NCBI GenBank assembly: GCA_017631315.1
Contig: JAGBTN010000021.1
Span: 1 to 64,000 of the forward strand
Length of the DNA stretch: 64,000 nucleotides
Source of the DNA: Bacteroidaceae bacterium
GTDB taxonomy: Bacteria; Bacteroidota; Bacteroidia; Bacteroidales; Bacteroidaceae
Reading direction: 5' to 3'
Both the position numbers and the translations under genes were made by a program. The notes beneath the pieces are model-generated. The model worked only from the letters and a program-made list of their open reading frames with translations. It was not told where the DNA came from and searched no databases. This document shows positions 1 through 64,000 of the stretch, in pieces; positions within the stretch are counted from its first letter, which is position 1; each line of letters starts with the position of its first letter.

Positions 1-893
1 CCGGTGTAGTTCTTTACACCAACCTTTTCCTTGTTTGTACCTGTAAATGTACAGCCATCAACAGTCACACCATTTGTGTAGCGAGTTGCGTTTGTACCAT
101 CACCCAAACGAACGCAAGCATCGGCAGTAATACCATCTGCGTTGAAGTTCACATTCTTGATTGTAAGACCAGCAGTAGCGTAAGCTGCGCTCTTACCATC
201 AACGGTAATAGTACCATTCATTGTCTTGCTGTCACCATCGATGGTAATCTTGGTGTTGGGCTTCTGAACTGCAGTGAGGTCACCTTCGATGTCGCTGGCA
301 AACTGAACGGTCTGACCATCGATAGCTGCATTGAGGGCAGCCTGTGCTACCGTTGTGTTGGCAACGAGAGCCGTGTTGTAGGTAGCCACACCGGGCATGC
401 TGCCGGTATTGGTTATCTTACCGATAACCGCACCGCCATCTGTGCTAAGTGTACCGTTGTTGATGACAGCTACACCGTCTGCGCCGGCAATGATGCTACC
501 GCTGCCGACTGCCAATGTTGCACCGGAGTCAACGGTAATGCAACCAATCCATGCACCGGTGCCTGTTCCGTCGATGATTGACAACTGACCGCTCTTAAGG
601 GTCAAATTACCATTGACCGCGTAACCATTCAAGTCTACAATCAATGGGTTGAAGATTGATAGAGTTCCATCAATTTTTGATGCATCAGTGTATTCGGAGA
701 GCTTAATTGTCATCCCATCATAAGATGATGCATCGCCAGGAGCAGCTTGTCTTGCTTGAGGAGCAGCACTGGCTTCCTTCAGTGCCTGTTTCAATTCCTC
801 GGCATTGCTAACGGTGATAACCCGCTGCGCAAATGCTTCAGAGAAACAAGCCACCATTGCCACAAGGGCAATAAAGAAGTACTTAAGTTTCAT
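1..893 (-). CDS. Secreted beta-helix surface protein, N-terminal part (runs off left edge)
   Basis: Starts at the ATG at 893 and is open to base 1, so at least 297 residues are present and the C-terminus lies outside the window. Residues 1-22 form a signal peptide (MKLKYFFIALVAMVACFSEA, then cleavage near FAQ). The remainder is rich in G, T, N, V and I, with short repeats of the 'GxLxIxxGT' and 'VxVxGxTF' type expected of a right-handed parallel beta-helix, as in the larger protein encoded divergently at 1688. Both proteins begin MKLK and share a nearly identical untranslated leader. A function as adhesin or surface polymer-binding protein is inferred from this architecture only; no catalytic motif is visible. 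Confidence 0.8.
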   Translation of the reverse strand, partial: MKLKYFFIALVAMVACFSEAFAQRVITVSNAEELKQALKEASAAPQARQAAPGDASSYDGMTIKLSEYTDASKIDGTLSIFNPLIVDLNGYAVNGNLTLKSGQLSIIDGTGTGAWIGCITVDSGATLAVGSGSIIAGADGVAVINNGTLSTDGGAVIGKITNTGSMPGVATYNTALVANTTVAQAALNAAIDGQTVQFASDIEGDLTAVQKPNTKITIDGDSKTMNGTITVDGKSAAYATAGLTIKNVNFNADGITADACVRLGDGTNATRYTNGVTVDGCTFTGTNKEKVGVKNYT

Positions 894-902
894 AAGTTAA
901 TG

Positions 903-1058
903 AATTTAGTTAAACAAAAAAGTAATTAGTGAATTGTATATATATATTAATAATGTGTAAATCCGAAGCCGTTGTTTGTCGGAGCCGAGGTGTCTAAAAA
1001 TCAATCATATGCATTGCGGTTTTACTGGGTGGCACATGTCACGTCTCTTAGGAAGAGA
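903..1058. repeat. Left arm of a 154-156 bp inverted repeat between divergent surface-protein genes
   Basis: Bases 903-1058 are the reverse complement of 1525-1678. The only difference noted by eye is one extra AT dinucleotide in the TATATA run of the left copy. The arm begins about 10 bp from the left gene's start codon and ends with the dyad TCTCTTaggAAGAGA (1044-1058). It forms the whole 5' leader of the left gene downstream of the promoter at 1072-1105. Confidence 0.95.
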
Positions 1059-1071
1059 GTATATATCGGGG

Positions 1072-1105
1072 CAAAGGTACGCAAACTTTTCCAATTGCAA
1101 GCAAA
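1072..1105 (-). promoter_or_regulatory. Bacteroidetes-type promoter for the left surface-protein gene
   Basis: On the minus strand the -7 element TACCTTTG (1072-1079) is preceded by TTTG (1102-1105). The 22-bp gap is slightly longer than the usual 19-21. Transcription would start near 1065 and read through the left inverted-repeat arm as a leader of about 170 nt before the ATG at 893. Confidence 0.6.
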
Positions 1106-1291
1106 AAGTATCAAAAAATATTCCTTGTATGCTAAATAATGTAAAATACGTAACTCTCTGAACATCCACGGTGTTATGTTAATTGTGTTTGCGAAATGAT
1201 TAAGCAGGATGTAAAATTTTGATGTTCCAGCCATCGTGGCGATGCCAACAGGCCAACATCCCCCAAAATTCCATCACGAAAGAAGACTTTC

Positions 1292-1357
1292 AACATCACG
1301 CGTCCATTTGGCAAAGTTCTCTGCAGTAAATCGTCAACTTCTGCAGAGAAGTTTTAG
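1292..1357. repeat. 22-bp-period array, AACTTC/CTGCAG family (three units)
   Basis: Units begin at 1292, 1314 and 1336, exactly 22 bp apart, starting AACATC, AAGTTC and AACTTC, with CTGCAG palindromes in the second and third. The first unit shares the motif CACGCGTCC with the first unit of the array at 8461. It lies within the core of the inverted repeat. Confidence 0.7.
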
Positions 1358-1524
1358 CACGACACCAGTCAACTTTCCCAACTTCGCCCGTGCCTTAGTA
1401 GCGACGCCCTGATTGTCTTTGCAAGATCCTATTAAACAAACAATTAGTGTGTGACCCACACCTTGAACAAAACAATCGCATTGAGCCTGCATAAGCGTCC
1501 TTTCTCTTCCTAAGAGATGTGATT

Positions 1525-1678
1525 TCTCTTCCTAAGAGACGTGACATGTGCCACCCAGTAAAACCGCAATGCATATGATTGATTTTTAGACACCTCGGCT
1601 CCGACAAACAACGGCTTCGGATTTACACATTATTAATATATATACAATTCACTAATTACTTTTTTGTTTAACTAAATT
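1525..1678. repeat. Right arm of the inverted repeat
   Basis: Reverse complement of 903-1058, ending 9 bp before the start codon at 1688. Its inner end carries the dyad TCTCTTcctAAGAGA (1525-1539). A second copy of that dyad lies just outside the arm at 1503-1517, so the right side has two tandem dyads and the left side one. Dyads of this shape with a 3-bp centre resemble recombinase crossover sites, but that role is inference. Confidence 0.95.
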
Positions 1679-1687
1679 TATTTAACA

Positions 1688-4600
1688 ATGAAACTTAAGC
1701 AATTCATTTTCGCCTTTATGGCGATGTTGTTGTGCTTCTCGGTTTCGGTCAATGCGCAAGTCGCAATGGTCGGGAATACGGAGTACGCAACAATCGATGA
1801 AGCAGGCACTGTTACTACCGAGCTTGAGGTAGAAACACTTGCTGAGCTTAAAGATGCTCTTGCATCAACAACCAATGTTCCCATCGTCATCACTGCACAG
1901 ATTGAAATCCCTGCAGGTGAGACTGTAGAGCTCAACCTCAATGGTAAGACTGTAAACTCTGTGTTCAATGGCGAGAGCACAACAAACCACATCTATGCAT
2001 TGAGCAACAAGGGTACTTTGACTATCAAAGACTCTAAGGGCAATGGTTCAATCAACTCACGTGGTATCTACAACTATGGCTCTTTGACCTTGAACGCTGG
2101 TGCTATCAATGCTATCGATGGCAATGGTGGCTATGCAGTCAATAACCAGAGCGGTTCTACCTTCGTAATGAATGGTGGTGTAGTGGCTGCTACTAATGAG
2201 GATGACCATCAGAGTTCTTCAGGTGGCTACGATGCTACAGCTTTGAAAGTTCCTGCTGGCTGTACAGCTACCTTGAATGGTGGTACTATCAATAATGTAT
2301 GTGACTTCACATATGCTATTGATGCTGCAGGTACTTTGAATATCCCCGAGACATCTACTATTACAGTAAATGGTACTCATGGTGCTATTGCTGTTAGTGG
2401 TGGTGTGACCACTATTGATGCCGGTACATTCCAAATCCCTGCAGACAATTATAGCAGAACTGATAATGTACTTTATGTATCTGGCGGTAGCCTCGTTATA
2501 AACGGCGGTACATTCATCGGTGATAGCGACACTGCAGCTGGTGGTTCTTGTCTTTATGACGCAGCAGGTAAAGCTGTTGTTAATGGCGGTACATTCAAGG
2601 GTTCTTCAGGTGGTGATGTATGGGGCACCACTGGTACAACCATCAAGGGCGGTACCTTCGAGAACCTTACCGAGAAAAAGCATATTGCCGATGGCTATGA
2701 GCTTGGTGCAGATGGTACAGTTAAGGCAAAAACCGTAGCTAAGATTGGCGATGTTGAGTATGCAACTCTCGCTGCTGCTGTTGAGGATGGTGGCACTATC
2801 ACTTTGATTGCAAATGAGACCTTTACTAAGAACAATCGCTACAACAATGGCGGTTGGTGGGATGGCTTGGGTTACAGTGGTGACAAGAGCTTCACTATTG
2901 ACCTCGCTAACTTCACTATCTCTCAGGATGGTGCTCTCAATGACTATTTGTTGTGGTTCAAGAATGACGGAGCCAAGGCTAACACCATTACATTGAAGAA
3001 TGGTACTCTCGACGCTGGTACAACAGCTTACAGCGCTCTTGCTACATCATCTTCAAACGCTCAGAAAATTACTGTAAATCTTGAAAACATTAATGTTATT
3101 AACAATAACTCTAATGGTGCAGCACTTAAGATTAGAGGTGGTTCAGAGCTGAATGTGAAGGCTGGTACTATCATTACCGGTCAGAACAGCTACTTGGGTA
3201 TTGAGGCCGTAGGTAAAACCACTGTTGTTAACATCTACGAAGGTGCTAAGATTTACATGAATGGTACATCAAGCTACAACGGCTGCTTGGTTGGCGCTTG
3301 TGCTGCAGGTACTGTAAATGTATATGGTGGTTACGGTAAGGGTGTCAAGGGTGGCTTCATTGCTATGACCTCTGGCGGTACTATCAATATCGAAGGTGGT
3401 GAGTGGATTGCCAATACCGACGGCACTGTTGGCAACAACAGCAACCTCTATGTGTTGACAGCCCAGAGCAATAAAAAAGAATCAGGCTTTGCCGGACCTT
3501 CTATCATCAATGTAACTGGTGGTACATTCCGTGGCGGTATGGATGCATGGGTTCTGAATAATGTTGAAGGTGAAAAGGCTGAGTTGAACATCAAGGGCGG
3601 TAACTTCAACGCTGACCCCACAAGCTATGTTGCCGAGGATTACATCGCTGTTAAGAACAATGGCGTATGGAATGTTGCAAAGGCTGCTGCTAAGATTGGC
3701 AAGCAAGGCTACGCTACCGTTGATGCTGCTATCAAGGCTGCTCAGGCTGGCGAGACTGTGACTATCCTCGCAGGTACTTATCCTGTTCCTGCAATGAAGG
3801 CTGGTATCACAGTAGAGGGTGAAGGCGAAGTGCTTCTCGAAGGTACACTCAGTGGCACTCTCGAGAACCTTACACTCAAGAACCTCCACATCAAGGGTGG
3901 CAATGCACAGCGTTGGGCTTATGGTAAGGGTAACCTCGTGTTCGAGAACGTAACCTTTGAGGCAACCAGCGTATATGCACTCCACTTCGACGGTATTACA
4001 GCAGGTACAAACCTTACATATAAGAACTGTACTATCATCGGTTGGGCTGCAATGGGTGGCTCACCTGCAAGCTGTGTATTCGATGGCTGTACCATTAAGG
4101 GTAACGGCACATACGGTGTCATCAGAACCTACTTCGATACTACAATTAAAGGCTGTACATTCGATGTTGCTAACGTAAGCACTACCGATGCATACGAAGA
4201 CGGTATCCACGCCGTAGATGGTGCAGAGGTTGTTGTAGATAAGTGCACCAATGCAAACGGTGACATGAAGGATATCGTGCACGTTCACGGTGCTTCAGTG
4301 GTTACTGTTGATGGCGTAGAAATCAAGAACGCAGCTAAGGCTGGTAACAAATACTACGCTACCTTCGACGAGGCATTCAAGGCTGTTAATGCTGGCGAGA
4401 CATTGACATTGCTTGCCGATCTCAACATGAGCGACATCCTCATCATCAACAAGGCTATCACCTTCGACGGTAACGGCAAGAAGTTGACTTCTACGGCTGC
4501 TCGCGCTATCAACGTGAGCGGTGCAGATGGTGTAACTATCAAGAACCTTACTATCGATGCTAAGGGTGAGCGTGCAATCAACGTTATCCAGAACGCTACT

Positions 4601-7600
4601 AACGTAACTGTCGACAACGTTACCGCTACAGCTGCTAATTACACTGTTAACTTGGCTTCTTCTGCTCCTAAGGCAGTTGTTGCAATCAAGAACTCTACAT
4701 TGAACGGTCTCTGCACTGTTAACGTTGCTGCTGCAGGTGCTAATGTTACAATTGATAACAGTACAGTAAACTGTAACGACAACAACACAACTGCAGGTGA
4801 GTCTTATGCTGCTCTCTGCTTGAATAAGGCTGCTGTCGGTGCTTCAATCGTTGCTACAAACACTACTGTCAATGTGACCGAAGGTTCCGACTCCGAAAAG
4901 GGCAGAAACGGTGCTGAGAATGGTACTGTTACCATCAACGGCTCTACCGAGGGTGTAACGGTCACTGTTGCAGTTATCACATACCCCGGTTCTGACAACT
5001 ACCATGGCTTCACCTCTCTTGCCGATGCAATCGAGTTTGCAAAGACTGGCGATGTTGTTACTCTCATCCGTGATGTCGAGGCATCAGAGGTAATCCTTCT
5101 CGACAAGTCTGTAACCATCAACGGTGAAGGCCACAAAGTAACCTCTTCTGCTACTCGTGTATTCCGCGTAACAACAAGCAACACAGAGGTTACATTGAAT
5201 GATGTTAACATGGTAAGTACAGCTGTCCGCGTTGGTACTAACGATGTTCGTGGTATCTCAATCGATATCGTGGATAATGTTAAGTTGACCTTGAATAACT
5301 GTTCTGTTGACTTTACAGACGCCTCAGCAAACGACTGGGCATACGCTGTAAACGTAACAGGTGGCAATAAACACGTTGTAACCATTATCGGTGGTGCTTA
5401 CGAAGGTGCTAACGTTATCAATGTTCGTGGTGCTAACAACGCTGTTACTGTTAAGGATGCAACTCTTACAAGTACATATCCTAACAGTGATAACATTAAT
5501 CATTATGGCGCTTGTATCTGGGTACTCCAGAATCAAGGTTCTACTGTTGTTGCCGAGGGTAATACCTTCAATGGTAACAATGCTGTAGCATTCAACCTTG
5601 GAACTGGTACTGAACTTACGGCATCTAACAATACGGACAATACAAAGTTGTTTATCACTGGTCAAGGTACAGAAGATAAACCTTACCTTATCAAGACTGC
5701 AGGTCAACTTGTAGACTTCCGCAACAGTGTTAATGCTGGCGAGACCAAGTACAGTGCTCCTGGTGTATATGTAGCACTTGCTGCAGACATCGATATGGCT
5801 GGTGAGAACTGGATAGGTATCGGTTCTGCTACTGCCGACCATGGCTTCATGGGTAACTTCGACGGTCAGGGTTATAAGATAAAGAACCTTACTATCACTA
5901 ACCCTGCTCTCGCTAGCGACGGTTATGCTTATGCAGGTCTCTTCGGTGTAACAGAGGGTACCGACAAGGATAACCAGAACACCATCAAGAACCTGACCAT
6001 TGAGAATGTAACAATCAAGACAACTGGCGCCATCGCTGCTGCTGCAATCGCTTATCCTTACTATACTATTATAGATAATGTGAAGGTTTGCGGTGACATC
6101 AAGATTCAGGGTGGTGACTACACAGCCGGTGTACTTGCTTACACTCGTCGCTGCGTGAACGCAAGCAACTTGTCTATCGTTGGTAACGACGGTTCATTCG
6201 TTAAGGGTGCTCAGGTTGTTGGTGGTGTCATCTCCGACATCCAGATGAATGGTGGTCTCACAGCAGATTATAAAAACTTCAGTGCTGATCGTGTTACCGT
6301 TAGCGGCACAAAGAATGTTGGTGGTATCTCCGGTATCATCGCAACACAGACTCTCAATGGCGCAACAGTTAAGAACGTTACTTTGAACTGCAGCGATGCT
6401 AGCGCGGGCATTGTATCTGGTGCTTTGGGTGGCACATCTACCATCTCTAACGTAACATTCGAGAACGTGGCAGGTGCAACTGCTCTCCTCGGTGTGACTT
6501 ACGATGGTAACGCTATTGAAGCTAAGATTGGCGACACCTACTATGCTACTCTCGAGAATGCTCTTGCTGCTGAGAGTAATGAGGTTGTTGAGCTTCTTGT
6601 TCCTTATGTTGTAGCAAAGGGCGAAACTGTAACTCTCGACCTCAATGGTAAGACCGTGACTGGTACACCTTCCGAGGCTAAGGCTTATGCGGTAATTACC
6701 AACTATGGTACATTGACTATCAGTAATGGTTCTGTTATCTGCAACCACACACTCGCTGGTTCTACAGGCTATGCTGTGAACACTATCACTAACTGTGGTA
6801 CACTCACTATCGAAGATGCTACTATCGAGAACAAGTCAACAGCACAGTACCAGATTGGTTATGCTATCGACAACAACTCTACATCTGCCGATGCTGTTGT
6901 TAACATCAAGGGTGGTAAGGTTGTTGCTTCTGGTTCTCTCTACTACGACGGTATCCGTCAGTTCTGTAACAGCCAGACTAAGGAGAACAGCGTTGTAGTT
7001 AGCGGTGGTGAGGTTTCTACCATCTGGACGCAGAACCCCAGCGACGGTGCAACCAAGAACACCAAGGACGTTAAGGGCTCTATCGCTATCAGTGGCGGTA
7101 AGGTTGGCGTTCTCTCTCTCGAACCCAGTGCAAACTTTGAGGCTGCTGTAACTGGTGGTCACTTCGGTGAAATCAGCTACTTCCAGACTGCAGAAGGTCG
7201 TGACCTTAAGGGCTTCATCACTGGCGGTACATTCGACAACCTGATCGACGAAACATTCCTCGCTATGGGTTATCAGTTGACAGGCGATGCTGCTCCTTAC
7301 ACTGTAGCATACACAGGCGAGGTAACAGAACTCGTACTTGTAGATGGTGAAGTTACAGAATTTGTCAATGAAAAAGAAATTACTGTTGGTACTCTGACTT
7401 ACAAGCGTAGCAACATTAAGAACACTTGGACTCCGTTCTATGTTCCATTCGCTGTTCCTGTAAGTGCATTGGCTGACAAGTTTGATGTGGCTTACATCAA
7501 CGACGTTCGCAGAACTGACAGCGACGACGATGGCGAACTCGATAAGTTCTCAATGGAAATTATCTACATCCATGGTGGCAATGCCAACGGCTCTGCCAAG

Positions 7601-8089
7601 ACGCTCAAGGCCAACTATCCTTACTTCATCCGCTCTAAGTCTGGTCAGGAAGTAACAATGGAGATTACCCTTACAGATGCAAAAGTTTATGCTAAGGAAA
7701 ATATCTTTGACTGCACCACAATGACTGAGAAGTTCGAAATCAAGGGTAACTACCATCAGATACCTTCTGACAAATTAACTGAGAATGACTATGTCGTAGG
7801 CGGAGGCGAATGGCATCCTCTTGCCGATGGCTATTCTTTAAACCCATTCCGCTTCTACATGACAAAGAGTTCTCGTTACGAGGACGAGCCTGCTACTCCT
7901 ATGCAGTCAATGAGAATTATTGTTTGCGGTGAGGAAGACGAGAATGGTGCAACCATCATCTACGATGTTGTAGAAGACAGCCTGAACAACAATGGCAATG
8001 ACTTCATCTACGACCTGCAGGGTCGTCGTGTAAGCGAGCCTAAGAAGGGTGGCATCTACATCAAGAACGGCAAGAAAATTCTCTTTTAA
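1688..8089 (+). CDS. Giant secreted beta-helix surface protein
   Basis: 2133 residues with a signal peptide at about 1-24 ending NAQ. The body is a very long run of parallel beta-helix-like repeats ('GGTF', 'TIKNxT', 'VTIxxxT'). It is divided into modules that each begin with a motif like 'AKIGxxxYATLxxA': near residues 9, 351, 668, 883, 1099 and 1612. Around residues 1325-1400 there is a GLUG-like segment (NWIGIG ... FDGQGYKIKNLTI). From about residue 1900 a non-repetitive C-terminal domain ends in YDLQGRRV and GIYIKNGKK, a tail common on exported Prevotella proteins and probably a surface-sorting signal. Adhesion or glycan binding is inferred. The start is fixed by the signal peptide and by the shared leader just upstream. 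Confidence 0.88.
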   Translation: MKLKQFIFAFMAMLLCFSVSVNAQVAMVGNTEYATIDEAGTVTTELEVETLAELKDALASTTNVPIVITAQIEIPAGETVELNLNGKTVNSVFNGESTTNHIYALSNKGTLTIKDSKGNGSINSRGIYNYGSLTLNAGAINAIDGNGGYAVNNQSGSTFVMNGGVVAATNEDDHQSSSGGYDATALKVPAGCTATLNGGTINNVCDFTYAIDAAGTLNIPETSTITVNGTHGAIAVSGGVTTIDAGTFQIPADNYSRTDNVLYVSGGSLVINGGTFIGDSDTAAGGSCLYDAAGKAVVNGGTFKGSSGGDVWGTTGTTIKGGTFENLTEKKHIADGYELGADGTVKAKTVAKIGDVEYATLAAAVEDGGTITLIANETFTKNNRYNNGGWWDGLGYSGDKSFTIDLANFTISQDGALNDYLLWFKNDGAKANTITLKNGTLDAGTTAYSALATSSSNAQKITVNLENINVINNNSNGAALKIRGGSELNVKAGTIITGQNSYLGIEAVGKTTVVNIYEGAKIYMNGTSSYNGCLVGACAAGTVNVYGGYGKGVKGGFIAMTSGGTINIEGGEWIANTDGTVGNNSNLYVLTAQSNKKESGFAGPSIINVTGGTFRGGMDAWVLNNVEGEKAELNIKGGNFNADPTSYVAEDYIAVKNNGVWNVAKAAAKIGKQGYATVDAAIKAAQAGETVTILAGTYPVPAMKAGITVEGEGEVLLEGTLSGTLENLTLKNLHIKGGNAQRWAYGKGNLVFENVTFEATSVYALHFDGITAGTNLTYKNCTIIGWAAMGGSPASCVFDGCTIKGNGTYGVIRTYFDTTIKGCTFDVANVSTTDAYEDGIHAVDGAEVVVDKCTNANGDMKDIVHVHGASVVTVDGVEIKNAAKAGNKYYATFDEAFKAVNAGETLTLLADLNMSDILIINKAITFDGNGKKLTSTAARAINVSGADGVTIKNLTIDAKGERAINVIQNATNVTVDNVTATAANYTVNLASSAPKAVVAIKNSTLNGLCTVNVAAAGANVTIDNSTVNCNDNNTTAGESYAALCLNKAAVGASIVATNTTVNVTEGSDSEKGRNGAENGTVTINGSTEGVTVTVAVITYPGSDNYHGFTSLADAIEFAKTGDVVTLIRDVEASEVILLDKSVTINGEGHKVTSSATRVFRVTTSNTEVTLNDVNMVSTAVRVGTNDVRGISIDIVDNVKLTLNNCSVDFTDASANDWAYAVNVTGGNKHVVTIIGGAYEGANVINVRGANNAVTVKDATLTSTYPNSDNINHYGACIWVLQNQGSTVVAEGNTFNGNNAVAFNLGTGTELTASNNTDNTKLFITGQGTEDKPYLIKTAGQLVDFRNSVNAGETKYSAPGVYVALAADIDMAGENWIGIGSATADHGFMGNFDGQGYKIKNLTITNPALASDGYAYAGLFGVTEGTDKDNQNTIKNLTIENVTIKTTGAIAAAAIAYPYYTIIDNVKVCGDIKIQGGDYTAGVLAYTRRCVNASNLSIVGNDGSFVKGAQVVGGVISDIQMNGGLTADYKNFSADRVTVSGTKNVGGISGIIATQTLNGATVKNVTLNCSDASAGIVSGALGGTSTISNVTFENVAGATALLGVTYDGNAIEAKIGDTYYATLENALAAESNEVVELLVPYVVAKGETVTLDLNGKTVTGTPSEAKAYAVITNYGTLTISNGSVICNHTLAGSTGYAVNTITNCGTLTIEDATIENKSTAQYQIGYAIDNNSTSADAVVNIKGGKVVASGSLYYDGIRQFCNSQTKENSVVVSGGEVSTIWTQNPSDGATKNTKDVKGSIAISGGKVGVLSLEPSANFEAAVTGGHFGEISYFQTAEGRDLKGFITGGTFDNLIDETFLAMGYQLTGDAAPYTVAYTGEVTELVLVDGEVTEFVNEKEITVGTLTYKRSNIKNTWTPFYVPFAVPVSALADKFDVAYINDVRRTDSDDDGELDKFSMEIIYIHGGNANGSAKTLKANYPYFIRSKSGQEVTMEITLTDAKVYAKENIFDCTTMTEKFEIKGNYHQIPSDKLTENDYVVGGGEWHPLADGYSLNPFRFYMTKSSRYEDEPATPMQSMRIIVCGEEDENGATIIYDVVEDSLNNNGNDFIYDLQGRRVSEPKKGGIYIKNGKKILF

Positions 8090-8109
8090 TTGATTAACAC
8101 TTTGATTCC

Positions 8110-8142
8110 TCTCACGGGCGATAGCAATGTCGTCCGTGAGAA
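8110..8142 (+). terminator. Hairpin between the surface protein and the small peptide gene
   Basis: CTCACGG pairs with CCGTGAG around an internal GCGA/TCGT pairing. There is no strong T run after it, so it may act as a weak terminator or an RNA-processing/attenuation hairpin between the two co-directional genes. Confidence 0.4.
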
Positions 8143-8161
8143 ACATAAAAAGTTTAGATTT

Positions 8162-8341
8162 ATGAAAAAAGAATATTTAAGCCCCGAAATGCAAGTAGTG
8201 AAAATCTCTATGAATATCAACATTCTTGCATATTCTCTTCCCGGAAGTGAAGTTCCTGGTCCCGCTGACACAAAGGAGTACAACGATGTCAGCAATGATA
8301 ACACCACCAAGGGTAGCAACATCTGGGACAACGAATGGTAA
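8162..8341 (+). CDS. Small 59-residue peptide of the MKKxYxxP type
   Basis: The chosen start is the ATG at 8162, giving MKKEYLSPEMQVVKISMNIN then ILAYSLPGSEV and a charged, Asn/Asp-rich tail. An in-frame upstream ATG at 8090 adds 24 residues that look like read-through of the intergenic hairpin. Many Prevotella and Bacteroides genomes carry small proteins starting 'MKKxYxxPxxxVVxxxxxxxxLA' next to large secreted proteins; their function is unknown to me. It is followed by a strong terminator, so it is probably the last gene of the unit with the giant surface protein. Confidence 0.6.
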   Translation: MKKEYLSPEMQVVKISMNINILAYSLPGSEVPGPADTKEYNDVSNDNTTKGSNIWDNEW

Positions 8342-8374
8342 TCTGCTGCAGATAACCATTTGAATCTATAACGC

Positions 8375-8405
8375 ATTGGGGAGTGCCGAAATGGCACTCC
8401 CCAAT
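8375..8405 (+). terminator. Strong intrinsic terminator
   Basis: A perfect 13-bp stem (ATTGGGGAGTGCC and its complement) with a 5-nt loop GAAAT is followed by TGTATTT. It closes the surface-protein/small-peptide unit. Confidence 0.85.
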
Positions 8406-8460
8406 TGTATTTATGCTCCGTCGCACGGCTGATGTTGCAGCCCTATTTGTGGCGACGGAA

Positions 8461-8548
8461 AACACCACGCGTCCTTCCGGCAAACTTCACGTGTGTAGTT
8501 GCCCAACTTCTCTGCAGAACTTCGACAACTTCACTGCAGAAGTTTTCT
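8461..8548. repeat. 22-bp-period array, AACTTC/CTGCAG family (four units)
   Basis: Units begin at 8461, 8483, 8505 and 8527, exactly 22 bp apart. They start AACACC, AACTTC, AACTTC and AACTTC and carry palindromes ACGCGT, CACGTG, CTGCAG and CTGCAG. The array sits between the terminator at 8375 and the 3' end of the recombinase gene, i.e. between convergent genes. Confidence 0.8.
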
Positions 8549-8573
8549 GCACGGACTGTTGTCGGGTGGCGGA

Positions 8574-9635
8574 CTACAGGAGCGATTTCAGTATTTTGCT
8601 GTTTGCTCTGTCGATGGCGATGGTGTCCAGCGAGGCGAGGTAGATGCGTGTGGTGTGCTCGGAGTCGTGTCCCATGCCTTCGCTGATGACGGACAGTGGC
8701 ACGTTTTTGCTTCTGGCGATGCTTGCCCAGGCGTGTCGACTGACGTACATGGTGAGGGGTACACTCAGGCCCAAACGGTTGCCGATGGCCTTCAGATGGC
8801 GGTTGATGCGGTGTGCGGCATAGATGTATTGGCGGCGCGGCTCCACTTCGCCGGCCGGATTGATGATGGGCAGCAGGTAGGGCGAATGGGGGTTGTTGTA
8901 GCGGTGGACGATTTCCTGCATACATTTTTCCCATTTGACGAAGAGTTGCTGACCGGTTTTGCGTCGGCGATACGACAGCACGCCTCCGCTGAGGTCTTTC
9001 TTCCGCAGATAGGCGATGTCGACAAACGACATGCCGCGGGTGTAGAAGGAGAAGAGGAACACGTCGCGGGCAAAGGCGAGTGTGGACGAGTCGGAGAGGT
9101 CCATCTCCCGGATGCGCCTGATGGTCTGGAGCGGAACGGCTCGCTTCACGGTCTTGTCCACACCGGTATAGACGTGCCTGAAGGGGTGGCGCTGCACGGT
9201 CAGGTCCTTCTCTACTGCGCGGTTGTAAACGGCTCGGAGTATTCGCATGTAGAACGAAGTGGTGTTGGACCTCACGCCGTTGCTCCTCAGATAGGACTCA
9301 TAGGCCTGCATCATGTCGGAATCCATCTCGTGGAATGTCAGGTCGCGCCCTTGGCGAAAGCGTCGGAAACTGCGGAGCGTGGCTGCATACGTCTCCGGAG
9401 TGCGCTCCTTGCCCAGGGCTTTCAGTTGCGCTATAACTTGCTCCATGAAGGCAAGAAAATGGTTTGTGGTGTTGTTGGCTGCGCGGTCTGCAGGGGTGTT
9501 GTCTGCTGCACTGCTCCTGTCGGTGTGCCATGCATTGCCGGTGTTCTCCTGAAAACGGCGTGTTCCCATTCGGATGCCGTTGTCCGTTCCGCCACGAGAG
9601 TACGTCGGGCGGAAGTCGATCTTTACTGTTGCCAT
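8574..9635 (-). CDS. Tyrosine-type site-specific recombinase (integrase/DNA invertase family)
   Basis: 353 residues. An N-terminal SAM-like core-binding domain (about 55-150) precedes the catalytic domain with R200 (FSFYTRGMS), K226 (RRRKTGQQL), R300-H301 (SRHAWASIAR), H323 (GMGHDSEHTT) and nucleophile Y332 (TRIYLAS). All residues expected for catalysis are present, so the enzyme should be active. In Bacteroidales many proteins of this family are DNA invertases that flip promoters of surface genes; others are integrases of mobile elements. No att duplication, tRNA gene or other mobile-element gene is visible nearby, and the candidate invertible segment lies 7 kb away, so an invertase role is favoured but not proven. 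Confidence 0.88.
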   Translation of the reverse strand: MATVKIDFRPTYSRGGTDNGIRMGTRRFQENTGNAWHTDRSSAADNTPADRAANNTTNHFLAFMEQVIAQLKALGKERTPETYAATLRSFRRFRQGRDLTFHEMDSDMMQAYESYLRSNGVRSNTTSFYMRILRAVYNRAVEKDLTVQRHPFRHVYTGVDKTVKRAVPLQTIRRIREMDLSDSSTLAFARDVFLFSFYTRGMSFVDIAYLRKKDLSGGVLSYRRRKTGQQLFVKWEKCMQEIVHRYNNPHSPYLLPIINPAGEVEPRRQYIYAAHRINRHLKAIGNRLGLSVPLTMYVSRHAWASIARSKNVPLSVISEGMGHDSEHTTRIYLASLDTIAIDRANSKILKSLL

Positions 9636-9809
9636 ACAAAAACTGATTTAAAAATGTTTCTTTCTATCGGTTTCCGATAATCTGTAATGAGAATCGAGTC
9701 CTCAAAGCCTCGAAGAAAGCCTTGAAGAATACCGCTTGAAAAAGAACACTGAAAACAGTCTTTCGGATGGAAACGAAAGAGGGAAAAGAACAGTCCTGTG
9801 CGTGGGTGC

Positions 9810-11282
9810 TTACTTTCTGTCCTTCCAATAGGTGGGCATAAAGAGGAACAGGACGGTGAAGATTTCCAGCCTGCCGATGAGCATATAGGCACTCATGAGC
9901 CACTTGCCGGCAGGCGGAACAACGGCAAACGTGCCGGCAGGACCAGTGATGCCGGTGCCGGGACCTACGTTGCTCAGCATGCTGATGCTGCTGCCCAGAG
10001 CTGTATCGACGTCTGCTCCGAGCAGAGAGTAGCAGGTCATGGCTATCACCACAAGCAAGATGTAGATGAAAATGAAAGACAATGCCTGGCGCACCTTGTT
10101 GTCGGGCACAATCTGCTTTCCGATGCGCACACCCAGAACGGCTCTAGGATGGAGCATGAGCACCAGTTCGTTGAAGACACTCTTGGCGCAGATGATGATG
10201 CGAATAATCTTTATGCCGCCCGCCGTACTGCCGGCACAGGCACCAATGGCCATGATGACCACCGTGGGCATCCAGAATGATGCGCCCCATGCCACATAGT
10301 CGAACTTCTGGGCAGAAAAGCCTGTGCTGGTGGCAACAGAACTCACATGGAACAAGGCCGAACGGAACGTCTCCTCGAAGCCCTTGGGCAACAAGGCGTC
10401 GGCTGCTGCCGGGACTGGGGCAAAGTAAAACAACAACATGAAGCCCACCACTGCCACGCCAATGTAGGCAAGGAAGACACGCACCTCCTCGTTCTGGAAG
10501 AGCACACGGCTGCGACGGATGCTCATATAGTAATACAACGAGAAGTTCAGGCTGCTGACTATCATGAACACAGACGCCACATACTCTATGTAGTTGCTAC
10601 GGAAGTAGGCTATGCTCTGCGAATGGGTGCTGAAACCTCCTGTGGCAATGGTGCTGAAGGCGTGGCACACGGCGTCGTAAAGGTTCATCGGACCCAACCA
10701 ATAGAGGAAGGCACAAGCACCGGTCAAGACAAGATAGATGAGCAACACACGGCGAGCCGTAGAACCAATCTTCGGCCTCAACTTGTCGAGCCCCAAACCG
10801 GTCACCTCTGCCGAGTAGATGTTGCTGTTCTTCATCTCATAGACAGGAATCAGGGCAAAGGAGAAGACCACAATACCCAAACCGCCTATCCATTGCGTCA
10901 AGGCACGCCAGAAGAGCAAAGACTTGGGCAGACTCTCAATGTTGTTGATGCAGGTGGCACCCGTCGTGGTGAAACCACTCATCGTCTCGAAAAAGGCACT
11001 CGCCACATCCATGTCTGCCAGACAAAGATAAGGCACCATTCCAACAACAGAAAAGACTATCCACGAAAGGGCGACAATGAGGAAGTTGTCGGCTCTGCTC
11101 ATTCTCTTGTTCACCTCGCGGCGACTCAAAAAGATGCAAAACGAACCAACGGCAAACGTGCCGAGCGCAGTCAGCAGAAAACACAACCAACTGTCCTCGC
11201 CGTAGAAGACGGCTACAAGCATGGCAAGCAGCAAAAAGATGCTCTCCATGTTGATAAGTATGCCGAATATGCCTTTCTTCAT
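9810..11282 (-). CDS. trkH: TrkH/KtrB-family potassium uptake membrane subunit
   Basis: 490 residues with multiple membrane helices arranged as four M1-P-M2 repeats. The selectivity-filter loops are visible as GFTTTGAT, TIATGGFS, ATSTGFS and NVGPGTG, each with the glycine that lines the pore. It would import K+ through the inner membrane together with a cytoplasmic TrkA/KtrA-type NAD-binding subunit, which is not encoded next to it here. It lies downstream of nadB on the same strand, separated by 55 bp that contain a heptamer repeat array. Confidence 0.92.
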   Translation of the reverse strand: MKKGIFGILINMESIFLLLAMLVAVFYGEDSWLCFLLTALGTFAVGSFCIFLSRREVNKRMSRADNFLIVALSWIVFSVVGMVPYLCLADMDVASAFFETMSGFTTTGATCINNIESLPKSLLFWRALTQWIGGLGIVVFSFALIPVYEMKNSNIYSAEVTGLGLDKLRPKIGSTARRVLLIYLVLTGACAFLYWLGPMNLYDAVCHAFSTIATGGFSTHSQSIAYFRSNYIEYVASVFMIVSSLNFSLYYYMSIRRSRVLFQNEEVRVFLAYIGVAVVGFMLLFYFAPVPAAADALLPKGFEETFRSALFHVSSVATSTGFSAQKFDYVAWGASFWMPTVVIMAIGACAGSTAGGIKIIRIIICAKSVFNELVLMLHPRAVLGVRIGKQIVPDNKVRQALSFIFIYILLVVIAMTCYSLLGADVDTALGSSISMLSNVGPGTGITGPAGTFAVVPPAGKWLMSAYMLIGRLEIFTVLFLFMPTYWKDRK

Positions 11283-11293
11283 CTCAGTTTAAT

Positions 11294-11335
11294 CATTGAA
11301 CATTGACCGTTGACCATTGAACATTGTCCGTTGTC
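11294..11335. repeat. Heptamer array (CATTGAC/CGTTGTC family), six units
   Basis: Six consecutive 7-bp units such as CATTGAA, CATTGAC, CGTTGAC and CGTTGTC fill the gap between nadB and trkH. On the opposite strand these read as TTCAATG, GTCAATG and GACAACG, the same family as the heptamers inside metH (13587) and before the LtaS-like gene (51885). Confidence 0.8.
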
Positions 11336-11337
11336 GC

Positions 11338-12927
11338 CTAATCCTTGTCCAGGGCGTGTTTTGCGTAGTCGATGGTGTAGTGCAGACCACGGCTCTCCTT
11401 GCGTTCGAGTGCCTGGCGTGTGATGAGATAGCCTACGTTTATCATGTTGCGCAGTTCACAGATGTCGCGTGTAGGCTTGACACGCTTGAAGAGATGTTCT
11501 GTCTCCTCGTAAAGGAGGTCGAGACGCTCCCATGCACGATGCAGACGAAGGTCGCTGCGGACAATGCCGACGTAGGTGCTCATAATCTGATTCACCTCCT
11601 TCACGTCCTGTGCAATGAGCACCTTCTCCTCGTTGGTCAGTGTGCCCTCGTCGTTCCATTCGGGAATACGTTCGTTGAAATCATACTGGTCTATGACCTC
11701 CAAGGCATGCTTTGCTGCTGCGTCGGCATAGACAACGGCCTCGATGAGTGAGTTGCTTGCCAGACGGTTGCCGCCATGAAGTCCGGTGCAGGCACATTCG
11801 CCAACGGCATAGAGGCGACGTATGCTGCTCTGTCCGTCGAGGTCGACCTGAATGCCACCGCACATGTAGTGTGCACTGGGCGCTACGGGAATGTATTGCT
11901 TCGTGATGTCTATGCCGATGGAGAGGCACTTGGCGTAGATATTTGGGAAGTGATGTTTGGTCTCCTCCGGGTCTTTGTGTGTGACGTCGAGGCAGACGTG
12001 GTCGAGTCCGTATATCTTCATCTCTCGGTCTATGGCACGAGCCACGATGTCGCGAGGTGCAAGCGAGAGGCGTTCGTCGTACTTCTGCATGAACTCTTCG
12101 CCATTGGGCAACTTCAGTATGCCGCCGTAGCCACGCATTGCCTCGGTGATGAGGTAGGCGGGATGCGACTCGTTAGGGTTGTAGAGAACCGTGGGATGGA
12201 ACTGCACGAACTCCATGTCCTTCACCTTTCCCTTGGCACGATAGACCATGGCTATGCCGTCGCCTGTGGCAATGGTTGGGTTCGACGTTGTGGCATAGAT
12301 GGCACCTGTGCCGCCTGTAGCCATGAGTGTTATCTTACTGAGGTAGGTGTCTATCTTGCCTGTATTGGGATTGAGGACGTAGGCACCGTAGCAGACAATG
12401 TCGGGAGTGCGGCGTGTGACACGGATGCCCAGGTGGTGCTGAGTGATGATTTCCACCGCAAAGTGATTTTCCAGCACTTCGATGTTGGGATTCTGCCTGA
12501 CGGCTTCCATCAGCCCACGCTGTATCTCGGCTCCTGTGTCGTCGGCATGATGCAGGATGCGGAACTCGGAGTGGCCGCCTTCTCTGTGAAGGTCGAACTC
12601 TCCGTCTTCTTTCTTGTCGAAGTTGACGCCCCACTTCACGAGGTCCTTGATGCTTTGCGGAGCATTGCGCACCACTTGTTCTACGGCTGCCGGGTCGCTG
12701 ATGTAGTCGCCCGCCACCATGGTGTCTTCGATGTGTTTCTCGAAGTTGTCGACAAGAAAGTTCGTCACCGCAGCGATGCCGCCCTGTGCCTTGGCTGTGT
12801 TGGCCTCTTCGAGGGTCGTCTTGCAGATGAGCGTTACCTTGCCCTTGCCGGCATTTGCCACCTTCAGGGCATAGCTCATGCCTGCCACTCCGCTGCCTAT
12901 AATCAGGAATTCACTCTTCTTAATCAT
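11338..12927 (-). CDS. nadB: L-aspartate oxidase
   Basis: 529 residues. The N-terminal dinucleotide-binding motif IIGSGVAGMSYAL binds FAD, followed by the AQGGIAAV segment typical of the succinate dehydrogenase/NadB flavoprotein family. Substrate and active-site segments include HREGGHS and GGIQVDLDGQSS, and the C-terminal helical domain carries 'IVRSDLRLHRAWERL'. It oxidises L-aspartate to iminoaspartate, which NadA (encoded at 22720) condenses to quinolinate for NAD synthesis. It is told apart from FrdA (29731) by length and by the aspartate-oxidase C-terminus. nadC is not in the window. Confidence 0.95.
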   Translation of the reverse strand: MIKKSEFLIIGSGVAGMSYALKVANAGKGKVTLICKTTLEEANTAKAQGGIAAVTNFLVDNFEKHIEDTMVAGDYISDPAAVEQVVRNAPQSIKDLVKWGVNFDKKEDGEFDLHREGGHSEFRILHHADDTGAEIQRGLMEAVRQNPNIEVLENHFAVEIITQHHLGIRVTRRTPDIVCYGAYVLNPNTGKIDTYLSKITLMATGGTGAIYATTSNPTIATGDGIAMVYRAKGKVKDMEFVQFHPTVLYNPNESHPAYLITEAMRGYGGILKLPNGEEFMQKYDERLSLAPRDIVARAIDREMKIYGLDHVCLDVTHKDPEETKHHFPNIYAKCLSIGIDITKQYIPVAPSAHYMCGGIQVDLDGQSSIRRLYAVGECACTGLHGGNRLASNSLIEAVVYADAAAKHALEVIDQYDFNERIPEWNDEGTLTNEEKVLIAQDVKEVNQIMSTYVGIVRSDLRLHRAWERLDLLYEETEHLFKRVKPTRDICELRNMINVGYLITRQALERKESRGLHYTIDYAKHALDKD

Positions 12928-12963
12928 TGCCTTATGCAGTCTTTAATGACATGTTTTCAACTG

Positions 12964-12994
12964 CAAATGTACGAATATCACTGCGAACAGCAAA
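12964..12994 (-). promoter_or_regulatory. Consensus promoter for nadB
   Basis: On the minus strand TTTG (12991-12994), a 19-bp gap and TACATTTG (12964-12971) match the Bacteroidetes primary sigma-factor consensus exactly. The leader would be about 30 nt before the nadB ATG at 12927. Confidence 0.8.
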
Positions 12995-13039
12995 AGAAAA
13001 AACACTTTTTCTTATAATAAGAGGGCTGCAAAGCAGAAA

Positions 13040-13149
13040 AACAAGGCACGTTAAGTTGGCCAACAAGGCACGTTAAGTTGGTCAACAAGGCACGTTAAGT
13101 CGGCCAACAAGGCACGTCAAGTCGGCCAACAAGGCACGCCGAGTTTTCC
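13040..13149. repeat. 22-bp-period tandem array, GGCACG/TTGGCCAA family (five units)
   Basis: Units begin at 13040, 13062, 13084, 13106 and 13128, all with AACAAGGCACG. The unit boundaries create the palindrome GTTGGCCAAC or variants, so palindrome centres recur every 22 bp. The array lies between the divergent nadB and metH genes, about 45 bp upstream of the nadB promoter. Divergence increases towards metH. Confidence 0.9.
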
Positions 13150-13212
13150 GACGGCCCATTGGTCTTCTTCATTTTTCTCTTGGCTTCGCCCATGAATCTT
13201 AATTTTTCTTCG

Positions 13213-13220
13213 TAATTTTG
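13213..13220 (+). promoter_or_regulatory. -7 element for metH
   Basis: TAATTTTG ends 9 bp before the ATG at 13230; no clear TTTG is seen at -33. A transcript starting about 6-7 bp downstream would have almost no leader. This also argues against the TTG at 13218, which overlaps the element, as the start codon. Confidence 0.55.
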
Positions 13221-13229
13221 CATTCGCAA

Positions 13230-16200
13230 ATGGAACAGACTTTTAAGGACATAAGGAACCTGCTGGCTCAACGCATCCTCATTCTGGACGGTGCTATGGG
13301 CACTAAGATTCAGCAGTTTGGGCTGTCTGCCGAACACTTTCACGGCAAACGCTTCGCTTCGCATCCGGTTTCGCTGGCTGGCAACAACGACATTCTCTGC
13401 CTGACAGCACCCGATGTTGTCAAGGATATCCACCGACTTTACATCGAGGCAGGCGCCGACATCATAGCCACAAACACCTTCTCTTCCAACCGAATCAGCC
13501 AACAGGAGTATGGCTGTGCAGACATCGCAGCAGAGATGGCACGCGAAGGGGCACGCCTCGCCAGACAAGTGGCGGATGCTTTTGGGGGACAACGGACAAC
13601 AGACAACGGACAACAGACAACGGACAATGCTCAATGCTCAACGGTCAATGGTCAACGGTCAATGGTCAATGGACAATGGTCAATGGTCAATGAAAGAAGA
13701 ATTTTCGTAGCCGGTTCCATGGGACCTACGGCAAAGTCGCTGTCTCTTGCCTCCGACATGAGCAAGCCTACACATCGCAGCATCTCGTTCGACGAAATGG
13801 CAGAAGCCTACCGAGAGCAGGCAGAAGCACTCCTCGAAGGCGGTGCCGATTTCCTTCTGCTTGAAACTTGCTACGATGCCCTCAACACAAAGGCAGCTCT
13901 CTATGCCATAAGCGACATAAATCGTCGGTTTCATCGGCAAATTCCGGTCATGGTGTCCGTCACTGTCAACGACCGCAGCGGCCGAACTCTTACGGGACAA
14001 ACACTCTGGGCGTTCTACACGAGCGTCTGCCACTACCCCTATCTGCTCAGCTTCGGCCTGAACTGTTCGTTCGGTGTCACTGACTTGCGTCCCTTCGTAG
14101 AACAGTTGTCTGCCAATGTTCCTCTGCCGATTTCCATCTACCCCAACGCCGGATTGCCCAATCAAATGGGTGAATACGACGAACTTCCCGACTTCACAGC
14201 ACAACATCTCCGTGAGATGGCTGAAGCAGGCCTCATCAACATAGCCGGAGGTTGCTGCGGAACAAACGAACAACACATCAGGGCGATTGCCGATGCTCTG
14301 CACAACATCGAGCCACGAACAGTGCCGGCGAAGGACGACAGGCTGCGTGTCTCAGGTCTCGAACCACTGCTGATCGACCGTAAGACACAGAACTTCACCA
14401 ACGTCGGGGAACGCACAAACGTGGCGGGCTCAAGGCGTTTTGCACGACTCATCGCTGAGAAACAATACGACGAGGCACTCGCTGTTGCCCGTCAACAAAT
14501 AGAAGGCGGAGCAACTGTCATCGACATCAATATGGACGATGCCATGCTCGACAGCCAACAGGAAATGCAAACCTTCTGCCGACACATCAGCGGAGAACCT
14601 GCCGTGGGCAAGGCTGTCCTGATGATAGACAGCAGCGACTGGCCTACAATACTTGCCGGACTGAAGAACGCACAAGGCAAATGCATCGTCAACTCCATAA
14701 GTCTCAAAGCAGGCGAACAGGACTTCCTGACCAAAGCCACAGAACTGCGCCGACTAGGAGCCGCTGTTGTTGTGATGGCTTTCGACGAGGAAGGACAAGC
14801 CACAACCTACGAAAGGAAGATTGCCATTGCCCGTCGTGCCTACAATCTCCTGACCTCCATCGGTTTCCCGCCACAGGACATCATCTTCGACGTCAATATC
14901 CTTTCGGTTGGAACCGGCATCGAAGAACACCAAAACTATGGCGTCGACTTCATTCGTGCCGTAGAATGGATAAAGCAGAACCTGCCCCATGCCAAGACAA
15001 GCGGCGGCGTGAGCAACCTTTCCTTCGCTTTCCGAGGTAACAATAAGGTAAGGGAAGCCATGCACTCGGTGTTCCTCTACCATGCCATACGTGCTGGTCT
15101 CGACATGGCAATCGTCAATCCGTCGATGCTTCAGGTGTACGACGACATAGAACCCGACCTTCTCAGAGCCGTCGAAGACGTCATCCTGAACACCGACAAC
15201 GAAGCGACAGAACGACTGCTCAACCTGGCAGACGAACTGAAAGCCAATACCCCAGCAACTGTTCAGAAAGTCCACGACACCACCACCGACAGACAATCAC
15301 TGCCCATAGAGGAACGCTTGAAATACGCTTTGACCAAGGGCGACAGCAGCCATCTTGCAGAAGATGTGCCAGAAGCCTTAATGAAATATGGTCAGCCCAT
15401 CAAGGTCATCGAAGGTCCTCTCATGGAGGCGATGGAACATATCGGTGTCTTGTTTGGCGAAGGAAAGATGTTCCTGCCACAGGTTGTCCGTTCGGCTCAG
15501 GTGATGAAGGACGCTGTTGCCATCCTCACGGCACAGGACTCCTCCACCCCGGAAGAGGCTGACAGGGGGCAAAAGCCTTGCATTGTGCTTGCCACGGCCA
15601 ATGGCGATGTGCACGACATCGGTAAAAACATTGTCGGCATCGTGTTGGCGTGCAACGGTTTCGAGGTGGTTGACCTCGGCGTTATGGTGCCTTGCGAGAC
15701 GATTCTCGAGGCCACACTGAGGCACAAGCCTGTCCTCGTTGGCATCAGCGGCCTGATAACTCCGTCGCTCAAGGAGATGGAAAAACTTTGCGAAACGTTC
15801 CAAAAGGAGCATCTCGATGTGCCTATCCTGGTGGGAGGGGCTACGACGTCGGCCGTTCACACTGCGGTGAAGTTGGCACCTCTCTATGATGGTTTGGTCG
15901 TCTATGGTGGCGATGCGTCGCAAACCTCTGTGCTTGCCAAACGATTATCTTCCGGTTCTGCCCATTTCATCGAGCAAATGAAGGCCGAACAGGGGCAGAT
16001 TCGTGATGCCTACAACGAGCATCATACTCCCATCACACCCTACGAAGAAGCCAATAAACGAAGCCCCCTCCTTGCTCCCCCTTTGGGGGAGTGTCCCAAT
16101 GCCTCAGCCTCTACCACCATTATAGCACTCCCCCAAAAGGGGAGCGGGGAGGGGGCTATCCTTTCTCTCATCGACTGGCGGATGTTTTTGCTGTTCTGGG

Positions 16201-16895
16201 GCTTCAAGGGTGAAACGCTGACTCAACTCCTGACCAACCCCGAAGCGGAGAAAACACTGCACGAAGGTAAGCGGTTCCTTGAGTCGTGCATGGAAAAAGA
16301 CTTGCTGAAAGTTGACATATTATATAAGGTAGAACCTGCCAGGCGACAGGGTAACGACATTGTCTTCACAGAAGACGGACAGCACCTGCCGATGCTCCGC
16401 AGCCAATCTGCCGCACAGCATTACCGTTGCCTTGCCGACTTCTTCGACGAAGAGCAACCCTCCCCCGTCGGTCTCTTCGTGGTGACTGCCCGCCCAACCC
16501 AGGAATCAGCCGATGAAACCGAGCGTTTGATGATGCATGCCCTCTGTGCCCGTCTGGCAGAAGCCGCTGCCGAATGGCTGAGTTCCTCAATGGAAAATGG
16601 TCAATGGTCCATGCGAGTCGGCTTCGGCTACGCCACTTGTCCGGACCACTCGCTGAAGCGCATCGTCTTCGACAGACTGCAGGCAGAGCAGAAGATGAAC
16701 GTCAGCCTAACCGACCACTACAGCATCCGGCCGTCCACCTCTGTCTGTGGTCTCCTCATCAGCCACCCCGAAGCCACATATTTCCCCGTGGGTCGCATAG
16801 ACCAGGAGCAACTGAAGGACTATTGCCGGCGCAGAGGTATTACCACAGAGGAAGGCGAAAGTCTGTTATCCAAATACATAAACCACTCATCTTAA
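13230..16895 (+). CDS. metH: Cobalamin-dependent methionine synthase with in-frame repeat insertions
   Basis: 1221 residues from the ATG at 13230. Modules in order: homocysteine-binding barrel ([11 protein letters not shown]; zinc cysteines in LNCSFG and GGCCGTN), pterin-binding barrel ([13 protein letters not shown]), cobalamin cap and B12-binding domain ([11 protein letters not shown], with the cobalt-ligand histidine), and the C-terminal activation domain. It methylates homocysteine with 5-methyl-THF made by MetF, encoded 1 bp downstream. Three low-complexity segments look foreign: a heptapeptide repeat at about residues 120-154 (GQRSMVN units), a 32-codon palindromic element at about residues 945-976, and a short NGQWSM segment near residue 1122. 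All keep the frame. They fall between conserved motifs, so activity is probably retained. Confidence 0.95.
13587..13691. repeat. Heptamer array inside metH (15 units)
   Basis: Fifteen consecutive 7-bp units of GGACAAC, AGACAAC, GGTCAAT and GGTCAAC type, 105 bp or exactly 35 codons. Because 7 bp times 3 equals 7 codons, the array encodes a seven-residue peptide repeat ([21 protein letters not shown]). It is inserted between [10 protein letters not shown] and [12 protein letters not shown], which are normally close together in the homocysteine-binding barrel. Confidence 0.9.
16063..16158. repeat. 96-bp inverted-repeat element inside metH
   Basis: Two 32-bp arms (16063-16094 and 16127-16158) are inverted copies matching at 29 of 32 positions. 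They begin AGCCCCCTCC and end GGGGGAGTG. Each arm is itself partly palindromic (CTCCCCC/GGGGGAG). The total length of 96 bp equals 32 codons, so the reading frame is preserved; it encodes a Pro/Gly/Ser-rich stretch between the B12-binding and activation domains. It has the form of a small non-autonomous mobile or REP-like element. Confidence 0.85.
16588..16612. repeat. Short heptamer remnant near the 3' end of metH
   Basis: The run contains GGAAAAT, GGTCAAT and GGTCCAT and encodes NGQWSM, the same peptide as in the 13587 array. It sits in a variable loop of the activation domain before [11 protein letters not shown]. Confidence 0.55.
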
Positions 16896-16896
16896 C

Positions 16897-17853
16897 ATGA
16901 AAGTCATAGACATACTGAACGGCAGCCAACGCCCCTTTGCCAGTTTCGAACTCGTGCCTCCTCTGAAGGGCAGCGACGCAAGCCGTCTCTATCAGAGCCT
17001 CGACCCCCTGATGGAATTCCAACCCCCATTTGTGAATATCACCTGCCACCGCGACGAAGTGGAGTTCGTGCCCAACGGCGACGGCAGTTACACACGGATG
17101 ACTCTGGCAAAACGCCCCGGCACGGTTGCCATTGCAGCAGCCCTCATGCGCCGCTATCCCGAACTGGAGATTGTGCCACACGTCATCTGTGGCGGCTCTT
17201 CGGCAAGCCGAGTGGAGAGCGAACTGCTTGACCTCCACTTTCTTGGCATCAACAACATCGTTGCCCTGCGCGGCGATGCCTTGCCCGGACAAAAGCATTT
17301 CCAGCCCGAAAGCGACGGCTTTGCCCACAGTTCGGAACTGGTGGAGATGATAAGCAACCTGAATCGTGGCCAATATCTCGACCCCACAGTGAAGCAAGGC
17401 CACAGCACCGACTTCTGCATCGGCGTGGCAGCCTATCCCGAGAAGCACTTCGAGGCTGCAAACATGGAGACCGACATCCAGCACCTCAAGCAGAAGGTGG
17501 AGGCTGGAGCCCACTACATCGTCACACAGATGTTCTTCGACAACAGCAAGTTCTTCCGTTTTGTCGACCTCTGCCGCAAGGCTGGCATCAGCGTTCCCAT
17601 CATCCCCGGATTGAAACCCATCTCGTCGAAGAAGCAGATAGACATGCTTCCGCGGAGTTTCCACATAGACATTCCGCAGGAACTCGTCGGCCTGATGGAC
17701 AAGACACGCACAGCCGAAGACGCCTACCGACTGGGCATCGACTGGGCCATCCGCCAAAGTCGCGAACTCCTTGAGCACGGCGTCCCCGCCATACACTACT
17801 ACACCATGGCAAAGCCCGACAACGTCTGCCAGATAGTCCGTGCCGTCTTCTGA
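16897..17853 (+). CDS. metF: 5,10-methylenetetrahydrofolate reductase
   Basis: 318 residues, the usual length for bacterial MetF, with the (beta-alpha)8 barrel opening FASFELVPPLKGSDASRLY and containing VNITCHRDEVE, the FAD/folate-site segment ALRGDALPG and YIVTQMFFDNSKF. It reduces methylene-THF to methyl-THF, the methyl donor for MetH. The start lies 1 bp after the metH stop codon, so the two form a translationally close operon. It is followed by a 22-bp-period palindrome array that could fold as a terminator. Confidence 0.95.
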   Translation: MKVIDILNGSQRPFASFELVPPLKGSDASRLYQSLDPLMEFQPPFVNITCHRDEVEFVPNGDGSYTRMTLAKRPGTVAIAAALMRRYPELEIVPHVICGGSSASRVESELLDLHFLGINNIVALRGDALPGQKHFQPESDGFAHSSELVEMISNLNRGQYLDPTVKQGHSTDFCIGVAAYPEKHFEAANMETDIQHLKQKVEAGAHYIVTQMFFDNSKFFRFVDLCRKAGISVPIIPGLKPISSKKQIDMLPRSFHIDIPQELVGLMDKTRTAEDAYRLGIDWAIRQSRELLEHGVPAIHYYTMAKPDNVCQIVRAVF

Positions 17854-17902
17854 ACAACAGCCGTTCGGCAACAACATCACACCCCCGCAGGGAGTCACTC
17901 AG

Positions 17903-17990
17903 AAAGGTTAACCATTCTGCCCGGAAAGGTTAAGCATTATGGGCAAAAAGGTTAAGCATTATCGAAAGAATGGTTAACCTTTTTTTGGGG
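17903..17990. repeat. GGTTAACC array A (four cores, 22-bp period)
   Basis: Fourteen-bp cores start at 17903, 17925, 17947 and 17969. The first (AAAGGTTAACCATT) and last (AATGGTTAACCTTT) are reverse complements and the last runs into seven or more T residues. In RNA the array could therefore fold as a 14-bp stem followed by U residues, i.e. terminate metHF transcription. Spacers are CTGCCCGG, ATGGGCAA and ATCGAAAG. Confidence 0.9.
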
Positions 17991-18048
17991 CATGGCAGGA
18001 ATATATTTCTCACTTTGACTGTAGAAGAGATATTTTTCTGCCTCTTTA

Positions 18049-18080
18049 TTTGGTAAAACCTAAAAACCTTCTTACATTTG
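18049..18080 (+). promoter_or_regulatory. Consensus promoter for the structured RNA at 18.1 kb
   Basis: TTTG (18049-18052), a 20-bp gap and TACATTTG (18073-18080) match the Bacteroidetes consensus. No reading frame begins just downstream; the predicted transcript is the structured RNA. Confidence 0.7.
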
Positions 18081-18085
18081 TAGCG

Positions 18086-18262
18086 CATTTGGCTGGTCCG
18101 AATGCCTGTTTTATTGCTCAATTCACTACTCGAACTAGCACCTCGACAAAGAATAGAAGAGCATAACTATACACGATGGAGTGTACGCATCTGCGTAGGC
18201 TCTCCCATAGTGTATAGGGGTTGTGCTAGACCCGAGTAGTGTATGGATAAGGGTCTACGCTT
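18086..18262 (+). ncRNA. Structured small RNA, candidate 6S RNA
   Basis: A rod-like fold is visible. CACTACTCG (18124-18132) pairs with CGAGTAGTG (18233-18241). CTAGCAC (18135-18141) pairs with GTGCTAG (18223-18229). CTATACAC (18167-18174) pairs with GTGTATAG (18210-18217). An apical hairpin has TACGCA/TGCGTA. A large one-sided bubble of about 25 nt separates the inner and outer stems. A long rod with a big central bubble, behind a strong promoter and followed by a T-rich run, is what 6S RNA looks like. No coding potential is seen. The 6S identity is inferred from shape only, and the ends are estimated. Confidence 0.5.
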
Positions 18263-18275
18263 TTCTTTTGCCCAA

Positions 18276-18320
18276 AGGTTAGTGTCGATCCGTCCTAGAA
18301 CGACAATACATTACTAACCT
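18276..18320 (+). other. Hairpin upstream of the secreted-protein gene
   Basis: AGGTTAGT (18276-18283) pairs with ACTAACCT (18313-18320), with an inner GTCG/CGAC pairing. No T run follows, so it is more likely a leader hairpin or end structure of the preceding RNA than a classical terminator. Confidence 0.4.
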
Positions 18321-18335
18321 AAATACTGTAATTTT

Positions 18336-19031
18336 GTGAAAAAGTTAATTCTTATGATGCTGCTTATGTGCTCGGTGAGCGCATGGGCACAAGACGTGAT
18401 TGTGAAGAAGGACGGCTCACTTGTGGTGTGTCGCATCTTGGAAGTAACACAAACGGAAGTCGTTTATCAGAAATGGGACGATAAGGATGAGTCGAAGTAT
18501 ATCGTCAATCAGGGTGACTTAACGTCCATCCAGTACAAAGACGGTACTAAAAGACTCTTCGAAAGCACCGACAAACCCATAGTACAGGTTAACCAACCGA
18601 AGACGGACGACGAACTCCTGAAGATGGCTAACCACATGGATTTGAGGACAACCAACAAGGTTGAAAGGAAGATTAAAAAACTAAAACGATGGGGATGGAC
18701 TCTTGGTAGTCTTATGATGGCTACTGGTGCAGGCATTATTGTTGGTATGGCTGTGAGTCCCGAGTTCCCTACGGAAGATATAATGTGGGATTATATGGGA
18801 TGTATTGTAAGTGGACCTGTAATTTTTGCTTGTGGTGCTGCCATAACAACCGGTTGTGTTGTGAGGGCAAACAAACTGAAACGCTCACTTTACGATGTAA
18901 ATAATTCTGCTCTTTATAGGCAGGATTTCAAACTTAAGAATGGCTCTTCTATTGCTACTGGTGTGGATATTCTGCAAGACAACACTCGCAGGAATCAAAC
19001 TCTGGGTATCGGACTTAGTTATAACTTCTAA
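18336..19031 (+). CDS. Exported protein of unknown function with two internal hydrophobic segments
   Basis: 231 residues starting at a GTG. This start is chosen because it gives a complete signal peptide (MKKLILMMLLMCSVSAWAQ). Residues 20-80 form a small beta-rich domain of the 'DVIVKKDGSLVVCRILEV' type seen in many Bacteroidales exported proteins. Residues about 110-135 and 150-175 are hydrophobic and may be membrane segments; the end has an outer-membrane-like aromatic terminus (GIGLSYNF). A TAATTTTG motif overlaps the GTG, so an ATG at 18354 would be the alternative if transcription starts there. Probably co-transcribed with the lipoprotein gene 11 bp downstream. Function not recognised. 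Confidence 0.75.
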   Translation: MKKLILMMLLMCSVSAWAQDVIVKKDGSLVVCRILEVTQTEVVYQKWDDKDESKYIVNQGDLTSIQYKDGTKRLFESTDKPIVQVNQPKTDDELLKMANHMDLRTTNKVERKIKKLKRWGWTLGSLMMATGAGIIVGMAVSPEFPTEDIMWDYMGCIVSGPVIFACGAAITTGCVVRANKLKRSLYDVNNSALYRQDFKLKNGSSIATGVDILQDNTRRNQTLGIGLSYNF

Positions 19032-19042
19032 CATATAGACAC

Positions 19043-19423
19043 ATGAAACTGTATAATTTTTTTTCGATGGCTGCTTGTGCTGCTGCAATGACCTTAACCT
19101 CGTGCAGAACAATGAACGGCGCATATGGCGAAAACGCACAGAATGATATCAACACTCTCCTCTCCAGCACAAACGAGTATGATCTGGATGTCTCCACCGA
19201 ACCTATTACCTATACCATTGACATCTCAACGGAACTCGGTGCAGCGAAACTTAAAAACCTCACAGTTAAACAGGCTGAAGACCTGGCAAAGCGTGAGGCA
19301 ATCATGAAATACAAGTGCGGAACTTTGGTAAACCCGCAGTATACATACCTGAAGAAGGGCAAGCGAATACTGAGAATCACAGTATATGGCTTCCCTGCTA
19401 TGTATAAGAATCAGGAAAAATAA
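19043..19423 (+). CDS. Small lipoprotein of unknown function
   Basis: 126 residues. The N-terminus is a lipoprotein signal with lipobox LTSC, cysteine near residue 21. The mature part has a conserved-looking segment 'LTVKQAEDLAKREAIMKYKC' and an 'ILRITVYGFPA' beta-strand. It lies 11 bp after the preceding exported-protein gene and ends before a strong terminator, so the two likely form one unit at the cell envelope. I do not recognise the family. Confidence 0.75.
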   Translation: MKLYNFFSMAACAAAMTLTSCRTMNGAYGENAQNDINTLLSSTNEYDLDVSTEPITYTIDISTELGAAKLKNLTVKQAEDLAKREAIMKYKCGTLVNPQYTYLKKGKRILRITVYGFPAMYKNQEK

Positions 19424-19495
19424 TATGACGATGCCAAGCTAAGGCAAGAGATAGACATCAACATCAGATAGTCTGTTCTGTATGCTTTCACACTA

Positions 19496-19538
19496 CAAAG
19501 AATCACCGCACGCACACCGCTTGCGGTGATTTTCTTTG
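19496..19538 (+). terminator. Intrinsic terminator after the lipoprotein gene
   Basis: AATCACCGCA pairs with TGCGGTGATT across an 11-nt loop, followed by TTCTTTGTTT. The flanking CAAAGAA/TTCTTTG extends the stem, so it may work in both directions. Confidence 0.8.
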
Positions 19539-19573
19539 TTTCACCTGAACAGCCTGCAAGGGATATCTAAAAA

Positions 19574-19661
19574 ACAGGTTAACCATTCTGCCCGGAAAGG
19601 TTAAGCATTATGAGCAATTAGGTTAAGCATTATTGCCATAATGGTTAACCTTTTTTTTGTG
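19574..19661. repeat. GGTTAACC array B (four cores, 22-bp period)
   Basis: Cores start at 19574, 19596, 19618 and 19640. The arrangement is the same as in array A: an AxAGGTTAACCATT core, two AGGTTAAGCATT cores, then the reverse complement AATGGTTAACCTTT running into T residues. The first spacer CTGCCCGG is identical to that of array A and the following bases (GCATGGC) are also shared, so A and B look like copies of one another. Confidence 0.9.
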
Positions 19662-19730
19662 CATGGCCTGGGCTTTGGGCGAGGAGGCTGAAAAATACTT
19701 CTTGCATACAAAGAAAAGTTTGTCGTTTCG

Positions 19731-19761
19731 TTGTATTATTTCTTCTTTCTCTCTACCTTTG
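19731..19761 (+). promoter_or_regulatory. Promoter for the PBP4-type carboxypeptidase gene
   Basis: TACCTTTG (19754-19761) is preceded by TTG at 19731-19733 with a 20-bp gap. The leader would be about 15 nt before the ATG at 19781. Confidence 0.6.
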
Positions 19762-19780
19762 TGGCGAAGTCTGATATTAT

Positions 19781-21136
19781 ATGATAAAATATACAAAATA
19801 CCTTTTTCTGCTTCTGCTTGTGGCTTCGTGTGCCTCGCACCGGCCCATGCGACGCTCTGTGCGCCATGCCGATGCCATGCCGGCACTGCCCTACGGGGTG
19901 CAGCAGACGGTGGTCGGCGTGCAGGAGGACAAGCAGAAGGAGAAAGAAGCCGCAGCCTATGCCAGGCCGTCCGTCTCGCAGGTGGAGTACGCACCACAGG
20001 GAACATGGCAATATGCAAAGCAGATGGCACTCGACATGCTGTGCCAGTCGTCGCTCTTCGAGACGTCTCAACTGGGACTCTACGTGTATGACTTGACCGA
20101 GAGCAAGCCCCTCTATGCCGTCAACGCTGCCCACAGAATGCGACCTGCCTCGTGCCAGAAACTCGTCACCGCCATCACAGCTCTGCACTTCCTGAAGGGC
20201 AACTATCAGTTCCACACCGATTTCCGCATCACAGGCAAGGTGACAAAAGGCATACTGCAAGGCGACCTCATCGTGGTGGGCGGCATGGACCCCATGGTCA
20301 GCACAGACGAACTGCTCGTGGCAGCACGGCAAATAAAACAACAACACGGCATCAACAGCATAGCAGGCTCGGTGGTGCTGGACCTCACCATGAGGGAAGA
20401 CACACCATACGGCTGGGGATGGTGCTGGGATGACGACTACGGTCCGCTCTCCGCACTGCTTGCTGATGGCAAAGACTGCTTCAAGCAAAAATGGATCGAG
20501 GCACTCGGAAAAGCCAACATTAAGTGCGACACCGCCTTCACCATAAAGGTGCACAACCCAAAAGAAACAAGACCAAAAACCGCTCCGACAAGCACCTCCG
20601 TCTATTCCATACAACATAATATAGACGAACTGCTCAACCCTATGATGAAAAAGAGCGACAACATCTACGCCGAATGTCTGTTCTACCAAATAGCAGCCAC
20701 CGTCGCAGAGAAAGGAGCAGGCCAGAAAGAAGCAGCACAGCGTACGGCAGAACTGATGGAACAAATAGGCCTACAACCCGAACAATACAAAGTGGCAGAC
20801 GGCAGCGGACTGTCGCTCTACAACTATGCCTCAGCCGAAATGCTCGTCGCCATGCTCCGATATGCCTGGCACACAGAACACATCCACAAACAACTGCTGA
20901 CCTCATTACCCATCTCAGGCTTCGACGGCACACTGAAAAAACGCATGATAGGCACACCGGCCGAAGGCAACGTACGTGCAAAGACAGGCAGTGTGAGCGG
21001 CATAGCATCGCTGGCAGGATACATCACCGCCAGCAACGGACACATACTCGCCTTCGCCATCATCAACCAAGGCGTGGCACCACTCTCCGCAGGACGTGCC
21101 TTCCAGGACAATGTCTGCATAGAACTCAGCAAATAA
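19781..21136 (+). CDS. dacB: D-alanyl-D-alanine carboxypeptidase/endopeptidase, PBP4 (DacB) family lipoprotein
   Basis: 451 residues. The N-terminus is a lipoprotein signal (LFLLLLVASC). The three penicillin-binding motifs are present: S124-C-Q-K127 (nucleophilic serine), S292-D-N294 and K401-T-G403. Between the first two lies the inserted domain typical of PBP4. It trims or cleaves peptidoglycan cross-links in the periplasm. Third codon positions change along the gene from G/C-ending to strongly A/C-ending towards the 3' end. It is followed 26 bp later by a gene for a secreted coiled-coil protein. Confidence 0.92.
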   Translation: MIKYTKYLFLLLLVASCASHRPMRRSVRHADAMPALPYGVQQTVVGVQEDKQKEKEAAAYARPSVSQVEYAPQGTWQYAKQMALDMLCQSSLFETSQLGLYVYDLTESKPLYAVNAAHRMRPASCQKLVTAITALHFLKGNYQFHTDFRITGKVTKGILQGDLIVVGGMDPMVSTDELLVAARQIKQQHGINSIAGSVVLDLTMREDTPYGWGWCWDDDYGPLSALLADGKDCFKQKWIEALGKANIKCDTAFTIKVHNPKETRPKTAPTSTSVYSIQHNIDELLNPMMKKSDNIYAECLFYQIAATVAEKGAGQKEAAQRTAELMEQIGLQPEQYKVADGSGLSLYNYASAEMLVAMLRYAWHTEHIHKQLLTSLPISGFDGTLKKRMIGTPAEGNVRAKTGSVSGIASLAGYITASNGHILAFAIINQGVAPLSAGRAFQDNVCIELSK

Positions 21137-21162
21137 TGTTCAACAAATAAAACCCTACCGCT

Positions 21163-21720
21163 ATGAAAACCATCCTCACCATCCTGGCTCTCGCCATCAC
21201 AATGCCAATGATGGCACAAAGAATGAACGACGGAAAAACCTGTCAAGACTGGAAAAAAGAGTACGAAAACCAAGTGAGTAAACTCAAAAGCGAACTCAAC
21301 ATACTAAAGAAAAACGCTAAAACAAGCACAAACTCCAACATCAAAGCAGAAATAAAAAAGAAGGATGCCGAACTGAAGAAAGCTAAAAGTAACCTGAAAG
21401 TCGCTAAGAAAGCAGCATCACTCGAGAAGAAAGCCGACAAAAACTTCAGTAAAGCACAAAGCACAAGCCTCAAGTTAGAACAAAAAAACGCTAAGATAAA
21501 CAAGAAAATAACTAAGGCAAAAGCCAAAGAAACAAAAGCCCTTGCAAAGCTTCAGAAAGAGCAACAAAACCTGGAAAACATAAAGAAAGACATCGAAATA
21601 CTGCAGAACAATCTGGAAAGTCTGCAGACAGAAACCAATCTTGCCAAAGATATTCTGGACAACACAAAGAGCAAAAAGGACGAAGCGAAACGCCTGCTCA
21701 TAGAAGGTATCAGTAAATAA
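21163..21720 (+). CDS. Secreted lysine-rich coiled-coil protein
   Basis: 185 residues: signal peptide at 1-19 (MKTILTILALAITMPMMAQ), then an almost uninterrupted charged helix with heptad pattern, very rich in Lys, Glu and Ala (about residues 30-180). No enzymatic motif is present. Strong A-ending codon use continues that of the end of the upstream gene. It could be a periplasmic coiled-coil spacer or binding protein; the function is not recognised. Confidence 0.7.
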   Translation: MKTILTILALAITMPMMAQRMNDGKTCQDWKKEYENQVSKLKSELNILKKNAKTSTNSNIKAEIKKKDAELKKAKSNLKVAKKAASLEKKADKNFSKAQSTSLKLEQKNAKINKKITKAKAKETKALAKLQKEQQNLENIKKDIEILQNNLESLQTETNLAKDILDNTKSKKDEAKRLLIEGISK

Positions 21721-21761
21721 AACACCAATACCTTAACAGAAACAACAGAAAACCTACTGCA

Positions 21762-22286
21762 TCAGTGCTTATCCGCCAGATGCCATAGCACAATGCCGGC
21801 GGCCACGCTGACATTAAGGCTGTGCTTTGTGCCCCACTGAGGTATTTCAATGCAGCCATCGCACTTGTCCACAATGTGCTGTTGCACACCCTTTACCTCG
21901 TTTCCAAGCACTACTGCATAGCGTTTTACCTCTTCCTTACAGAAGTTTTGCAAGAGCGTACTTCCCTCGCATTGCTCTACTGCCAGGAGTGTGTAGCCTT
22001 GCTTTCGGAGGTAATCGACAGCCTCGTCTGTCTCTTTGAAGTAACGCCAACTGACACTTTCCTCTGCCCCGAGTGCTGTTTTGTGTATCTCCGGATGGGG
22101 AGGTTGAGCAGTGATGCCGCACAAAAGTACTTCTTCTATGCAGAAAGCATCGCTCGTTCTGAACACGCTGCCTACGTTGTGCAGGCTCCTTACGTGGTCC
22201 AATACTACTGCTATGGGCTGCTTTTCCGTTTCGCGGAACTCACCAAGTGTGAGCCTGCCCATTTCGGTTACCTTCAACTTCCTCAT
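21762..22286 (-). CDS. SpoU/TrmH-family RNA 2'-O-methyltransferase
   Basis: 174 residues with the three SpoU motifs: LHNVGSVFRTSDAF (motif 1), VVLGNEVKGV (motif 2) and IPQWGTKHSLNVSVAAGI (motif 3). These form the trefoil-knot SAM site. The short length without an N-terminal substrate-binding domain resembles TrmL/TrmH-like tRNA methylases more than rRNA Gm2251 methylases, so the exact target nucleotide is not assigned. Confidence 0.88.
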   Translation of the reverse strand: MRKLKVTEMGRLTLGEFRETEKQPIAVVLDHVRSLHNVGSVFRTSDAFCIEEVLLCGITAQPPHPEIHKTALGAEESVSWRYFKETDEAVDYLRKQGYTLLAVEQCEGSTLLQNFCKEEVKRYAVVLGNEVKGVQQHIVDKCDGCIEIPQWGTKHSLNVSVAAGIVLWHLADKH

Positions 22287-22719
22287 GCTTCTGTGTTTTG
22301 TTTGTGTGGCTGCAAAATTAACAAATAATGTTAATAACTGTGTTAATAACTACCCATTTATTAACAACAACAGGGTGAAAAAGTCGTCTTTCTTCAGTTT
22401 TTCAACAATAATGAAATGTTATAAAAATACTTTCAACCTAAAAAATTGTACTTATCAAGGCTTCTTTTTGAGGAAATGTGTTAACTTTGCATGTTGTTAA
22501 CATGTGTTGAAAACTTTCTTCTCTGCTGCTGCTAATTTCTTTTATATTAAAGGATATGGGGTGGATGGCAGTGGTTGATAAGAGGTGCATAAGGGGTGGT
22601 GAGGTGTTGACAACTTGGATGATGTGAAAATGGGTTGTGGAGTTATCCACTTATCAACCGCATATCATCATCATCATAAATACTTATTTTAAATATATAT
22701 ATAAATAATATTATAATAT
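22287..22719. other. 433-bp gene-free region with DnaA-box-like sites and an A+T-rich tract
   Basis: No gene is seen. There are repeated TTATCAACC-type nonamers: GGTTGATAA at 22573-22581, TTATCCACT at 22643-22651 (close to the DnaA box TTATCCACA), TTATCAACC at 22651-22659 and GGTTGATAA at 22725-22733. There are also several TGTTAATAAC repeats near 22330-22350 and a tract of nearly pure A+T at 22676-22722. A -7 element TAACTTTG is at 22482-22489. It may be a replication origin or simply the nadA/methyltransferase promoter region; gene orientation does not switch here. Confidence 0.35.
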
Positions 22720-23703
22720 ATGATGGTTGATAACAGTTGGAAGGCTGCGGGCTATGTGACGGAGGCTGTTCCTGAGGGAGCGGACTTGAAGGCTGAGATA
22801 CGCCGTATGTGCAAGGAGAAGAATGCTGTCATCATGGCGCACTACTATACGGAGGGTGTGATTCAGGATGTGGCGGACTTTGTGGGCGACAGTTTGGCTT
22901 TGGCTCAGCAGGCGGCTCGCACGGAGGCGGACATCATTGTGATGTGTGGTGTTCACTTTATGGGTGAGACGAACAAGATTCTTTGCCCACGGAAGAAGGT
23001 GCTTGTGCCGGACTTGAATGCCACTTGTTCGCTGGCGGAGAGTTGTCCTGCCGGCGAGTTTGAGGCGTTCGTGAAGGCGCATCCCGACCATACGGTCATT
23101 AGTTATGTGAACACTACGGCTGCCACGAAGGCTCTGACGGACATTGTTGTCACTAGTGGCAATGCTATGCAGATTGTGAATGCTTTGCCCAAGGAGGAGA
23201 AGATAGTGTTTGGTCCGGACCGTAATCTTGGTGGTTACATCAATGCGGTTACGGGCAGGGACATGGTTCTCTGGAATGGAGCGTGCCATGTTCACGAGAA
23301 GTTCAGCCTTGAGGGCATACTGAAGTTGAAGCAGGAGCACCCCGATGCCAAGGTGCTTGTGCATCCGGAGTGTAAGGAATCGGTGGTGAAGGTGGCCGAC
23401 AAGGTGGGCAGCACGGCGGTTCTTCTCAAGTTCTGCCAGGAGGACAGTGCCACGGAGTTTATTGTAGTGACGGAGAGTGGCATTCTGCACAAGATGCGTC
23501 AGGCGTGTCCGCAGAAGACCTTCTTGCCTGCTCCGCCGGAGGATAACTGTGGTGGCTGCAACGAGTGTGACTACATGAGGCTCATCACTTTGGAGAAACT
23601 CTACAACTGTCTGAAGTACGAATGGCCAGAGATTGAGGTGGATGCACAGGTGGCTGAGAAGGCTGTGAAGTGCATCAACCGCATGCTCGAAATGAGTAAG
23701 TAA
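22720..23703 (+). CDS. nadA: Quinolinate synthase
   Basis: 327 residues with the three pseudo-symmetric domains and the conserved cysteines that bind the [4Fe-4S] cluster, in LNATCSLAESCP, WNGACHVHEKF and DNCGGCNECDYM. It condenses iminoaspartate from NadB with dihydroxyacetone phosphate to quinolinate. The two start codons ATGATG are adjacent; the first is used here. The GGTTGATAA motif overlaps codons 2-5. Codons end mostly in G or T, unlike the A/C-rich neighbours to the left. It is not linked to nadB, 10 kb away. Confidence 0.95.
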   Translation: MMVDNSWKAAGYVTEAVPEGADLKAEIRRMCKEKNAVIMAHYYTEGVIQDVADFVGDSLALAQQAARTEADIIVMCGVHFMGETNKILCPRKKVLVPDLNATCSLAESCPAGEFEAFVKAHPDHTVISYVNTTAATKALTDIVVTSGNAMQIVNALPKEEKIVFGPDRNLGGYINAVTGRDMVLWNGACHVHEKFSLEGILKLKQEHPDAKVLVHPECKESVVKVADKVGSTAVLLKFCQEDSATEFIVVTESGILHKMRQACPQKTFLPAPPEDNCGGCNECDYMRLITLEKLYNCLKYEWPEIEVDAQVAEKAVKCINRMLEMSK

Positions 23704-23729
23704 CAGACCACTGCGGTGTAGGTAAAAAT

Positions 23730-23817
23730 AAAGGTTAACCATTATAGAAAGAATGGTTAACCTTTTCTTGTATAATGGTTAAGGGTTTTGTCAATAATGC
23801 TTAACCATTATTTATGG
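23730..23817. repeat. GGTTAACC array C (four cores, 22-bp period)
   Basis: Cores start at 23730, 23752, 23774 and 23796, between the convergent nadA and polA genes. The first two (AAAGGTTAACCATT and AATGGTTAACCTTT) are reverse complements, so the array can act as a two-sided hairpin. The array ends 9 bp from the polA stop codon. Confidence 0.9.
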
Positions 23818-23825
23818 GTACGCCT

Positions 23826-26294
23826 TTAGTGTGCTTCGAGCCAGTTTGCGCCCCATCCGCAGTCGGCAATGAGAGGCACTCGCAGTTGTGCGGCGGCTTG
23901 CATTTCTTCTATCACGAGGCTTTGCAGTCTCTCTTTCTCTTCTGGCACGACGGAGAAGTTGAGTTCGTCGTGAACCTGCAGCATCATCTTCGACTGGAAG
24001 GCTTCCTGCTTCATGCGACGACCTATGCGTATCATGGCTATCTTTATGATGTCGGCAGCACTGCCCTGTATGGGAGCGTTGATGGCATTGCGTTCGGCAT
24101 AGGCACGCACCACGGCGTTGCCCGAGTTGATGTCGGGCAGTTGGCAACGACGCCCGAAGATGGTCTCCGTATAACCCTTGTCGCGAGCCATTTCAATGCT
24201 CTTGTCCATGTAGGCCTTCACGCCCGGATAAGTCTCGAAGTAACCGTCTATGAGTTGCTTGGCTTCGGTTCTCGACACACCCATCCTTTCTGCCAGACCG
24301 AAGGCACTGATGCCGTAGATGATGCCGAAGTTGGCTGTCTTGGCTTTCCGGCGTTCGTCCGAAGTCACCTCCTCAAGCGGTTTCTTGAAAATCTTGGCAG
24401 CCGTGGCAGCATGAATGTCGTTGCCTTGCACGAAAGCCTCAATGAGGTTGGCGTCCTGGCTCAGGTGAGCCATAATGCGAAGTTCAATCTGACTGTAGTC
24501 GGCACTGAAGAAGAGTTGTCCCGGATAAGGGATGAAAGCCTTTCGCACCTCCTTGCCTTGGGCATCGCGCACCGGTATGTTCTGCAGATTGGGGTTCGAC
24601 GACGACAGACGGCCCGTGGCGGTAACGGTCTGATTGAACGACGTATGTATGTGTCCCGTCTGCGGATTGATGAGTTGCGGCAAGGCATCGATGTACGTGC
24701 TCAACAGTTTCTTCACGCCACGGTAGTCCAGTATCTTGCCCACAACAGGGTGTTTGCGCTGCAAAGCCTCCAGAACCTCCTCGTTGGTCACGTACTGCCC
24801 CTTCTTCGTCTTCTTCGCCTTTGGGTCGAGAGCCAGGCGTTCGAAGAGCACTTCGCCCACCTGCTTGGGGCTGGAGATGTTGAATTCCGTGCCGGCAAGG
24901 CTGTGTATTTCTGCCTCCAGTTCAAGCATCTGTTGCGTAAAGAGGCGGCTCGTCTCCTTCAGTCCCTCAGTGTCTATCATCACACCCGCCTCCTCCATTT
25001 CCGCAAGCACAGGCATCAGCGGCATCTCTATCTCGCAGAAAAGTGTCCACAGACCCTCCTCTTTCAGTTGTTTCTCAAAGAAAACTTTCAGTTCACCAAT
25101 GTCATTGCAGCCGTAAACGCTCAGCAGATAATCAAGATGATGACGCATCTCCGGATGGAGAAGATAGTGGGCAATCTCCGTATCGAACATAGGTCTTGAA
25201 GTCAATCCCTGAGCCTTCAGTTCCTTCCACTGCGCCTTCAGGTTGTGCCCCACTACCATACCGTCGTCCATCACCATCATCTCTGCGGCAGAACCACTGT
25301 CAGCCTTCACCTCAGCCACAGGCACATCGCTCGCAGAGGTCTGCACAGGCATATCGAAAAGACTCAGTTGAGTGGAGCCGTCGCTGTACGTTTTTGCCGT
25401 TTCCTTTGGTGCAGGCGCAGGTTTGGCACTGCTCGTCTTGCTCAGCAACTGGCGAAATTCCAGTATTTTATATAGTTCGTTCAGTCTTTCGTAGTCGGGT
25501 TCCTTAATCTTCAGTGCATCCATATCCAGCCTGATGGGCACCTCTGTGCAGATAGTGGCCAGCCATTTGCTCTGACGTATCTGTTCCACATTAGCCTCCA
25601 CCTTCGCCTTGAGCGCACCCTTCAACTTGTCCGTCGAAACCAAAAGCGCTTCAATGCTGCCAAACTCCTCAACGAGTTTTTGTGCCGTCTTCTCCCCTAC
25701 TCCCGGACAACCCGGTATGTTGTCCACAGCATCGCCCATCAATCCAAGCATATCGATGACCTGAAGCGGCGAATCAAGTCCCCACTTCCGTTTCACTTCC
25801 TCAACCCCAAGAATCTCTGCCTCGTTGCTCTTGCCCAAACCGGGACGGTAGATCCGCACACAAGGCGTAACAAGTTGGCCATAATCCTTGTCCGGAGTCA
25901 TCATATAGGTCTCAATGCCCATCGAATCAGCCTGGCGGGAAAGTGTTCCTATCACATCGTCTGCCTCATAACCCTGCACCTCGAGCACCGGAATGTTACG
26001 CGCCTTCAAGATATCCTTGATGATTGGCACCGCAAAACGAATGGCTTCCGGCGTCTCTTCGCGTTGTGCTTTATACAAAGGGTATGCCTCGTGGCGGAAA
26101 GTAGGCCCGTGAGGATCGAATGCCACCCCAAGATGTGTGGGCTGACCCTTAGCCATTACCTCGTCCAAGGTGTTGACAAAACCCAAAATAGCCGAAGTAT
26201 TCTCTCCTTTTGAATTGATGCGTGGGTTCTTGAAGAAAGCATAATATGCACGATAAATAAGTGCGTATGCGTCGAGTAAATAGAGTTTCTGCAT
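23826..26294 (-). CDS. polA: DNA polymerase I lacking a recognisable 3'-5' exonuclease
   Basis: 822 residues. The N-terminal 5'-3' exonuclease (about 1-290) and the C-terminal polymerase domain are intact: motif A DYSQIELRIMAHLS, motif B RRKAKTANFGIIYG, motif C QVHDELNFSVV. The region between them is short. After QLSLFD there are only about 30 low-complexity residues before VVGHNLKAQW, where family members with proofreading have over 100. The DxE of Exo I, the aspartate after GxNLKYD (Exo II) and the YxxED of Exo III are all missing. So nick translation and synthesis should be retained, but proofreading not. It is transcribed divergently from the polyprenyl synthase gene. Confidence 0.95.
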   Translation of the reverse strand: MQKLYLLDAYALIYRAYYAFFKNPRINSKGENTSAILGFVNTLDEVMAKGQPTHLGVAFDPHGPTFRHEAYPLYKAQREETPEAIRFAVPIIKDILKARNIPVLEVQGYEADDVIGTLSRQADSMGIETYMMTPDKDYGQLVTPCVRIYRPGLGKSNEAEILGVEEVKRKWGLDSPLQVIDMLGLMGDAVDNIPGCPGVGEKTAQKLVEEFGSIEALLVSTDKLKGALKAKVEANVEQIRQSKWLATICTEVPIRLDMDALKIKEPDYERLNELYKILEFRQLLSKTSSAKPAPAPKETAKTYSDGSTQLSLFDMPVQTSASDVPVAEVKADSGSAAEMMVMDDGMVVGHNLKAQWKELKAQGLTSRPMFDTEIAHYLLHPEMRHHLDYLLSVYGCNDIGELKVFFEKQLKEEGLWTLFCEIEMPLMPVLAEMEEAGVMIDTEGLKETSRLFTQQMLELEAEIHSLAGTEFNISSPKQVGEVLFERLALDPKAKKTKKGQYVTNEEVLEALQRKHPVVGKILDYRGVKKLLSTYIDALPQLINPQTGHIHTSFNQTVTATGRLSSSNPNLQNIPVRDAQGKEVRKAFIPYPGQLFFSADYSQIELRIMAHLSQDANLIEAFVQGNDIHAATAAKIFKKPLEEVTSDERRKAKTANFGIIYGISAFGLAERMGVSRTEAKQLIDGYFETYPGVKAYMDKSIEMARDKGYTETIFGRRCQLPDINSGNAVVRAYAERNAINAPIQGSAADIIKIAMIRIGRRMKQEAFQSKMMLQVHDELNFSVVPEEKERLQSLVIEEMQAAAQLRVPLIADCGWGANWLEAH

Positions 26295-26358
26295 CGTTTC
26301 CTTTCTTTTTATTTGGTAAAATTATAGAAAAAATATGAAAGATGCGCTTTTTTATGTA

Positions 26359-26366
26359 ATTTTGCA
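26359..26366 (+). promoter_or_regulatory. -7 element upstream of the polyprenyl synthase gene
   Basis: TAATTTTG followed by CAG lies about 18 bp before the ATG at 26384, a typical spacing for this phylum. The -33 region is weak (TTTT). The coordinate may be off by a base or two. Confidence 0.5.
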
Positions 26367-26383
26367 GCCTAAAGATTATATAA

Positions 26384-27358
26384 ATGGAGGTACTGGAACA
26401 AATCAAGGCACCTGTTTCTGCCGAAATGGAACAGTTCAACGAAGTATTCCGGCAGACGCTTTGCAGCGACAATGTTATGCTGCAAAAGGCAGTGGAACAC
26501 CTCATGAAAGCACCCGGAAAGCAAGTCCGTCCGATGCTTGTGATGCTGGCTGCACGCACGGTAGGAAAGGTAAACGACCAGGTTATCCGTGTTGCGCTTG
26601 CATTGGAGATGCTCCATACGGCTTCTCTTGTTCACGATGATGTGGTGGACGAAAGTGATCGTCGTCGTGGATTGCCTTCGATTAGTGCTTTACTCTCCAA
26701 CCAGGTTGCTGTTCTTGCCGGTGATTTCATCTTGAGCAAGGCGTTGGAGTGTGCTGCCCAGACGAACGATTTGCGCATTGTGCAACACATATCCAGGCTT
26801 GGCCAGACGCTTGCAGAGGGCGAACTGCTGCAACTTGAGAACCAAGACTCTGTGGAACTTTCCGAATCGGCTTACTTCGACATCATCAGCCGAAAGACTG
26901 CCAGTTTGTTTTCCGTCAGTGCGCGTCTTGGTGTGCTTGCGGCCGGTGGTTCGGAGGCAGAGGCGGAGCGCATGGCGCAGTTTGGCAAACTCATAGGCAT
27001 CTGCTTCCAGTTGCGCGACGATGTGTTTGATTATGGCACGGCGGAAGTGGGGAAACCTGTTTGCAGCGACATGCGTGAGGGCAAACTCACTTTGCCTGTT
27101 ATTTATGCGCTCAACCATTCGGACGAGGCTTCGTCGTTCCGTGAGACTGCTTTGAAGGTGCGTCGTGGCGAGGCAACGCAGGAGGAGATTCGCCAGCTGA
27201 TGGACTTTGCCGTGCAAGAGGGTGGTCTGGATTATGCTGTTTGGCACATGAAGGACATGCAGGGCATGGCCGACGGGCTTATTCCGGAGGACATCGACGG
27301 GCAGATTGCCGCTGCTCTCCATCTGTTGGCTTCTTTTGTGGCAGACAGAAAGCTGTGA
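26384..27358 (+). CDS. Long-chain polyprenyl diphosphate synthase
   Basis: 324 residues. The first aspartate-rich motif is in LVHDDVVDESDRRRG and the second in QLRDDVFDYG; GKQVRPML is also typical. It elongates allylic diphosphates with IPP to the all-trans side chain of menaquinone; the exact chain length cannot be read reliably. Menaquinone would serve the B-type fumarate reductase encoded at 28970-32486. The stop codon overlaps the GTG start of gluQ (GTGA). Third positions change from A/C-ending in the first third to G/T-ending later. Confidence 0.92.
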   Translation: MEVLEQIKAPVSAEMEQFNEVFRQTLCSDNVMLQKAVEHLMKAPGKQVRPMLVMLAARTVGKVNDQVIRVALALEMLHTASLVHDDVVDESDRRRGLPSISALLSNQVAVLAGDFILSKALECAAQTNDLRIVQHISRLGQTLAEGELLQLENQDSVELSESAYFDIISRKTASLFSVSARLGVLAAGGSEAEAERMAQFGKLIGICFQLRDDVFDYGTAEVGKPVCSDMREGKLTLPVIYALNHSDEASSFRETALKVRRGEATQEEIRQLMDFAVQEGGLDYAVWHMKDMQGMADGLIPEDIDGQIAAALHLLASFVADRKL

Positions 27359-28266
27359 TTTCCAACAACATTATAGGCAGGTTTGCGCCTTCTCCGACGG
27401 GGAGGATGCACCTGGGCAACGTGTTTTGTGCCCTGCTGTCGTGGCTTTCTGCCAGGAGCAAGGGCGGGCGTTGGCTTTTGCGCATTGAGGATCTCGACCC
27501 GGACCGCTCGCGCAAGGCGTTTGCCGAGCAACTGCAGGACGACCTGCAATGGCTTGGTCTGCCGTGGGACGGCGACATCATCTGGCAGAGCGAACGCCAC
27601 GATATTTATCTGCAATACCTGGAGAAACTGGAGAAAGATGGGCTTACCTATCCGTGTTTCTGCACCCGTGCTGACATTATGGCTACGCAGGCTCCGCACG
27701 AAAGCGACGGACGCATTGTCTATGCGGGTACTTGCAGGGGCAGAATGCTCGATGAAACCGACAAAAACAGGCCGTCTGCCGTCCGACTTATCGTGCCCGA
27801 CTGCGACATCACCTTCTGCGACGGACACTATGGCCCTCAGCGCATCAACCTTGCCCGCCACTGTGGCGACTATATTTTGCGACGCAAGGATGGTGCATGG
27901 GCTTATCAACTTGCTGTGGTTCTGGACGATGCATTGATGGGCGTGACGGAGGTTGTTCGTGGCAGAGATCTTCTGCTCAGCACTCCGCAGCAGTTGCATC
28001 TCTACCGTACACTGGGCTTCGACGAGCCAACATTCTGCCATCATCCGCTGTTGATAAACGAGGCAGGGCAGCGACTCTGCAAGCGCGACCTCTCGCTCGA
28101 CCTGGGATGTCTGCGCCAGAAGCATGGAAATCCCGATGAAATCATTGGTTTTCTCGCCTTTCTGGCCGGTATCTTGCCCGAACCGACCCCTACCCTTCCC
28201 CAAGACCTTCTGCCCCTTTTCGACTGGCAGAAAGTACCTCTCGACGACATCACTGCAAGCCTCTGA
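27355..28266 (+). CDS. gluQ: Glutamyl-Q tRNA(Asp) synthetase
   Basis: 303 residues from the GTG at 27355, which overlaps the stop of the upstream gene by 4 bp and begins 9 codons before the class I signature RFAPSPTGRMHLGN. The family's zinc-site pattern is visible (YPCFCTRADI ... YAGTCRG), as is the KMSKS-like LCKRDLS. The anticodon-binding domain of full GluRS is absent, as expected for GluQ, which attaches glutamate to queuosine in tRNA(Asp). In-frame codons upstream (to 27241) lie within the neighbouring gene and are rejected as start. Confidence 0.9.
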   Translation: MISNNIIGRFAPSPTGRMHLGNVFCALLSWLSARSKGGRWLLRIEDLDPDRSRKAFAEQLQDDLQWLGLPWDGDIIWQSERHDIYLQYLEKLEKDGLTYPCFCTRADIMATQAPHESDGRIVYAGTCRGRMLDETDKNRPSAVRLIVPDCDITFCDGHYGPQRINLARHCGDYILRRKDGAWAYQLAVVLDDALMGVTEVVRGRDLLLSTPQQLHLYRTLGFDEPTFCHHPLLINEAGQRLCKRDLSLDLGCLRQKHGNPDEIIGFLAFLAGILPEPTPTLPQDLLPLFDWQKVPLDDITASL

Positions 28267-28270
28267 AAAT

Positions 28271-28358
28271 AATGGTTAACCTTTCTGCTAATAATGCTTA
28301 ACCATTATGGCCAAAACCCTTAACCATTCTGCCCGGAATGGTTAACCTATTTTTTCCA
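28271..28358. repeat. GGTTAACC array D (four cores, 22-bp period)
   Basis: Cores start at 28271, 28293, 28315 and 28337, directly after gluQ and before a convergent small membrane-protein gene. The spacer CTGCCCGG between cores 3 and 4 is the same octamer as in arrays A and B. The final core runs into TTTTTT. Confidence 0.9.
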
Positions 28359-28376
28359 CAACCCAGTGGATGCAAA

Positions 28377-28405
28377 AAAGGGAACCGCTTGTGGCGACTC
28401 CCTTT
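28377..28405 (-). terminator. Intrinsic terminator for the small membrane-protein gene
   Basis: On the minus strand AAAGGGA pairs with TCCCTTT across a 15-nt loop, followed by a T run. It stands 60 bp after the stop codon at 28466. Confidence 0.7.
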
Positions 28406-28465
28406 CGTATAGCAGAGGTAGATTTATGTTGCGTTATGTTAGTCCGACAACATAGCCTTTCCCCT

Positions 28466-28744
28466 TTATTTGAGGACGTATCTGACGGCTTTATAGAGGA
28501 CAAAAAGTTCAACGGCTGCGATGGCTCCCCAGATGAGTGCAGGGATGATTCCCGGAACCATCACCGAAGTGATGAAGCAAATCAGCGGTGCAACCACAGG
28601 CAAAAACGGCATCTGCCAGCACTCCAACGCCATCATTGTGAACGGAACCGCGTGACACAGAATCAGCAGCAGTACAACAATGCTGCAAACAAAGTAAACG
28701 ATGTACAACACGCTGAGAACTTTCCAAAAATTAGTTGCTTTCAT
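28466..28744 (-). CDS. Small membrane protein of unknown function
   Basis: 92 residues from the ATG at 28744 (MKATNFWKVLSVLYIVYFV). Three hydrophobic segments are visible (about 8-30, 42-62 and 65-85), so it is an inner-membrane protein with short loops. An upstream in-frame ATG at 28849 would add residues encoded by the terminator region of the frd operon and is rejected. Function not recognised. It lies downstream of frdB on the same strand but is separated from it by a strong terminator. Confidence 0.65.
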   Translation of the reverse strand: MKATNFWKVLSVLYIVYFVCSIVVLLLILCHAVPFTMMALECWQMPFLPVVAPLICFITSVMVPGIIPALIWGAIAAVELFVLYKAVRYVLK

Positions 28745-28844
28745 AAGAAATAAAATTAAGGGTGAATAATAAGAACATTCTATAGAAATAACGAAACTCC
28801 TGCAACTATTATTATCCCCCTTAACATTTTTAAAAAAAAAAACG

Positions 28845-28877
28845 CCCACCCTGCTATCTGAAAAAGAGCAGGATGGG
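28845..28877 (-). terminator. Intrinsic terminator after the frd operon
   Basis: CCCACCCTGCT pairs with AGCAGGATGGG (one mismatch). On the minus strand it is followed by a long T run, and on the plus strand by TTTTA, so it may be bidirectional. Confidence 0.85.
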
Positions 28878-28969
28878 TTTTAATATACTACAAGCATTCA
28901 GTCTGCAAACTTGCCGGTGACGAACATCTTCGCACAGGGCATTGTCAGGCAGACAAGGCTATGCTTTCG

Positions 28970-29728
28970 TTAGTCAGCAAGTTTTGCGCTGATGAACTCA
29001 CGGTTCAGGCGGGCAATGTTGCTGATGGTCTCGCACTTGGGGCACACGGCCTCGCAGGCACGAGTGTTGGTGCAGTTGCCGAAGCCCAGTTCGTCCATCT
29101 TGGCAACCATAGCCTTAGCACGTCGTGCAGCCTCTGCCTTGCCCTGGGGAAGCAGAGCAAGCTGGCTCACCTTGGAGCTTACGAAAAGCATGGCAGAACC
29201 GTTCTTGCAGGCAGCAACGCAAGCACCGCAACCGATGCAGCTGGCGCAGTCCATAGCCTCGTCGGCATCATCCTTCGGGATGAGAATGGCATTGGCATCC
29301 TGAGCCTGGCCGGTGCGAACAGTCGTATAACCGCCTGCCTGCATGATCTTATCGAAGGCATTGCGGTCCACCATGCAGTCCTTGATGACAGGGAAACCGG
29401 CAGAACGCCAGGGTTCAACGGTGATGGTCTCGCCGTCCTTGAACTTACGCATGTACAACTGGCAGGTGGTGGCACCACGCTCCGTCTTGCCATGAGGCGT
29501 ACCGTTGATGTAGAGCGAACACATACCGCAGATACCTTCGCGGCAATCGTGGTCGAAGACGAAAGGCTCCTTGCCTTCGCTTATGAGCTCCTCGTTCATA
29601 ATGTCGAGCGCCTCAAGGAAAGAGGTGTCGTCGGGAATGTTCTTCAACTCGTGTGTGTCGAAGTGACCCTTTTCCTTAGGGCCGTTCTGTTTCCAGAACT
29701 TAATTGTAACAGATATATTCTTTGCCAT
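28970..29728 (-). CDS. frdB: Fumarate reductase/succinate dehydrogenase iron-sulfur subunit
   Basis: 252 residues. The 2Fe-2S ferredoxin-like domain has CREGICGMC plus a later cysteine in TTCQLYM. The C-terminal domain carries [14 protein letters not shown] (4Fe-4S) and [12 protein letters not shown] (3Fe-4S). It passes electrons between the FAD of FrdA and the haem/quinone site of the cytochrome b subunit. It begins 2 bp after frdA and closes the frdCAB operon. Whether it works mainly as fumarate reductase is inferred from the anaerobic lifestyle of the group. Confidence 0.95.
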
Positions 29729-29730
29729 GA

Positions 29731-31713
29731 CTAATTCTTGTAATTACGTGTCTGAACCTTTATTGCTTCATACTTGAGGGGTTCCTTGATGAGTTCGGGA
29801 GCCTTGTCGTCGTTGCCCTGATAATCCCAGCAGCCAACGTAGAAGAAGTTCTCGTCGTCGCGCTTTGCCTCGCCTTCCTCTGTCTGATGCTCCTCGCGGA
29901 AGTGGCCGCCGCAGCTTTCCTCACGGTGCAATGCATCGTAAGCCACAAGCTCACCCATCAGAATGAAGTCGCGAAGGTGGATAGCCTTGTCGAGCTCAAC
30001 ATTGAGACCTTCCTTAGAACCGGGAATGAACAAGTTGGTGTCGAACTCCTTGCGAAGCTCTTTCAGCAACTTCAAGCCTTCCTCCAAGCCCTCTTTCGTG
30101 CGGCCCATGCCAACATGTTCCCACATGATGTGGCCAAGTTCCTTGTGGATGGAGTCAACACTGCGCTTACCCTTGATGTTCATCAGGCGGTCAATCTCCT
30201 TCTCGACAGCCTTCTCTGCCTCTGCAAACTCGGGCAGATCGGTGCTCAGGCGAGGCCAGATGTTCTGGTCGGCCAGGTAGTTCTGGATTGTGTAGGGAAG
30301 AACGAAGTAGCCGTCGGCCAGACCCTGCATGAGAGCAGATGCACCAAGACGGTTGGCACCGTGGTCGGAGAAGTTACATTCGCCAATAGCAAACAAGCCA
30401 GGAACGGTGGTCTGCAACTCGTAGTCAACCCAAACACCACCCATAGTGTAGTGGATAGCGGGGAAGATCATCATCGGGTGGTAATAGTCAACACCATTCT
30501 TCGTGCAAGCCTTCTCGCCCGGATTAACGTCGGTAATCTCTTCATACATATCGAAGAGGTTGCCATAACGCTGAAGAATTTCGTCGATACCGAGACGCTG
30601 AATACTCTCGCTGAAGTCGAGGAACACGGCAAGACCGGTGTTGTTCACACCAAAGCCCTTGTCGCAACGCTCCTTCGCTGCACGAGATGCAACGTCGCGG
30701 GGAACAAGGTTACCGAAGGCAGGATAACGACGCTCCAGATAGTAGTCGCGGTCCTCTTCGGGAATTTCATAACCTTGCTTTGTGCCTGCCTGCAATGCCT
30801 TTGCGTCTTCCAGCTTCTTCGGAACCCAGATGCGGCCATCGTTACGCAGTGATTCGGACATAAGCGTCAGCTTAGACTGCTTGTCGCCATGAACAGGAAT
30901 ACAAGTGGGGTGAATCTGAACGTAAGAAGGATTAGCCATCATGGCACCCTTGCGGAAGCACTGAATAGCTGCTGTGCAGTTACAGCCCATGGCATTTGTA
31001 GAAAGGAAGTAAGCATTGCCGTAGCCACCGGTAGCAATAACAACAGCATTTGCGCTGAAGCGTTCCAGCTTGCCGGTTACGAGGTTCTTGGCAATGATAC
31101 CGCGAGCTCTGCCGTCAACAATAACGACGTCTTCCATCTCATAACGAGTATAGAGCTTTACTTTGCCACGCTGAACTTCCTTGCTCAAAGAAGAGTAAGC
31201 ACCGAGAAGCAACTGCTGACCGGTCTGGCCCTTGGCATAGAAGGTACGGCTTACCTGTGCACCACCGAAAGAACGGTTTGCCAGCATGCCGCCATATTCG
31301 CGAGCAAAGGGAACGCCTTGTGCCACACATTGGTCGATGATGTCGTTGCTCACTTCTGCCAAACGATAGACGTTTGCCTCGCGAGCACGGTAGTCGCCAC
31401 CTTTCACTGTATCGTAGAAGAGGCGGTAAACAGAGTCGCCGTCGTTCTGATAGTTCTTTGCGGCATTGATACCACCCTGTGCAGCGATGGAGTGTGCACG
31501 GCGGGGGCTGTCCTGAATGCAGAAGTTATATACGTTGAAGCCCATTTCGGCAAGCGAAGCGGCTGCGCTGGCACCTGCCAGACCTGTGCCGACTACGATG
31601 ACGTCGAGCTTAAGTTTGTTCTTTGGGTTCACCAGACGTTGGTGTGCCTTGTAGTTGGACCATTTCTCTGCTATTGGTCCTTCGGGGATTTTGGAATCTA
31701 TTGTCTTTGCCAT
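29731..31713 (-). CDS. frdA: Fumarate reductase/succinate dehydrogenase flavoprotein subunit
   Basis: 660 residues, the long B-type form. FAD binding: [21 protein letters not shown]. Histidine for covalent FAD attachment: [15 protein letters not shown]. Active-site segments: HPTCIP and [16 protein letters not shown]. It interconverts fumarate and succinate at the cytoplasmic face of the membrane, the terminal step of fumarate respiration and succinate production in this phylum. It lies between the cytochrome and iron-sulfur genes. Confidence 0.96.
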
Positions 31714-31757
31714 GATTTTGGTAGATTATAGATTAATGGATTAGTTTAGTTATAAAA

Positions 31758-32486
31758 TTAGCAAAGGCCACCTGCATGGCAAGCGTTAGCGATATTGACA
31801 ACATCGTTGAAGTCGCAGGGACGATAGCCGAAGCAGAATGCTACGGCAACGGCAGCGAACATCAGGATAATGATGGTAGATGCGATGCAGCTGATGGCAC
31901 GCCAGCGGTTGAACCATACCTTGCCACTCCAGCCGAGGGTTTGCATTGAGCTCCACAAACCGTGGTTGAGGTGCATCCAAAGGGCAGCAAGCCATACGAG
32001 ATAGATGACGGTGTAGCATGGGCAGGAGAAGGTTTCTGCTATCCAGTACACGCCGTTTGTTGCGAGTTCGTGATTGCCAGCGCATGGCACGAGCTCAACG
32101 AGCATCATCTTTGCCCAGAAGTTGTAGAGGTGAAGTCCCATGCCAAGGATGACGATGACGCCGAGGGCGAGCATGTTTTGGCTGGCCCACTCTACTTTCT
32201 TGGGTTTGCTGGTTACTGCATAGCGGTCGGTGCCGCGTGCTTTCCAGTTCTGGAATGTGAGCCAGAAAGCGAAGATGAAGTGCAGAACCACAAGACCTGC
32301 CAGGGCGACTGTTGCTGCCACGGCATACCAATTAGCACCCAGGAAACCACAAATCATGTTGTAACCTTCGGCACTGATAAGAGCCACAACGTTCATTGAC
32401 GCGTGGAACAGCAGGAAGAGAATCAGGGCAATGCCGGTTAGGGACATCACGACTTTCCTGCCGATTGAAGAATTAATTAACCACAT
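31758..32486 (-). CDS. frdC: Fumarate reductase/succinate dehydrogenase cytochrome b subunit
   Basis: 242 residues with five hydrophobic helices and histidines spaced as in the di-haem B-type (Wolinella/Bacillus-like) cytochrome b: LFHASMN, LVVLHFIFAF, GMGLHLYNFW and LWMHLNHGLW. It anchors FrdAB and reacts with menaquinol. First gene of the operon, 44 bp before frdA, with its own consensus promoter. Confidence 0.92.
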   Translation of the reverse strand: MWLINSSIGRKVVMSLTGIALILFLLFHASMNVVALISAEGYNMICGFLGANWYAVAATVALAGLVVLHFIFAFWLTFQNWKARGTDRYAVTSKPKKVEWASQNMLALGVIVILGMGLHLYNFWAKMMLVELVPCAGNHELATNGVYWIAETFSCPCYTVIYLVWLAALWMHLNHGLWSSMQTLGWSGKVWFNRWRAISCIASTIIILMFAAVAVAFCFGYRPCDFNDVVNIANACHAGGLC

Positions 32487-32561
32487 AGAAAAATTGAATT
32501 AAGTTATATTTAGTGTTACTTTTCTTCACGCACGTACCTATTTTTAGGTATATGTCGAAGG

Positions 32562-32592
32562 CAAAAGTACACAAAAAAGGTTAAATGAGCAA
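32562..32592 (-). promoter_or_regulatory. Promoter of the frdCAB operon
   Basis: On the minus strand TACTTTTG (32562-32569) is preceded by TTGC with a 19-bp gap. The leader of about 70 nt contains a small hairpin around TACCTAAAAATAGGTA. Confidence 0.65.
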
Positions 32593-32622
32593 CTTTTTCA
32601 AGGAAATGTTGGCAGAAATGCC

Positions 32623-32630
32623 TACTTTTG
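32623..32630 (+). promoter_or_regulatory. -7 element for mnmG
   Basis: TACTTTTG lies 28 bp before the ATG at 32659. The -33 region is only TTTC at a slightly long distance. It is close to the divergent frdC promoter. Confidence 0.5.
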
Positions 32631-32658
32631 TGCGTTATTTTGATGTGCAAAAGAACGA

Positions 32659-34581
32659 ATGGAATATAAATACGACGTAATTGTTGTTGGTGCCGGCCAT
32701 GCCGGATGTGAGGCTGCTGCGGCTGCTGCGAAGCTGGGTGCGAGGACGTGTCTCATTACGATGGACATGAACAAGATTGCCCAAATGAGTTGTAATCCTG
32801 CCATTGGCGGCATTGCCAAAGGTCAGATTGTTCGCGAGATTGATGCTTTGGGCGGCCATACGGGCGAGGTGACGGATGCCACAGCCATACAGTTCCGCAT
32901 GTTGAACCGTTCGAAGGGGCCTGCTATGTGGAGTCCCAGGGCGCAATGCGACAGGGCAAAATTCATATGGGTATGGCGTGAAATCCTCGAGAATACGGAG
33001 AATCTGTCCATCTGGCAAGACCAGGTCGTGGAACTACTCACGGAGGAAACGAAAACTTCACTGCAGAAGTTGCCGAACTTCACTGCAGAAGTTGCCAAAC
33101 TTCACGTGTGTGGTTTGCGAACCATACAGGGGGTTGTTTTCAAGGCGCCTTGTGTGGTGATTACTGCCGGCACGTTCCTCAATGGTTTGATGCACATCGG
33201 CCGCACCAGGATTCCCGGTGGGCGTTGTGCCGAACTGCCAAGTCTCCATCTCTCGGAAAGCATTGCTGCCTGTGGTATTACTGTGGACAGAATGAAGACG
33301 GGCACGCCTGTCCGTATCGATGGCCGTTCGGTGGACTTTTCTCTCATGCAGCGTCAGGACGGAGAGCAAGACTTCCATAAGTTCTCGTATATGGGCGAGC
33401 CGCGCATGTTGCCGCAGTTGCCGTGTTGGATTACCTATACAAACGAGCAGGTGCACGACAGGCTTCGGGCTGCCCTACCCGACTCTCCGCTCTACAATGG
33501 GCAGATTCAGAGCATTGGTCCACGCTACTGTCCGAGCATCGAAACAAAGCTTGTTACTTTTGCAGAACGCACTGAACACCAGTTGTTTCTGGAGCCTGAA
33601 GGTGGTTCCACGCAGGAGTTTTACCTGAATGGCTTTTCGAGTTCGCTCCCCATCGATGCGCAGATTGAGGCCCTGAAGTTGATTCCGGCTTTCCGCAACC
33701 TGCAGATATACCGTCCGGGCTATGCCATTGAATATGATTTCTTCGACCCTACTCAACTTCGCCACTCGCTGGAGTCGAAAGTTGTGGATGGCCTTTTCAT
33801 GGCCGGCCAGGTGAATGGCACCACGGGCTACGAGGAGGCTGCCGGACAAGGCTTGGTGGCGGGCATCAATGCTGCACGCAAGGTTGGCGGACAGGAGCCT
33901 TTTGTGATGCGCAGAGACGAGTCGTACATCGGTGTATTGATAGACGACCTTGTGACGAAGGGCGTGGACGAGCCGTACCGTATGTTCACCTCTCGTGCCG
34001 AATATCGCATCCTTTTGCGTCAGGACGATGCTGATGCACGCCTTACGGAGCGCAGCTACGAAATGGGATTGGCTACGCGAGAGCGTCTCGACCACTGGCT
34101 GACGAAGAAGCAGGCCATCGAGGAACTGGAGTCTTTCTGCGCCCAATACAGCGTGAAGGCTGCTTATGTCAACGACGGACTGCAGGCTTTGGGCAGCGAA
34201 CCCTTGCAGCGTGGCTGCAAGCTCATCGACCTGGTGATGCGTCCGCAGCTGACGCTTTCCAATCTCGCTCCACTCATTCCGGCTCTTTCCGCCAAGCTGA
34301 ACGGCATCGCAGACCGTCGCGAAGAAATCGTGGAGGCTGCAGAGGTGCGCATGAAATACAGCGGATACATACGCCGCGAAAAGGAGATTGCCGACAAGAT
34401 TCAGCGTCTGGAGAACATTCGCATCAGGGGACGTTTCAACTACAACGACATTCAGTCGCTCAGCACGGAGGCCCGCCAGAAGTTGTCACGCATTGATCCT
34501 GAGACAATGGCGCAGGCCAGCCGAATCCCAGGCGTAAGCCCCAGCGACATCAATGTCTTGCTGGTGATGATGAATCGCTAA
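32659..34581 (+). CDS. mnmG: tRNA uridine-5-carboxymethylaminomethyl modification enzyme with an in-frame repeat insertion
   Basis: 640 residues. FAD-binding GAGHAGCEAAAAAAKLG at the N-terminus, MNKIAQMSCNPAIGGIAKG and MLNRSKGPAMWSPRAQCDR are hallmarks of MnmG/GidA. With MnmE it modifies the wobble uridine of several tRNAs. About 18 residues (131-148, TKTSLQKLPNFTAEVAKLH) have no place in the family alignment as I know it. They are encoded by three 22-bp units of the AACTTC/CTGCAG repeat family. They sit in a surface loop of the FAD domain between WQDQVVELLTEE and VCGLRT. A parS-like site begins at the last base of the stop codon. Confidence 0.95.
   Translation: MEYKYDVIVVGAGHAGCEAAAAAAKLGARTCLITMDMNKIAQMSCNPAIGGIAKGQIVREIDALGGHTGEVTDATAIQFRMLNRSKGPAMWSPRAQCDRAKFIWVWREILENTENLSIWQDQVVELLTEETKTSLQKLPNFTAEVAKLHVCGLRTIQGVVFKAPCVVITAGTFLNGLMHIGRTRIPGGRCAELPSLHLSESIAACGITVDRMKTGTPVRIDGRSVDFSLMQRQDGEQDFHKFSYMGEPRMLPQLPCWITYTNEQVHDRLRAALPDSPLYNGQIQSIGPRYCPSIETKLVTFAERTEHQLFLEPEGGSTQEFYLNGFSSSLPIDAQIEALKLIPAFRNLQIYRPGYAIEYDFFDPTQLRHSLESKVVDGLFMAGQVNGTTGYEEAAGQGLVAGINAARKVGGQEPFVMRRDESYIGVLIDDLVTKGVDEPYRMFTSRAEYRILLRQDDADARLTERSYEMGLATRERLDHWLTKKQAIEELESFCAQYSVKAAYVNDGLQALGSEPLQRGCKLIDLVMRPQLTLSNLAPLIPALSAKLNGIADRREEIVEAAEVRMKYSGYIRREKEIADKIQRLENIRIRGRFNYNDIQSLSTEARQKLSRIDPETMAQASRIPGVSPSDINVLLVMMNR
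33054..33119. repeat. 22-bp-period array inside mnmG (three units)
   Basis: Units begin at 33054, 33076 and 33098, each with AACTTCAC. The first two carry the palindrome ACTTCACTGCAGAAGT-type core and the third CACGTG. Three units equal 66 bp or 22 codons, so the reading frame is kept. The same family occurs between genes at 8461 and at 1292. Confidence 0.9.
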
Positions 34582-34596
34582 GTTTCACGTGAAACA
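34581..34596. promoter_or_regulatory. parS-like ParB-binding site
   Basis: AGTTTCACGTGAAACA matches the widely conserved 16-bp parS sequence TGTTTCACGTGAAACA at 15 of 16 positions, including the full 14-bp palindrome. It lies in the short gap between mnmG and apt. parS sites cluster near replication origins, and mnmG (gidA) is often origin-proximal. Confidence 0.75.
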
Positions 34597-34627
34597 ATTG
34601 TACAATATATAGCATAAAACTCTGAAC

Positions 34628-35158
34628 ATGAGCAAGGAACTGCTACTGAAAAATCTCCGAAATGTGCCAGACTTTCCTGTGCCGGGCATACAGTTTAAGG
34701 ACGTAAGCACACTGTTTAAGGACGCCGAGTGCTTGAGGGTGATGGTGGACGAACTCTATGAACTCTACAAGGACAAAGGCATCACAAAGGTCGTTGGCAT
34801 AGAGAGCCGTGGCTTCGTGGTAGGCGCAGCGCTTGCAGTCAGGCTGGGGGCCGGCTTCGTCATGTGCCGCAAACCTGGAAAACTGCCTGCCGAAACACGC
34901 CAGGAAAGCTATATGAAGGAGTACGGAAAGGACACCATTGAGATTCACACCGATGCCATCAACGAGTCGGATGTAGTCCTCCTCCACGACGACCTCCTTG
35001 CCACAGGTGGCAGCATGAAGGCGGCCTACAACCTCGTCAAGCAGTTCTGTCCCAGAGATATATACATCAACTTCATCATAGAACTGACCATCGAAGGCCT
35101 GAATGGCAGGGCTGTTTTCGACAAGGATGTAGAGGTGACGACGCTCCTGACAATCTGA
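34628..35158 (+). CDS. apt: Adenine phosphoribosyltransferase
   Basis: 176 residues, standard length. The PRPP-binding motif is VVLLHDDLLATGGSMKAA, and the N-terminal FPVPGIQFKDVSTL and GIESRGFVVGAALA segments are typical. It salvages adenine to AMP in the cytoplasm. The gap to mnmG is 46 bp with the parS-like site; a GGTTAACC array follows 32 bp after the stop. Confidence 0.95.
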   Translation: MSKELLLKNLRNVPDFPVPGIQFKDVSTLFKDAECLRVMVDELYELYKDKGITKVVGIESRGFVVGAALAVRLGAGFVMCRKPGKLPAETRQESYMKEYGKDTIEIHTDAINESDVVLLHDDLLATGGSMKAAYNLVKQFCPRDIYINFIIELTIEGLNGRAVFDKDVEVTTLLTI

Positions 35159-35189
35159 GTCGAGCCACGCCCACTACCCTACTCGTCGG

Positions 35190-35277
35190 AATGGTTAACC
35201 TTTCCGACGATAATCCTTAACCATTCCGGCCGGAAAGGTTAACCATTATTGCCAAAACCCTTAACCTATTTTTGCAG
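35190..35277. repeat. GGTTAACC array E (four cores, 22-bp period)
   Basis: Cores start at 35190, 35212, 35234 and 35256 between co-directional apt and uvrC. Spacers are CCGACGAT, CCGGCCGG and ATTGCCAA. The last core runs into TATTTTTG, which also fits a -7 promoter element facing uvrC. Confidence 0.9.
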
Positions 35278-35360
35278 AAGCTGCAGGGCAATGCTTGGAA
35301 ATAGAGTAAGCCTTTGTAAATCAAACAGAACCGAACGGAAAAGCACGACAAAAAGACGCA

Positions 35361-37199
35361 ATGGAAAAAAGCAGGAAGGATGAACTCAGGGCCTACCTGA
35401 TGGGCATAGTCAACAATCTGCCCGACTGCCCGGGCTGCTATCAGTATCTCGACGAGACTGGCACCATCATCTATGTCGGCAAGGCGAAGAACCTCAAGCG
35501 CCGTGTCTATTCCTATTTTTCCAAAGAACACGATAGCCGAAAGACTGCTATTCTGGTCTCTAAGATACACGATATCAAGTATATAGTCGTCAAGACAGAG
35601 GAAGACGCTCTCCTGCTCGAAAACAACCTCATCAAGCAGTGGTCGCCTCGATATAACATACTTCTCAAGGACGGAAAGACTTACCCGAGCATCGTTGTCA
35701 CCAATGAATATCTGCCACGCATCTTTCAAACTCGCAAGATAATGAAAGGCTTCGGCACATACTTCGGCCCCTATAGCCACATCCCCACCATGCACATGCT
35801 GCTGGAACTCATTGGCAAACTCTATCCCCTCCGCCGCTGTCGCGAGTCGATAACACCAGAGTCCATCGCAGCCGGCAAGCACAAAGAGTGTCTCGAATAC
35901 CACATAAAAAACTGCAAAGCACCATGCGTTCTCCGACAAAGTCGCGACGAATATATGGAACACATTGCAGAAGCAAAAGAAATACTCAAGGGCAACACGG
36001 CAGGCATAGAACGCCAAATGCTCCGGAAAATGCAAGAGTGTGCAGCAAAGATGCTGTTCGAAGAAGCCGAAACCATCAAACAAAAATATCTCCTCCTCGA
36101 GAATTATCGCAGCCGAAGCGAGGTCGTTTCCAACACACTCCACAACATAGATGTCTTCAACATCGAGAACAACGAGAAGGTAGCCTACATCAACTATCTC
36201 CACGTCACAAACGGCTGCATCACACAAGCCTTTACCTTCGAATACACAAAGCGCATGGAAGAGACCGACGAGGAACTCCTTGCTGCAGGAATTGTAGAGA
36301 TGCGACAACGTTATGGTAGTGAAAGTAAGGAAGTTATCGTTCCGTTCCCCGTGAAACATTTAGGCGACAATTTGCTCATCACTGTGCCTCAAAAGGGCGA
36401 CAAGAAGAAACTTCTCGAGCTCTCCAAGTTGAATGTTCTTCAATATAAAAAGGATCGTCTCACACAAAGCGACAAGCTAAATCCCGAACAAAAACAGGTG
36501 AGACTCATGAAAGAACTGCAGTCTGCACTCGGACTCCCTACCCTGCCCCTGCGAATTGAATGTTTCGACAACTCCAACATCAGTGGCACGGATGCTGTTG
36601 CAGGCTGCGTTGTTTTTCAAAAATGTAAGCCTAGCAAACAGGATTACCGCAAATATAACATAAAAACCGTACAGGGTCCGGACGATTATGCCAGTATGCA
36701 GGAAGTCGTCAGGCGCAGATATAGTCGCATGATGGAAGAGCAAACGCCCTTGCCCGACCTGATAATAACCGATGGCGGACGCGGACAGATGGAAGTTGTG
36801 CGTGCCGTTCTGGAGGACGAACTGCACCTTTCTATCCCAATTGCCGGTCTTGCAAAGGACGACAAACACCGCACAAACGAACTTCTCTACGGCTTTCCGC
36901 CACAAGTAATAGGTTTAAAACTCAATTCGCCACTCTTTAATCTCCTCGCACAGATACAGAACGAAGTCCATCGTTACGCTATAACTTTCCATCGCGACAA
37001 GCGAAGCAAACGACAAGTGGCAAGCATTCTCGACGAAATGCCAGGCATCGGACCCAAAACAAAACAGCTTTTACTGCGCAAATGGCACAGCGTAAAGCGT
37101 ATCGCCGAAGCCGACGAGGCAGAACTCGCTGCTGTAGTTGGTCCGGCAAAGGCAAAGATTTTGAAACAAAACCTTGCACAAAATACCGAAAAACCGTAG
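35361..37199 (+). CDS. uvrC: Excinuclease ABC subunit C
   Basis: 612 residues. GIY-YIG nuclease at the N-terminus (PGCYQYLDETGTIIYVGKAKNLKRRV), a UVR segment near residues 205-240, the RNase-H-like second nuclease (ECFDNSNISGTDAV, LIITDGGRGQMEVV) and C-terminal helix-hairpin-helix repeats (LDEMPGIGPKTKQLLL). It makes both incisions of nucleotide excision repair with UvrAB. The stop codon TAG overlaps the -7 element (TAGCTTTG, 37197-37204) that probably drives dtd. Confidence 0.96.
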   Translation: MEKSRKDELRAYLMGIVNNLPDCPGCYQYLDETGTIIYVGKAKNLKRRVYSYFSKEHDSRKTAILVSKIHDIKYIVVKTEEDALLLENNLIKQWSPRYNILLKDGKTYPSIVVTNEYLPRIFQTRKIMKGFGTYFGPYSHIPTMHMLLELIGKLYPLRRCRESITPESIAAGKHKECLEYHIKNCKAPCVLRQSRDEYMEHIAEAKEILKGNTAGIERQMLRKMQECAAKMLFEEAETIKQKYLLLENYRSRSEVVSNTLHNIDVFNIENNEKVAYINYLHVTNGCITQAFTFEYTKRMEETDEELLAAGIVEMRQRYGSESKEVIVPFPVKHLGDNLLITVPQKGDKKKLLELSKLNVLQYKKDRLTQSDKLNPEQKQVRLMKELQSALGLPTLPLRIECFDNSNISGTDAVAGCVVFQKCKPSKQDYRKYNIKTVQGPDDYASMQEVVRRRYSRMMEEQTPLPDLIITDGGRGQMEVVRAVLEDELHLSIPIAGLAKDDKHRTNELLYGFPPQVIGLKLNSPLFNLLAQIQNEVHRYAITFHRDKRSKRQVASILDEMPGIGPKTKQLLLRKWHSVKRIAEADEAELAAVVGPAKAKILKQNLAQNTEKP

Positions 37200-37204
37200 C
37201 TTTG
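37174..37204 (+). promoter_or_regulatory. Promoter overlapping the uvrC stop codon, probably for dtd and downstream genes
   Basis: TAGCTTTG (37197-37204) is preceded by TTGC with a 19-bp gap. The leader to the dtd ATG at 37261 would be about 50 nt. Confidence 0.5.
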
Positions 37205-37260
37205 CATATAAAATAAGGTAATAGAGTAGGGGATTTATCCTCGAAGATTATATAATAAAG

Positions 37261-37713
37261 ATGAGAACAGTCATACAACGTGTACAGCGAGCCAGTGTAA
37301 AAGTCAACGGCTCTGTGGTTTCGAACATTGAGCATGGTTATCTGATTTTGCTTGGTGTCGAGGCAACGGATACAGAGGAAGATGTTCAATGGCTATGCCG
37401 AAAAGTGCTTGGTCTGCGTGTTTTCGATGACGAAAACGGTGTTATGAACCGCAATATCCTCGACGTAGACGGCAATATCATTGTTGTCAGTCAGTTCACA
37501 CTCTATGCCAGTTACAAGAAAGGGAACCGCCCAAGCTGGCTCCGAGCAGCAGGTCATGACCACGCAGTGCCAATGTATGAACGCTTTGTGGAAGTCCTCG
37601 GCGAAGGACTTGGCAGACCTGTCGGCACAGGGGTGTTCGGTGCGGATATGAAAATCGAACTCGTAAACGACGGCCCAGTAACAATATGTATGGACACGAA
37701 GAACAAGGAATGA
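37261..37713 (+). CDS. dtd: D-aminoacyl-tRNA deacylase
   Basis: 150 residues with the two cross-subunit active-site motifs SQFTLYASYKKGNRPSW and NDGPVTICMD. It removes D-amino acids mischarged on tRNAs. It is the first of three closely spaced genes (dtd, MazG-like, deoC). Confidence 0.95.
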   Translation: MRTVIQRVQRASVKVNGSVVSNIEHGYLILLGVEATDTEEDVQWLCRKVLGLRVFDDENGVMNRNILDVDGNIIVVSQFTLYASYKKGNRPSWLRAAGHDHAVPMYERFVEVLGEGLGRPVGTGVFGADMKIELVNDGPVTICMDTKNKE

Positions 37714-37753
37714 TGTGTTTTCCTGTAGATATTCACCCAAAAGCCTTGAAGAA

Positions 37754-38077
37754 ATGACCTTGAACGAAGCACAGAAACGTGTAGATCAGTGGATAAAAAC
37801 CTATGGTGTCCGCTATTTTAATGAGATGACGAATATGGCCATTTTGACCGAAGAGGTAGGGGAGTTGGCCAGAATTATGGCACGAAAGTATGGCGAACAG
37901 TCGTTCAAAGAGGGCGAAAACCAAGACCCTGCCGAGGAGATGGCCGATGTTCTTTGGGTGCTTATTTGCTTGGCAAACCAGACAGGGGTAGACCTGACGG
38001 ACGCTCTTGAACGTAGTTTCGAGAAGAAAACACAGCGTGACAACACAAGACACAAGAATAACATTAAACTGAAATAA
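37754..38077 (+). CDS. MazG-like nucleotide pyrophosphohydrolase
   Basis: 107 residues from the ATG at 37754, a start that matches the usual N-terminus MTLNEAQKRVDQWIKTYG. A GTG 39 bp upstream is in frame but adds an atypical extension. The EExxE...ExxD metal-binding pattern of all-alpha NTP pyrophosphatases is visible (LTEEVGELAR ... PAEEMADVLW). It probably hydrolyses a non-canonical or damaged NTP; the substrate is not predictable. deoC starts 1 bp after its stop. Confidence 0.88.
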   Translation: MTLNEAQKRVDQWIKTYGVRYFNEMTNMAILTEEVGELARIMARKYGEQSFKEGENQDPAEEMADVLWVLICLANQTGVDLTDALERSFEKKTQRDNTRHKNNIKLK

Positions 38078-38078
38078 G

Positions 38079-38975
38079 ATGGAATCAACCGAAAAAAGCA
38101 AGTATGAGCAGATGCTCTCGCAGTATGATATTGCGCTGAAGGACAGCGATGTTGCAGCAAAGGTTGCTGCTATTGTGGAGAAATGCTTGCCCGAGAACGA
38201 TACTTTGGCAGTAAAGAAGTTCCTGATGGGCAGCATAGAGTTGACAACTTTGAAGGCGACGGACAGCGACGAGACTGTGCTTGCCTTTACAGAACGCGTT
38301 AATAAGTTCGAGGATACCTATCCCGATTTGCCCCATGTTGCCACGATATGTGTGTATCCGTGCTATGCTAAAATTGTGAGTCAGGCACTCGAGGTGGAGG
38401 GAGTTGAAGTGGTTTGTGCCAGCGGTGCCTTCCCTTCGTCGCAGGCTTTGATTGAGGTGAAGACGGTGGAGACTGCGTTGGCTCTGAAGGATGGGGCAAC
38501 GGAGATTGACATTGTGATGAGCCTCGGCAAGTATTTGAGTGGCGATTATGAGACGCTTTGCGATGAGATTGAGGAGTTGAAGGCTGTCTGTGGCGACAAG
38601 AAGATGAAGGTTATCTTGGAGACGGGCTTGTTGCCGAGTGCTTCGGACGTTAAGAAGGCCAGCCTTTTGGCTATGTATGCCGGAGCGGATTACATAAAGA
38701 CGAGCACCGGAAAGGAAGTGCCTGCCGCCACACCCGAAGCGGCTTATGTGATGTGCCAGGCAATAAAGGAGTATTACAGCAAGACGGGAATCCAGATTGG
38801 CTTCAAGCCTGCGGGCGGAATCAATACTGTTCGCGACGCGTTGGTCTATTACACAATCGTGAAAGAGGTGTTGGGCGAGAAGTGGCTCACCAATCAATGG
38901 TTCCGTCTTGGCACAAGCAGACTGGCCAATTTGCTGTTGAGCGAGGTGCTGGGCGAAGAGGTGAAGTTCTTCTAA
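38079..38975 (+). CDS. deoC: Deoxyribose-phosphate aldolase
   Basis: 298 residues, the longer form used by Bacteroidetes. Schiff-base lysine in YIKTSTGKEVPAA, second active-site lysine in KMKVILETGLL, and IGFKPAGGINT near the C-terminus. It splits deoxyribose-5-phosphate into glyceraldehyde-3-phosphate and acetaldehyde, feeding nucleoside carbon into glycolysis. Tightly coupled to the MazG-like gene upstream. Confidence 0.95.
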   Translation: MESTEKSKYEQMLSQYDIALKDSDVAAKVAAIVEKCLPENDTLAVKKFLMGSIELTTLKATDSDETVLAFTERVNKFEDTYPDLPHVATICVYPCYAKIVSQALEVEGVEVVCASGAFPSSQALIEVKTVETALALKDGATEIDIVMSLGKYLSGDYETLCDEIEELKAVCGDKKMKVILETGLLPSASDVKKASLLAMYAGADYIKTSTGKEVPAATPEAAYVMCQAIKEYYSKTGIQIGFKPAGGINTVRDALVYYTIVKEVLGEKWLTNQWFRLGTSRLANLLLSEVLGEEVKFF

Positions 38976-39185
38976 TCCTTAAGCCGATTTCGGGGAAGGT
39001 GCGAATGATTGGAACAATTTCACCAACGGAAACGCGATTTTTCCTTCGCGAGAATCGATTTTTTACGCACAGATGGTCGGCCGAACGAAAAGAAACGATT
39101 CTCAGAGGCTCGATTTTGTCGTAAACGATTGGTGTTAAGAGTTTTAAGCCTTAAAACAGGTGTTTGAAAATTTTTCAAAATAGAA
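38976..39185. other. Intergenic region with imperfect inverted repeats
   Basis: No gene seen. GAGAATCG (near 39050) pairs with CGATTCTC (near 39097), and CGATTTTT recurs several times. It may hold the terminator of the dtd-deoC unit, but no clean stem with T run stands out. Confidence 0.35.
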
Positions 39186-40043
39186 ATGGAAATGAACAAA
39201 AAGGTTTTTTTGATGCTTGTAGCAGCCGGAGTGCTGCTCTCATCGTGTGTTGTGAGCAAGAAGAAGTTCGAGACGGCCGAGGCTGGCCGACTGGCTGCGC
39301 TCTATAGCCGCGACAGCCTGGCCGACCTGCTTGGCATAAGTCGCAACGACTGTGCGATGTTCGAGGAGCGGGTCAATGCCTTGATGACCGACACGTCTTT
39401 GCTCAAGGGCAGTGTTCGCAACTATCAGGCGTTGCTTGCCAGTGGTCTCAACGAGAACAAGAAACTCAATGCCGACCTTGTCCAGAAGATAAGCGAGTTG
39501 CAGGACCGCGAGAAGACGATTGCCGAGCTGCAGCAGTTGATAGCCCAGCAGAACCAGAAGGTGAAGGATTTGCTTGGCAGCGTGAAGGATGCGCTGTTGG
39601 GTTTCAGCAGCGACGAGTTGACCATCCGCGAGGAGGGCGGCAAGGTCTATGTGGCGATGAGCGACAAGTTGCTCTTCGAGTCGGGCAAGGCTGTAGTGAA
39701 CGAGCAGGGTAGGGAGGCGCTTGGCAAGTTGGCCGACGTGCTCAACCGCCAGACCGACATCGATGTTTACATTGAGGGTCATACGGACAGCATACCCATC
39801 AAGACGGCAGTCTTCAAGGACAACTGGGACCTCAGCGTGATACGTGCCACGAGTGTGGTGCGCATCCTGACGGAGACCTACGGCGTCAATCCGTTGCAGA
39901 TATTGCCATGCGGCCGAGGAGAGTTCAAGCCCGTGGATGTCAACACGACGCCTGAAGGCAAGGCTCGCAACCGTCGTACGGAAATCATCATGGCTCCGCG
40001 TCTCGACAAACTCTTCCAGATGTTGCAGGAAAGCGGCCAGTAA
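39186..40043 (+). CDS. OmpA-family peptidoglycan-associated lipoprotein
   Basis: 285 residues. Lipoprotein signal with lipobox LLSSC near residue 21 (translation may instead begin at the second ATG, 39192). Residues about 75-135 form a coiled coil (ELQDREKTIAELQQLI). The C-terminal OmpA/MotB domain (about 150-275) has the peptidoglycan-binding pattern IEGHTDSIPI ... NWDLSVIRATSVVRIL ... GRGEFKPV ... NRRTEI. It links the outer membrane to peptidoglycan. Confidence 0.9.
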   Translation: MEMNKKVFLMLVAAGVLLSSCVVSKKKFETAEAGRLAALYSRDSLADLLGISRNDCAMFEERVNALMTDTSLLKGSVRNYQALLASGLNENKKLNADLVQKISELQDREKTIAELQQLIAQQNQKVKDLLGSVKDALLGFSSDELTIREEGGKVYVAMSDKLLFESGKAVVNEQGREALGKLADVLNRQTDIDVYIEGHTDSIPIKTAVFKDNWDLSVIRATSVVRILTETYGVNPLQILPCGRGEFKPVDVNTTPEGKARNRRTEIIMAPRLDKLFQMLQESGQ

Positions 40044-40072
40044 GTAACACGGCTGCCAGGATATTCAAAAAC

Positions 40073-40180
40073 AGAGGTACACCCTTCCGCCGGGAAAGGT
40101 GTACCTTTCTTGTAATAATGCTTAACCATTCCGGGCAGAAAGGTTAACCATTATCGACGGAAGGGTTAACCTTTATTTTT
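40073..40180. repeat. GGTTAACC array F (five cores, 22-bp period)
   Basis: Cores start at 40073, 40095, 40117, 40139 and 40161. The first two are diverged (AGAGGTACACCCTT and AAAGGTGTACCTTT), with GTTAAC changed to GGTGTACC-like sequence but the palindrome kept, suggesting compensatory change. The last core runs into TTATTTTTGGGG. It lies between co-directional genes. Confidence 0.9.
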
Positions 40181-40258
40181 GGGGTGCTGCGGGAGGTTTC
40201 AGCACGAGGCTTTTTCTGTTCTTTTTTACGGCAAGCGTCTGTATGTCGAAAAAAAAAC

Positions 40259-40266
40259 GTAACTTT
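40259..40266 (+). promoter_or_regulatory. -7 element for the ctpA-ybeY unit
   Basis: TAACTTTG lies about 33 bp before the ATG at 40299. The upstream -33 region is not a clear TTTG. Confidence 0.5.
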
Positions 40267-40298
40267 GTCCCGATTAAGCATAAAACCATATATATAAT

Positions 40299-41903
40299 AT
40301 GAAGAGATTCACCTTCGCTGCTGCTGCCCTGCTCGTGGGAATGAGCCTTTCGGCACAGTTGCGCTTCGGCAATGCGCCGGAGAGAAACAATACGATGAGC
40401 GACCTGGAGAAGAACCTCCAGAAACTCGTGATGGCTGGCGTGATGATTAACAACTTCTACGTGGACAGCGTGGACAGCAAAAAACTTGCAGAAGACGCCA
40501 TCAACGGCATACTCTCCAAACTCGATCCGCACTCGGCCTACACCAATGCGTCCGACACGAAGAAGTTTACCGAACCGCTCGAAGGCTCGTTCGAAGGCAT
40601 CGGCGTGCAGTTCAACATACTGGAAGACACACTGCTCGTCATACAACCCGTGCCGAAAGGACCAAGCGAAAAGGTAGGCATTCTGGCGGGCGACCGCATT
40701 GTCAGCGTGGCAGACACAACCATTGCCGGCGTAAAGATGAGCCGCGAAGAAATCATGCACCGCCTGCGCGGACCGAAAGGCACCGTGGCAAAGCTCGGCG
40801 TGGTGCGCAGCGGCATCAAAGACACACTGCAGTTCAACGTCGTGCGCGACAAGATTCCCGTCAACTCCGTTGATGCCGCCTACATGGTAACACCAACCAT
40901 CGGACTCGTGCGCTTCAACAACTTCGGACAGACAACACACAAGGAAGTGGTCGATGCCATTGCCAAACTCCAAAAAGAAGGCATGAAAGACCTCATCATC
41001 GACATACAGCAGAACTCAGGAGGCTTCCTGCAAGCCGCAGCAGAGATAGCCAGCGAATTCCTCCCCAAAGGCGACATGATCGTCTATACCAAAGGACGCA
41101 GCGTGCCCAGCCAGGAGTTCCGCAGCAGAGGAGGCGGCTGCTTCCTCGAGGGTAGAGTAGTGGTCCTCATCGACGAATACAGCGCATCGGCAGCCGAGAT
41201 ACTCTCCGGCGCCATACAAGACCAGGACAGAGGCATCGTGGTGGGCAGGCGTTCGTTCGGCAAAGGACTCGTGCAGCGGCCCTTCGACATGCCCGACGGC
41301 AGCATGATACGCCTCACAACCGCCAGATACTACACCCCGAGCGGCAGAAGCATACAGAAACCCTACGAAAAAGGCAAAGGACTCGACTACGCCAAAGACG
41401 TCATCAACCGATACAACAAAGGCGAACTCACCAATGCCGACAGCATACACTTCCCCGACTCACTGCGCTATCAGACACTCCGAAAAGGCAGAACCGTCTA
41501 CGGAGGCGGTGGCATCATGCCAGACTACTTCGTCCCACTCGACACCATGCGCTACGCCAAATGCTACAGAGAACTGTCGGCCAAAAGCATCATCATCAAC
41601 ACAAACCTCCGATACATAGACAAAAACCGAAAGAAACTCTCTAAAGCATACCCCACCTTCCAACAGTTCAAAGACAACTTCCAAGTGCCACAGGAAGTCA
41701 TCAACGACATCTTTGCCGAAGGAGAGAAACAGAACATCCGACCAAAAGACGAAGAAGAACGACAAAAAGCCATCGACAACATACAACTCATCGTCAAAGG
41801 ACTCGTAGCACGCGACCTCTGGGACATGAGCGAATACTTCGCCATCATCTACCAAGACGACGACGTAGTCAAGAAAGCCGTCGAACTCCTCCAAACAGAA
41901 TGA
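40299..41903 (+). CDS. ctpA: C-terminal processing peptidase, S41 family
   Basis: 534 residues. Signal peptide MKRFTFAAAALLVGMSLSAQ, PDZ domain at about 95-185 (GIGVQFN ... GILAGDRIVSV), catalytic serine in EYSASAAEILSGA and lysine in RRSFGKGLVQ. A periplasmic protease that trims protein C-termini. Codons end almost only in A or C. The TGA stop overlaps the ATG of ybeY (ATGA). Confidence 0.94.
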   Translation: MKRFTFAAAALLVGMSLSAQLRFGNAPERNNTMSDLEKNLQKLVMAGVMINNFYVDSVDSKKLAEDAINGILSKLDPHSAYTNASDTKKFTEPLEGSFEGIGVQFNILEDTLLVIQPVPKGPSEKVGILAGDRIVSVADTTIAGVKMSREEIMHRLRGPKGTVAKLGVVRSGIKDTLQFNVVRDKIPVNSVDAAYMVTPTIGLVRFNNFGQTTHKEVVDAIAKLQKEGMKDLIIDIQQNSGGFLQAAAEIASEFLPKGDMIVYTKGRSVPSQEFRSRGGGCFLEGRVVVLIDEYSASAAEILSGAIQDQDRGIVVGRRSFGKGLVQRPFDMPDGSMIRLTTARYYTPSGRSIQKPYEKGKGLDYAKDVINRYNKGELTNADSIHFPDSLRYQTLRKGRTVYGGGGIMPDYFVPLDTMRYAKCYRELSAKSIIINTNLRYIDKNRKKLSKAYPTFQQFKDNFQVPQEVINDIFAEGEKQNIRPKDEEERQKAIDNIQLIVKGLVARDLWDMSEYFAIIYQDDDVVKKAVELLQTE

Positions 41904-42325
41904 TAAGCTATACCGCCCAGAACACAACAATGCCCGACATCCAAAAGACAGAGGTGTCGGACTGGCTCAAGCAGGTAGCCGCCACACATGGCAAAGTGGT
42001 GGGCGACATCTGCTACATCTTTGTCGACGACGAAACCATACTCGACGTCAACCGACGCTTTCTCGGGCACGACTACTACACAGACCATATAGGCTTCGAC
42101 TACTCCCACGACAACGCCATCGGCGGTGATATCTACATCAGCCTCGACACCGTTCGCACCAACGCCGAACTCTACGACGCCACGTTCCGCCAAGAACTCC
42201 ACCGCATCATCGTGCACGGATTGCTGCACTTGTGCGGCCTTCGCGACAAAACAGACGAGGAAGAAGAACAGATGCACCGAGCCGAAGACGCCGCCCTCGA
42301 ATGCCTGACAACCCACATACATTAA
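41900..42325 (+). CDS. ybeY: Endoribonuclease YbeY (rRNA maturation)
   Basis: 141 residues. The metal-binding motif is [20 protein letters not shown]. The first two histidines are present, while the third ligand of the E. coli motif (HGxLHLxGYDH) is replaced by Asp, a variant I also associate with other Bacteroidetes. It takes part in 16S rRNA 3'-end processing and ribosome quality control. Overlaps the ctpA stop by 4 bp. Confidence 0.92.
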
Positions 42326-42347
42326 CCCCATTAACACAAAACCCACA

Positions 42348-43367
42348 GTGGAAGATTTCGACATAAGAAAGGAAGGACGACAAAAGGAAAAGGACTTCGA
42401 GAATGCTCTGCGACCTCTTTGCTTCGAAGACTTCAGCGGACAGATGAAAGTGGTTGAGAATCTGCGCATCTTCGTCGAGGCTGCCAAGTACAGAGGCGAG
42501 CCCCTTGACCACACTCTCCTGCACGGTCCTCCCGGACTTGGCAAGACAACTTTGTCCAACATCATAGCCAACGAACTCGGCGTGGGCTTCAAACTCACCA
42601 GCGGCCCCGTTCTGGACAAGCCCGGAGACCTTGCCGGCATACTCACTTCGCTTGACCCCAACGATGTACTTTTCATTGATGAGATACACAGACTCTCGCC
42701 CGTTGTGGAGGAATACCTGTACAGTGCGATGGAGGATTACCGTATTGACATCATGATAGACAAGGGGCCGTCGGCACGAAGCATACAGATTGATTTGTCG
42801 CCCTTTACGCTTGTCGGTGCCACTACGCGCAGCGGTTTGCTCACCGCTCCCTTGCGTGCCCGCTTTGGCATCAATATGCATTTGGAGTATTACGATGCTG
42901 CGACGCTGAAAAAGATTATCATGCGTTCGAGTGCCATTATGGGTGTTCCCATCGATTCGGACGCGGCGGCGGAGATTGCGAGCCGCAGTCGTGGCACGCC
43001 ACGTATTGCCAATGCTTTGCTTCGCCGTGTGCGTGACTTTGCTCAGGTGAAGGGTAATGGCCGCATCGACCTTGAGATTGCCCGTTTTGCCTTGGAGGCG
43101 TTGAACATCGACCGCTACGGTCTGGATGAGATTGACAATAAGATTCTGCTCACCATCATCAACAAGTTCAAGGGTGGCCCTGTGGGTATCGGCACGATTG
43201 CTACGGCTATTGGCGAGGATGCGGGTACGGTGGAGGAGGTTTACGAACCGTTCCTCATCAAGGAGGGCTTTATAAAGCGTACGCCGAGGGGTCGTGAGGT
43301 GACGGATTTGGCATACAAGCATCTGCACATCAGCAGGGAACCTGTTCAGGGTGACCTTTTCTCGTAA
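42348..43367 (+). CDS. ruvB: Holliday junction branch-migration ATPase
   Basis: 339 residues starting at GTG 42348. Walker [13 protein letters not shown], Walker [10 protein letters not shown], sensor and arginine-finger region [18 protein letters not shown], and the C-terminal winged helix ending [15 protein letters not shown]. It works with RuvA and RuvC, which are not in the window. The codon style changes abruptly from A/C-ending to G/T-ending near 42700. Confidence 0.96.
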
Positions 43368-43386
43368 ACAGGAATAGTATAGGTTT

Positions 43387-44616
43387 ATGGTTCTCAACTA
43401 TATTTGGATTGGCTTTTTTGCCATTGCTTTTCTCATTGCGGCTGTGCAGCTTTTGCTGGGCAACACGGATGTTTTTCCGGCAATCATGAACAGTACGTTC
43501 GACAATGCCAAGACAGCTTTTGAGATTTCGTTGGGCCTGACGGGTGTTTTGTCTCTCTGGATGGGCATTATGAAGATAGGCGAGCGCGGAGGTCTTGTTG
43601 ACAGTTTGGCGCGTTGGCTGTCTCCTTTGTTGGTCCGCCTGTTCCCTGAGATTCCTGCCGGCCATCCTGTTTTTGGTCATATCTTCATGAATTTCAGTGC
43701 CAATATGTTGGGTTTGGACAATGCTGCCACGCCTTTGGGCCTGAAGGCTATGGAGGGTTTGCAGGAGCTGAACAGGAAGAAGGATGTGGCCACGAATGCC
43801 ATGATTATGTTTCTGGTGTTGAACACGAGTGGCTTGACCATCATTCCTGTAGGTGTGATGGTGTATCGTGCGCAGATGGGTGCGGCTCAGCCTACGGATG
43901 TGTTTTGCCCTATTCTCATTGCCACGTCGGTTTCCACGCTTGCCGGCATGGTTGTTACGAGTCTTTACCAGCGCATCAATCTCTTCAACCGTGCCATTAT
44001 GACGTTTGTTCTGGGCATTTGTCTGGTGGTGAGTGCTGTGATATGGCTTTCCACGCAGGTGGATCAGGCGACGATGAACCTGTGGAGTACGGTGGTTGCC
44101 AATGTCTTGCTCTTCTGCATCATCATGGCTTTCATTGTGTCCGGTGTACGGAAACGGGTGAATGTCTATGAGGCATTTGTGGAGGGAGCCAAGGGTGGTT
44201 TCGAGACGGCGGTGCGCATCATTCCGTATCTGGTTGCCATTCTGGTAGCCATAGGTGTATTCCGTGCTTCGGGAGCGATGGACTTTATTGTTGGCGGCAT
44301 AGGCAGGGTGGTGGAACTATGTGGTGGCAGTGCCGACTATGTGGCAGCCTTGCCGACGGCCATCATGAAGCCCCTTTCCGGCAGCGGTGCACGAGGCATG
44401 ATGGTGGACGCCATGCAGCAGTACGGTGCCGACTCTTTTGTAGGCCGTCTCTCTTGTGTTTTCCAGGGAGCCACGGACACGACGTTCTACATTCTGGCAG
44501 TCTATTTCGGTTCGGTAGGCATACGCCACACGCGCCATGCCGTTGCCGCAGGCCTCATTGCCGACCTCTTCGGCATCATCGCCGCCATGGTCGTTGCCGC
44601 CATCTTCTTCGGGTAG
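43387..44616 (+). CDS. Fused SpmA/SpmB-like nucleoside-recognition membrane protein
   Basis: 409 residues with about ten hydrophobic segments. The N-terminal half resembles SpmA (GHIFMNFSANMLGLDNAATPLGLKAM) and the C-terminal half SpmB (KPLSGSGARGMMVDAMQQYG ... FQGATDTTFYILAVYFGS), the two 'gate' domains found as separate proteins in Bacillus. In a non-spore-former the role is not spore maturation; transport of a small substrate is plausible, unproven. Followed by array G. Confidence 0.88.
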   Translation: MVLNYIWIGFFAIAFLIAAVQLLLGNTDVFPAIMNSTFDNAKTAFEISLGLTGVLSLWMGIMKIGERGGLVDSLARWLSPLLVRLFPEIPAGHPVFGHIFMNFSANMLGLDNAATPLGLKAMEGLQELNRKKDVATNAMIMFLVLNTSGLTIIPVGVMVYRAQMGAAQPTDVFCPILIATSVSTLAGMVVTSLYQRINLFNRAIMTFVLGICLVVSAVIWLSTQVDQATMNLWSTVVANVLLFCIIMAFIVSGVRKRVNVYEAFVEGAKGGFETAVRIIPYLVAILVAIGVFRASGAMDFIVGGIGRVVELCGGSADYVAALPTAIMKPLSGSGARGMMVDAMQQYGADSFVGRLSCVFQGATDTTFYILAVYFGSVGIRHTRHAVAAGLIADLFGIIAAMVVAAIFFG

Positions 44617-44646
44617 GAAAAAGAGGCCCTGTAGCCATACAAAAAT

Positions 44647-44756
44647 AAAGGTTAACCATTCCGCCAAGAATGGTTAACCTTTCTCGTTAAATACCTTAAC
44701 CATTATGGCCGGAAAGGTTAACCTATTTGAGTGGAAAGGTTAACCTCTTCGGCGCA
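44647..44756. repeat. GGTTAACC array G (five cores, 22-bp period)
   Basis: Cores start at 44647, 44669, 44691, 44713 and 44735, filling the gap between convergent genes. Cores 1 and 2 are reverse complements. Spacers are CCGCCAAG, CTCGTTAA, ATGGCCGG and TTGAGTGG. Confidence 0.9.
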
Positions 44757-44763
44757 TGTCTGC

Positions 44764-45714
44764 TTACTCGGTGGCTTTGAACAAATCCTTGATTCCGCCG
44801 ATGGAACCGAGCAGATTGGTGGCCTCGTAGGGCATGTAGACGGTCTTCGTCTTGTCGCCTTCGGCCAGTTCCTGCATCATCTGGATGTACTTCTGTGCCA
44901 GGAGATAGTTGGCAGGGTTGGTGGATTTGCCCACAGCCTCGCTGATGAGTTCTATGGCCTTAGCCTCAGCCTCCGCCACACGGATGCGAGCCTGCGCCTC
45001 ACCCTCAGCCTGCAGGATGGCTTCCTGCTTGGCAGCCTCAGCCTTGTTGACGATAGCCGTGCGTTCACCCTCGGAAGCCAGAATCTCGGCCGCCTTCTGT
45101 CCCTCCGAATTCAATATCTGTGCACGCTTGTTACGCTCGGCCTGCATCTGTTTCTCCATAGCCGTCAGCACACTGTCGGGAGGCGTGATGTCCTGCAACT
45201 CAACACGGTTCACCTTCACACCCCACTTGTCTGTGGCATCGTCCAGCACGGCAGAAAGTTTCTTGTTGATGGTGTCGCGGCTGGTCAGCGTCTCGTCCAG
45301 TTCCAGTTCGCCGATGATGTTACGCAGAGTGGTCTGCGTCAGCTTCTCGATGGCATTGGGCAAGTTGTTGATTTCGTAGGTCGCCTTGAAGGGATCCACA
45401 ATCTGGAAGTAGAGCAAAGCATTGATCTCCGTCTGCACATTGTCCTTCGTAATAACGTTCTGCTTGGGGAAGTCATACACTTGCTCACGCAAATCGATGG
45501 TCGTAGAGTACATATAACGCCCGTGATTAAGTACCACAATGGACTTGGCACGGTCGATGAATGGAATAATGATGTTGATGCCAGGCTGCAACGTAGCATA
45601 GTAACGGCCCAGACGCTCCACAATCTTCGTCTCCGACTGAGGGATAATCACCAAAGCCATCTTGGCAAAGATGATCACGCAAACAACAATTGCAATTAAA
45701 ATAGAAGTAACCAT
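44764..45714 (-). CDS. SPFH/band-7 (stomatin-like, QmcA family) membrane protein
   Basis: 316 residues. One N-terminal membrane helix (about 3-22), then the SPFH domain (VPQSETKIVERLGRY-like start, KDNVQTEINALLYFQI, LDETLTSRDTINKKL) and an Ala/Glu-rich coiled coil (about 190-270, AEAAKQEAILQAEGEAQARI). Forms large membrane-associated rings or cages. It is encoded with an NfeD-like partner immediately upstream, the usual stomatin/NfeD pairing. Confidence 0.92.
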   Translation of the reverse strand: MVTSILIAIVVCVIIFAKMALVIIPQSETKIVERLGRYYATLQPGINIIIPFIDRAKSIVVLNHGRYMYSTTIDLREQVYDFPKQNVITKDNVQTEINALLYFQIVDPFKATYEINNLPNAIEKLTQTTLRNIIGELELDETLTSRDTINKKLSAVLDDATDKWGVKVNRVELQDITPPDSVLTAMEKQMQAERNKRAQILNSEGQKAAEILASEGERTAIVNKAEAAKQEAILQAEGEAQARIRVAEAEAKAIELISEAVGKSTNPANYLLAQKYIQMMQELAEGDKTKTVYMPYEATNLLGSIGGIKDLFKATE

Positions 45715-45745
45715 AGTGTTTGTTGTTAAATATAAAAATTAATAA

Positions 45746-46198
45746 TTATTTGATAGTCTCAACAGTTATGATGGTGCTTTCGCGCGAAACGACACAGACA
45801 GTTGTGCCTTCCGCAATATCGTTCGCCTCGTTTGTGACAGCCTTCCAGATGTCGCCGTCAATCTGTACACGCCCGAAGGTGCTGGCCTTGACGGTTTCCA
45901 CCACACGGCCTTTGCGCCCAATCAGTGCGTCGGCATTGCTCGGGCGGTTGGGTTCTCCCTTATGCAGAAAGCGTTGTGCAAAGGGACGCACAAAGAAGAG
46001 GCATGCAAGCGTTGAGATGGCAAAGACCACCAGTTGCAGTGTTATGCTGCCACCCAGTGCGTCTGTCAGGCAGGCGGAAGCCGCTCCGATGGAGAAGCAC
46101 AGGATAAAGAAGTCGCCGGCGGTAAGCTCGAGGATGAGACAGACGACGGCCAGAACGGCCCATATCTGCCATAAATGTAGTGAAAGATACTCAATCAT
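45746..46198 (-). CDS. NfeD-like membrane protein
   Basis: 150 residues: two or three N-terminal helices (about 8-75) and a C-terminal OB-fold domain (GRKGRVVETVKASTFGRVQIDGDIWKA) typical of NfeD1b proteins. It would bind and act with the stomatin-like protein encoded 31 bp downstream. Serine-protease NfeD residues are absent, as in the short class. Confidence 0.88.
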   Translation of the reverse strand: MIEYLSLHLWQIWAVLAVVCLILELTAGDFFILCFSIGAASACLTDALGGSITLQLVVFAISTLACLFFVRPFAQRFLHKGEPNRPSNADALIGRKGRVVETVKASTFGRVQIDGDIWKAVTNEANDIAEGTTVCVVSRESTIITVETIK

Positions 46199-46233
46199 GA
46201 TGAAAAGGATTTAGTATGTTATGTATTATTGTA

Positions 46234-46896
46234 TTAGAGTGACAGGATGAAGTCGTCCCAATTCTTGGAGGAGCCTTTGCGGCCGAAGACTTTGGAGTGG
46301 AGCCTGCTGCGTGTTGTGGCTATGCTTTCTTTGGAGTGGGCTGTGAGTATGGCGATGTCTTTGGGTTGTATGCGCATCTTGATAAGCAGGCAGACGTGCA
46401 GTTCATGCTCGCTCATGGGGTAGAGGCTGTAGAGCTTTTCGGTGAAACCGGTGTAGATGCTGTTGAGCAGGAGTGATAGTTCCCCCCAGTCTTCGCAGTT
46501 CAGTTTCTTTCCGGAGTTCAGGCATTCTTGCAGTCGTCGGTAGGCGTTGGACGAGAAGATGACGGTCTCTGCCTGCTGTCGTCTGGCATTGTCTATGATG
46601 GCCACCTTGTTGTTGTAGTCGAGTGTGGCTTTGCGTTCTTCGAGTTCCAGCCTTAGCATGGAGTTTTCGTCGCCCAGTTTTTGTATGAGGTTCTCCAGTT
46701 CGGCAATCTTTTGTCGGTTGCCTTCCATGTCGTACTGCTCCTGCATTGCGCGTACCTTATCGAGTCGTTTTTGCATCAGCAGCACTTTGCGTCGGCTGTT
46801 GAGCACTGTCACGACGAAGAGTACGACGTAGAACACCATTCCGAGGCCTACGAGGAAGAGTTCGCGATGGGTGAGTATGGAGATTATTTCGTTCAT
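46234..46896 (-). CDS. Membrane-anchored LuxR-like HTH regulator
   Basis: 220 residues from the ATG at 46896 (MNEIISILTHRELFLVGLGM). A single membrane helix (about 12-32) is followed by a long coiled coil (about 38-95) and a C-terminal helix-turn-helix (LYPMSEHELHVCLLIKMRIQPKDIAILTA ... SKESIATTRSRLHSKVF). This HTH is the type at the end of Bacteroidetes TPR regulators, but here the sensor part is reduced to a membrane anchor and coiled coil. An in-frame ATG at 47013 would add 39 low-complexity residues and is rejected. Targets are unknown. Confidence 0.8.
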   Translation of the reverse strand: MNEIISILTHRELFLVGLGMVFYVVLFVVTVLNSRRKVLLMQKRLDKVRAMQEQYDMEGNRQKIAELENLIQKLGDENSMLRLELEERKATLDYNNKVAIIDNARRQQAETVIFSSNAYRRLQECLNSGKKLNCEDWGELSLLLNSIYTGFTEKLYSLYPMSEHELHVCLLIKMRIQPKDIAILTAHSKESIATTRSRLHSKVFGRKGSSKNWDDFILSL

Positions 46897-47039
46897 CAAC
46901 CGCAAAGTTAAGGAAAAAAGATGGATGTGACAAACTTTTTTGTTTGCAATAATTTGCAGTTGTGTGTCAGGTTTGCAAATGTTTGCAGAAGTCGGTCTTT
47001 TGTGTGGTTTCATCGCTATTCTGCAAGCCTGCTTTTTGG

Positions 47040-47127
47040 AAAGGTGTGGCTTGTTGCCAATAATGGTTAACCTTTCCGGGCATAATGGTTAACCCTTTTA
47101 CCCATAATGGTTAACCTTTCCGGCGGA
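47040..47127. repeat. GGTTAACC array H (four cores, 22-bp period)
   Basis: Cores start at 47040 (diverged, AAAGGTGTGGCTTG), 47062, 47084 and 47106. Unlike most others, this array lies between divergent genes, so it is not placed as a terminator. It is 60 bp upstream of the bcp promoter. Confidence 0.9.
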
Positions 47128-47188
47128 CATCCCACGCCATGTTTTTCCGCCAAGTCTGTCGGGATTGTCTGCATTTTACTGGATTTAT

Positions 47189-47219
47189 TTTGCAGTGTCT
47201 TTTCTAATTCGTATATTTG
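47189..47219 (+). promoter_or_regulatory. Consensus promoter for bcp
   Basis: TTTG, a 19-bp gap and TATATTTG (47212-47219) match the Bacteroidetes consensus. The leader is about 25 nt before the ATG at 47251. Confidence 0.75.
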
Positions 47220-47250
47220 TCGGCATAAACCAACTAAAAACCTGCACGAC

Positions 47251-47703
47251 ATGAACATAGGAGACAAGGCGCCCGAGGTTTTGGGCAAGGACGAGAACGG
47301 AAAAGACATCCGCCTGAGCGACTACAAGGGCCGCAGACTGGTGCTGTACTTCTACCCCAAAGACAACACAAGCGGCTGCACGGCAGAGGCTTGCAGCCTG
47401 AGGGACAGGTACGAAGAGTTGCAGGCGTCGGGCTACGAGGTGGTGGGCGTGAGCAAGGATTCTGCTGCCTCGCACCAGAAGTTCAAGGAGAAACACGCGC
47501 TGCCCTTTCCCCTGATTGCCGATGTTGACAAGACACTCATCGAGGCCATGGGCGTCTGGGGCGAGAAGATGATGTGCGGCAAGAAGTCGATGGGCACCAT
47601 ACGCACCACCTTCATCATAGGCGAAGACGGCACCATCCAGCAGATATTCGCCGGAAAACAAGTGAAGACCAAAGAACACGCCGAGCAGATACTCGGCAAA
47701 TAA
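47251..47703 (+). CDS. bcp: Peroxiredoxin, Bcp/PrxQ type
   Basis: 150 residues from the ATG at 47251 (MNIGDKAPEVLGKDENGKDI), placed 30 bp after a consensus promoter; upstream in-frame codons overlap the repeat array. The peroxidatic and resolving cysteines form NTSGCTAEACSLRD (C-x4-C), the atypical two-Cys arrangement. It reduces peroxides with thioredoxin-type donors in the cytoplasm. Confidence 0.94.
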   Translation: MNIGDKAPEVLGKDENGKDIRLSDYKGRRLVLYFYPKDNTSGCTAEACSLRDRYEELQASGYEVVGVSKDSAASHQKFKEKHALPFPLIADVDKTLIEAMGVWGEKMMCGKKSMGTIRTTFIIGEDGTIQQIFAGKQVKTKEHAEQILGK

Positions 47704-47729
47704 GTACGACAAAAACAACAGACAGCAGC

Positions 47730-48308
47730 ATGAAAAGACAGATTTCGGCACTCCTCCTCGTCCTGTTCACCCTTGCCCTGCAGGCACAGACCAGCCTCTC
47801 GGGCCGTACATACCACCACCCCGACATCATGGCCGAAGGCATGAAGGCCTACGAAAAAGACTTGGAAGAAAAGATGGCCGAAGTGATAAGCCAAGAGGTC
47901 AGCAAGGCAGAAAACAAGAAAGGCGCACCACTTTCGGCCGATGAAAAGGCCCAAATCAAGGCAAAGCAAGACGAAGCCATAAAATTCTCCATGGCAGTCA
48001 TGAAGGCAACCAAGACCGCCATGACCGCAACCTTCAAGAGCGACACAGAACTCGTCATGCAGGCAGACATAAAACTCGACGAGGATGCCCTGAAGGCAGC
48101 AGGCCTCGGGTGGGCACAACGCAAAGCCCTGAAGGCCGCCATCTCTCTCACACCGTCCACACAGAAGATGGCATACACCACAAAGGACAACCTCATCTTC
48201 TGCAACGACGGGGCAGAAAGAGACACACTCGTCTTGAGCGACGACGGAAAGTACCTCTACGGCAAGTTCGAAGAAGGCAAAACATTCAAACTCACACGAA
48301 CGAAATAA
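47730..48308 (+). CDS. Exported protein of unknown function
   Basis: 192 residues from the ATG at 47730: signal peptide MKRQISALLLVLFTLALQAQ, then a helical Lys/Glu/Ala-rich region (about 40-110) and a C-terminal beta-strand segment (LIFCNDGAERDTLVLSDDGK). In-frame codons to 47574 lie inside bcp. It sits 26 bp after bcp and 17 bp before a phosphoesterase gene, so the three may form an operon. Family not recognised. Confidence 0.75.
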   Translation: MKRQISALLLVLFTLALQAQTSLSGRTYHHPDIMAEGMKAYEKDLEEKMAEVISQEVSKAENKKGAPLSADEKAQIKAKQDEAIKFSMAVMKATKTAMTATFKSDTELVMQADIKLDEDALKAAGLGWAQRKALKAAISLTPSTQKMAYTTKDNLIFCNDGAERDTLVLSDDGKYLYGKFEEGKTFKLTRTK

Positions 48309-48325
48309 CCAGACAAACACAAGCC

Positions 48326-49435
48326 ATGAGGAAACACATACTGACCATTCTCTGTCTGCTGGCAGGCCTTACTACCGCACAAGCACAGCATCGGGCCGAC
48401 CGACTGCAGTTGAACAATCCCGAATCGTTTACCTTCGTCGTCTTTGGCGACGCACAGGGTTACACGAAATACGACATCAATCAGCCCATCTTCGAACTCT
48501 GTACGGCATGGATTGCCGATAATGTGGAGCAACTCAACATCAGGGCGGTGCTCTTCACGGGCGACCTCATCGAGCAAAACGAGAACGTAGTGCTCAACCG
48601 CAACATGCTGAACCAGACGAGCAAACAGATGTGGGAATGGTCGAGCCACTGCCTCAAAAGGTTGGACGGCAAGGTGCCTTACATCATAGCCGCCGGCAAC
48701 CACGAGTATGGCTACGTGCGTGGCGACGAACCCTTCACGCATTATGCCGAGTACTACACTGCCGAACGCAACACCGAGACGGCGAAACACCTGGTGGCCG
48801 CTTATCCAAACCGGCAAGGACAGGCTTCGCTGGAGAATGCTGCATGGGAGTTCAAGACCGACACATGGGGCAGAATCCTGGTCATAGGCTCGGAGTGGGC
48901 GCCTCGCGACGAGGTGCTGGAGTGGGCCAAAGGGCTTTGCAACAGCAAGAAGTATAAAGACCATACGGTGGTCTTCCTCACCCATTCTCTGCTGCATGGC
49001 AAGACGGCGCACTACACCGACAACGAGGGCTACAAGATAGAGCCGCGCAACTATGGGCACGAGATATGGGAGAAGTTGCTCTATCCCTGCAAGAACATCC
49101 GGCTGGCGGTGTGCGGACATACCGGACATCCTGCCTCTTCCGACGGAAAGGAGCCTGGCAGCAGTTACGACCACGAAGTGAACAACGCCTATCGCTGCGA
49201 TAAGAATTCGGCAGGAAGAGACGTGCATCAGATGATGTTCAACATCCAGTGCCTCGGCGGAGGCTGGGAAGGCAACGGAGGCGACGGTTGGCTCCGCCTC
49301 CTGGAGTTCATGCCCGACGGCAAAACCATCAAGGCCTCCACATACAGTCCGCTGTTCGGCATCTCCCCCATGACCAAGCACTTGGCACGCCAGACAGACC
49401 CCTTCTGCCAGTTCGACATGGTGGTGGAAAAATAA
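48326..49435 (+). CDS. Secreted calcineurin-like metallophosphoesterase
   Basis: 369 residues from the ATG at 48326, which gives the signal peptide MRKHILTILCLLAGLTTAQA. Metallophosphoesterase motifs in order: FGDAQGYTKYD (GDxH-like with Gln), LFTGDLIEQNEN, AAGNHEYGY, VFLTHS and CGHTGHP. Two metal ions would be bound; the substrate is unknown. The stop codon TAA (49433-49435) overlaps the first core of array I. Confidence 0.88.
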   Translation: MRKHILTILCLLAGLTTAQAQHRADRLQLNNPESFTFVVFGDAQGYTKYDINQPIFELCTAWIADNVEQLNIRAVLFTGDLIEQNENVVLNRNMLNQTSKQMWEWSSHCLKRLDGKVPYIIAAGNHEYGYVRGDEPFTHYAEYYTAERNTETAKHLVAAYPNRQGQASLENAAWEFKTDTWGRILVIGSEWAPRDEVLEWAKGLCNSKKYKDHTVVFLTHSLLHGKTAHYTDNEGYKIEPRNYGHEIWEKLLYPCKNIRLAVCGHTGHPASSDGKEPGSSYDHEVNNAYRCDKNSAGRDVHQMMFNIQCLGGGWEGNGGDGWLRLLEFMPDGKTIKASTYSPLFGISPMTKHLARQTDPFCQFDMVVEK

Positions 49436-49521
49436 TGGTTAACCATTCCGCCCAAATAGGTTAACCATTCCGCCCCGAAAGGTTAACCATTATTGCCCGA
49501 AAGGTTAACCCTTTTTCCACA
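49434..49521. repeat. GGTTAACC array I (four cores, 22-bp period)
   Basis: Cores start at 49434, 49456, 49478 and 49500. The first, AATGGTTAACCATT, is a perfect 14-bp palindrome and overlaps the stop codon of the phosphoesterase gene. Spacers are CCGCCCAA, CCGCCCCG and ATTGCCCG. The last core runs into TTTTTCC. Confidence 0.9.
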
Positions 49522-49580
49522 TAACCCATACGAAGTATGTCAAGATAATCGGCACAGTTCGGCTATTTCGCCAATCATCC

Positions 49581-49612
49581 TTTGCTATTCACAAAAAGAA
49601 TTCGTATCTTTG
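49581..49612 (+). promoter_or_regulatory. Consensus promoter for argS
   Basis: TTTG (49581-49584), a 20-bp gap and TATCTTTG (49605-49612). The leader is about 27 nt before the ATG at 49645. Confidence 0.75.
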
Positions 49613-49644
49613 CAGCGCACATAAAATATACATTGAAGCAAGAT

Positions 49645-51438
49645 ATGAAGATAGAAGACAGAATATCGGAGGCCGTGAAGGCCATCGTGGAAGAACTCTA
49701 CGGACAGCCCGTGACAGACAAAATGGTGCAGTTGCAGCAGACAAGGGCTGAGTTCGAAGGACAGATAACACTCGTAGTATTCCCCTTTACCAAGATGAGT
49801 CGTAAGGCTCCCGACGCCACAGCGCAGGAGATAGGCGAACGCCTGATGGCAAAACTGCCGGAAGTCATCAGCGGCTACAATGCCGTGAAAGGCTTCCTCA
49901 ACCTCAGCATCAGCTCCAGCCAATGGATAAGTCTGCTCCAGGAGATACAGACAAATCCCAAGTTCGGCTTCAAGCCCGTCACAGACGAAAGCCCCCTCGT
50001 CATGATAGAGTACTCCTCGCCCAACACCAACAAACCCCTCCACCTCGGACACGTCCGCAATAACCTGCTCGGATGGGCTTTGGCACAAGTCATGGAGGCC
50101 AACGGCAACCGAGTGGTAAAAACAAACATCGTCAACGACCGAGGCATCCACATCTGCAAATCCATGCTCGCATGGCTCAAATGGGGCAACGGCGAAACAC
50201 CCGAAACATCAGGCAAAAAAGGCGACCACCTCATCGGCGACTACTACGTAGCCTTCGATAAACACTATCGCGAAGAAGTGAAACAACTCGTTTCACAAGG
50301 CATGGACGAAGAACAAGCCAAACAAGAAGCACCACTCATCAAGGAAGCACACGAAATGCTCGTCAAGTGGGAACAGAACGACCCCGAGGTTCGCAACCTC
50401 TGGAAACAGATGAACGAATGGGTGTATGCAGGCTTCGACGAAACATACCAGGCACTCGGCGTAGGCTTCGACAAGATATACTACGAAAGCGAAACATACC
50501 TCGAAGGCAGAGAGAAAGTAGAAGAAGGACTCAGCAAAGGACTCTTCTATCGCCGACCCGACGGCAGCGTATGGGCAGACCTCACCGGCGAAGGACTCGA
50601 CGAAAAGCTCCTCCTCCGCTCAGACGGCACCAGTGTCTACATGACACAAGACATCGGCACCGCAAAACTACGCTTCCAGGACTATCCCATCGACAAGATG
50701 ATATACGTCGTAGGCAACGAACAGAACTATCACTTCCAAGTCCTCTCCATACTTCTCGATAAGCTCGGATTCAAATGGGGCAAGGACCTCGTGCACTTCT
50801 CCTATGGAATGGTGGAACTCCCCAACGGCAAAATGAAGAGCAGAGAAGGCACCGTAGTCGATGCCGACGACCTTGTTGCCGCCATGATACGCGACGCAAA
50901 AGAACTCAGCGCCGACAAAGTCAACAAACTCGAAGGCATAACCGAACAGGAAGCACAAGAGATTGCACGCATCGTAGGCATGGGAGCACTCAAATACTTC
51001 ATACTGAAAGTCGACGCACGAAAGAACATGCTCTTCAATCCTGAAGAAAGCATCGACTTCAACGGCAATACTGGTCCGTTCATTCAGTACACCTACGCAC
51101 GCATCAAGAGCATCCTCAGAAAGTGGAACAACGAGATAGTTCTGGACGAAAAGGCTTTCGAAACAGAACTCGCCGACAAGGAAATCTCGCTCATACAAAA
51201 GCTGCAAGGCTTCGAGGCAGCAGTGTGCCAGGCCGGACAGGACTACAACCCCAGCTGCATCGCCAACTATTGCTACGAACTTGTCAAGGAATACAACCAG
51301 TTCTACCACGACTTCAGCGTGCTCAAGGAAGAGGACAAGACCAAACAACAAGTGCGTCTCATGCTCTCGGCTGCAGTCGGTCAGGTAGTAAAGAACGGCA
51401 TGGGTCTCCTCGGCATCAAGGTTCCCGAACGCATGTAA
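49645..51438 (+). CDS. argS: Arginyl-tRNA synthetase
   Basis: 597 residues from the ATG at 49645; an in-frame ATG at 49582 lies within the promoter and is rejected. N-terminal additional domain, class I signature SSPNTNKPLHLGHVRNNLLG, a KMSKS-like KMKSREGTVV, and a C-terminal DALR anticodon-binding domain (YTYARIKSILRK). Charges tRNA(Arg). Codons are strongly A/C-ending. An RNase H gene starts 3 bp after the stop. Confidence 0.95.
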   Translation: MKIEDRISEAVKAIVEELYGQPVTDKMVQLQQTRAEFEGQITLVVFPFTKMSRKAPDATAQEIGERLMAKLPEVISGYNAVKGFLNLSISSSQWISLLQEIQTNPKFGFKPVTDESPLVMIEYSSPNTNKPLHLGHVRNNLLGWALAQVMEANGNRVVKTNIVNDRGIHICKSMLAWLKWGNGETPETSGKKGDHLIGDYYVAFDKHYREEVKQLVSQGMDEEQAKQEAPLIKEAHEMLVKWEQNDPEVRNLWKQMNEWVYAGFDETYQALGVGFDKIYYESETYLEGREKVEEGLSKGLFYRRPDGSVWADLTGEGLDEKLLLRSDGTSVYMTQDIGTAKLRFQDYPIDKMIYVVGNEQNYHFQVLSILLDKLGFKWGKDLVHFSYGMVELPNGKMKSREGTVVDADDLVAAMIRDAKELSADKVNKLEGITEQEAQEIARIVGMGALKYFILKVDARKNMLFNPEESIDFNGNTGPFIQYTYARIKSILRKWNNEIVLDEKAFETELADKEISLIQKLQGFEAAVCQAGQDYNPSCIANYCYELVKEYNQFYHDFSVLKEEDKTKQQVRLMLSAAVGQVVKNGMGLLGIKVPERM

Positions 51439-51441
51439 ACA

Positions 51442-51870
51442 ATGGATTACGAGAAGCTGAAAGGCAAAGTCGACTTCAATGCCATTGCTGTCGATGCCGG
51501 GTGCAGTGGCAATCCCGGTGCGATGGAGTACCAGGGTGTGTATCTTGGCAATGAACAAAGGCTCTTTCACTTCGGCCCGATACACGGAACGAACAACATC
51601 GGCGAGTTTCTTGCCATTGTCCATGCGCTGGCTTACATCAAGAAGAATGGCTGGGACATGAAGGTTTACAGCGACAGTGTCAGCGGAATGGCGTGGGTGA
51701 GGAACAGGAAGGCGAAGACAACGCTGAAGCGCGACGAGAAGACGGCTCAGGTTCTCGACCTTGTTATCCGTGCGGAGAACTGGCTTTGGCAGAACCCCAA
51801 TCATGCTCAGGTGCTGAAGTGGAACACGGAGGAGTGGGGTGAGATTCCTGCCGACTTTGGGCGAAAGTGA
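51442..51870 (+). CDS. Ribonuclease HI-family protein
   Basis: 142 residues with RNase H acidic residues in AVDAGCSGNPGAM, NNIGEFLAIVHAL and KVYSDSVSGMAW, and a C-terminal acidic position in EIPADFGRK. It lacks the N-terminal hybrid-binding (viroplasmin-like) domain that many Bacteroidetes RNases H carry. Probably degrades RNA in RNA/DNA hybrids. Starts 3 bp after argS but uses a very different codon style (G/T-ending). Confidence 0.85.
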   Translation: MDYEKLKGKVDFNAIAVDAGCSGNPGAMEYQGVYLGNEQRLFHFGPIHGTNNIGEFLAIVHALAYIKKNGWDMKVYSDSVSGMAWVRNRKAKTTLKRDEKTAQVLDLVIRAENWLWQNPNHAQVLKWNTEEWGEIPADFGRK

Positions 51871-51884
51871 TTGAATGGTACGTC

Positions 51885-51926
51885 GGACTATAGACAACAG
51901 ACAACGGACTACGGACAATAGACAAC
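51885..51926. repeat. Heptamer array (GGACAAC/AGACAAC family), six units
   Basis: Six 7-bp units (GGACTAT, AGACAAC, AGACAAC, GGACTAC, GGACAAT, AGACAAC) occupy the gap right up to 5 bp before the ATG at 51931, so they form the ribosome-loading region of the LtaS-like gene. Same family as 11294 and 13587. Confidence 0.8.
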
Positions 51927-51930
51927 GGAG

Positions 51931-53793
51931 ATGAGGCGAAGCATACATTATCTTGAGTTCCTTTACTGTCATTTGCTTATCGTTTTCCTGATAGGCAGGG
52001 TGGGATTTGTCTTGAATAATCGTTGTGTGGAGCAGTTGTCGTTCTTGGAAACTCTTGGTGCTTGTCGTCGGGGTTTACTGGGGCATGATGTTGTTGTGGC
52101 AGCGATGTTGCTTGTTGTGCCTTGGCTTGCTGGCTTGCTGGCTTTGCGTTTTCCGTCGATGAGGCTGCGAGTTTGGCTTGTGCCTTATTTTGTTTTGATG
52201 GGGATTGCTGTGGCTGCGATTGTTGCCGGCGATGCTGTGTTGTATGAGTACTGGCGTTTCAAGCTTGGCATGGTTGTGCTGAGTTATGCTTCTCACTCGG
52301 AGGGTGTTACCAACAGTGTGAGCCTTTCTTATATTCTGATGCGTTTCGGGGCTTTCTTTTCTTTGGCTTTGTGGACGATGCTTCCTTGCATTTTTCTTAC
52401 TCCGAAGCGTCTTTCTGCGGGTCGTGGCGAGCGTTTGTGGATGCGCAATGTCAGCATTATATGGATTTTCCTGGTGGTTTCGGGCTTGTGGTTTGTGCGC
52501 CAGGGTGATGTTTATGGTGTTGGGGAGAAGGTTTTGGCCAACCATGCTGCGGTGAATCCTGTGTATGCTTTTGCTTCGAGTGTGCGGACGGGTGATGATT
52601 TGTCCGGGCGTTATGATTTGCTTCCGGAGCCGGAGTGTTCGGACCTTATGAGGGGTTTGTATCCTGAGACGGGCGGTGATGTCTGCGACACGTTGCTTAC
52701 GACGCAGCGGCCCGATGTGCTGGTGGTTTTCATGGAGAGTTTCGGCAGCCGTTTTGTGGAGGAACTGGGTGGTTTGCCTGGTGTTGCTCCGGGTTTGAGC
52801 CGCATGATTCCGGAGGGTGTCTTCTGGGAGAATTATTATAGCAACTCTTTCCGTACGGACAGGGGCACTGTGTCGGCCTTCAGCGGCTGGTTGAGTTATA
52901 CGGATGTTGGGCTGATGAAGCATACGGAGATGCATGCGGAGTTGCCTTCGCTGCCGCGTTCGTTGGAGCGGGAGGGTTATGAAACGTCGTTTATTTATGC
53001 CGGTCAGATGACGAATATGGGCAAGCGCCAGTATCTGGAGAATGTGGGTTTCCGCCATCTCTACGATGATACGGCGTTCTCTGCCGACCAGGCTTCCGGC
53101 TCCTGGGGTGTGTATGACAGCATTTCGTGCCAGAAGGCTGTGGAGGTTGTGGGGCAGTGGAAGGGCGGACATCACTTTATGGTGGTGCAGACACTCTCGA
53201 GCCACGAGCCTTGGGATGTGCCTTATCACCGTCTGGACGACAAGATATTGAATGCTTTTGCCTATACGGACCACAGTGTGGCGTGCATGGTGGACAGCCT
53301 GCGCCGCCTGCCGCAGTGGGACAACCTGCTCGTGGTGATGTTGCCCGACCATGGCTATCTCTACCGTCAGGGCTACGACGACCCCGGCTTCTTCCGTGCC
53401 CCGATGCTCTGGATGGGCGGTGCCCTGAGGGAGCCCCGCCGCATGGATGTGCTCATGAACCAGAGCGATCTGGCTGCCACGCTGCTCTCGCAGATGGGCA
53501 TTGCTCACGACGACTACCCATGGAGCCGCAATGTGCTGAGCCGCAAGTACACCTATCCGTTTGTCTATTGCAACTGGCCTGCCGGACTGCTCTTTGCCGA
53601 CAGCACCGGCACGAGCGTCTACGACCTGGACGGCGAAGTGGTGATAACCGACCGCCCTGCCGACGACGGGCTGCGACTGCTGCGCGCGAAAGCCATACTG
53701 CAAAGCAGTTACGACCAACTGGAAACGATGCGCCGAAATGCATCCCACACCCCGAGCGGAAAAAACCTTAACCATTATGACGAAAACCCTTAA
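51931..53793 (+). CDS. LtaS-like membrane sulfatase-fold phosphotransferase
   Basis: 620 residues: about five N-terminal membrane helices (1-200), then a periplasmic alkaline-phosphatase/sulfatase domain with metal-site motifs VVFMESFGSR, SNSFRTDRGTVSAFSG (nucleophilic Thr region), SSHEPWDVPY and MLPDHGYLY. Gram-negative homologues transfer phosphoglycerol or phosphoethanolamine to envelope glycans; the exact acceptor is unknown. The last ten residues (KNLNHYDENP) and the stop codon are encoded by the first units of repeat array J, so the natural C-terminus was probably changed by the repeat. The codon style switches from G/T-ending to C-ending near 53300. Confidence 0.9.
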   Translation: MRRSIHYLEFLYCHLLIVFLIGRVGFVLNNRCVEQLSFLETLGACRRGLLGHDVVVAAMLLVVPWLAGLLALRFPSMRLRVWLVPYFVLMGIAVAAIVAGDAVLYEYWRFKLGMVVLSYASHSEGVTNSVSLSYILMRFGAFFSLALWTMLPCIFLTPKRLSAGRGERLWMRNVSIIWIFLVVSGLWFVRQGDVYGVGEKVLANHAAVNPVYAFASSVRTGDDLSGRYDLLPEPECSDLMRGLYPETGGDVCDTLLTTQRPDVLVVFMESFGSRFVEELGGLPGVAPGLSRMIPEGVFWENYYSNSFRTDRGTVSAFSGWLSYTDVGLMKHTEMHAELPSLPRSLEREGYETSFIYAGQMTNMGKRQYLENVGFRHLYDDTAFSADQASGSWGVYDSISCQKAVEVVGQWKGGHHFMVVQTLSSHEPWDVPYHRLDDKILNAFAYTDHSVACMVDSLRRLPQWDNLLVVMLPDHGYLYRQGYDDPGFFRAPMLWMGGALREPRRMDVLMNQSDLAATLLSQMGIAHDDYPWSRNVLSRKYTYPFVYCNWPAGLLFADSTGTSVYDLDGEVVITDRPADDGLRLLRAKAILQSSYDQLETMRRNASHTPSGKNLNHYDENP

Positions 53794-53850
53794 CCATTCC
53801 GGCCGGAAAGGTTAACCATTATGGCAATAATGCTTAACCATTATTTCCCC
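53763..53850. repeat. GGTTAACC array J (four cores, 22-bp period), overlapping a gene end
   Basis: Cores start at 53763, 53785, 53807 and 53829. The LtaS-like reading frame enters the array and stops at the TAA of the second core (53791-53793). The spacer CCGGCCGG is shared with array E. Confidence 0.9.
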
Positions 53851-53940
53851 CACAACACGGCAACCCTAAAACAAAACCACAAAGAACTGAAAATCAATGC
53901 GCCCCAGGCTCGCGCCAAAGGCCAACCGACATAGAAAAAT

Positions 53941-55776
53941 ATGATAAAGCAATTCCTCGACATCGTAAAGCGATACTTCCGCCCCTACAAGATGTACATC
54001 GTGTGGTCCATCGTGCTCAACTTCGTGGCACAGTGGCTCAACGTCTTCTCCTTCGTGGTGCTCATACCCATACTGAACATCCTCTTCAAGATAGACCAGA
54101 ACGTCTATACCTACAAAGAATGGACCTGGACCACACTGAACAAGGACCTCATCGTCAACAACGCCTACGCCTGGGTGCAGGAACTCATTGCCAGCCACGG
54201 CGCCTTCCTCACACTCTGCCTCATGGGAGCCATCATGGTCTTCATGACATGCCTGAAATGCACCGGCTACTGGGCAGCCGCCAACATCATGATGCCACTC
54301 TCGACAGGCGTCGTGCGCGACATACGCATGGACATGTACAAGAAGATAATGCGACTCCCCCTCAGCTTCTTCTCCGCCGAACGAAAAGGAGACATCATCG
54401 TACGCATGAGCACAGACATACAAGTCGTGGAGAACTCCGTCACATCAGCCATCTCCACACTCATACAACAACCCATCGCCATCATCATCTGCTTCGCCAC
54501 ACTCTTCACCGTCAGCTGGCAACTCACCGTCTTCGTCCTCATCGTCACACCACCCGCAGCATGGCTCATGGGAACCGTCAGCAAACGACTCAAAAACCAA
54601 TCCGCCTCCGTGCAGGCAGGACTCTCCGAGATAATGGCACAAATAGAAGAAACACTCAGCGGACTGCGCATCGTCAAAGCATTCATCGCCGAAGAGAAAA
54701 TGGCCAAACGATTCAACTTCATCAACAACGAATTCCGCAAAGGAATGATCAGCATGATGATGCGCATCAACGCCGCACACCCAGTGTCCGAATCCATGGG
54801 CACACTCATCATCATCATCGTCCTCCTCTTCGGCGGATGGCTCATACTGGACGGCAACGGATTCATCGACGCCTCAACATTCATCTTCTACATGGTCATC
54901 CTCTACAGCGTCATCAACCCCATCAAAGACCTCACACGCCAATCATACATGATACCCATGGGACTCGCATCCATGGAACGCATCGACTACATACTCAAAG
55001 CAGAGAACCCCATCAAAGAAAAACAACAACCCCTGCCACTCAACAACTTCGAAGAACAAGTAGAACTGCGCAACGTCACCTTCCACTACACAGAAGGACG
55101 AAACGTACTCAAGCACATCAACCTCACCGTACCCAAAGGAAAAACCATAGCACTCGTCGGACAATCAGGCTCAGGCAAGTCAACACTCGTCGACCTCATA
55201 CCACGATACCACGACGTAAGCGAAGGACAAATCCTCATCGACGGCAAAGACATACGCGACGTACGCTTCCACGACCTCCGCTCACTCATCGGAAACGTCA
55301 ACCAAGAAGCCATCCTCTTCAACGACACCTTCTACAACAACATCACCTTCGGCGTAGAAAACGCCACCATGGAACAAGTCATAGAAGCAGCAAAAATAGC
55401 CAACGCACACGACTTCATCATGGAAACCGAAAACGGATACAACACCATCATCGGCGACCGAGGAGGCCGACTCTCCGGCGGACAACGCCAACGCGTCAGC
55501 ATAGCACGAGCCATCCTCAAAAACCCACCCATACTCATCCTCGACGAAGCAACATCCGCACTCGACACAGAAAGCGAACACCTCGTACAGGAAGCACTCG
55601 ACCGCCTCATGAAGAGCCGAACAACCATAGCCATCGCACACCGACTCTCCACCATCAAGAACGCAGACATCATACACGTCCTCTACGAAGGCGAAATAGT
55701 AGAAAGCGGCCAACACGACGAACTCATCGCCCTCAACGGCTACTACAAACACCTCTACGACATGCAACAACTGTAA
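53941..55776 (+). CDS. MsbA-like ABC exporter (fused membrane and ATPase domains)
   Basis: 611 residues: six membrane helices (about 15-330) and an ATPase domain with Walker A VGQSGSGKST (about 406-415), Q-loop, signature LSGGQRQRVSIARA, Walker B ILILDEATSALD and the switch histidine in IAIAHRLS. The half-transporter works as a homodimer. At the head of a glycan/acyltransferase cluster it is a good candidate for flipping lipid A-core or another lipid-linked glycan. Codons end nearly always in A or C, so extreme that a second frame stays open for 594 codons. Confidence 0.93.
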   Translation: MIKQFLDIVKRYFRPYKMYIVWSIVLNFVAQWLNVFSFVVLIPILNILFKIDQNVYTYKEWTWTTLNKDLIVNNAYAWVQELIASHGAFLTLCLMGAIMVFMTCLKCTGYWAAANIMMPLSTGVVRDIRMDMYKKIMRLPLSFFSAERKGDIIVRMSTDIQVVENSVTSAISTLIQQPIAIIICFATLFTVSWQLTVFVLIVTPPAAWLMGTVSKRLKNQSASVQAGLSEIMAQIEETLSGLRIVKAFIAEEKMAKRFNFINNEFRKGMISMMMRINAAHPVSESMGTLIIIIVLLFGGWLILDGNGFIDASTFIFYMVILYSVINPIKDLTRQSYMIPMGLASMERIDYILKAENPIKEKQQPLPLNNFEEQVELRNVTFHYTEGRNVLKHINLTVPKGKTIALVGQSGSGKSTLVDLIPRYHDVSEGQILIDGKDIRDVRFHDLRSLIGNVNQEAILFNDTFYNNITFGVENATMEQVIEAAKIANAHDFIMETENGYNTIIGDRGGRLSGGQRQRVSIARAILKNPPILILDEATSALDTESEHLVQEALDRLMKSRTTIAIAHRLSTIKNADIIHVLYEGEIVESGQHDELIALNGYYKHLYDMQQL

Positions 55777-55835
55777 CCAGAAAGTAAAGGCATTAATCTT
55801 TCTTACATCCCTTTAGACAAAACAAAATTCTTCAA

Positions 55836-57074
55836 ATGGACATCGCTATTTGTTTAATCGCATACAATCGCATAAACTCTTTAAAGAGACTTCTGTCGTC
55901 TCTAGACAATGCGGTCTATCCTTGCCCGGTCAAACTATACATCAGCGTTGACAAGAGCGACGTGGATGCCATCCAAGAATTTTCTGCTGACTATCATTGG
56001 AATTACGGCGAAAAGGAAGTCATCAGTCATAAAAAAAATCTAGGTTTAAGGAAACATATTCTTGAATGTGGTAACTTAGTGCAGAAACATGATGCACTTA
56101 TCGTGCTTGAAGATGATATTGTCGTAGCACCAGGATTTTATTTGTATGCACAGGCAACCGTTAGGCAGTTTGTTGACAGAACTGATGTGGCAGGCATCAG
56201 TTTATATGGTTTTTCCGTAAATTACCATAGTTGCCAGCCATTTACTCCAGTAAAAGAGAATAGTGATGTTTTTTTAATGCAAAATGCCCAATCATGGGGA
56301 CAGGTATGGATAAAGGAACAATGGAATGATTTCAAGGCATGGTATGACAAGAACTGCGAAGACTTCGGCCAAATACCTCATCTGCCAAAGTCTATTTGCA
56401 GTTGGTCTAATAAGTCGTGGCTCAAATATCATACAAGATACTGTATAGAAAACGACAAGTACTTTGTTTATCCATATATGTCATATACTACATGTTTTTC
56501 CGATGTGGGCGAACATGTAAATGACTCCACGCCTATATTCCAAACGCCATTGTCCCTGGAAACTGACGTGCAGCCGAAGTTCTGTCCCACGGTGAAATAT
56601 GACTGCTATTTTGAGAACCAAAAGATTTATGAATGGTTAGGAATGCAAGAAGAAGAATTGTGTATAGATTACTATGGTGACAACGGAAACCAAATGAAGC
56701 GACGATACTGGCTGTCAAAATTGCTGTTGCCATATAAAATTATCAAGTCTTTCGGGCTTCAGATGCGTCCTTACGAACTTAATGTAAAGTATTCCGTGGC
56801 AGGAAACGACCTCTTCCTCTATGATACAAGCGAAACAAAGGAAATATACTTTTCGGAGGAATGCCACAAGCGACACTATTTTTACTTGTATGGAACGCCG
56901 TACTTAGACACAGCACCGCTGGAATGGGAAATTGGTCGCCAAAAGGAAACTATCGCAAACATGAAAGAAACTATCGCAAATCACCAGCATTGGAAGAAAA
57001 GGGCAATCATTTTCGGATGCTTTATGATAATGATCTTGTTCTGTGTCTCAACTGTTCTTTTATGCCTCCTTTAA
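55836..57074 (+). CDS. Glycosyltransferase (GT-A fold) with C-terminal membrane anchor
   Basis: 412 residues. An N-terminal nucleotide-sugar domain (MDIAICLIAYNRINSLKRLL) with the metal-binding acidic motif VLEDDIVVAPGF resembles the GNT-I-like/GT2 transferases of capsule and LPS clusters. Near the end the peptide KETIAN occurs twice, forming a short coiled coil, followed by a membrane helix (about 388-410). Lower G+C than the genes before it. The sugar is not predictable. Confidence 0.8.
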   Translation: MDIAICLIAYNRINSLKRLLSSLDNAVYPCPVKLYISVDKSDVDAIQEFSADYHWNYGEKEVISHKKNLGLRKHILECGNLVQKHDALIVLEDDIVVAPGFYLYAQATVRQFVDRTDVAGISLYGFSVNYHSCQPFTPVKENSDVFLMQNAQSWGQVWIKEQWNDFKAWYDKNCEDFGQIPHLPKSICSWSNKSWLKYHTRYCIENDKYFVYPYMSYTTCFSDVGEHVNDSTPIFQTPLSLETDVQPKFCPTVKYDCYFENQKIYEWLGMQEEELCIDYYGDNGNQMKRRYWLSKLLLPYKIIKSFGLQMRPYELNVKYSVAGNDLFLYDTSETKEIYFSEECHKRHYFYLYGTPYLDTAPLEWEIGRQKETIANMKETIANHQHWKKRAIIFGCFMIMILFCVSTVLLCLL

Positions 57075-57101
57075 CAGAAAAAAACTAACGCCCCTGCAAA
57101 G

Positions 57102-57941
57102 ATGAAGATATCTGTCGTTGTCCCATTGTATAATAAGGAAAAAACAATTCAGAAGACATTGGAGTCTGTATTGAGCCAAGACCATAAGGATTTCGAGATA
57201 ATTGTGGTCGATGATGAGTCAACGGACGCCAGCGTAAGCAAAGTTATTGAATTTAAGTCTGATAAGGTTTTTTTGCTGTCAAAGCCGAATGGCGGACCTG
57301 CATCTGCCCGAAATTATGGGGTCGTCCATTCCTCTGGCGACTGGATTGTTTTCCTAGATGCGGACGACACCTTCGAATCGCGAGCACTTTCTCATTTTGC
57401 CAATCTGATAGAAAATCATCCGGAGTATTCTTTCTTTTGCTGTAACCATTATCTGTACGATGGGAAGCTGAAGCATCTGTATTCTGCGGCATATAAAGAA
57501 GGTGTCGTCCCCAACAACTTTTTGGCATGGAATGCAAAAGTGCTGATGCCACGTGCAGGAGCTGCCATATTTTGGAAACCCTTGATCTTGTCCAACCCCT
57601 TTAAAGAAAACTTAAGAAGGTACGAAGATGCAGAGAGTCTGTTCGATATCATGAGGACGACGAAATGCTACCGTGATCCCATGCCGGTAATGTCCTATAA
57701 TATATCGACCATTGCGGCAAGTGTTCCGCGAAAAGACATCTCGGAGGATTTTATCGGACATTTGCAGATTAAGGGCAAGAGCCTGATGGAGCAATACGCC
57801 ATATATAAGCTATATTTAGAAGGTCTCCAACTATATCCCAACGATATGGACAAACTATATGGTGAGCGCATGTTCAACCATCGGAAATATTTCTTGGTCG
57901 GACTTCTCATAAAGATTCTTAAAATGTTGAAAAGAGTTTAA
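57102..57941 (+). CDS. Glycosyltransferase family 2
   Basis: 279 residues. Classic GT2 start ISVVVPLYNKEKTIQKTLESVL, VVDDESTDAS, GGPASARNYG and metal-binding FLDADDTF. It probably adds one sugar to the envelope glycan. Part of a run of five close, co-directional genes (55836-59592); the next gene starts 4 bp after its stop. Confidence 0.9.
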   Translation: MKISVVVPLYNKEKTIQKTLESVLSQDHKDFEIIVVDDESTDASVSKVIEFKSDKVFLLSKPNGGPASARNYGVVHSSGDWIVFLDADDTFESRALSHFANLIENHPEYSFFCCNHYLYDGKLKHLYSAAYKEGVVPNNFLAWNAKVLMPRAGAAIFWKPLILSNPFKENLRRYEDAESLFDIMRTTKCYRDPMPVMSYNISTIAASVPRKDISEDFIGHLQIKGKSLMEQYAIYKLYLEGLQLYPNDMDKLYGERMFNHRKYFLVGLLIKILKMLKRV

Positions 57942-57945
57942 TTCT

Positions 57946-58878
57946 ATGAAATTATCAATCATTACAATTTCTTATAAAAATCTTGCGGGATTAGTACGAA
58001 CAGCAAACAGCATTCAAAAGCAGACGTTCACAGATTACGAATGGATTGTCATAGACGGCGGTAGCAATGATGGTACCAAGGAATACTTGAAGTCGTTGGA
58101 AATGCAGCCAGACTTCTGGTGCAGCGAGCCGGATTCTGGTATATATGATGCTATGAACAAGGGCCTGGCACATTCAAGTGGCAAGTGGTGTCTCTTCTTG
58201 AACAGTGGAGACTCTTTGTATGAACAAGATGTGCTTGATAGGGTATTTTCGAAAATACCCGATACGGATATTGTATATTGCGATGCAGTTTTTCAGGGCC
58301 ACAACAAGTCGTTTCACATGAGCTATCCGGATAAATTGACACTTGACTTTTTTACTGAACGTTGCATTTGTCATCAGGCGACATTCATCAAGCGCCAATT
58401 GTTGCTGGAGACAAATGGATATAGTACTGATTATAAAATAGTTTCTGATTGGAGAGCTTGGGTAATATGGATAATGCAAGGAAAGTGTTTTGTTCATTTA
58501 CCAATCATTGTATGTACATTTATGCTTGACGGCATTGGAAGCACAAAGCTTCAGGAAGCCAAGGAAGAGAGAGAGAGAGTTTTTGATGAATTGCTTCCAG
58601 AATACGTTAAACCACTTCTATTTAACGAGACATACAACAGGGCTTTGGAGCATTATGTCAAAAAGCTCCACGCACAGTTCTTGAGTAAGCCCCTTATTCG
58701 AGCAAGTATTGTATTGAGCCGCAACAACTGGTTCGTCCGGAAAAACATGCAATTAATGATATCATTAGGAAGTCTGTTTGACAAGTGCTTCTATAGCAGG
58801 AAACATAGTATAAAATACACGGATGACAAGTACGATGCCTTACATCCCGAAAGGTTTACCTTTAACAACCCATTTTAA
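57946..58878 (+). CDS. Glycosyltransferase family 2 (WcaE-like)
   Basis: 310 residues: LSIITISYKNLAGLVRTANSI, WIVIDGGSNDGTKEYL, EPDSGIYDAMNKGLAHSSGKW and FLNSGDSLY. The 'DSGIYDAMNKG' block marks the WcaE-like GT2 subgroup, shared with the gene at 60496. It starts 4 bp after the previous gene. Confidence 0.9.
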   Translation: MKLSIITISYKNLAGLVRTANSIQKQTFTDYEWIVIDGGSNDGTKEYLKSLEMQPDFWCSEPDSGIYDAMNKGLAHSSGKWCLFLNSGDSLYEQDVLDRVFSKIPDTDIVYCDAVFQGHNKSFHMSYPDKLTLDFFTERCICHQATFIKRQLLLETNGYSTDYKIVSDWRAWVIWIMQGKCFVHLPIIVCTFMLDGIGSTKLQEAKEERERVFDELLPEYVKPLLFNETYNRALEHYVKKLHAQFLSKPLIRASIVLSRNNWFVRKNMQLMISLGSLFDKCFYSRKHSIKYTDDKYDALHPERFTFNNPF

Positions 58879-58887
58879 TTTGCAACG

Positions 58888-59592
58888 ATGTCAATCATAG
58901 GAAAACTCAAACAAAAATTAATCAGCAAGGTTACTCGTCAGGAAATACTAACCAGCGTGCCAGAACTAAAAATGATCGTTTGGTGCCAGGATATGTTGCG
59001 CCAAACGCTTGATGCCAGTTGGTTTATCAGAAACAACAGCCGAAGGAACAAAATCTCGGGAAAGGCACGCTTATATGGGCCATATCATATTACAGATTCG
59101 AAGATAGGCGATTATACGTATGTCTCCATGAATTCATATATTTCTATGGCCAATATTGGGAAGTTCTGTTCTATTGGTCCTAATTTCCTTTGCGGGTGGG
59201 GAATACATCCATTAAACACTGTCAGCACAAATCCGATGTTTTATTCTAGGGCAAAGCAGAATGGTATTTCTTTATCAAGGACAAACAAGATTAAAGAAAG
59301 AGAAGCAATTAGCATCGGCAACGATGTGTTTATTGGAGCAAATGTGACTGTTTTGGATGGCGTAACCATTGGCGATGGAGCTGTAATCGGAGCTGGCGCT
59401 GTCGTAAGCAAGGACATTCCTCCCTATGCTGTAGCTGTGGGATGTCCGATAAAAATAATAAAGTATCGATTTGACGAAGATACGAGAAACCGCCTCATTG
59501 AACTGAAGTGGTGGAATTGGAACTATGACCGCTTAAAAGACGTGGAGAAGTATTTCTTCGACGTGGATACTTTCCTTAATAAGTCCTCATAA
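58888..59592 (+). CDS. Hexapeptide-repeat acyltransferase
   Basis: 234 residues. The C-terminal half is a left-handed beta-helix of hexapeptide repeats ([37 protein letters not shown]) ending in the [18 protein letters not shown]-type motif of xenobiotic/polysaccharide O-acetyltransferases. It probably O-acetylates a sugar of the locally made glycan, using acetyl-CoA. Starts 9 bp after the previous gene. Confidence 0.9.
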
Positions 59593-59660
59593 AGGGAAGT
59601 GCGGATGCATAATCCTTGTAAAAAGTTAAAAAGAAGAATCAAACAAATAAATGATACTGC

Positions 59661-60506
59661 ATGTCAGAACTAAAAAGCATAGCAGCACTTACAATGGTCC
59701 GCAACGATGACCTCTTCCTGCAGAAGTGGGTGGAGTATTACGGACGTGAACTTGGCAAGGAGAACCTCTATATCTATTATGATGGCGAAGACCAACAAAT
59801 AGCAGACTTCTGCCAAGGGGCAAATGCCTACGTGCATCCTAAAATAGGCACACAAGTGGTGTTGGCCGAAAAGGAAAGGCTTAAGTTCTTGTCCAACAAG
59901 GCCACCGAACTCTTTGCCAAGGGATACGACCTGGTCATTGGTGTCGATGCAGACGAGTATATAGTTGTTGACCCAAGAAATGGTATAGGACTTAGAGAAT
60001 TTTTATCGCAGCAGGATATTGATGTCAGTATCTCTCCTTTAGGGCTTGATTTTGGACAAAAACTCGGTGAGGAAGGCGATCTCATACCGGACGCAACATT
60101 CCTCTCGCAACGACGCTACGCACAAATTGGCACACGCTACACCAAACCGTCCATTATAGCAAAGCCTTGCCGGTGGGGAAGCGGATTCCATCGCGTCAAA
60201 GGGCACAATTTCCACATCGCCAAAGACCTTTTTCTCATGCATTTCGGATATGCAGACAGCAAGATATTAAGGGCCCGTCTGGGTGATGCCGATCGTGTGG
60301 CGCAAGGTTGGGAGAAACATATCCTTAAGCGTAGCCGAACCATAAGGTATGCAACAGAAAAGAAAGCACGCGACTTCGATTGCTGGACTTGCTTTGCACG
60401 CATCTGTCAAACTTGGTGTCGGCCACCTTATGCTCTCAATAAGCCAGCCATGTTTGAGTTAAGAATTGTTGTCAAGATTCCCGAAAGATTCAACTATGTC
60501 CTCTAA
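59661..60506 (+). CDS. Glycosyltransferase family 2-like protein (DADEY type)
   Basis: 281 residues: IAALTMVRNDDLFLQKWVEYY at the N-terminus and GVDADEYIVV as metal-binding motif, followed by a histidine-rich segment (GFHRVKGHNFHIAKDLFLMHFGY). This matches the Glyco_tranf_2_4-like families often found in LPS clusters. Sugar and linkage unknown. The end overlaps the start of the next gene by 11 bp. Confidence 0.82.
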   Translation: MSELKSIAALTMVRNDDLFLQKWVEYYGRELGKENLYIYYDGEDQQIADFCQGANAYVHPKIGTQVVLAEKERLKFLSNKATELFAKGYDLVIGVDADEYIVVDPRNGIGLREFLSQQDIDVSISPLGLDFGQKLGEEGDLIPDATFLSQRRYAQIGTRYTKPSIIAKPCRWGSGFHRVKGHNFHIAKDLFLMHFGYADSKILRARLGDADRVAQGWEKHILKRSRTIRYATEKKARDFDCWTCFARICQTWCRPPYALNKPAMFELRIVVKIPERFNYVL

Positions 60507-61500
60507 CATTCCATCTCCTGAACAGTTTCTGGACGAAGTAATACTGAAGGCGGCCTCTGACTTGGCACAGCCTGTGAATCCTGTCGTGACCGTCGTGACC
60601 GTTTGCTTCGATCCGCTAAAGGATGGCAGGCAAAGGCTCTTAGCCATGAATCTCGACTCTGTGGAGAGGCAGACGGGGCTGGTTCTGGAACATCTTATTG
60701 TTGATGGTGCATCGTCTGACGGAACGCTTGATTTCCTTTATGCATACAAAAATCGGTGTCACGACATCCGCATTCTGAGTAAAGCCGATTCGGGCATTTA
60801 TGAGGCAATGAACCGAGGGATTGCTTTGGCACGGGGAAAGTATGTCATCTTTCTTAATTCAGACGACTACTACCATCGTCCCGACGGGCTAGCTCTTTCC
60901 GTGAAAGCTTTGGAGGAGAGTGGCTGCAGTTTTACCTTTGCTCCTGTCTGCCCAGAGGGTGCTAAGAGATTTCATACGCACTATCACCATCCGCAGCGCC
61001 GCCTGCACAAGATTTTTGTCACCAGCGTCCTTCCGCATCCTTCTATGCTCTATCGCAAAACAGTCCTCACAGAGATGGGCGGCTACGCCCAAACATATCG
61101 GCTTGCAGCAGACTACGACTTGACTTTGCGCTTAATCGCATCAGGTCACAAAGGTTGCTTCGTCAATTGCTGCTTTGCTACTTTTGTGATGGGGGGAGTT
61201 TCTACACAGGACGTGAATCGCGAACTTGATGTCAGTGAAAATATCCGTATGATAAGGAATGCCCATTGCGAAGCTTTTGGTGTGGAACTCACGGAACGGG
61301 AGTTGGAGTTTCTGGTCGAGAAGGGATGGTATCCGCGCAAATATCTGTCGATTTATGTTGCATCCCAGGCACTTGTCGGCCGTGCATTTATAGGACTGTC
61401 GAAAGGTCTTGCCTACCGCTTCGTGCGCTGCTTCAATTATGTCAAGTACTACCTCAAGAGCCTTTTCTCTTCTTCTCCAGATAATGCTGGAAAGGATTGA
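60496..61500 (+). CDS. Glycosyltransferase family 2 (WcaE-like)
   Basis: 334 residues from the ATG at 60496, which overlaps the upstream gene by 11 bp; a TTG at 60466 is an unlikely alternative. VVTVVTVCFDPLKDG, LIVDGASSDGTLDFL, ADSGIYEAMNRGIALARGKY and FLNSDDYYHR are clear GT2/WcaE-type motifs. Its last 47 bp overlap the convergent glycosyltransferase gene at 61454. Confidence 0.9.
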   Translation: MSSNIPSPEQFLDEVILKAASDLAQPVNPVVTVVTVCFDPLKDGRQRLLAMNLDSVERQTGLVLEHLIVDGASSDGTLDFLYAYKNRCHDIRILSKADSGIYEAMNRGIALARGKYVIFLNSDDYYHRPDGLALSVKALEESGCSFTFAPVCPEGAKRFHTHYHHPQRRLHKIFVTSVLPHPSMLYRKTVLTEMGGYAQTYRLAADYDLTLRLIASGHKGCFVNCCFATFVMGGVSTQDVNRELDVSENIRMIRNAHCEAFGVELTERELEFLVEKGWYPRKYLSIYVASQALVGRAFIGLSKGLAYRFVRCFNYVKYYLKSLFSSSPDNAGKD

Positions 61501-62323
61501 GGAAACGCTTTTCCCATAGCCTCTTCTTCTCTTCGGGGGCATTTTCGTAAACCTTCTTTGCTGCAACGATGCTTTTCTCCAGGTTGTCTGCCAAGTTTGC
61601 AGTGTTGGACGACAAGAGAAAACTCTTAGGGTTGGGATAGTAGTAATAGAGCGGAAGGTTGAGTATCGTACATCTCCTGATGTGTAGCAAGACTTCGCTC
61701 CACCAGGGGAAGTCCTCAAATCTTATGCCAACAATAAAGGGTATCTCCTGGACAATGGAGGTCCTATACATCCTGAAGCAAGGTTGGCAGTGTTTGATTG
61801 CCCATTTGGGATTGATGTCTTTGGGGTGGGAATATTCCGTAGCATAGTCGAAGATGTTGTCTGTAGTTACAGACTTGACGTTAACATATTTCTTGAACGA
61901 CGGCTTGCTGTCCGGCAGATGCAGGAAGTGGCGAATCTTGTTGATGGTCCGATAGTAGTGATGATACGTGAAGGTGACCATGTCGGCACCTTCTTTTTCG
62001 GCAGCATTGAAGCATAACTCCATGAGTTGTGGATGGAAGAAGTCATCAGGGTCGAGAAAGAGTGTGTATTTCCCTTCTGCCTGTTCCATGGCAACATTCC
62101 TCGCTTCGGATACGCCTTTGTTTGTCTGGTGTATGACCTTGAAGCGGCTGTCTCTGCTGGCATACTCGTCGGCAATGTTGCCACTATTGTCGGGGCTGCC
62201 GTCGTCAACAAGGATGGCTTCCCAGTTTGTGTGGGTTTGTGCCAGGAGACTGTCCAGTGCACGGGCAAGGTATTTTTCTACGTTGTATATGGGTATGATA
62301 ACTGATATGTCGTATGCTGCCAT
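61454..62323 (-). CDS. Glycosyltransferase family 2 (tandem paralogue 1)
   Basis: 289 residues: ISVIIPIYNVEKYLARALDS, VDDGSPDNSGNIADEY and FLDPDDFFHPQLMEL. It is closely similar over its whole length to the next gene on the minus strand (62328), including the unusual C-terminal part (IFDYATEYSHPKDI, FEDFPWWSEVLLHIRRCTIL, YYPNPKSF), so the two arose by tandem duplication. Its 3' end overlaps the convergent gene by 47 bp. Confidence 0.9.
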   Translation of the reverse strand: MAAYDISVIIPIYNVEKYLARALDSLLAQTHTNWEAILVDDGSPDNSGNIADEYASRDSRFKVIHQTNKGVSEARNVAMEQAEGKYTLFLDPDDFFHPQLMELCFNAAEKEGADMVTFTYHHYYRTINKIRHFLHLPDSKPSFKKYVNVKSVTTDNIFDYATEYSHPKDINPKWAIKHCQPCFRMYRTSIVQEIPFIVGIRFEDFPWWSEVLLHIRRCTILNLPLYYYYPNPKSFLLSSNTANLADNLEKSIVAAKKVYENAPEEKKRLWEKRFLNPFQHYLEKKRKGS

Positions 62324-62327
62324 GCTT

Positions 62328-63185
62328 TTATAGTTTATCTTCTTTTTGTTTGAGTTTCTGCTCGAAGGGTTTCAAGAAGTGTTGTTCCCATGCTTGTTTT
62401 TTTTCTGCCGGTGCATTACTGTAGATGAGTTTGCTTGCTTCTATGCCTTTCCTGATGCTTTCTGCTTTATGTTCCTGGTTTGCAGACAGGATGTAACTGC
62501 GTGGGTTGGGGTAGTAGAAGTATAGTGGCAGGTTTAGTATGGTACATCGCTTGATGCGTAGCAAGGCCTCGCTCCACCAGGGGAAGTCTTCATAGTCAAT
62601 GTTTTTGATGAATTCTATGTTGCTTACGGCGTATGTTTTGTACATGCATCGCCACACTTGGCAATGTTTTATGGCCCAACGCTTGTCGATGTCTTTAGGG
62701 TGGGAGTGTTCTGTGGCATAGTCGAAGATGTTGTCTGTGACTATGTATTTGGGGTTGACATAGAATTTGTAGTGCGGTGTGGAGTCCGGGAGGCCAAGAA
62801 AGTGTCTTATTATGTTGTGTGTGCGGTAGGCACGGTCGTAGGTAAAGGCAACGATGTCTGAGTTGTCTCGCATTATTGCTTCAAGGCAGAGGGCCATCAG
62901 TTGCGGGTGCAGGAAGTCGTCGGCATCGAGGAAGATGAGAAATTCTCCGCGGATGTGTTTCATTCCGGCATTGCGTGCGTCGGAGCGTCCGCCGTTGGGT
63001 TTGTGTATGACCTTGAATCGATGGTCGTTTTTGGCGTATTCGTCGGCAATGTTTCCGCTGTTGTCTGTGCTGCCATCGTCCACGAGGATGGCTTCCCAGT
63101 CCTTGTGTGTTTGGTTGAGAATGCTGTCGAGTGCCCTGGGGAGGTATTTCTCGACATTATATATTGGTACGACGACGGAAATCAT
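62328..63185 (-). CDS. Glycosyltransferase family 2 (tandem paralogue 2)
   Basis: 285 residues: ISVVVPIYNVEKYLPRALDS, VDDGSTDNSGNIADEYAKN and FLDADDFLHPQLMALC. Paralogue of the gene 4 bp downstream. It retains DADD where the paralogue has DPDD. Member of the minus-strand unit with the LpxL-like gene upstream (12-bp gap). Confidence 0.9.
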   Translation of the reverse strand: MISVVVPIYNVEKYLPRALDSILNQTHKDWEAILVDDGSTDNSGNIADEYAKNDHRFKVIHKPNGGRSDARNAGMKHIRGEFLIFLDADDFLHPQLMALCLEAIMRDNSDIVAFTYDRAYRTHNIIRHFLGLPDSTPHYKFYVNPKYIVTDNIFDYATEHSHPKDIDKRWAIKHCQVWRCMYKTYAVSNIEFIKNIDYEDFPWWSEALLRIKRCTILNLPLYFYYPNPRSYILSANQEHKAESIRKGIEASKLIYSNAPAEKKQAWEQHFLKPFEQKLKQKEDKL

Positions 63186-63197
63186 GATGTGTTGGTT

Positions 63198-64000
63198 TTA
63201 TTCTGCAAGCTCCCATTTATACCACCGATTATGCGACCAGAGCCAGATTTCGGGCTGTTGGCGGATGTTTTGTTCGAGCAGTCGCCAGAAGCATCGTGAG
63301 TTTGGGAATGGTCCGTTTTGGTCTTCTTCTGTTTGTTGCATTTCGGTGAATGTCAGTCTGTAATGTCCTCGTGATGGTTTTTCTATGTTGAGGTATACGA
63401 GTTCTGCGTTGACCTTTTTGGCTATTTCTTCTGCGCCTGGTACGTACCAGGTTTGTTGGTTGAGGAAGTTGACGCTGTCTTTTGCTTTTATGTCGGGCCG
63501 TTGGTCTTGTATGAAGCCGCAGAGGAATGGTTCGCCTTGTGCGTTCATTTGCAGCATGGTGCGCACGGTCTGTCTCATTTCTATTTGTGTGGTGTTCCAT
63601 CGGCTGCGTACTTCGTGCATGAGTGAGGCGAAGTATGGGCTTCCTATTTGTTTGTATATTTCGCAGTTTTTCTTGGGGTTTTTGTAGTGTGTGCAGACTT
63701 CTTGTGCCCATTCCCAGCAGCCGCAGTGCCCCAGGAGCATGAAGACGTTTTTGCCTTTGGCTGCGATGCGTTCGGGCAGTTCTGCGTTGACGACTTCCAC
63801 TCGGCGGCGCATTTCCTGGTCTGTGATGTTGAGGCATTTGAAGGCTTCTATGAAGATGTCGCAGAGATTGCGGTAGAAGGCTTTTTCCAGGCGTATGATT
63901 TCCCGTGTGTTTTTCTCGGGGAAGGAGCAGGTGAGGTTTTCGCGGACGAGTCGGCGTCTGTACCTTATTATGTAATACATGATGGGGTAGGCGATGTCGC
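63198..64000 (-). CDS. LpxL/HtrB-like lysophospholipid (lipid A) acyltransferase, 5' end cut by window
   Basis: At least 267 residues; the frame remains open through 64000. The residues before the internal methionine at 63980 (DIAYPI, then MYYIIRYRRRLVRENLTCSF) match the family N-terminal region, so the real start is outside. The acyltransferase HxxxxE/D motif appears as LLGHCGCWEW, with GFIQDQRP further on and WLWSHNRWYKW at the end. It adds a secondary acyl chain to lipid A at the inner membrane, consistent with the neighbouring LPS-type glycosyltransferases. Confidence 0.88.
   Translation of the reverse strand, partial: DIAYPIMYYIIRYRRRLVRENLTCSFPEKNTREIIRLEKAFYRNLCDIFIEAFKCLNITDQEMRRRVEVVNAELPERIAAKGKNVFMLLGHCGCWEWAQEVCTHYKNPKKNCEIYKQIGSPYFASLMHEVRSRWNTTQIEMRQTVRTMLQMNAQGEPFLCGFIQDQRPDIKAKDSVNFLNQQTWYVPGAEEIAKKVNAELVYLNIEKPSRGHYRLTFTEMQQTEEDQNGPFPNSRCFWRLLEQNIRQQPEIWLWSHNRWYKWELAE

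What the first reader, a model, noticed from the sequence alone, without database searches (positions are those of the whole stretch)
17903..53850. Family of intergenic arrays with a 14-bp GGTTAACC palindrome and an exact 22-bp period
Ten arrays (starting 17903, 19574, 23730, 28271, 35190, 40073, 44647, 47040, 49434, 53763) contain 42 cores of consensus AAWGGTTAACCWTT. Every start-to-start distance is exactly 22 bp, i.e. a 14-bp core and an 8-bp variable spacer. Arrays have four or five cores, occur between genes or at gene ends, and reuse a few spacer octamers (CTGCCCGG, CCGGCCGG, ATTGCCAA). Some diverged cores keep the palindrome with other bases (AAAGGTGTACCTTT), hinting at selection on symmetry. 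Twenty-two bp is about two helical turns, so dimeric proteins could sit on one face of the helix. Some arrays could also work as RNA terminators (first and last core complementary, then T run). I know of no described element with this exact design.
Basis: seen in the sequence. Interest (0 to 1): 0.85.

Follow-up and report, generated by a model that had tools for sequence, protein, structure and literature searches.

The report
Phased palindrome quartets at gene ends
A gut bacterium carries many short DNA blocks, usually four near-copies of one mirror-image sequence spaced exactly 22 bases apart and mostly sitting just after genes; some related species build the same 22-base pattern from different sequences, which may point to an unrecognised DNA-level system whose protein is still unknown.

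Summary
In detail: ten arrays, 42 cores, 22 bp apart inside arrays. It holds genome-wide: 105 exact GGTTAACC-N14-GGTTAACC pairs, 0 in the reversed control. The genome is a Bacteroidaceae draft, about 95% identical over its longest collinear block to RGIG4268 (roe deer colon MAG). Of 81 arrays in my sample 61 have exactly four cores. The sister has an array at all ten window positions. In a 34-kb block cores differ by 2.7%, four-fold synonymous sites by 12.0%, spacers by 18.8%: core and spacing are held while spacers turn over. Arrays are scarce in divergent gaps and lie near upstream stop codons. RNA pairing is mostly not enriched, and T-runs show no strand bias, which weakens the RNA-terminator reading; yet four of ten window arrays contain a terminator-like match. 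No RAYT match. Some other Bacteroidaceae have their own families at 22 bp; 15 stretches from other families of the order showed no enrichment. Best reading: direction-neutral, helically phased binding platforms at gene ends (roadblock or insulator). The binding protein is unidentified.

The parts
17903..17982 (.). array, 4 cores; 49 bp after the MTHFR (metF) gene
19574..19653 (.). array, 4 cores; 150 bp after called gene 19112-19423, before a D-Ala-D-Ala carboxypeptidase (S13) gene
23730..23809 (.). array, 4 cores; between convergent nadA and polA; terminator-like match on both strands (23730-23765)
28271..28350 (.). array, 4 cores; 4 bp after a class-I (E/Q type) tRNA-synthetase-domain gene; terminator-like match on + (28320-28345)
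35190..35269 (.). array, 4 cores; 31 bp after a phosphoribosyltransferase-domain gene, before uvrC
40073..40174 (.). array, 5 cores (first two AGAGGTACACCCTT / AAAGGTGTACCTTT); 29 bp after an OmpA-domain gene; terminator-like match on - (40106-40075), the strand opposite to both neighbouring genes
44647..44748 (.). array, 5 cores; between convergent genes (Gate-domain protein; Band_7 protein); terminator-like match on - (44682-44647)
47040..47119 (.). array, 4 cores (first very diverged); in a divergent gap
49434..49513 (.). array, 4 cores; overlaps the last 2 bp of a metallophosphatase-domain gene; before argS
53763..53842 (.). array, 4 cores; overlaps the last 31 bp of a sulfatase-domain gene; before an ABC transporter gene
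1501..1544 (.). other 22-bp array, TTTCTCTTCCTAAGAGAYGTGA x2
8478..8546 (.). other 22-bp array, AACTTC..TGCAGAAGTT family, beside a tyrosine recombinase gene (8574-9635, -)
13040..13138 (.). other 22-bp array, AACAAGGCACGTTAAGTYGGCC x4.5
33053..33118 (.). other 22-bp array (AACTTCACTGCAGAAGTT family), inside the mnmG gene, in frame

Best explanation
The arrays are DNA-level, direction-neutral protein-binding platforms at gene 3' ends. Each is usually a block of four 14-bp operator-like palindromes, two helical turns apart. An unidentified dimeric protein would bind all four on one face of the helix and form a compact complex. Inferred role: a roadblock or insulator that stops read-through or isolates supercoiling between neighbouring transcription units. 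Shown here: the anatomy, the usual number, the gene-end position, the constraint on core and spacing, the free turnover of spacers, and the lack of a general RNA-pairing or strand-bias signal. Inferred: the existence of the protein and the roadblock or insulator role.
For: Four cores in 61 of 81 arrays. Sister genome: an array at all 10 window positions, 8 anchored by both flanks and 2 (17903, 19574) by one flank. Against the unselected sister contig C4, 12 of 12 arrays with both flanks alignable have an array with the same count. Over all sources 22 of 30 arrays tried had both flanks alignable, 21 of 22 have an array, 19 of those 21 the same count, but the sister stretches other than C4 were fetched because they hold arrays. 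Divergence in a 34-kb block: cores 2.7% (13/476), four-fold sites 12.0% (530/4422), other intergenic 8.5% (288/3387), spacers 18.8% (39/208). Gaps with an array: 40 tandem, 22 convergent, 9 divergent; gaps of 110 bp or more without one in the same stretches: 32, 14, 31 (divergent against rest, Fisher p = 1.8e-4); in tandem gaps the array is nearer the upstream stop in 35 of 40 (p = 1.4e-6). Nested core and spacer pairs are below shuffle (P2-P3 z -4.2, P1-P4 -1.5, s1-s3 -2.6; 60 arrays). T in the 8 nt after the last core: 3.03 downstream, 3.17 on the opposite side (35 tandem arrays). In G008 (another genus, listed 99% complete) a different palindrome family has 126 pairs, control 0; the 100 listed all have a 22-bp period though gaps of 0-30 were allowed.
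Against: No binding protein was identified; the single ParB-domain match in G000 does not bear on it. Nine of 71 array-bearing gaps are divergent, where a roadblock makes less sense. A repeat tolerated only away from promoters would also lie at 3' ends. Four of ten window arrays hold a terminator-like match, though the total of such matches in the two 20-kb halves is near the shuffles (24 against 21.5; 25 against 22.6). P1-P2 pairing was slightly positive in one test (z +2.2), not in the gene-oriented one. Some arrays in relatives look like long hairpins, one followed by T8 (L079:257). Several repeat families in one genome would need several proteins, or one that reads geometry more than letters.
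Confidence: 0.43

Rival explanations
1. A dispersed, mobile or selfish palindromic repeat (REP/BIME- or MITE-like) that copied itself into gene-end gaps, avoided promoters, and is kept similar by exchange between copies.
For: About 105 exact pairs per genome. Lineage-specific cores. Some spacers look replaced as a block: 6 of 67 compared spacers differ at 5 or more of 8 sites, p about 3e-4 if sites changed independently. A sister 22-bp family sits in frame inside mnmG at a 17-residue insertion. In G008 the arrays lie in a longer conserved element (nine copies aligned), a few copies near mobile-type genes.
Against: Position and copy number are conserved in the sister, and cores change far less than neutral sites while spacers change faster, which neither decay nor whole-unit conversion predicts. 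No Y1/RAYT transposase match in the 86.6%-complete G000.
Confidence: 0.27
2. RNA-level intrinsic, partly bidirectional, terminators or 3'-end stabilisers made of complementary cores followed by T-runs.
For: Gene-end position. T-runs after some last cores and A-runs before first cores. Any two palindromic cores can pair. Four of ten window arrays hold a terminator-like match: 23730 on both strands, 28271 on +, 40073 on -, 44647 on -; three of the four include a strand that could end a neighbouring transcript. Hairpin-like arrays in G010 and G005. Confidence raised from 0.15 to 0.18, and that of the best explanation lowered from 0.45 to 0.43, after the scan of the first half.
Against: Asymmetric core variants are shared in direct, not inverted, orientation (P2-P3 identity z +4.05, complementarity z -4.23; same sign in 33 gene-oriented arrays). 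Spacer palindromy is below chance (z -4.5). No strand bias of T-runs in 35 tandem arrays. The match at 40073 is on the strand opposite to both neighbouring genes; six of ten arrays have no match.
Confidence: 0.18
3. Chromosome-organising sites (MatP-, Noc- or ParB-like), read by one protein across many loci.
For: 14-bp palindromes with 7-bp half-sites. One array lies in front of a parA-like gene (L078:3978). Pairs are dense on the contig that holds parB (19 in the 175 kb of C1 against 105 in 2.68 Mb). Two G008 groups of pairs lie within 30 kb of dnaA.
Against: Strong bias to gene ends; only one ParB-domain match in G000; several families per genome; no origin-terminus pattern could be established.
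Confidence: 0.09

Closest known systems
REP / BIME repeats and their RAYT transposases (from memory; PMC2817692 seen in a search listing with the start of its abstract)
   Same: Intergenic palindromic units, often over 100 copies, in regularly spaced composite arrays; gene 3' ends (recalled)
   Different: No Y1_Tnp match in G000; usually four cores at an exact 22-bp period; asymmetric core variants in direct, not alternating, order
BrickBuilt MITEs of Porphyromonas gingivalis (PMC4596501; passages and section 5 read)
   Same: Dispersed intergenic tandem repeats of nearly the same unit length (23 nt), in another Bacteroidales genus
   Different: BrickBuilt has 1 to 22.8 units, leader and tail and terminal inverted repeats; here usually four units of 22 bp with no conserved leader or tail in the focal species. 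The G008 element, with conserved blocks on both sides, is nearer in layout
Plasmid iterons (from memory)
   Same: About 22-bp direct repeats in helical phase bound by a protein
   Different: Many chromosomal gene-end loci and palindromic cores; no replication-initiator gene tied to them was looked for
Rickettsia palindromic elements (from memory)
   Same: Palindromic repeats that can sit in frame inside genes, as one sister family does in mnmG
   Different: None of 72 placed GGTTAACC arrays lies inside a called gene; unit architecture differs
Noc / MatP / ParB site families (from memory)
   Same: Palindromes of 13-16 bp at many chromosomal sites
   Different: No phased quartets or gene-end bias that I recall; one ParB-domain match only

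Membership tests
REP/BIME with RAYT | High-copy intergenic palindromes | tested here: met
   105 exact pairs; none of 72 placed arrays lies inside a called gene, five overlap a gene end by 2-31 bp
REP/BIME with RAYT | Y1/RAYT transposase in the genome | tested here: not met
   PF01797: no match in G000 (86.6% complete); 5 of 14 control genomes ring
REP/BIME with RAYT | Units in alternating orientation | tested here: not met
   Asymmetric core variants of the two inner cores shared in direct orientation (z +4.05)
BrickBuilt MITE | 23-nt units in widely variable number | tested here: not met
   22 bp; 61 of 81 arrays have four
BrickBuilt MITE | Leader, tail and terminal inverted repeats | tested here: not met
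   139 flanks of focal arrays: A-run and weak signals within about 27 bp, scattered weak signals beyond
Intrinsic terminator | T-run on the downstream side | tested here: not met
   T-run of 4 or more: 9 of 35 downstream, 14 of 35 opposite, tandem arrays
Intrinsic terminator | Selected stem pairing | tested here: not met
   Nested pairs below shuffle; six of six core pairs below shuffle when gene-oriented; P1-P2 +2.2
Intrinsic terminator | Stem-loop plus T-rich tail in the sequence | tested here: inconclusive
   4 of 10 window arrays match the scan; total matches near shuffles
Described Rfam RNA family | Match at gathering score | tested here: not met
   0 matches in the window and in 6 loci from relatives
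Minisatellite by slippage | Variable copy number between close relatives | tested here: not met
   Same count in 19 of 21 orthologous arrays; 12 of 12 on the unselected contig
Protein-binding operator array | A protein that binds the cores | not testable with these tools
   No binding data; no candidate found
ParB/Noc sites | A ParB-family protein besides ParB | tested here: not met
   One PF02195 match in the draft G000

The most novel reading that the evidence does not exclude
Bacteroidaceae run a chromosome-wide system of phased palindrome blocks. The geometry (22 bp, blocks of about four) is old and fixed, while the palindrome sequence is replaced again and again between species. Several kinds coexist in one genome and even side by side in one array (L125: blocks of two palindromes, each at 22 bp, joined with a shift of no more than one base; L193: three 22-bp repeat families in a row). 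This is what one would expect if a fast-evolving DNA-reading protein co-evolves with its sites, or if a protein reads the geometry more than the letters, to insulate transcription units.
Probability: 0.2. Interest if true: 0.87.

Novelty: new variant of a known kind. Interest (0 to 1): 0.68.

Why it matters
If the roadblock or insulator reading holds, members of a major gut family would separate genes with protein-bound arrays, a bacterial counterpart of protein-dependent terminators, and the change of core sequence between species would give a testable case of protein-site co-evolution. Even as a repeat family alone, an architecture of usually four units with conserved spacing and freely changing spacers is unusual and worth annotating.

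Tried and rejected
Long RNA hairpin from nested cores: complementarity below shuffle. CRISPR: 14-bp repeats and 8-bp spacers do not fit; no cas search was done. RAYT-driven REP: no PF01797 match. Hits of the pair pattern outside Bacteroidaceae (21 of 71 stretches) are one place each with gaps of 6-10; treated as unrelated hairpins or chance. Spacer inversion as a general mechanism: 1 of 47 changed spacers is an exact inversion. The G005 palindrome CGACCNNGGTC gave 2 places genome-wide, so not every species has a large family. Lag 22 was weak or absent in several relatives: G038 (14- and 21-bp repeats lead), G009 (1 region), five further family stretches (0), 12 further genus stretches (4, no more than several other lags), and in G007 lag 21 is close behind (8 against 10). 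An outer palindrome on the same 22-bp grid (my note) is not borne out well by the dyad scan (0.30 and 0.22 against background 0.21) and is dropped. My notebook core TTTGACTCGAGTCAAA is in none of the loci; the L079/L103 cores are TTSACTCGAGTSAA-like. A first tally of spacer changes (66 spacers) was miscounted; one search replaces it. Flanking proteins of arrays in divergent gaps (10 proteins at 6 of 9 arrays) gave no regulator beside a ParA-like ATPase. PADLOC: no match in 8 window proteins.
Full report
OBSERVATION. The ten arrays, 42 cores and the 22-bp distances are as described. In the window, lag 22 gives 14 self-matching regions, lag 21 two, and each other lag from 15 to 39 at most one. 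The genome (G000, 2.68 Mb, 21 contigs, 86.6% complete) holds 105 exact GGTTAACC-N14-GGTTAACC pairs and none in the reversed control. With gaps of 0-30 allowed there were 102 matches, and those listed have a gap of 8, or 30 = 8+14+8.

ORGANISM. A scan of named genomes returned 71 stretches: 50 from Bacteroidaceae bacterium RGIG4268 (roe deer colon MAG), all with an 8-base gap, and 21 from other bacteria, one place each, with gaps of 6-10. RGIG4268 is a sister of the window genome: about 95% identical over the longest collinear block (34 kb), 90-96% over the other blocks longer than 1.8 kb. It has 112 pairs. Entry G084 of the genus sample, also with 112 pairs and the same first places, is taken to be the same genome. 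No viral contig matched. In 121 genus genomes four have an exact pair: G000, G084, G135 (17, core GGGTTAACCC with other spacers) and G134 (1). In 40 genomes of the order set, 41 of the phylum set and 61 of the family set (the last with a longer pattern), only G000 matched.

ANATOMY. From the window plus the 50 RGIG4268 stretches I took 81 distinct arrays of two or more units: 61 have four cores, 9 five, 4 three, 7 two. The RGIG4268 stretches were fetched because they hold an exact pair, some arrays may be cut by stretch ends, and some window arrays have their sister copy in the sample, so it is neither random nor free of relatedness. Of 191 neighbouring strong cores within 200 bp, 176 are 22 apart, 13 are 44 apart and 2 differ (overlapping stretches count some twice). 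Spacers have a loose consensus HTKSSMRD. Outside the outer cores an A-run points inward, with weak further signals to about -27 (139 flanks). I had suspected an outer palindrome on the same grid, but the dyad scan of 58 arrays shows only a small rise there.

EVOLUTION. The sister has an array at all ten window positions, eight anchored by both flanks and two (17903, 19574) by one. On sister contig C4, which was taken for its collinearity and not for single arrays, 12 of 12 arrays with both flanks alignable have an array with the same count. Over all sources 22 of 30 arrays tried had both flanks alignable; 21 of the 22 have an array, 19 of those 21 with the same count; the sister stretches outside C4 were chosen for holding arrays. 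Over the 34-kb block cores differ at 2.7% of sites (13/476), four-fold sites at 12.0% (530/4422), other intergenic sites at 8.5% (288/3387), spacers at 18.8% (39/208) and the 22 bp on each side at 27% (75/277). The 23 sister bases that one search counted as inserted in arrays are one T in the last core of array 40073 and 22 bases at the right edge of array 49434; a further 23 bases are inserted 24 bp before array 47040. Over 21 equal-count pairs cores differ at 4.9% (60/1232) and spacers at 21.3% (114/536). Six of 67 spacers differ at 5 or more of 8 sites, more than independent change would give (p about 3e-4), and one is exactly inverted. The DNA between arrays 17903 and 19574 is not alignable with its counterpart and differs in length (about 1.6 against 3.0 kb).

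POSITION. With a simple hexamer gene caller of my own, gaps with an array are 40 tandem, 22 convergent, 9 divergent; gaps of 110 bp or more without one, in the same stretches, are 32, 14, 31 (divergent against rest, Fisher p = 1.8e-4). In tandem gaps 35 of 40 arrays are nearer the upstream stop (p = 1.4e-6). Dropping the window copies gives the same picture (29 of 34; p = 6e-4 for divergent). None of 72 placed arrays lies inside a called gene, five overlap a gene end, and nine more lay at stretch edges and were left out.

RNA OR DNA. If the arrays worked as RNA, asymmetric variants in one core should be matched by their complement in the partner. They are not: P2-P3 complementarity is below shuffle (z -4.2) and direct identity above it (z +4.05) (60 four-core arrays), with the same signs when arrays are turned to the upstream gene (33 tandem arrays). 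Of the six core pairs only P1-P2 is clearly positive (z +2.2); all six are negative. Within cores, symmetry at position 3 is avoided (z -5.8), positions 1, 6 and 7 are positively coupled, which may reflect a few sub-types of core, and overall symmetry is slightly below that of re-dealt halves. T-runs are as strong on the upstream as on the downstream side. Against this, a terminator scan finds a match in 4 of the 10 window arrays (23730 on both strands, 28271 on +, 40073 and 44647 on -), while the totals in the two 20-kb halves are near their shuffles (24 against 21.5 and 25 against 22.6). On balance the data favour a DNA-level, orientation-free function, but they do not prove protein binding, and single arrays may also end transcripts as RNA.

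RELATIVES. In stretches of other Bacteroidaceae, lag 22 is the leading period in G010 (18 regions in 240 kb), G008 (8 in 120 kb), G007 (10 in 120 kb, lag 21 with 8) and G005 (4 in 120 kb), weak in G038 (4, behind 14 and 21) and G009 (1), and 0 in 150 kb of 21 stretches outside Bacteroidaceae. Twelve further genus stretches gave 4, no more than several other lags, and five further family stretches 0. In 15 stretches from other families of the order there was 1 region in 249 kb, and 0 in 81 kb of five stretches from other orders or classes. Cores differ: TTSACTCGAGTSAA-like (L079, L103), AACTAACGTTAGTT (L087), AACACTTAAGTGTT (L185). In G008 the family AACANNNNTGTT has 126 pairs and 0 in the reversed control; the 100 listed all have the 22-bp period though gaps of 0-30 were allowed. 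Many of its arrays carry four cores with one odd core (ACTTGT or ACAAGT) in an inner position, inside a longer conserved element in nine aligned copies. L125:8382-8673 holds about 13 units as blocks of two palindromes; each block keeps 22 bp, and the palindrome centres of successive blocks shift by half a base each, one base in all. L193:4997-5282 holds three 22-bp repeat families one after another. The focal species itself has other 22-bp families, mainly AACTTC..TGCAGAAGTT, often three or four units.

MECHANISM. Core sequence, spacing and, mostly, number are kept; spacers are not; strand does not matter; divergent gaps are avoided. The simplest reading is a set of operator-like sites bound together on one face of the helix at transcription-unit ends, acting as a roadblock or insulator. 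The protein is not known. The rival of a mobile repeat is real: a sister family sits in frame in mnmG at a 17-residue insertion relative to the three solved homologues whose alignments were shown (3cp8, 3cp2, 9hip) and to one relative of another family in the same class.

LITERATURE. Searches for the motif, for 22-bp and palindromic repeats in Prevotella, Bacteroides and Bacteroidetes, and for REP/BIME showed no description of this design in their listings (open-access library only, listings capped). BrickBuilt (PMC4596501) was read in passages and section 5. PMC5771137 was searched for terms only and holds no '22-bp' or 'tandem repeat' in its main text. RepRanger (PMC12306157) names Bacteroidota once and has no 'Prevotella' or 'tandem'; PMC2267715 has no Bacteroides, Prevotella or Porphyromonas (term searches). 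A roadblock review (PMC10310618) and the RAYT paper (PMC2817692) were seen in listings only.

Noticed in passing
window 33053-33118: 22-bp units of the AACTTC..TGCAGAAGTT family lie in frame inside mnmG and coincide with a 17-residue insertion absent from the three solved homologues shown and from a relative in the same class; the sister genome shares it.
   Followed up: yes
window 17999-19573 against G061:C4 about 23030-26035: The DNA between two neighbouring arrays is not alignable between the sister genomes and differs in length, with related arrays on both sides: a possible gene-exchange slot.
   Followed up: partly
window 17961-17968 against G061:C4 array 22934: The third spacer is an exact inversion between sisters (ATCGAAAG / CTTTCGAT), with an adjacent half-site changed as well.
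   Followed up: partly
array spacers and edges, window against sister: Spacers (18.8%) and the 22 bp outside arrays (27%) differ more than four-fold synonymous sites (12.0%), and inserts of 22 and 23 bases lie at or near the edges of arrays 49434 and 47040, as if arrays were local hot spots.
   Followed up: partly
L125:8382-8673, L126:8520-8807: In G008, long arrays with an inner block of about five AAGTATAATACTT-like units flanked by AAACACNNGTGTTT-like units, each block at 22 bp, blocks joined with shifts of about half a base between palindrome centres.
   Followed up: partly
L193:4997-5282 (G135): Three different 22-bp repeat families follow each other directly.
   Followed up: no
L200-L227 (G008): Four-core arrays inside a longer conserved intergenic element; among nine flanking proteins scanned were an AAA/DUF4143 protein, a HipA N-terminal domain and an ISL3 transposase, but also ordinary genes such as recO.
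   Followed up: partly
L078:3978; G000 C1 about 138351: One array in a divergent gap sits between surE and a parA-like gene; parB of G000 lies close by on C1.
   Followed up: partly
window 8478-8546: A CTGCAG-type 22-bp array lies beside a tyrosine recombinase gene (8574-9635, -).
   Followed up: no
window 13587-13692; L081/L082 (G038): Heptamer tandem repeats (periods 7, 14, 21, 28), a second periodic pattern.
   Followed up: no
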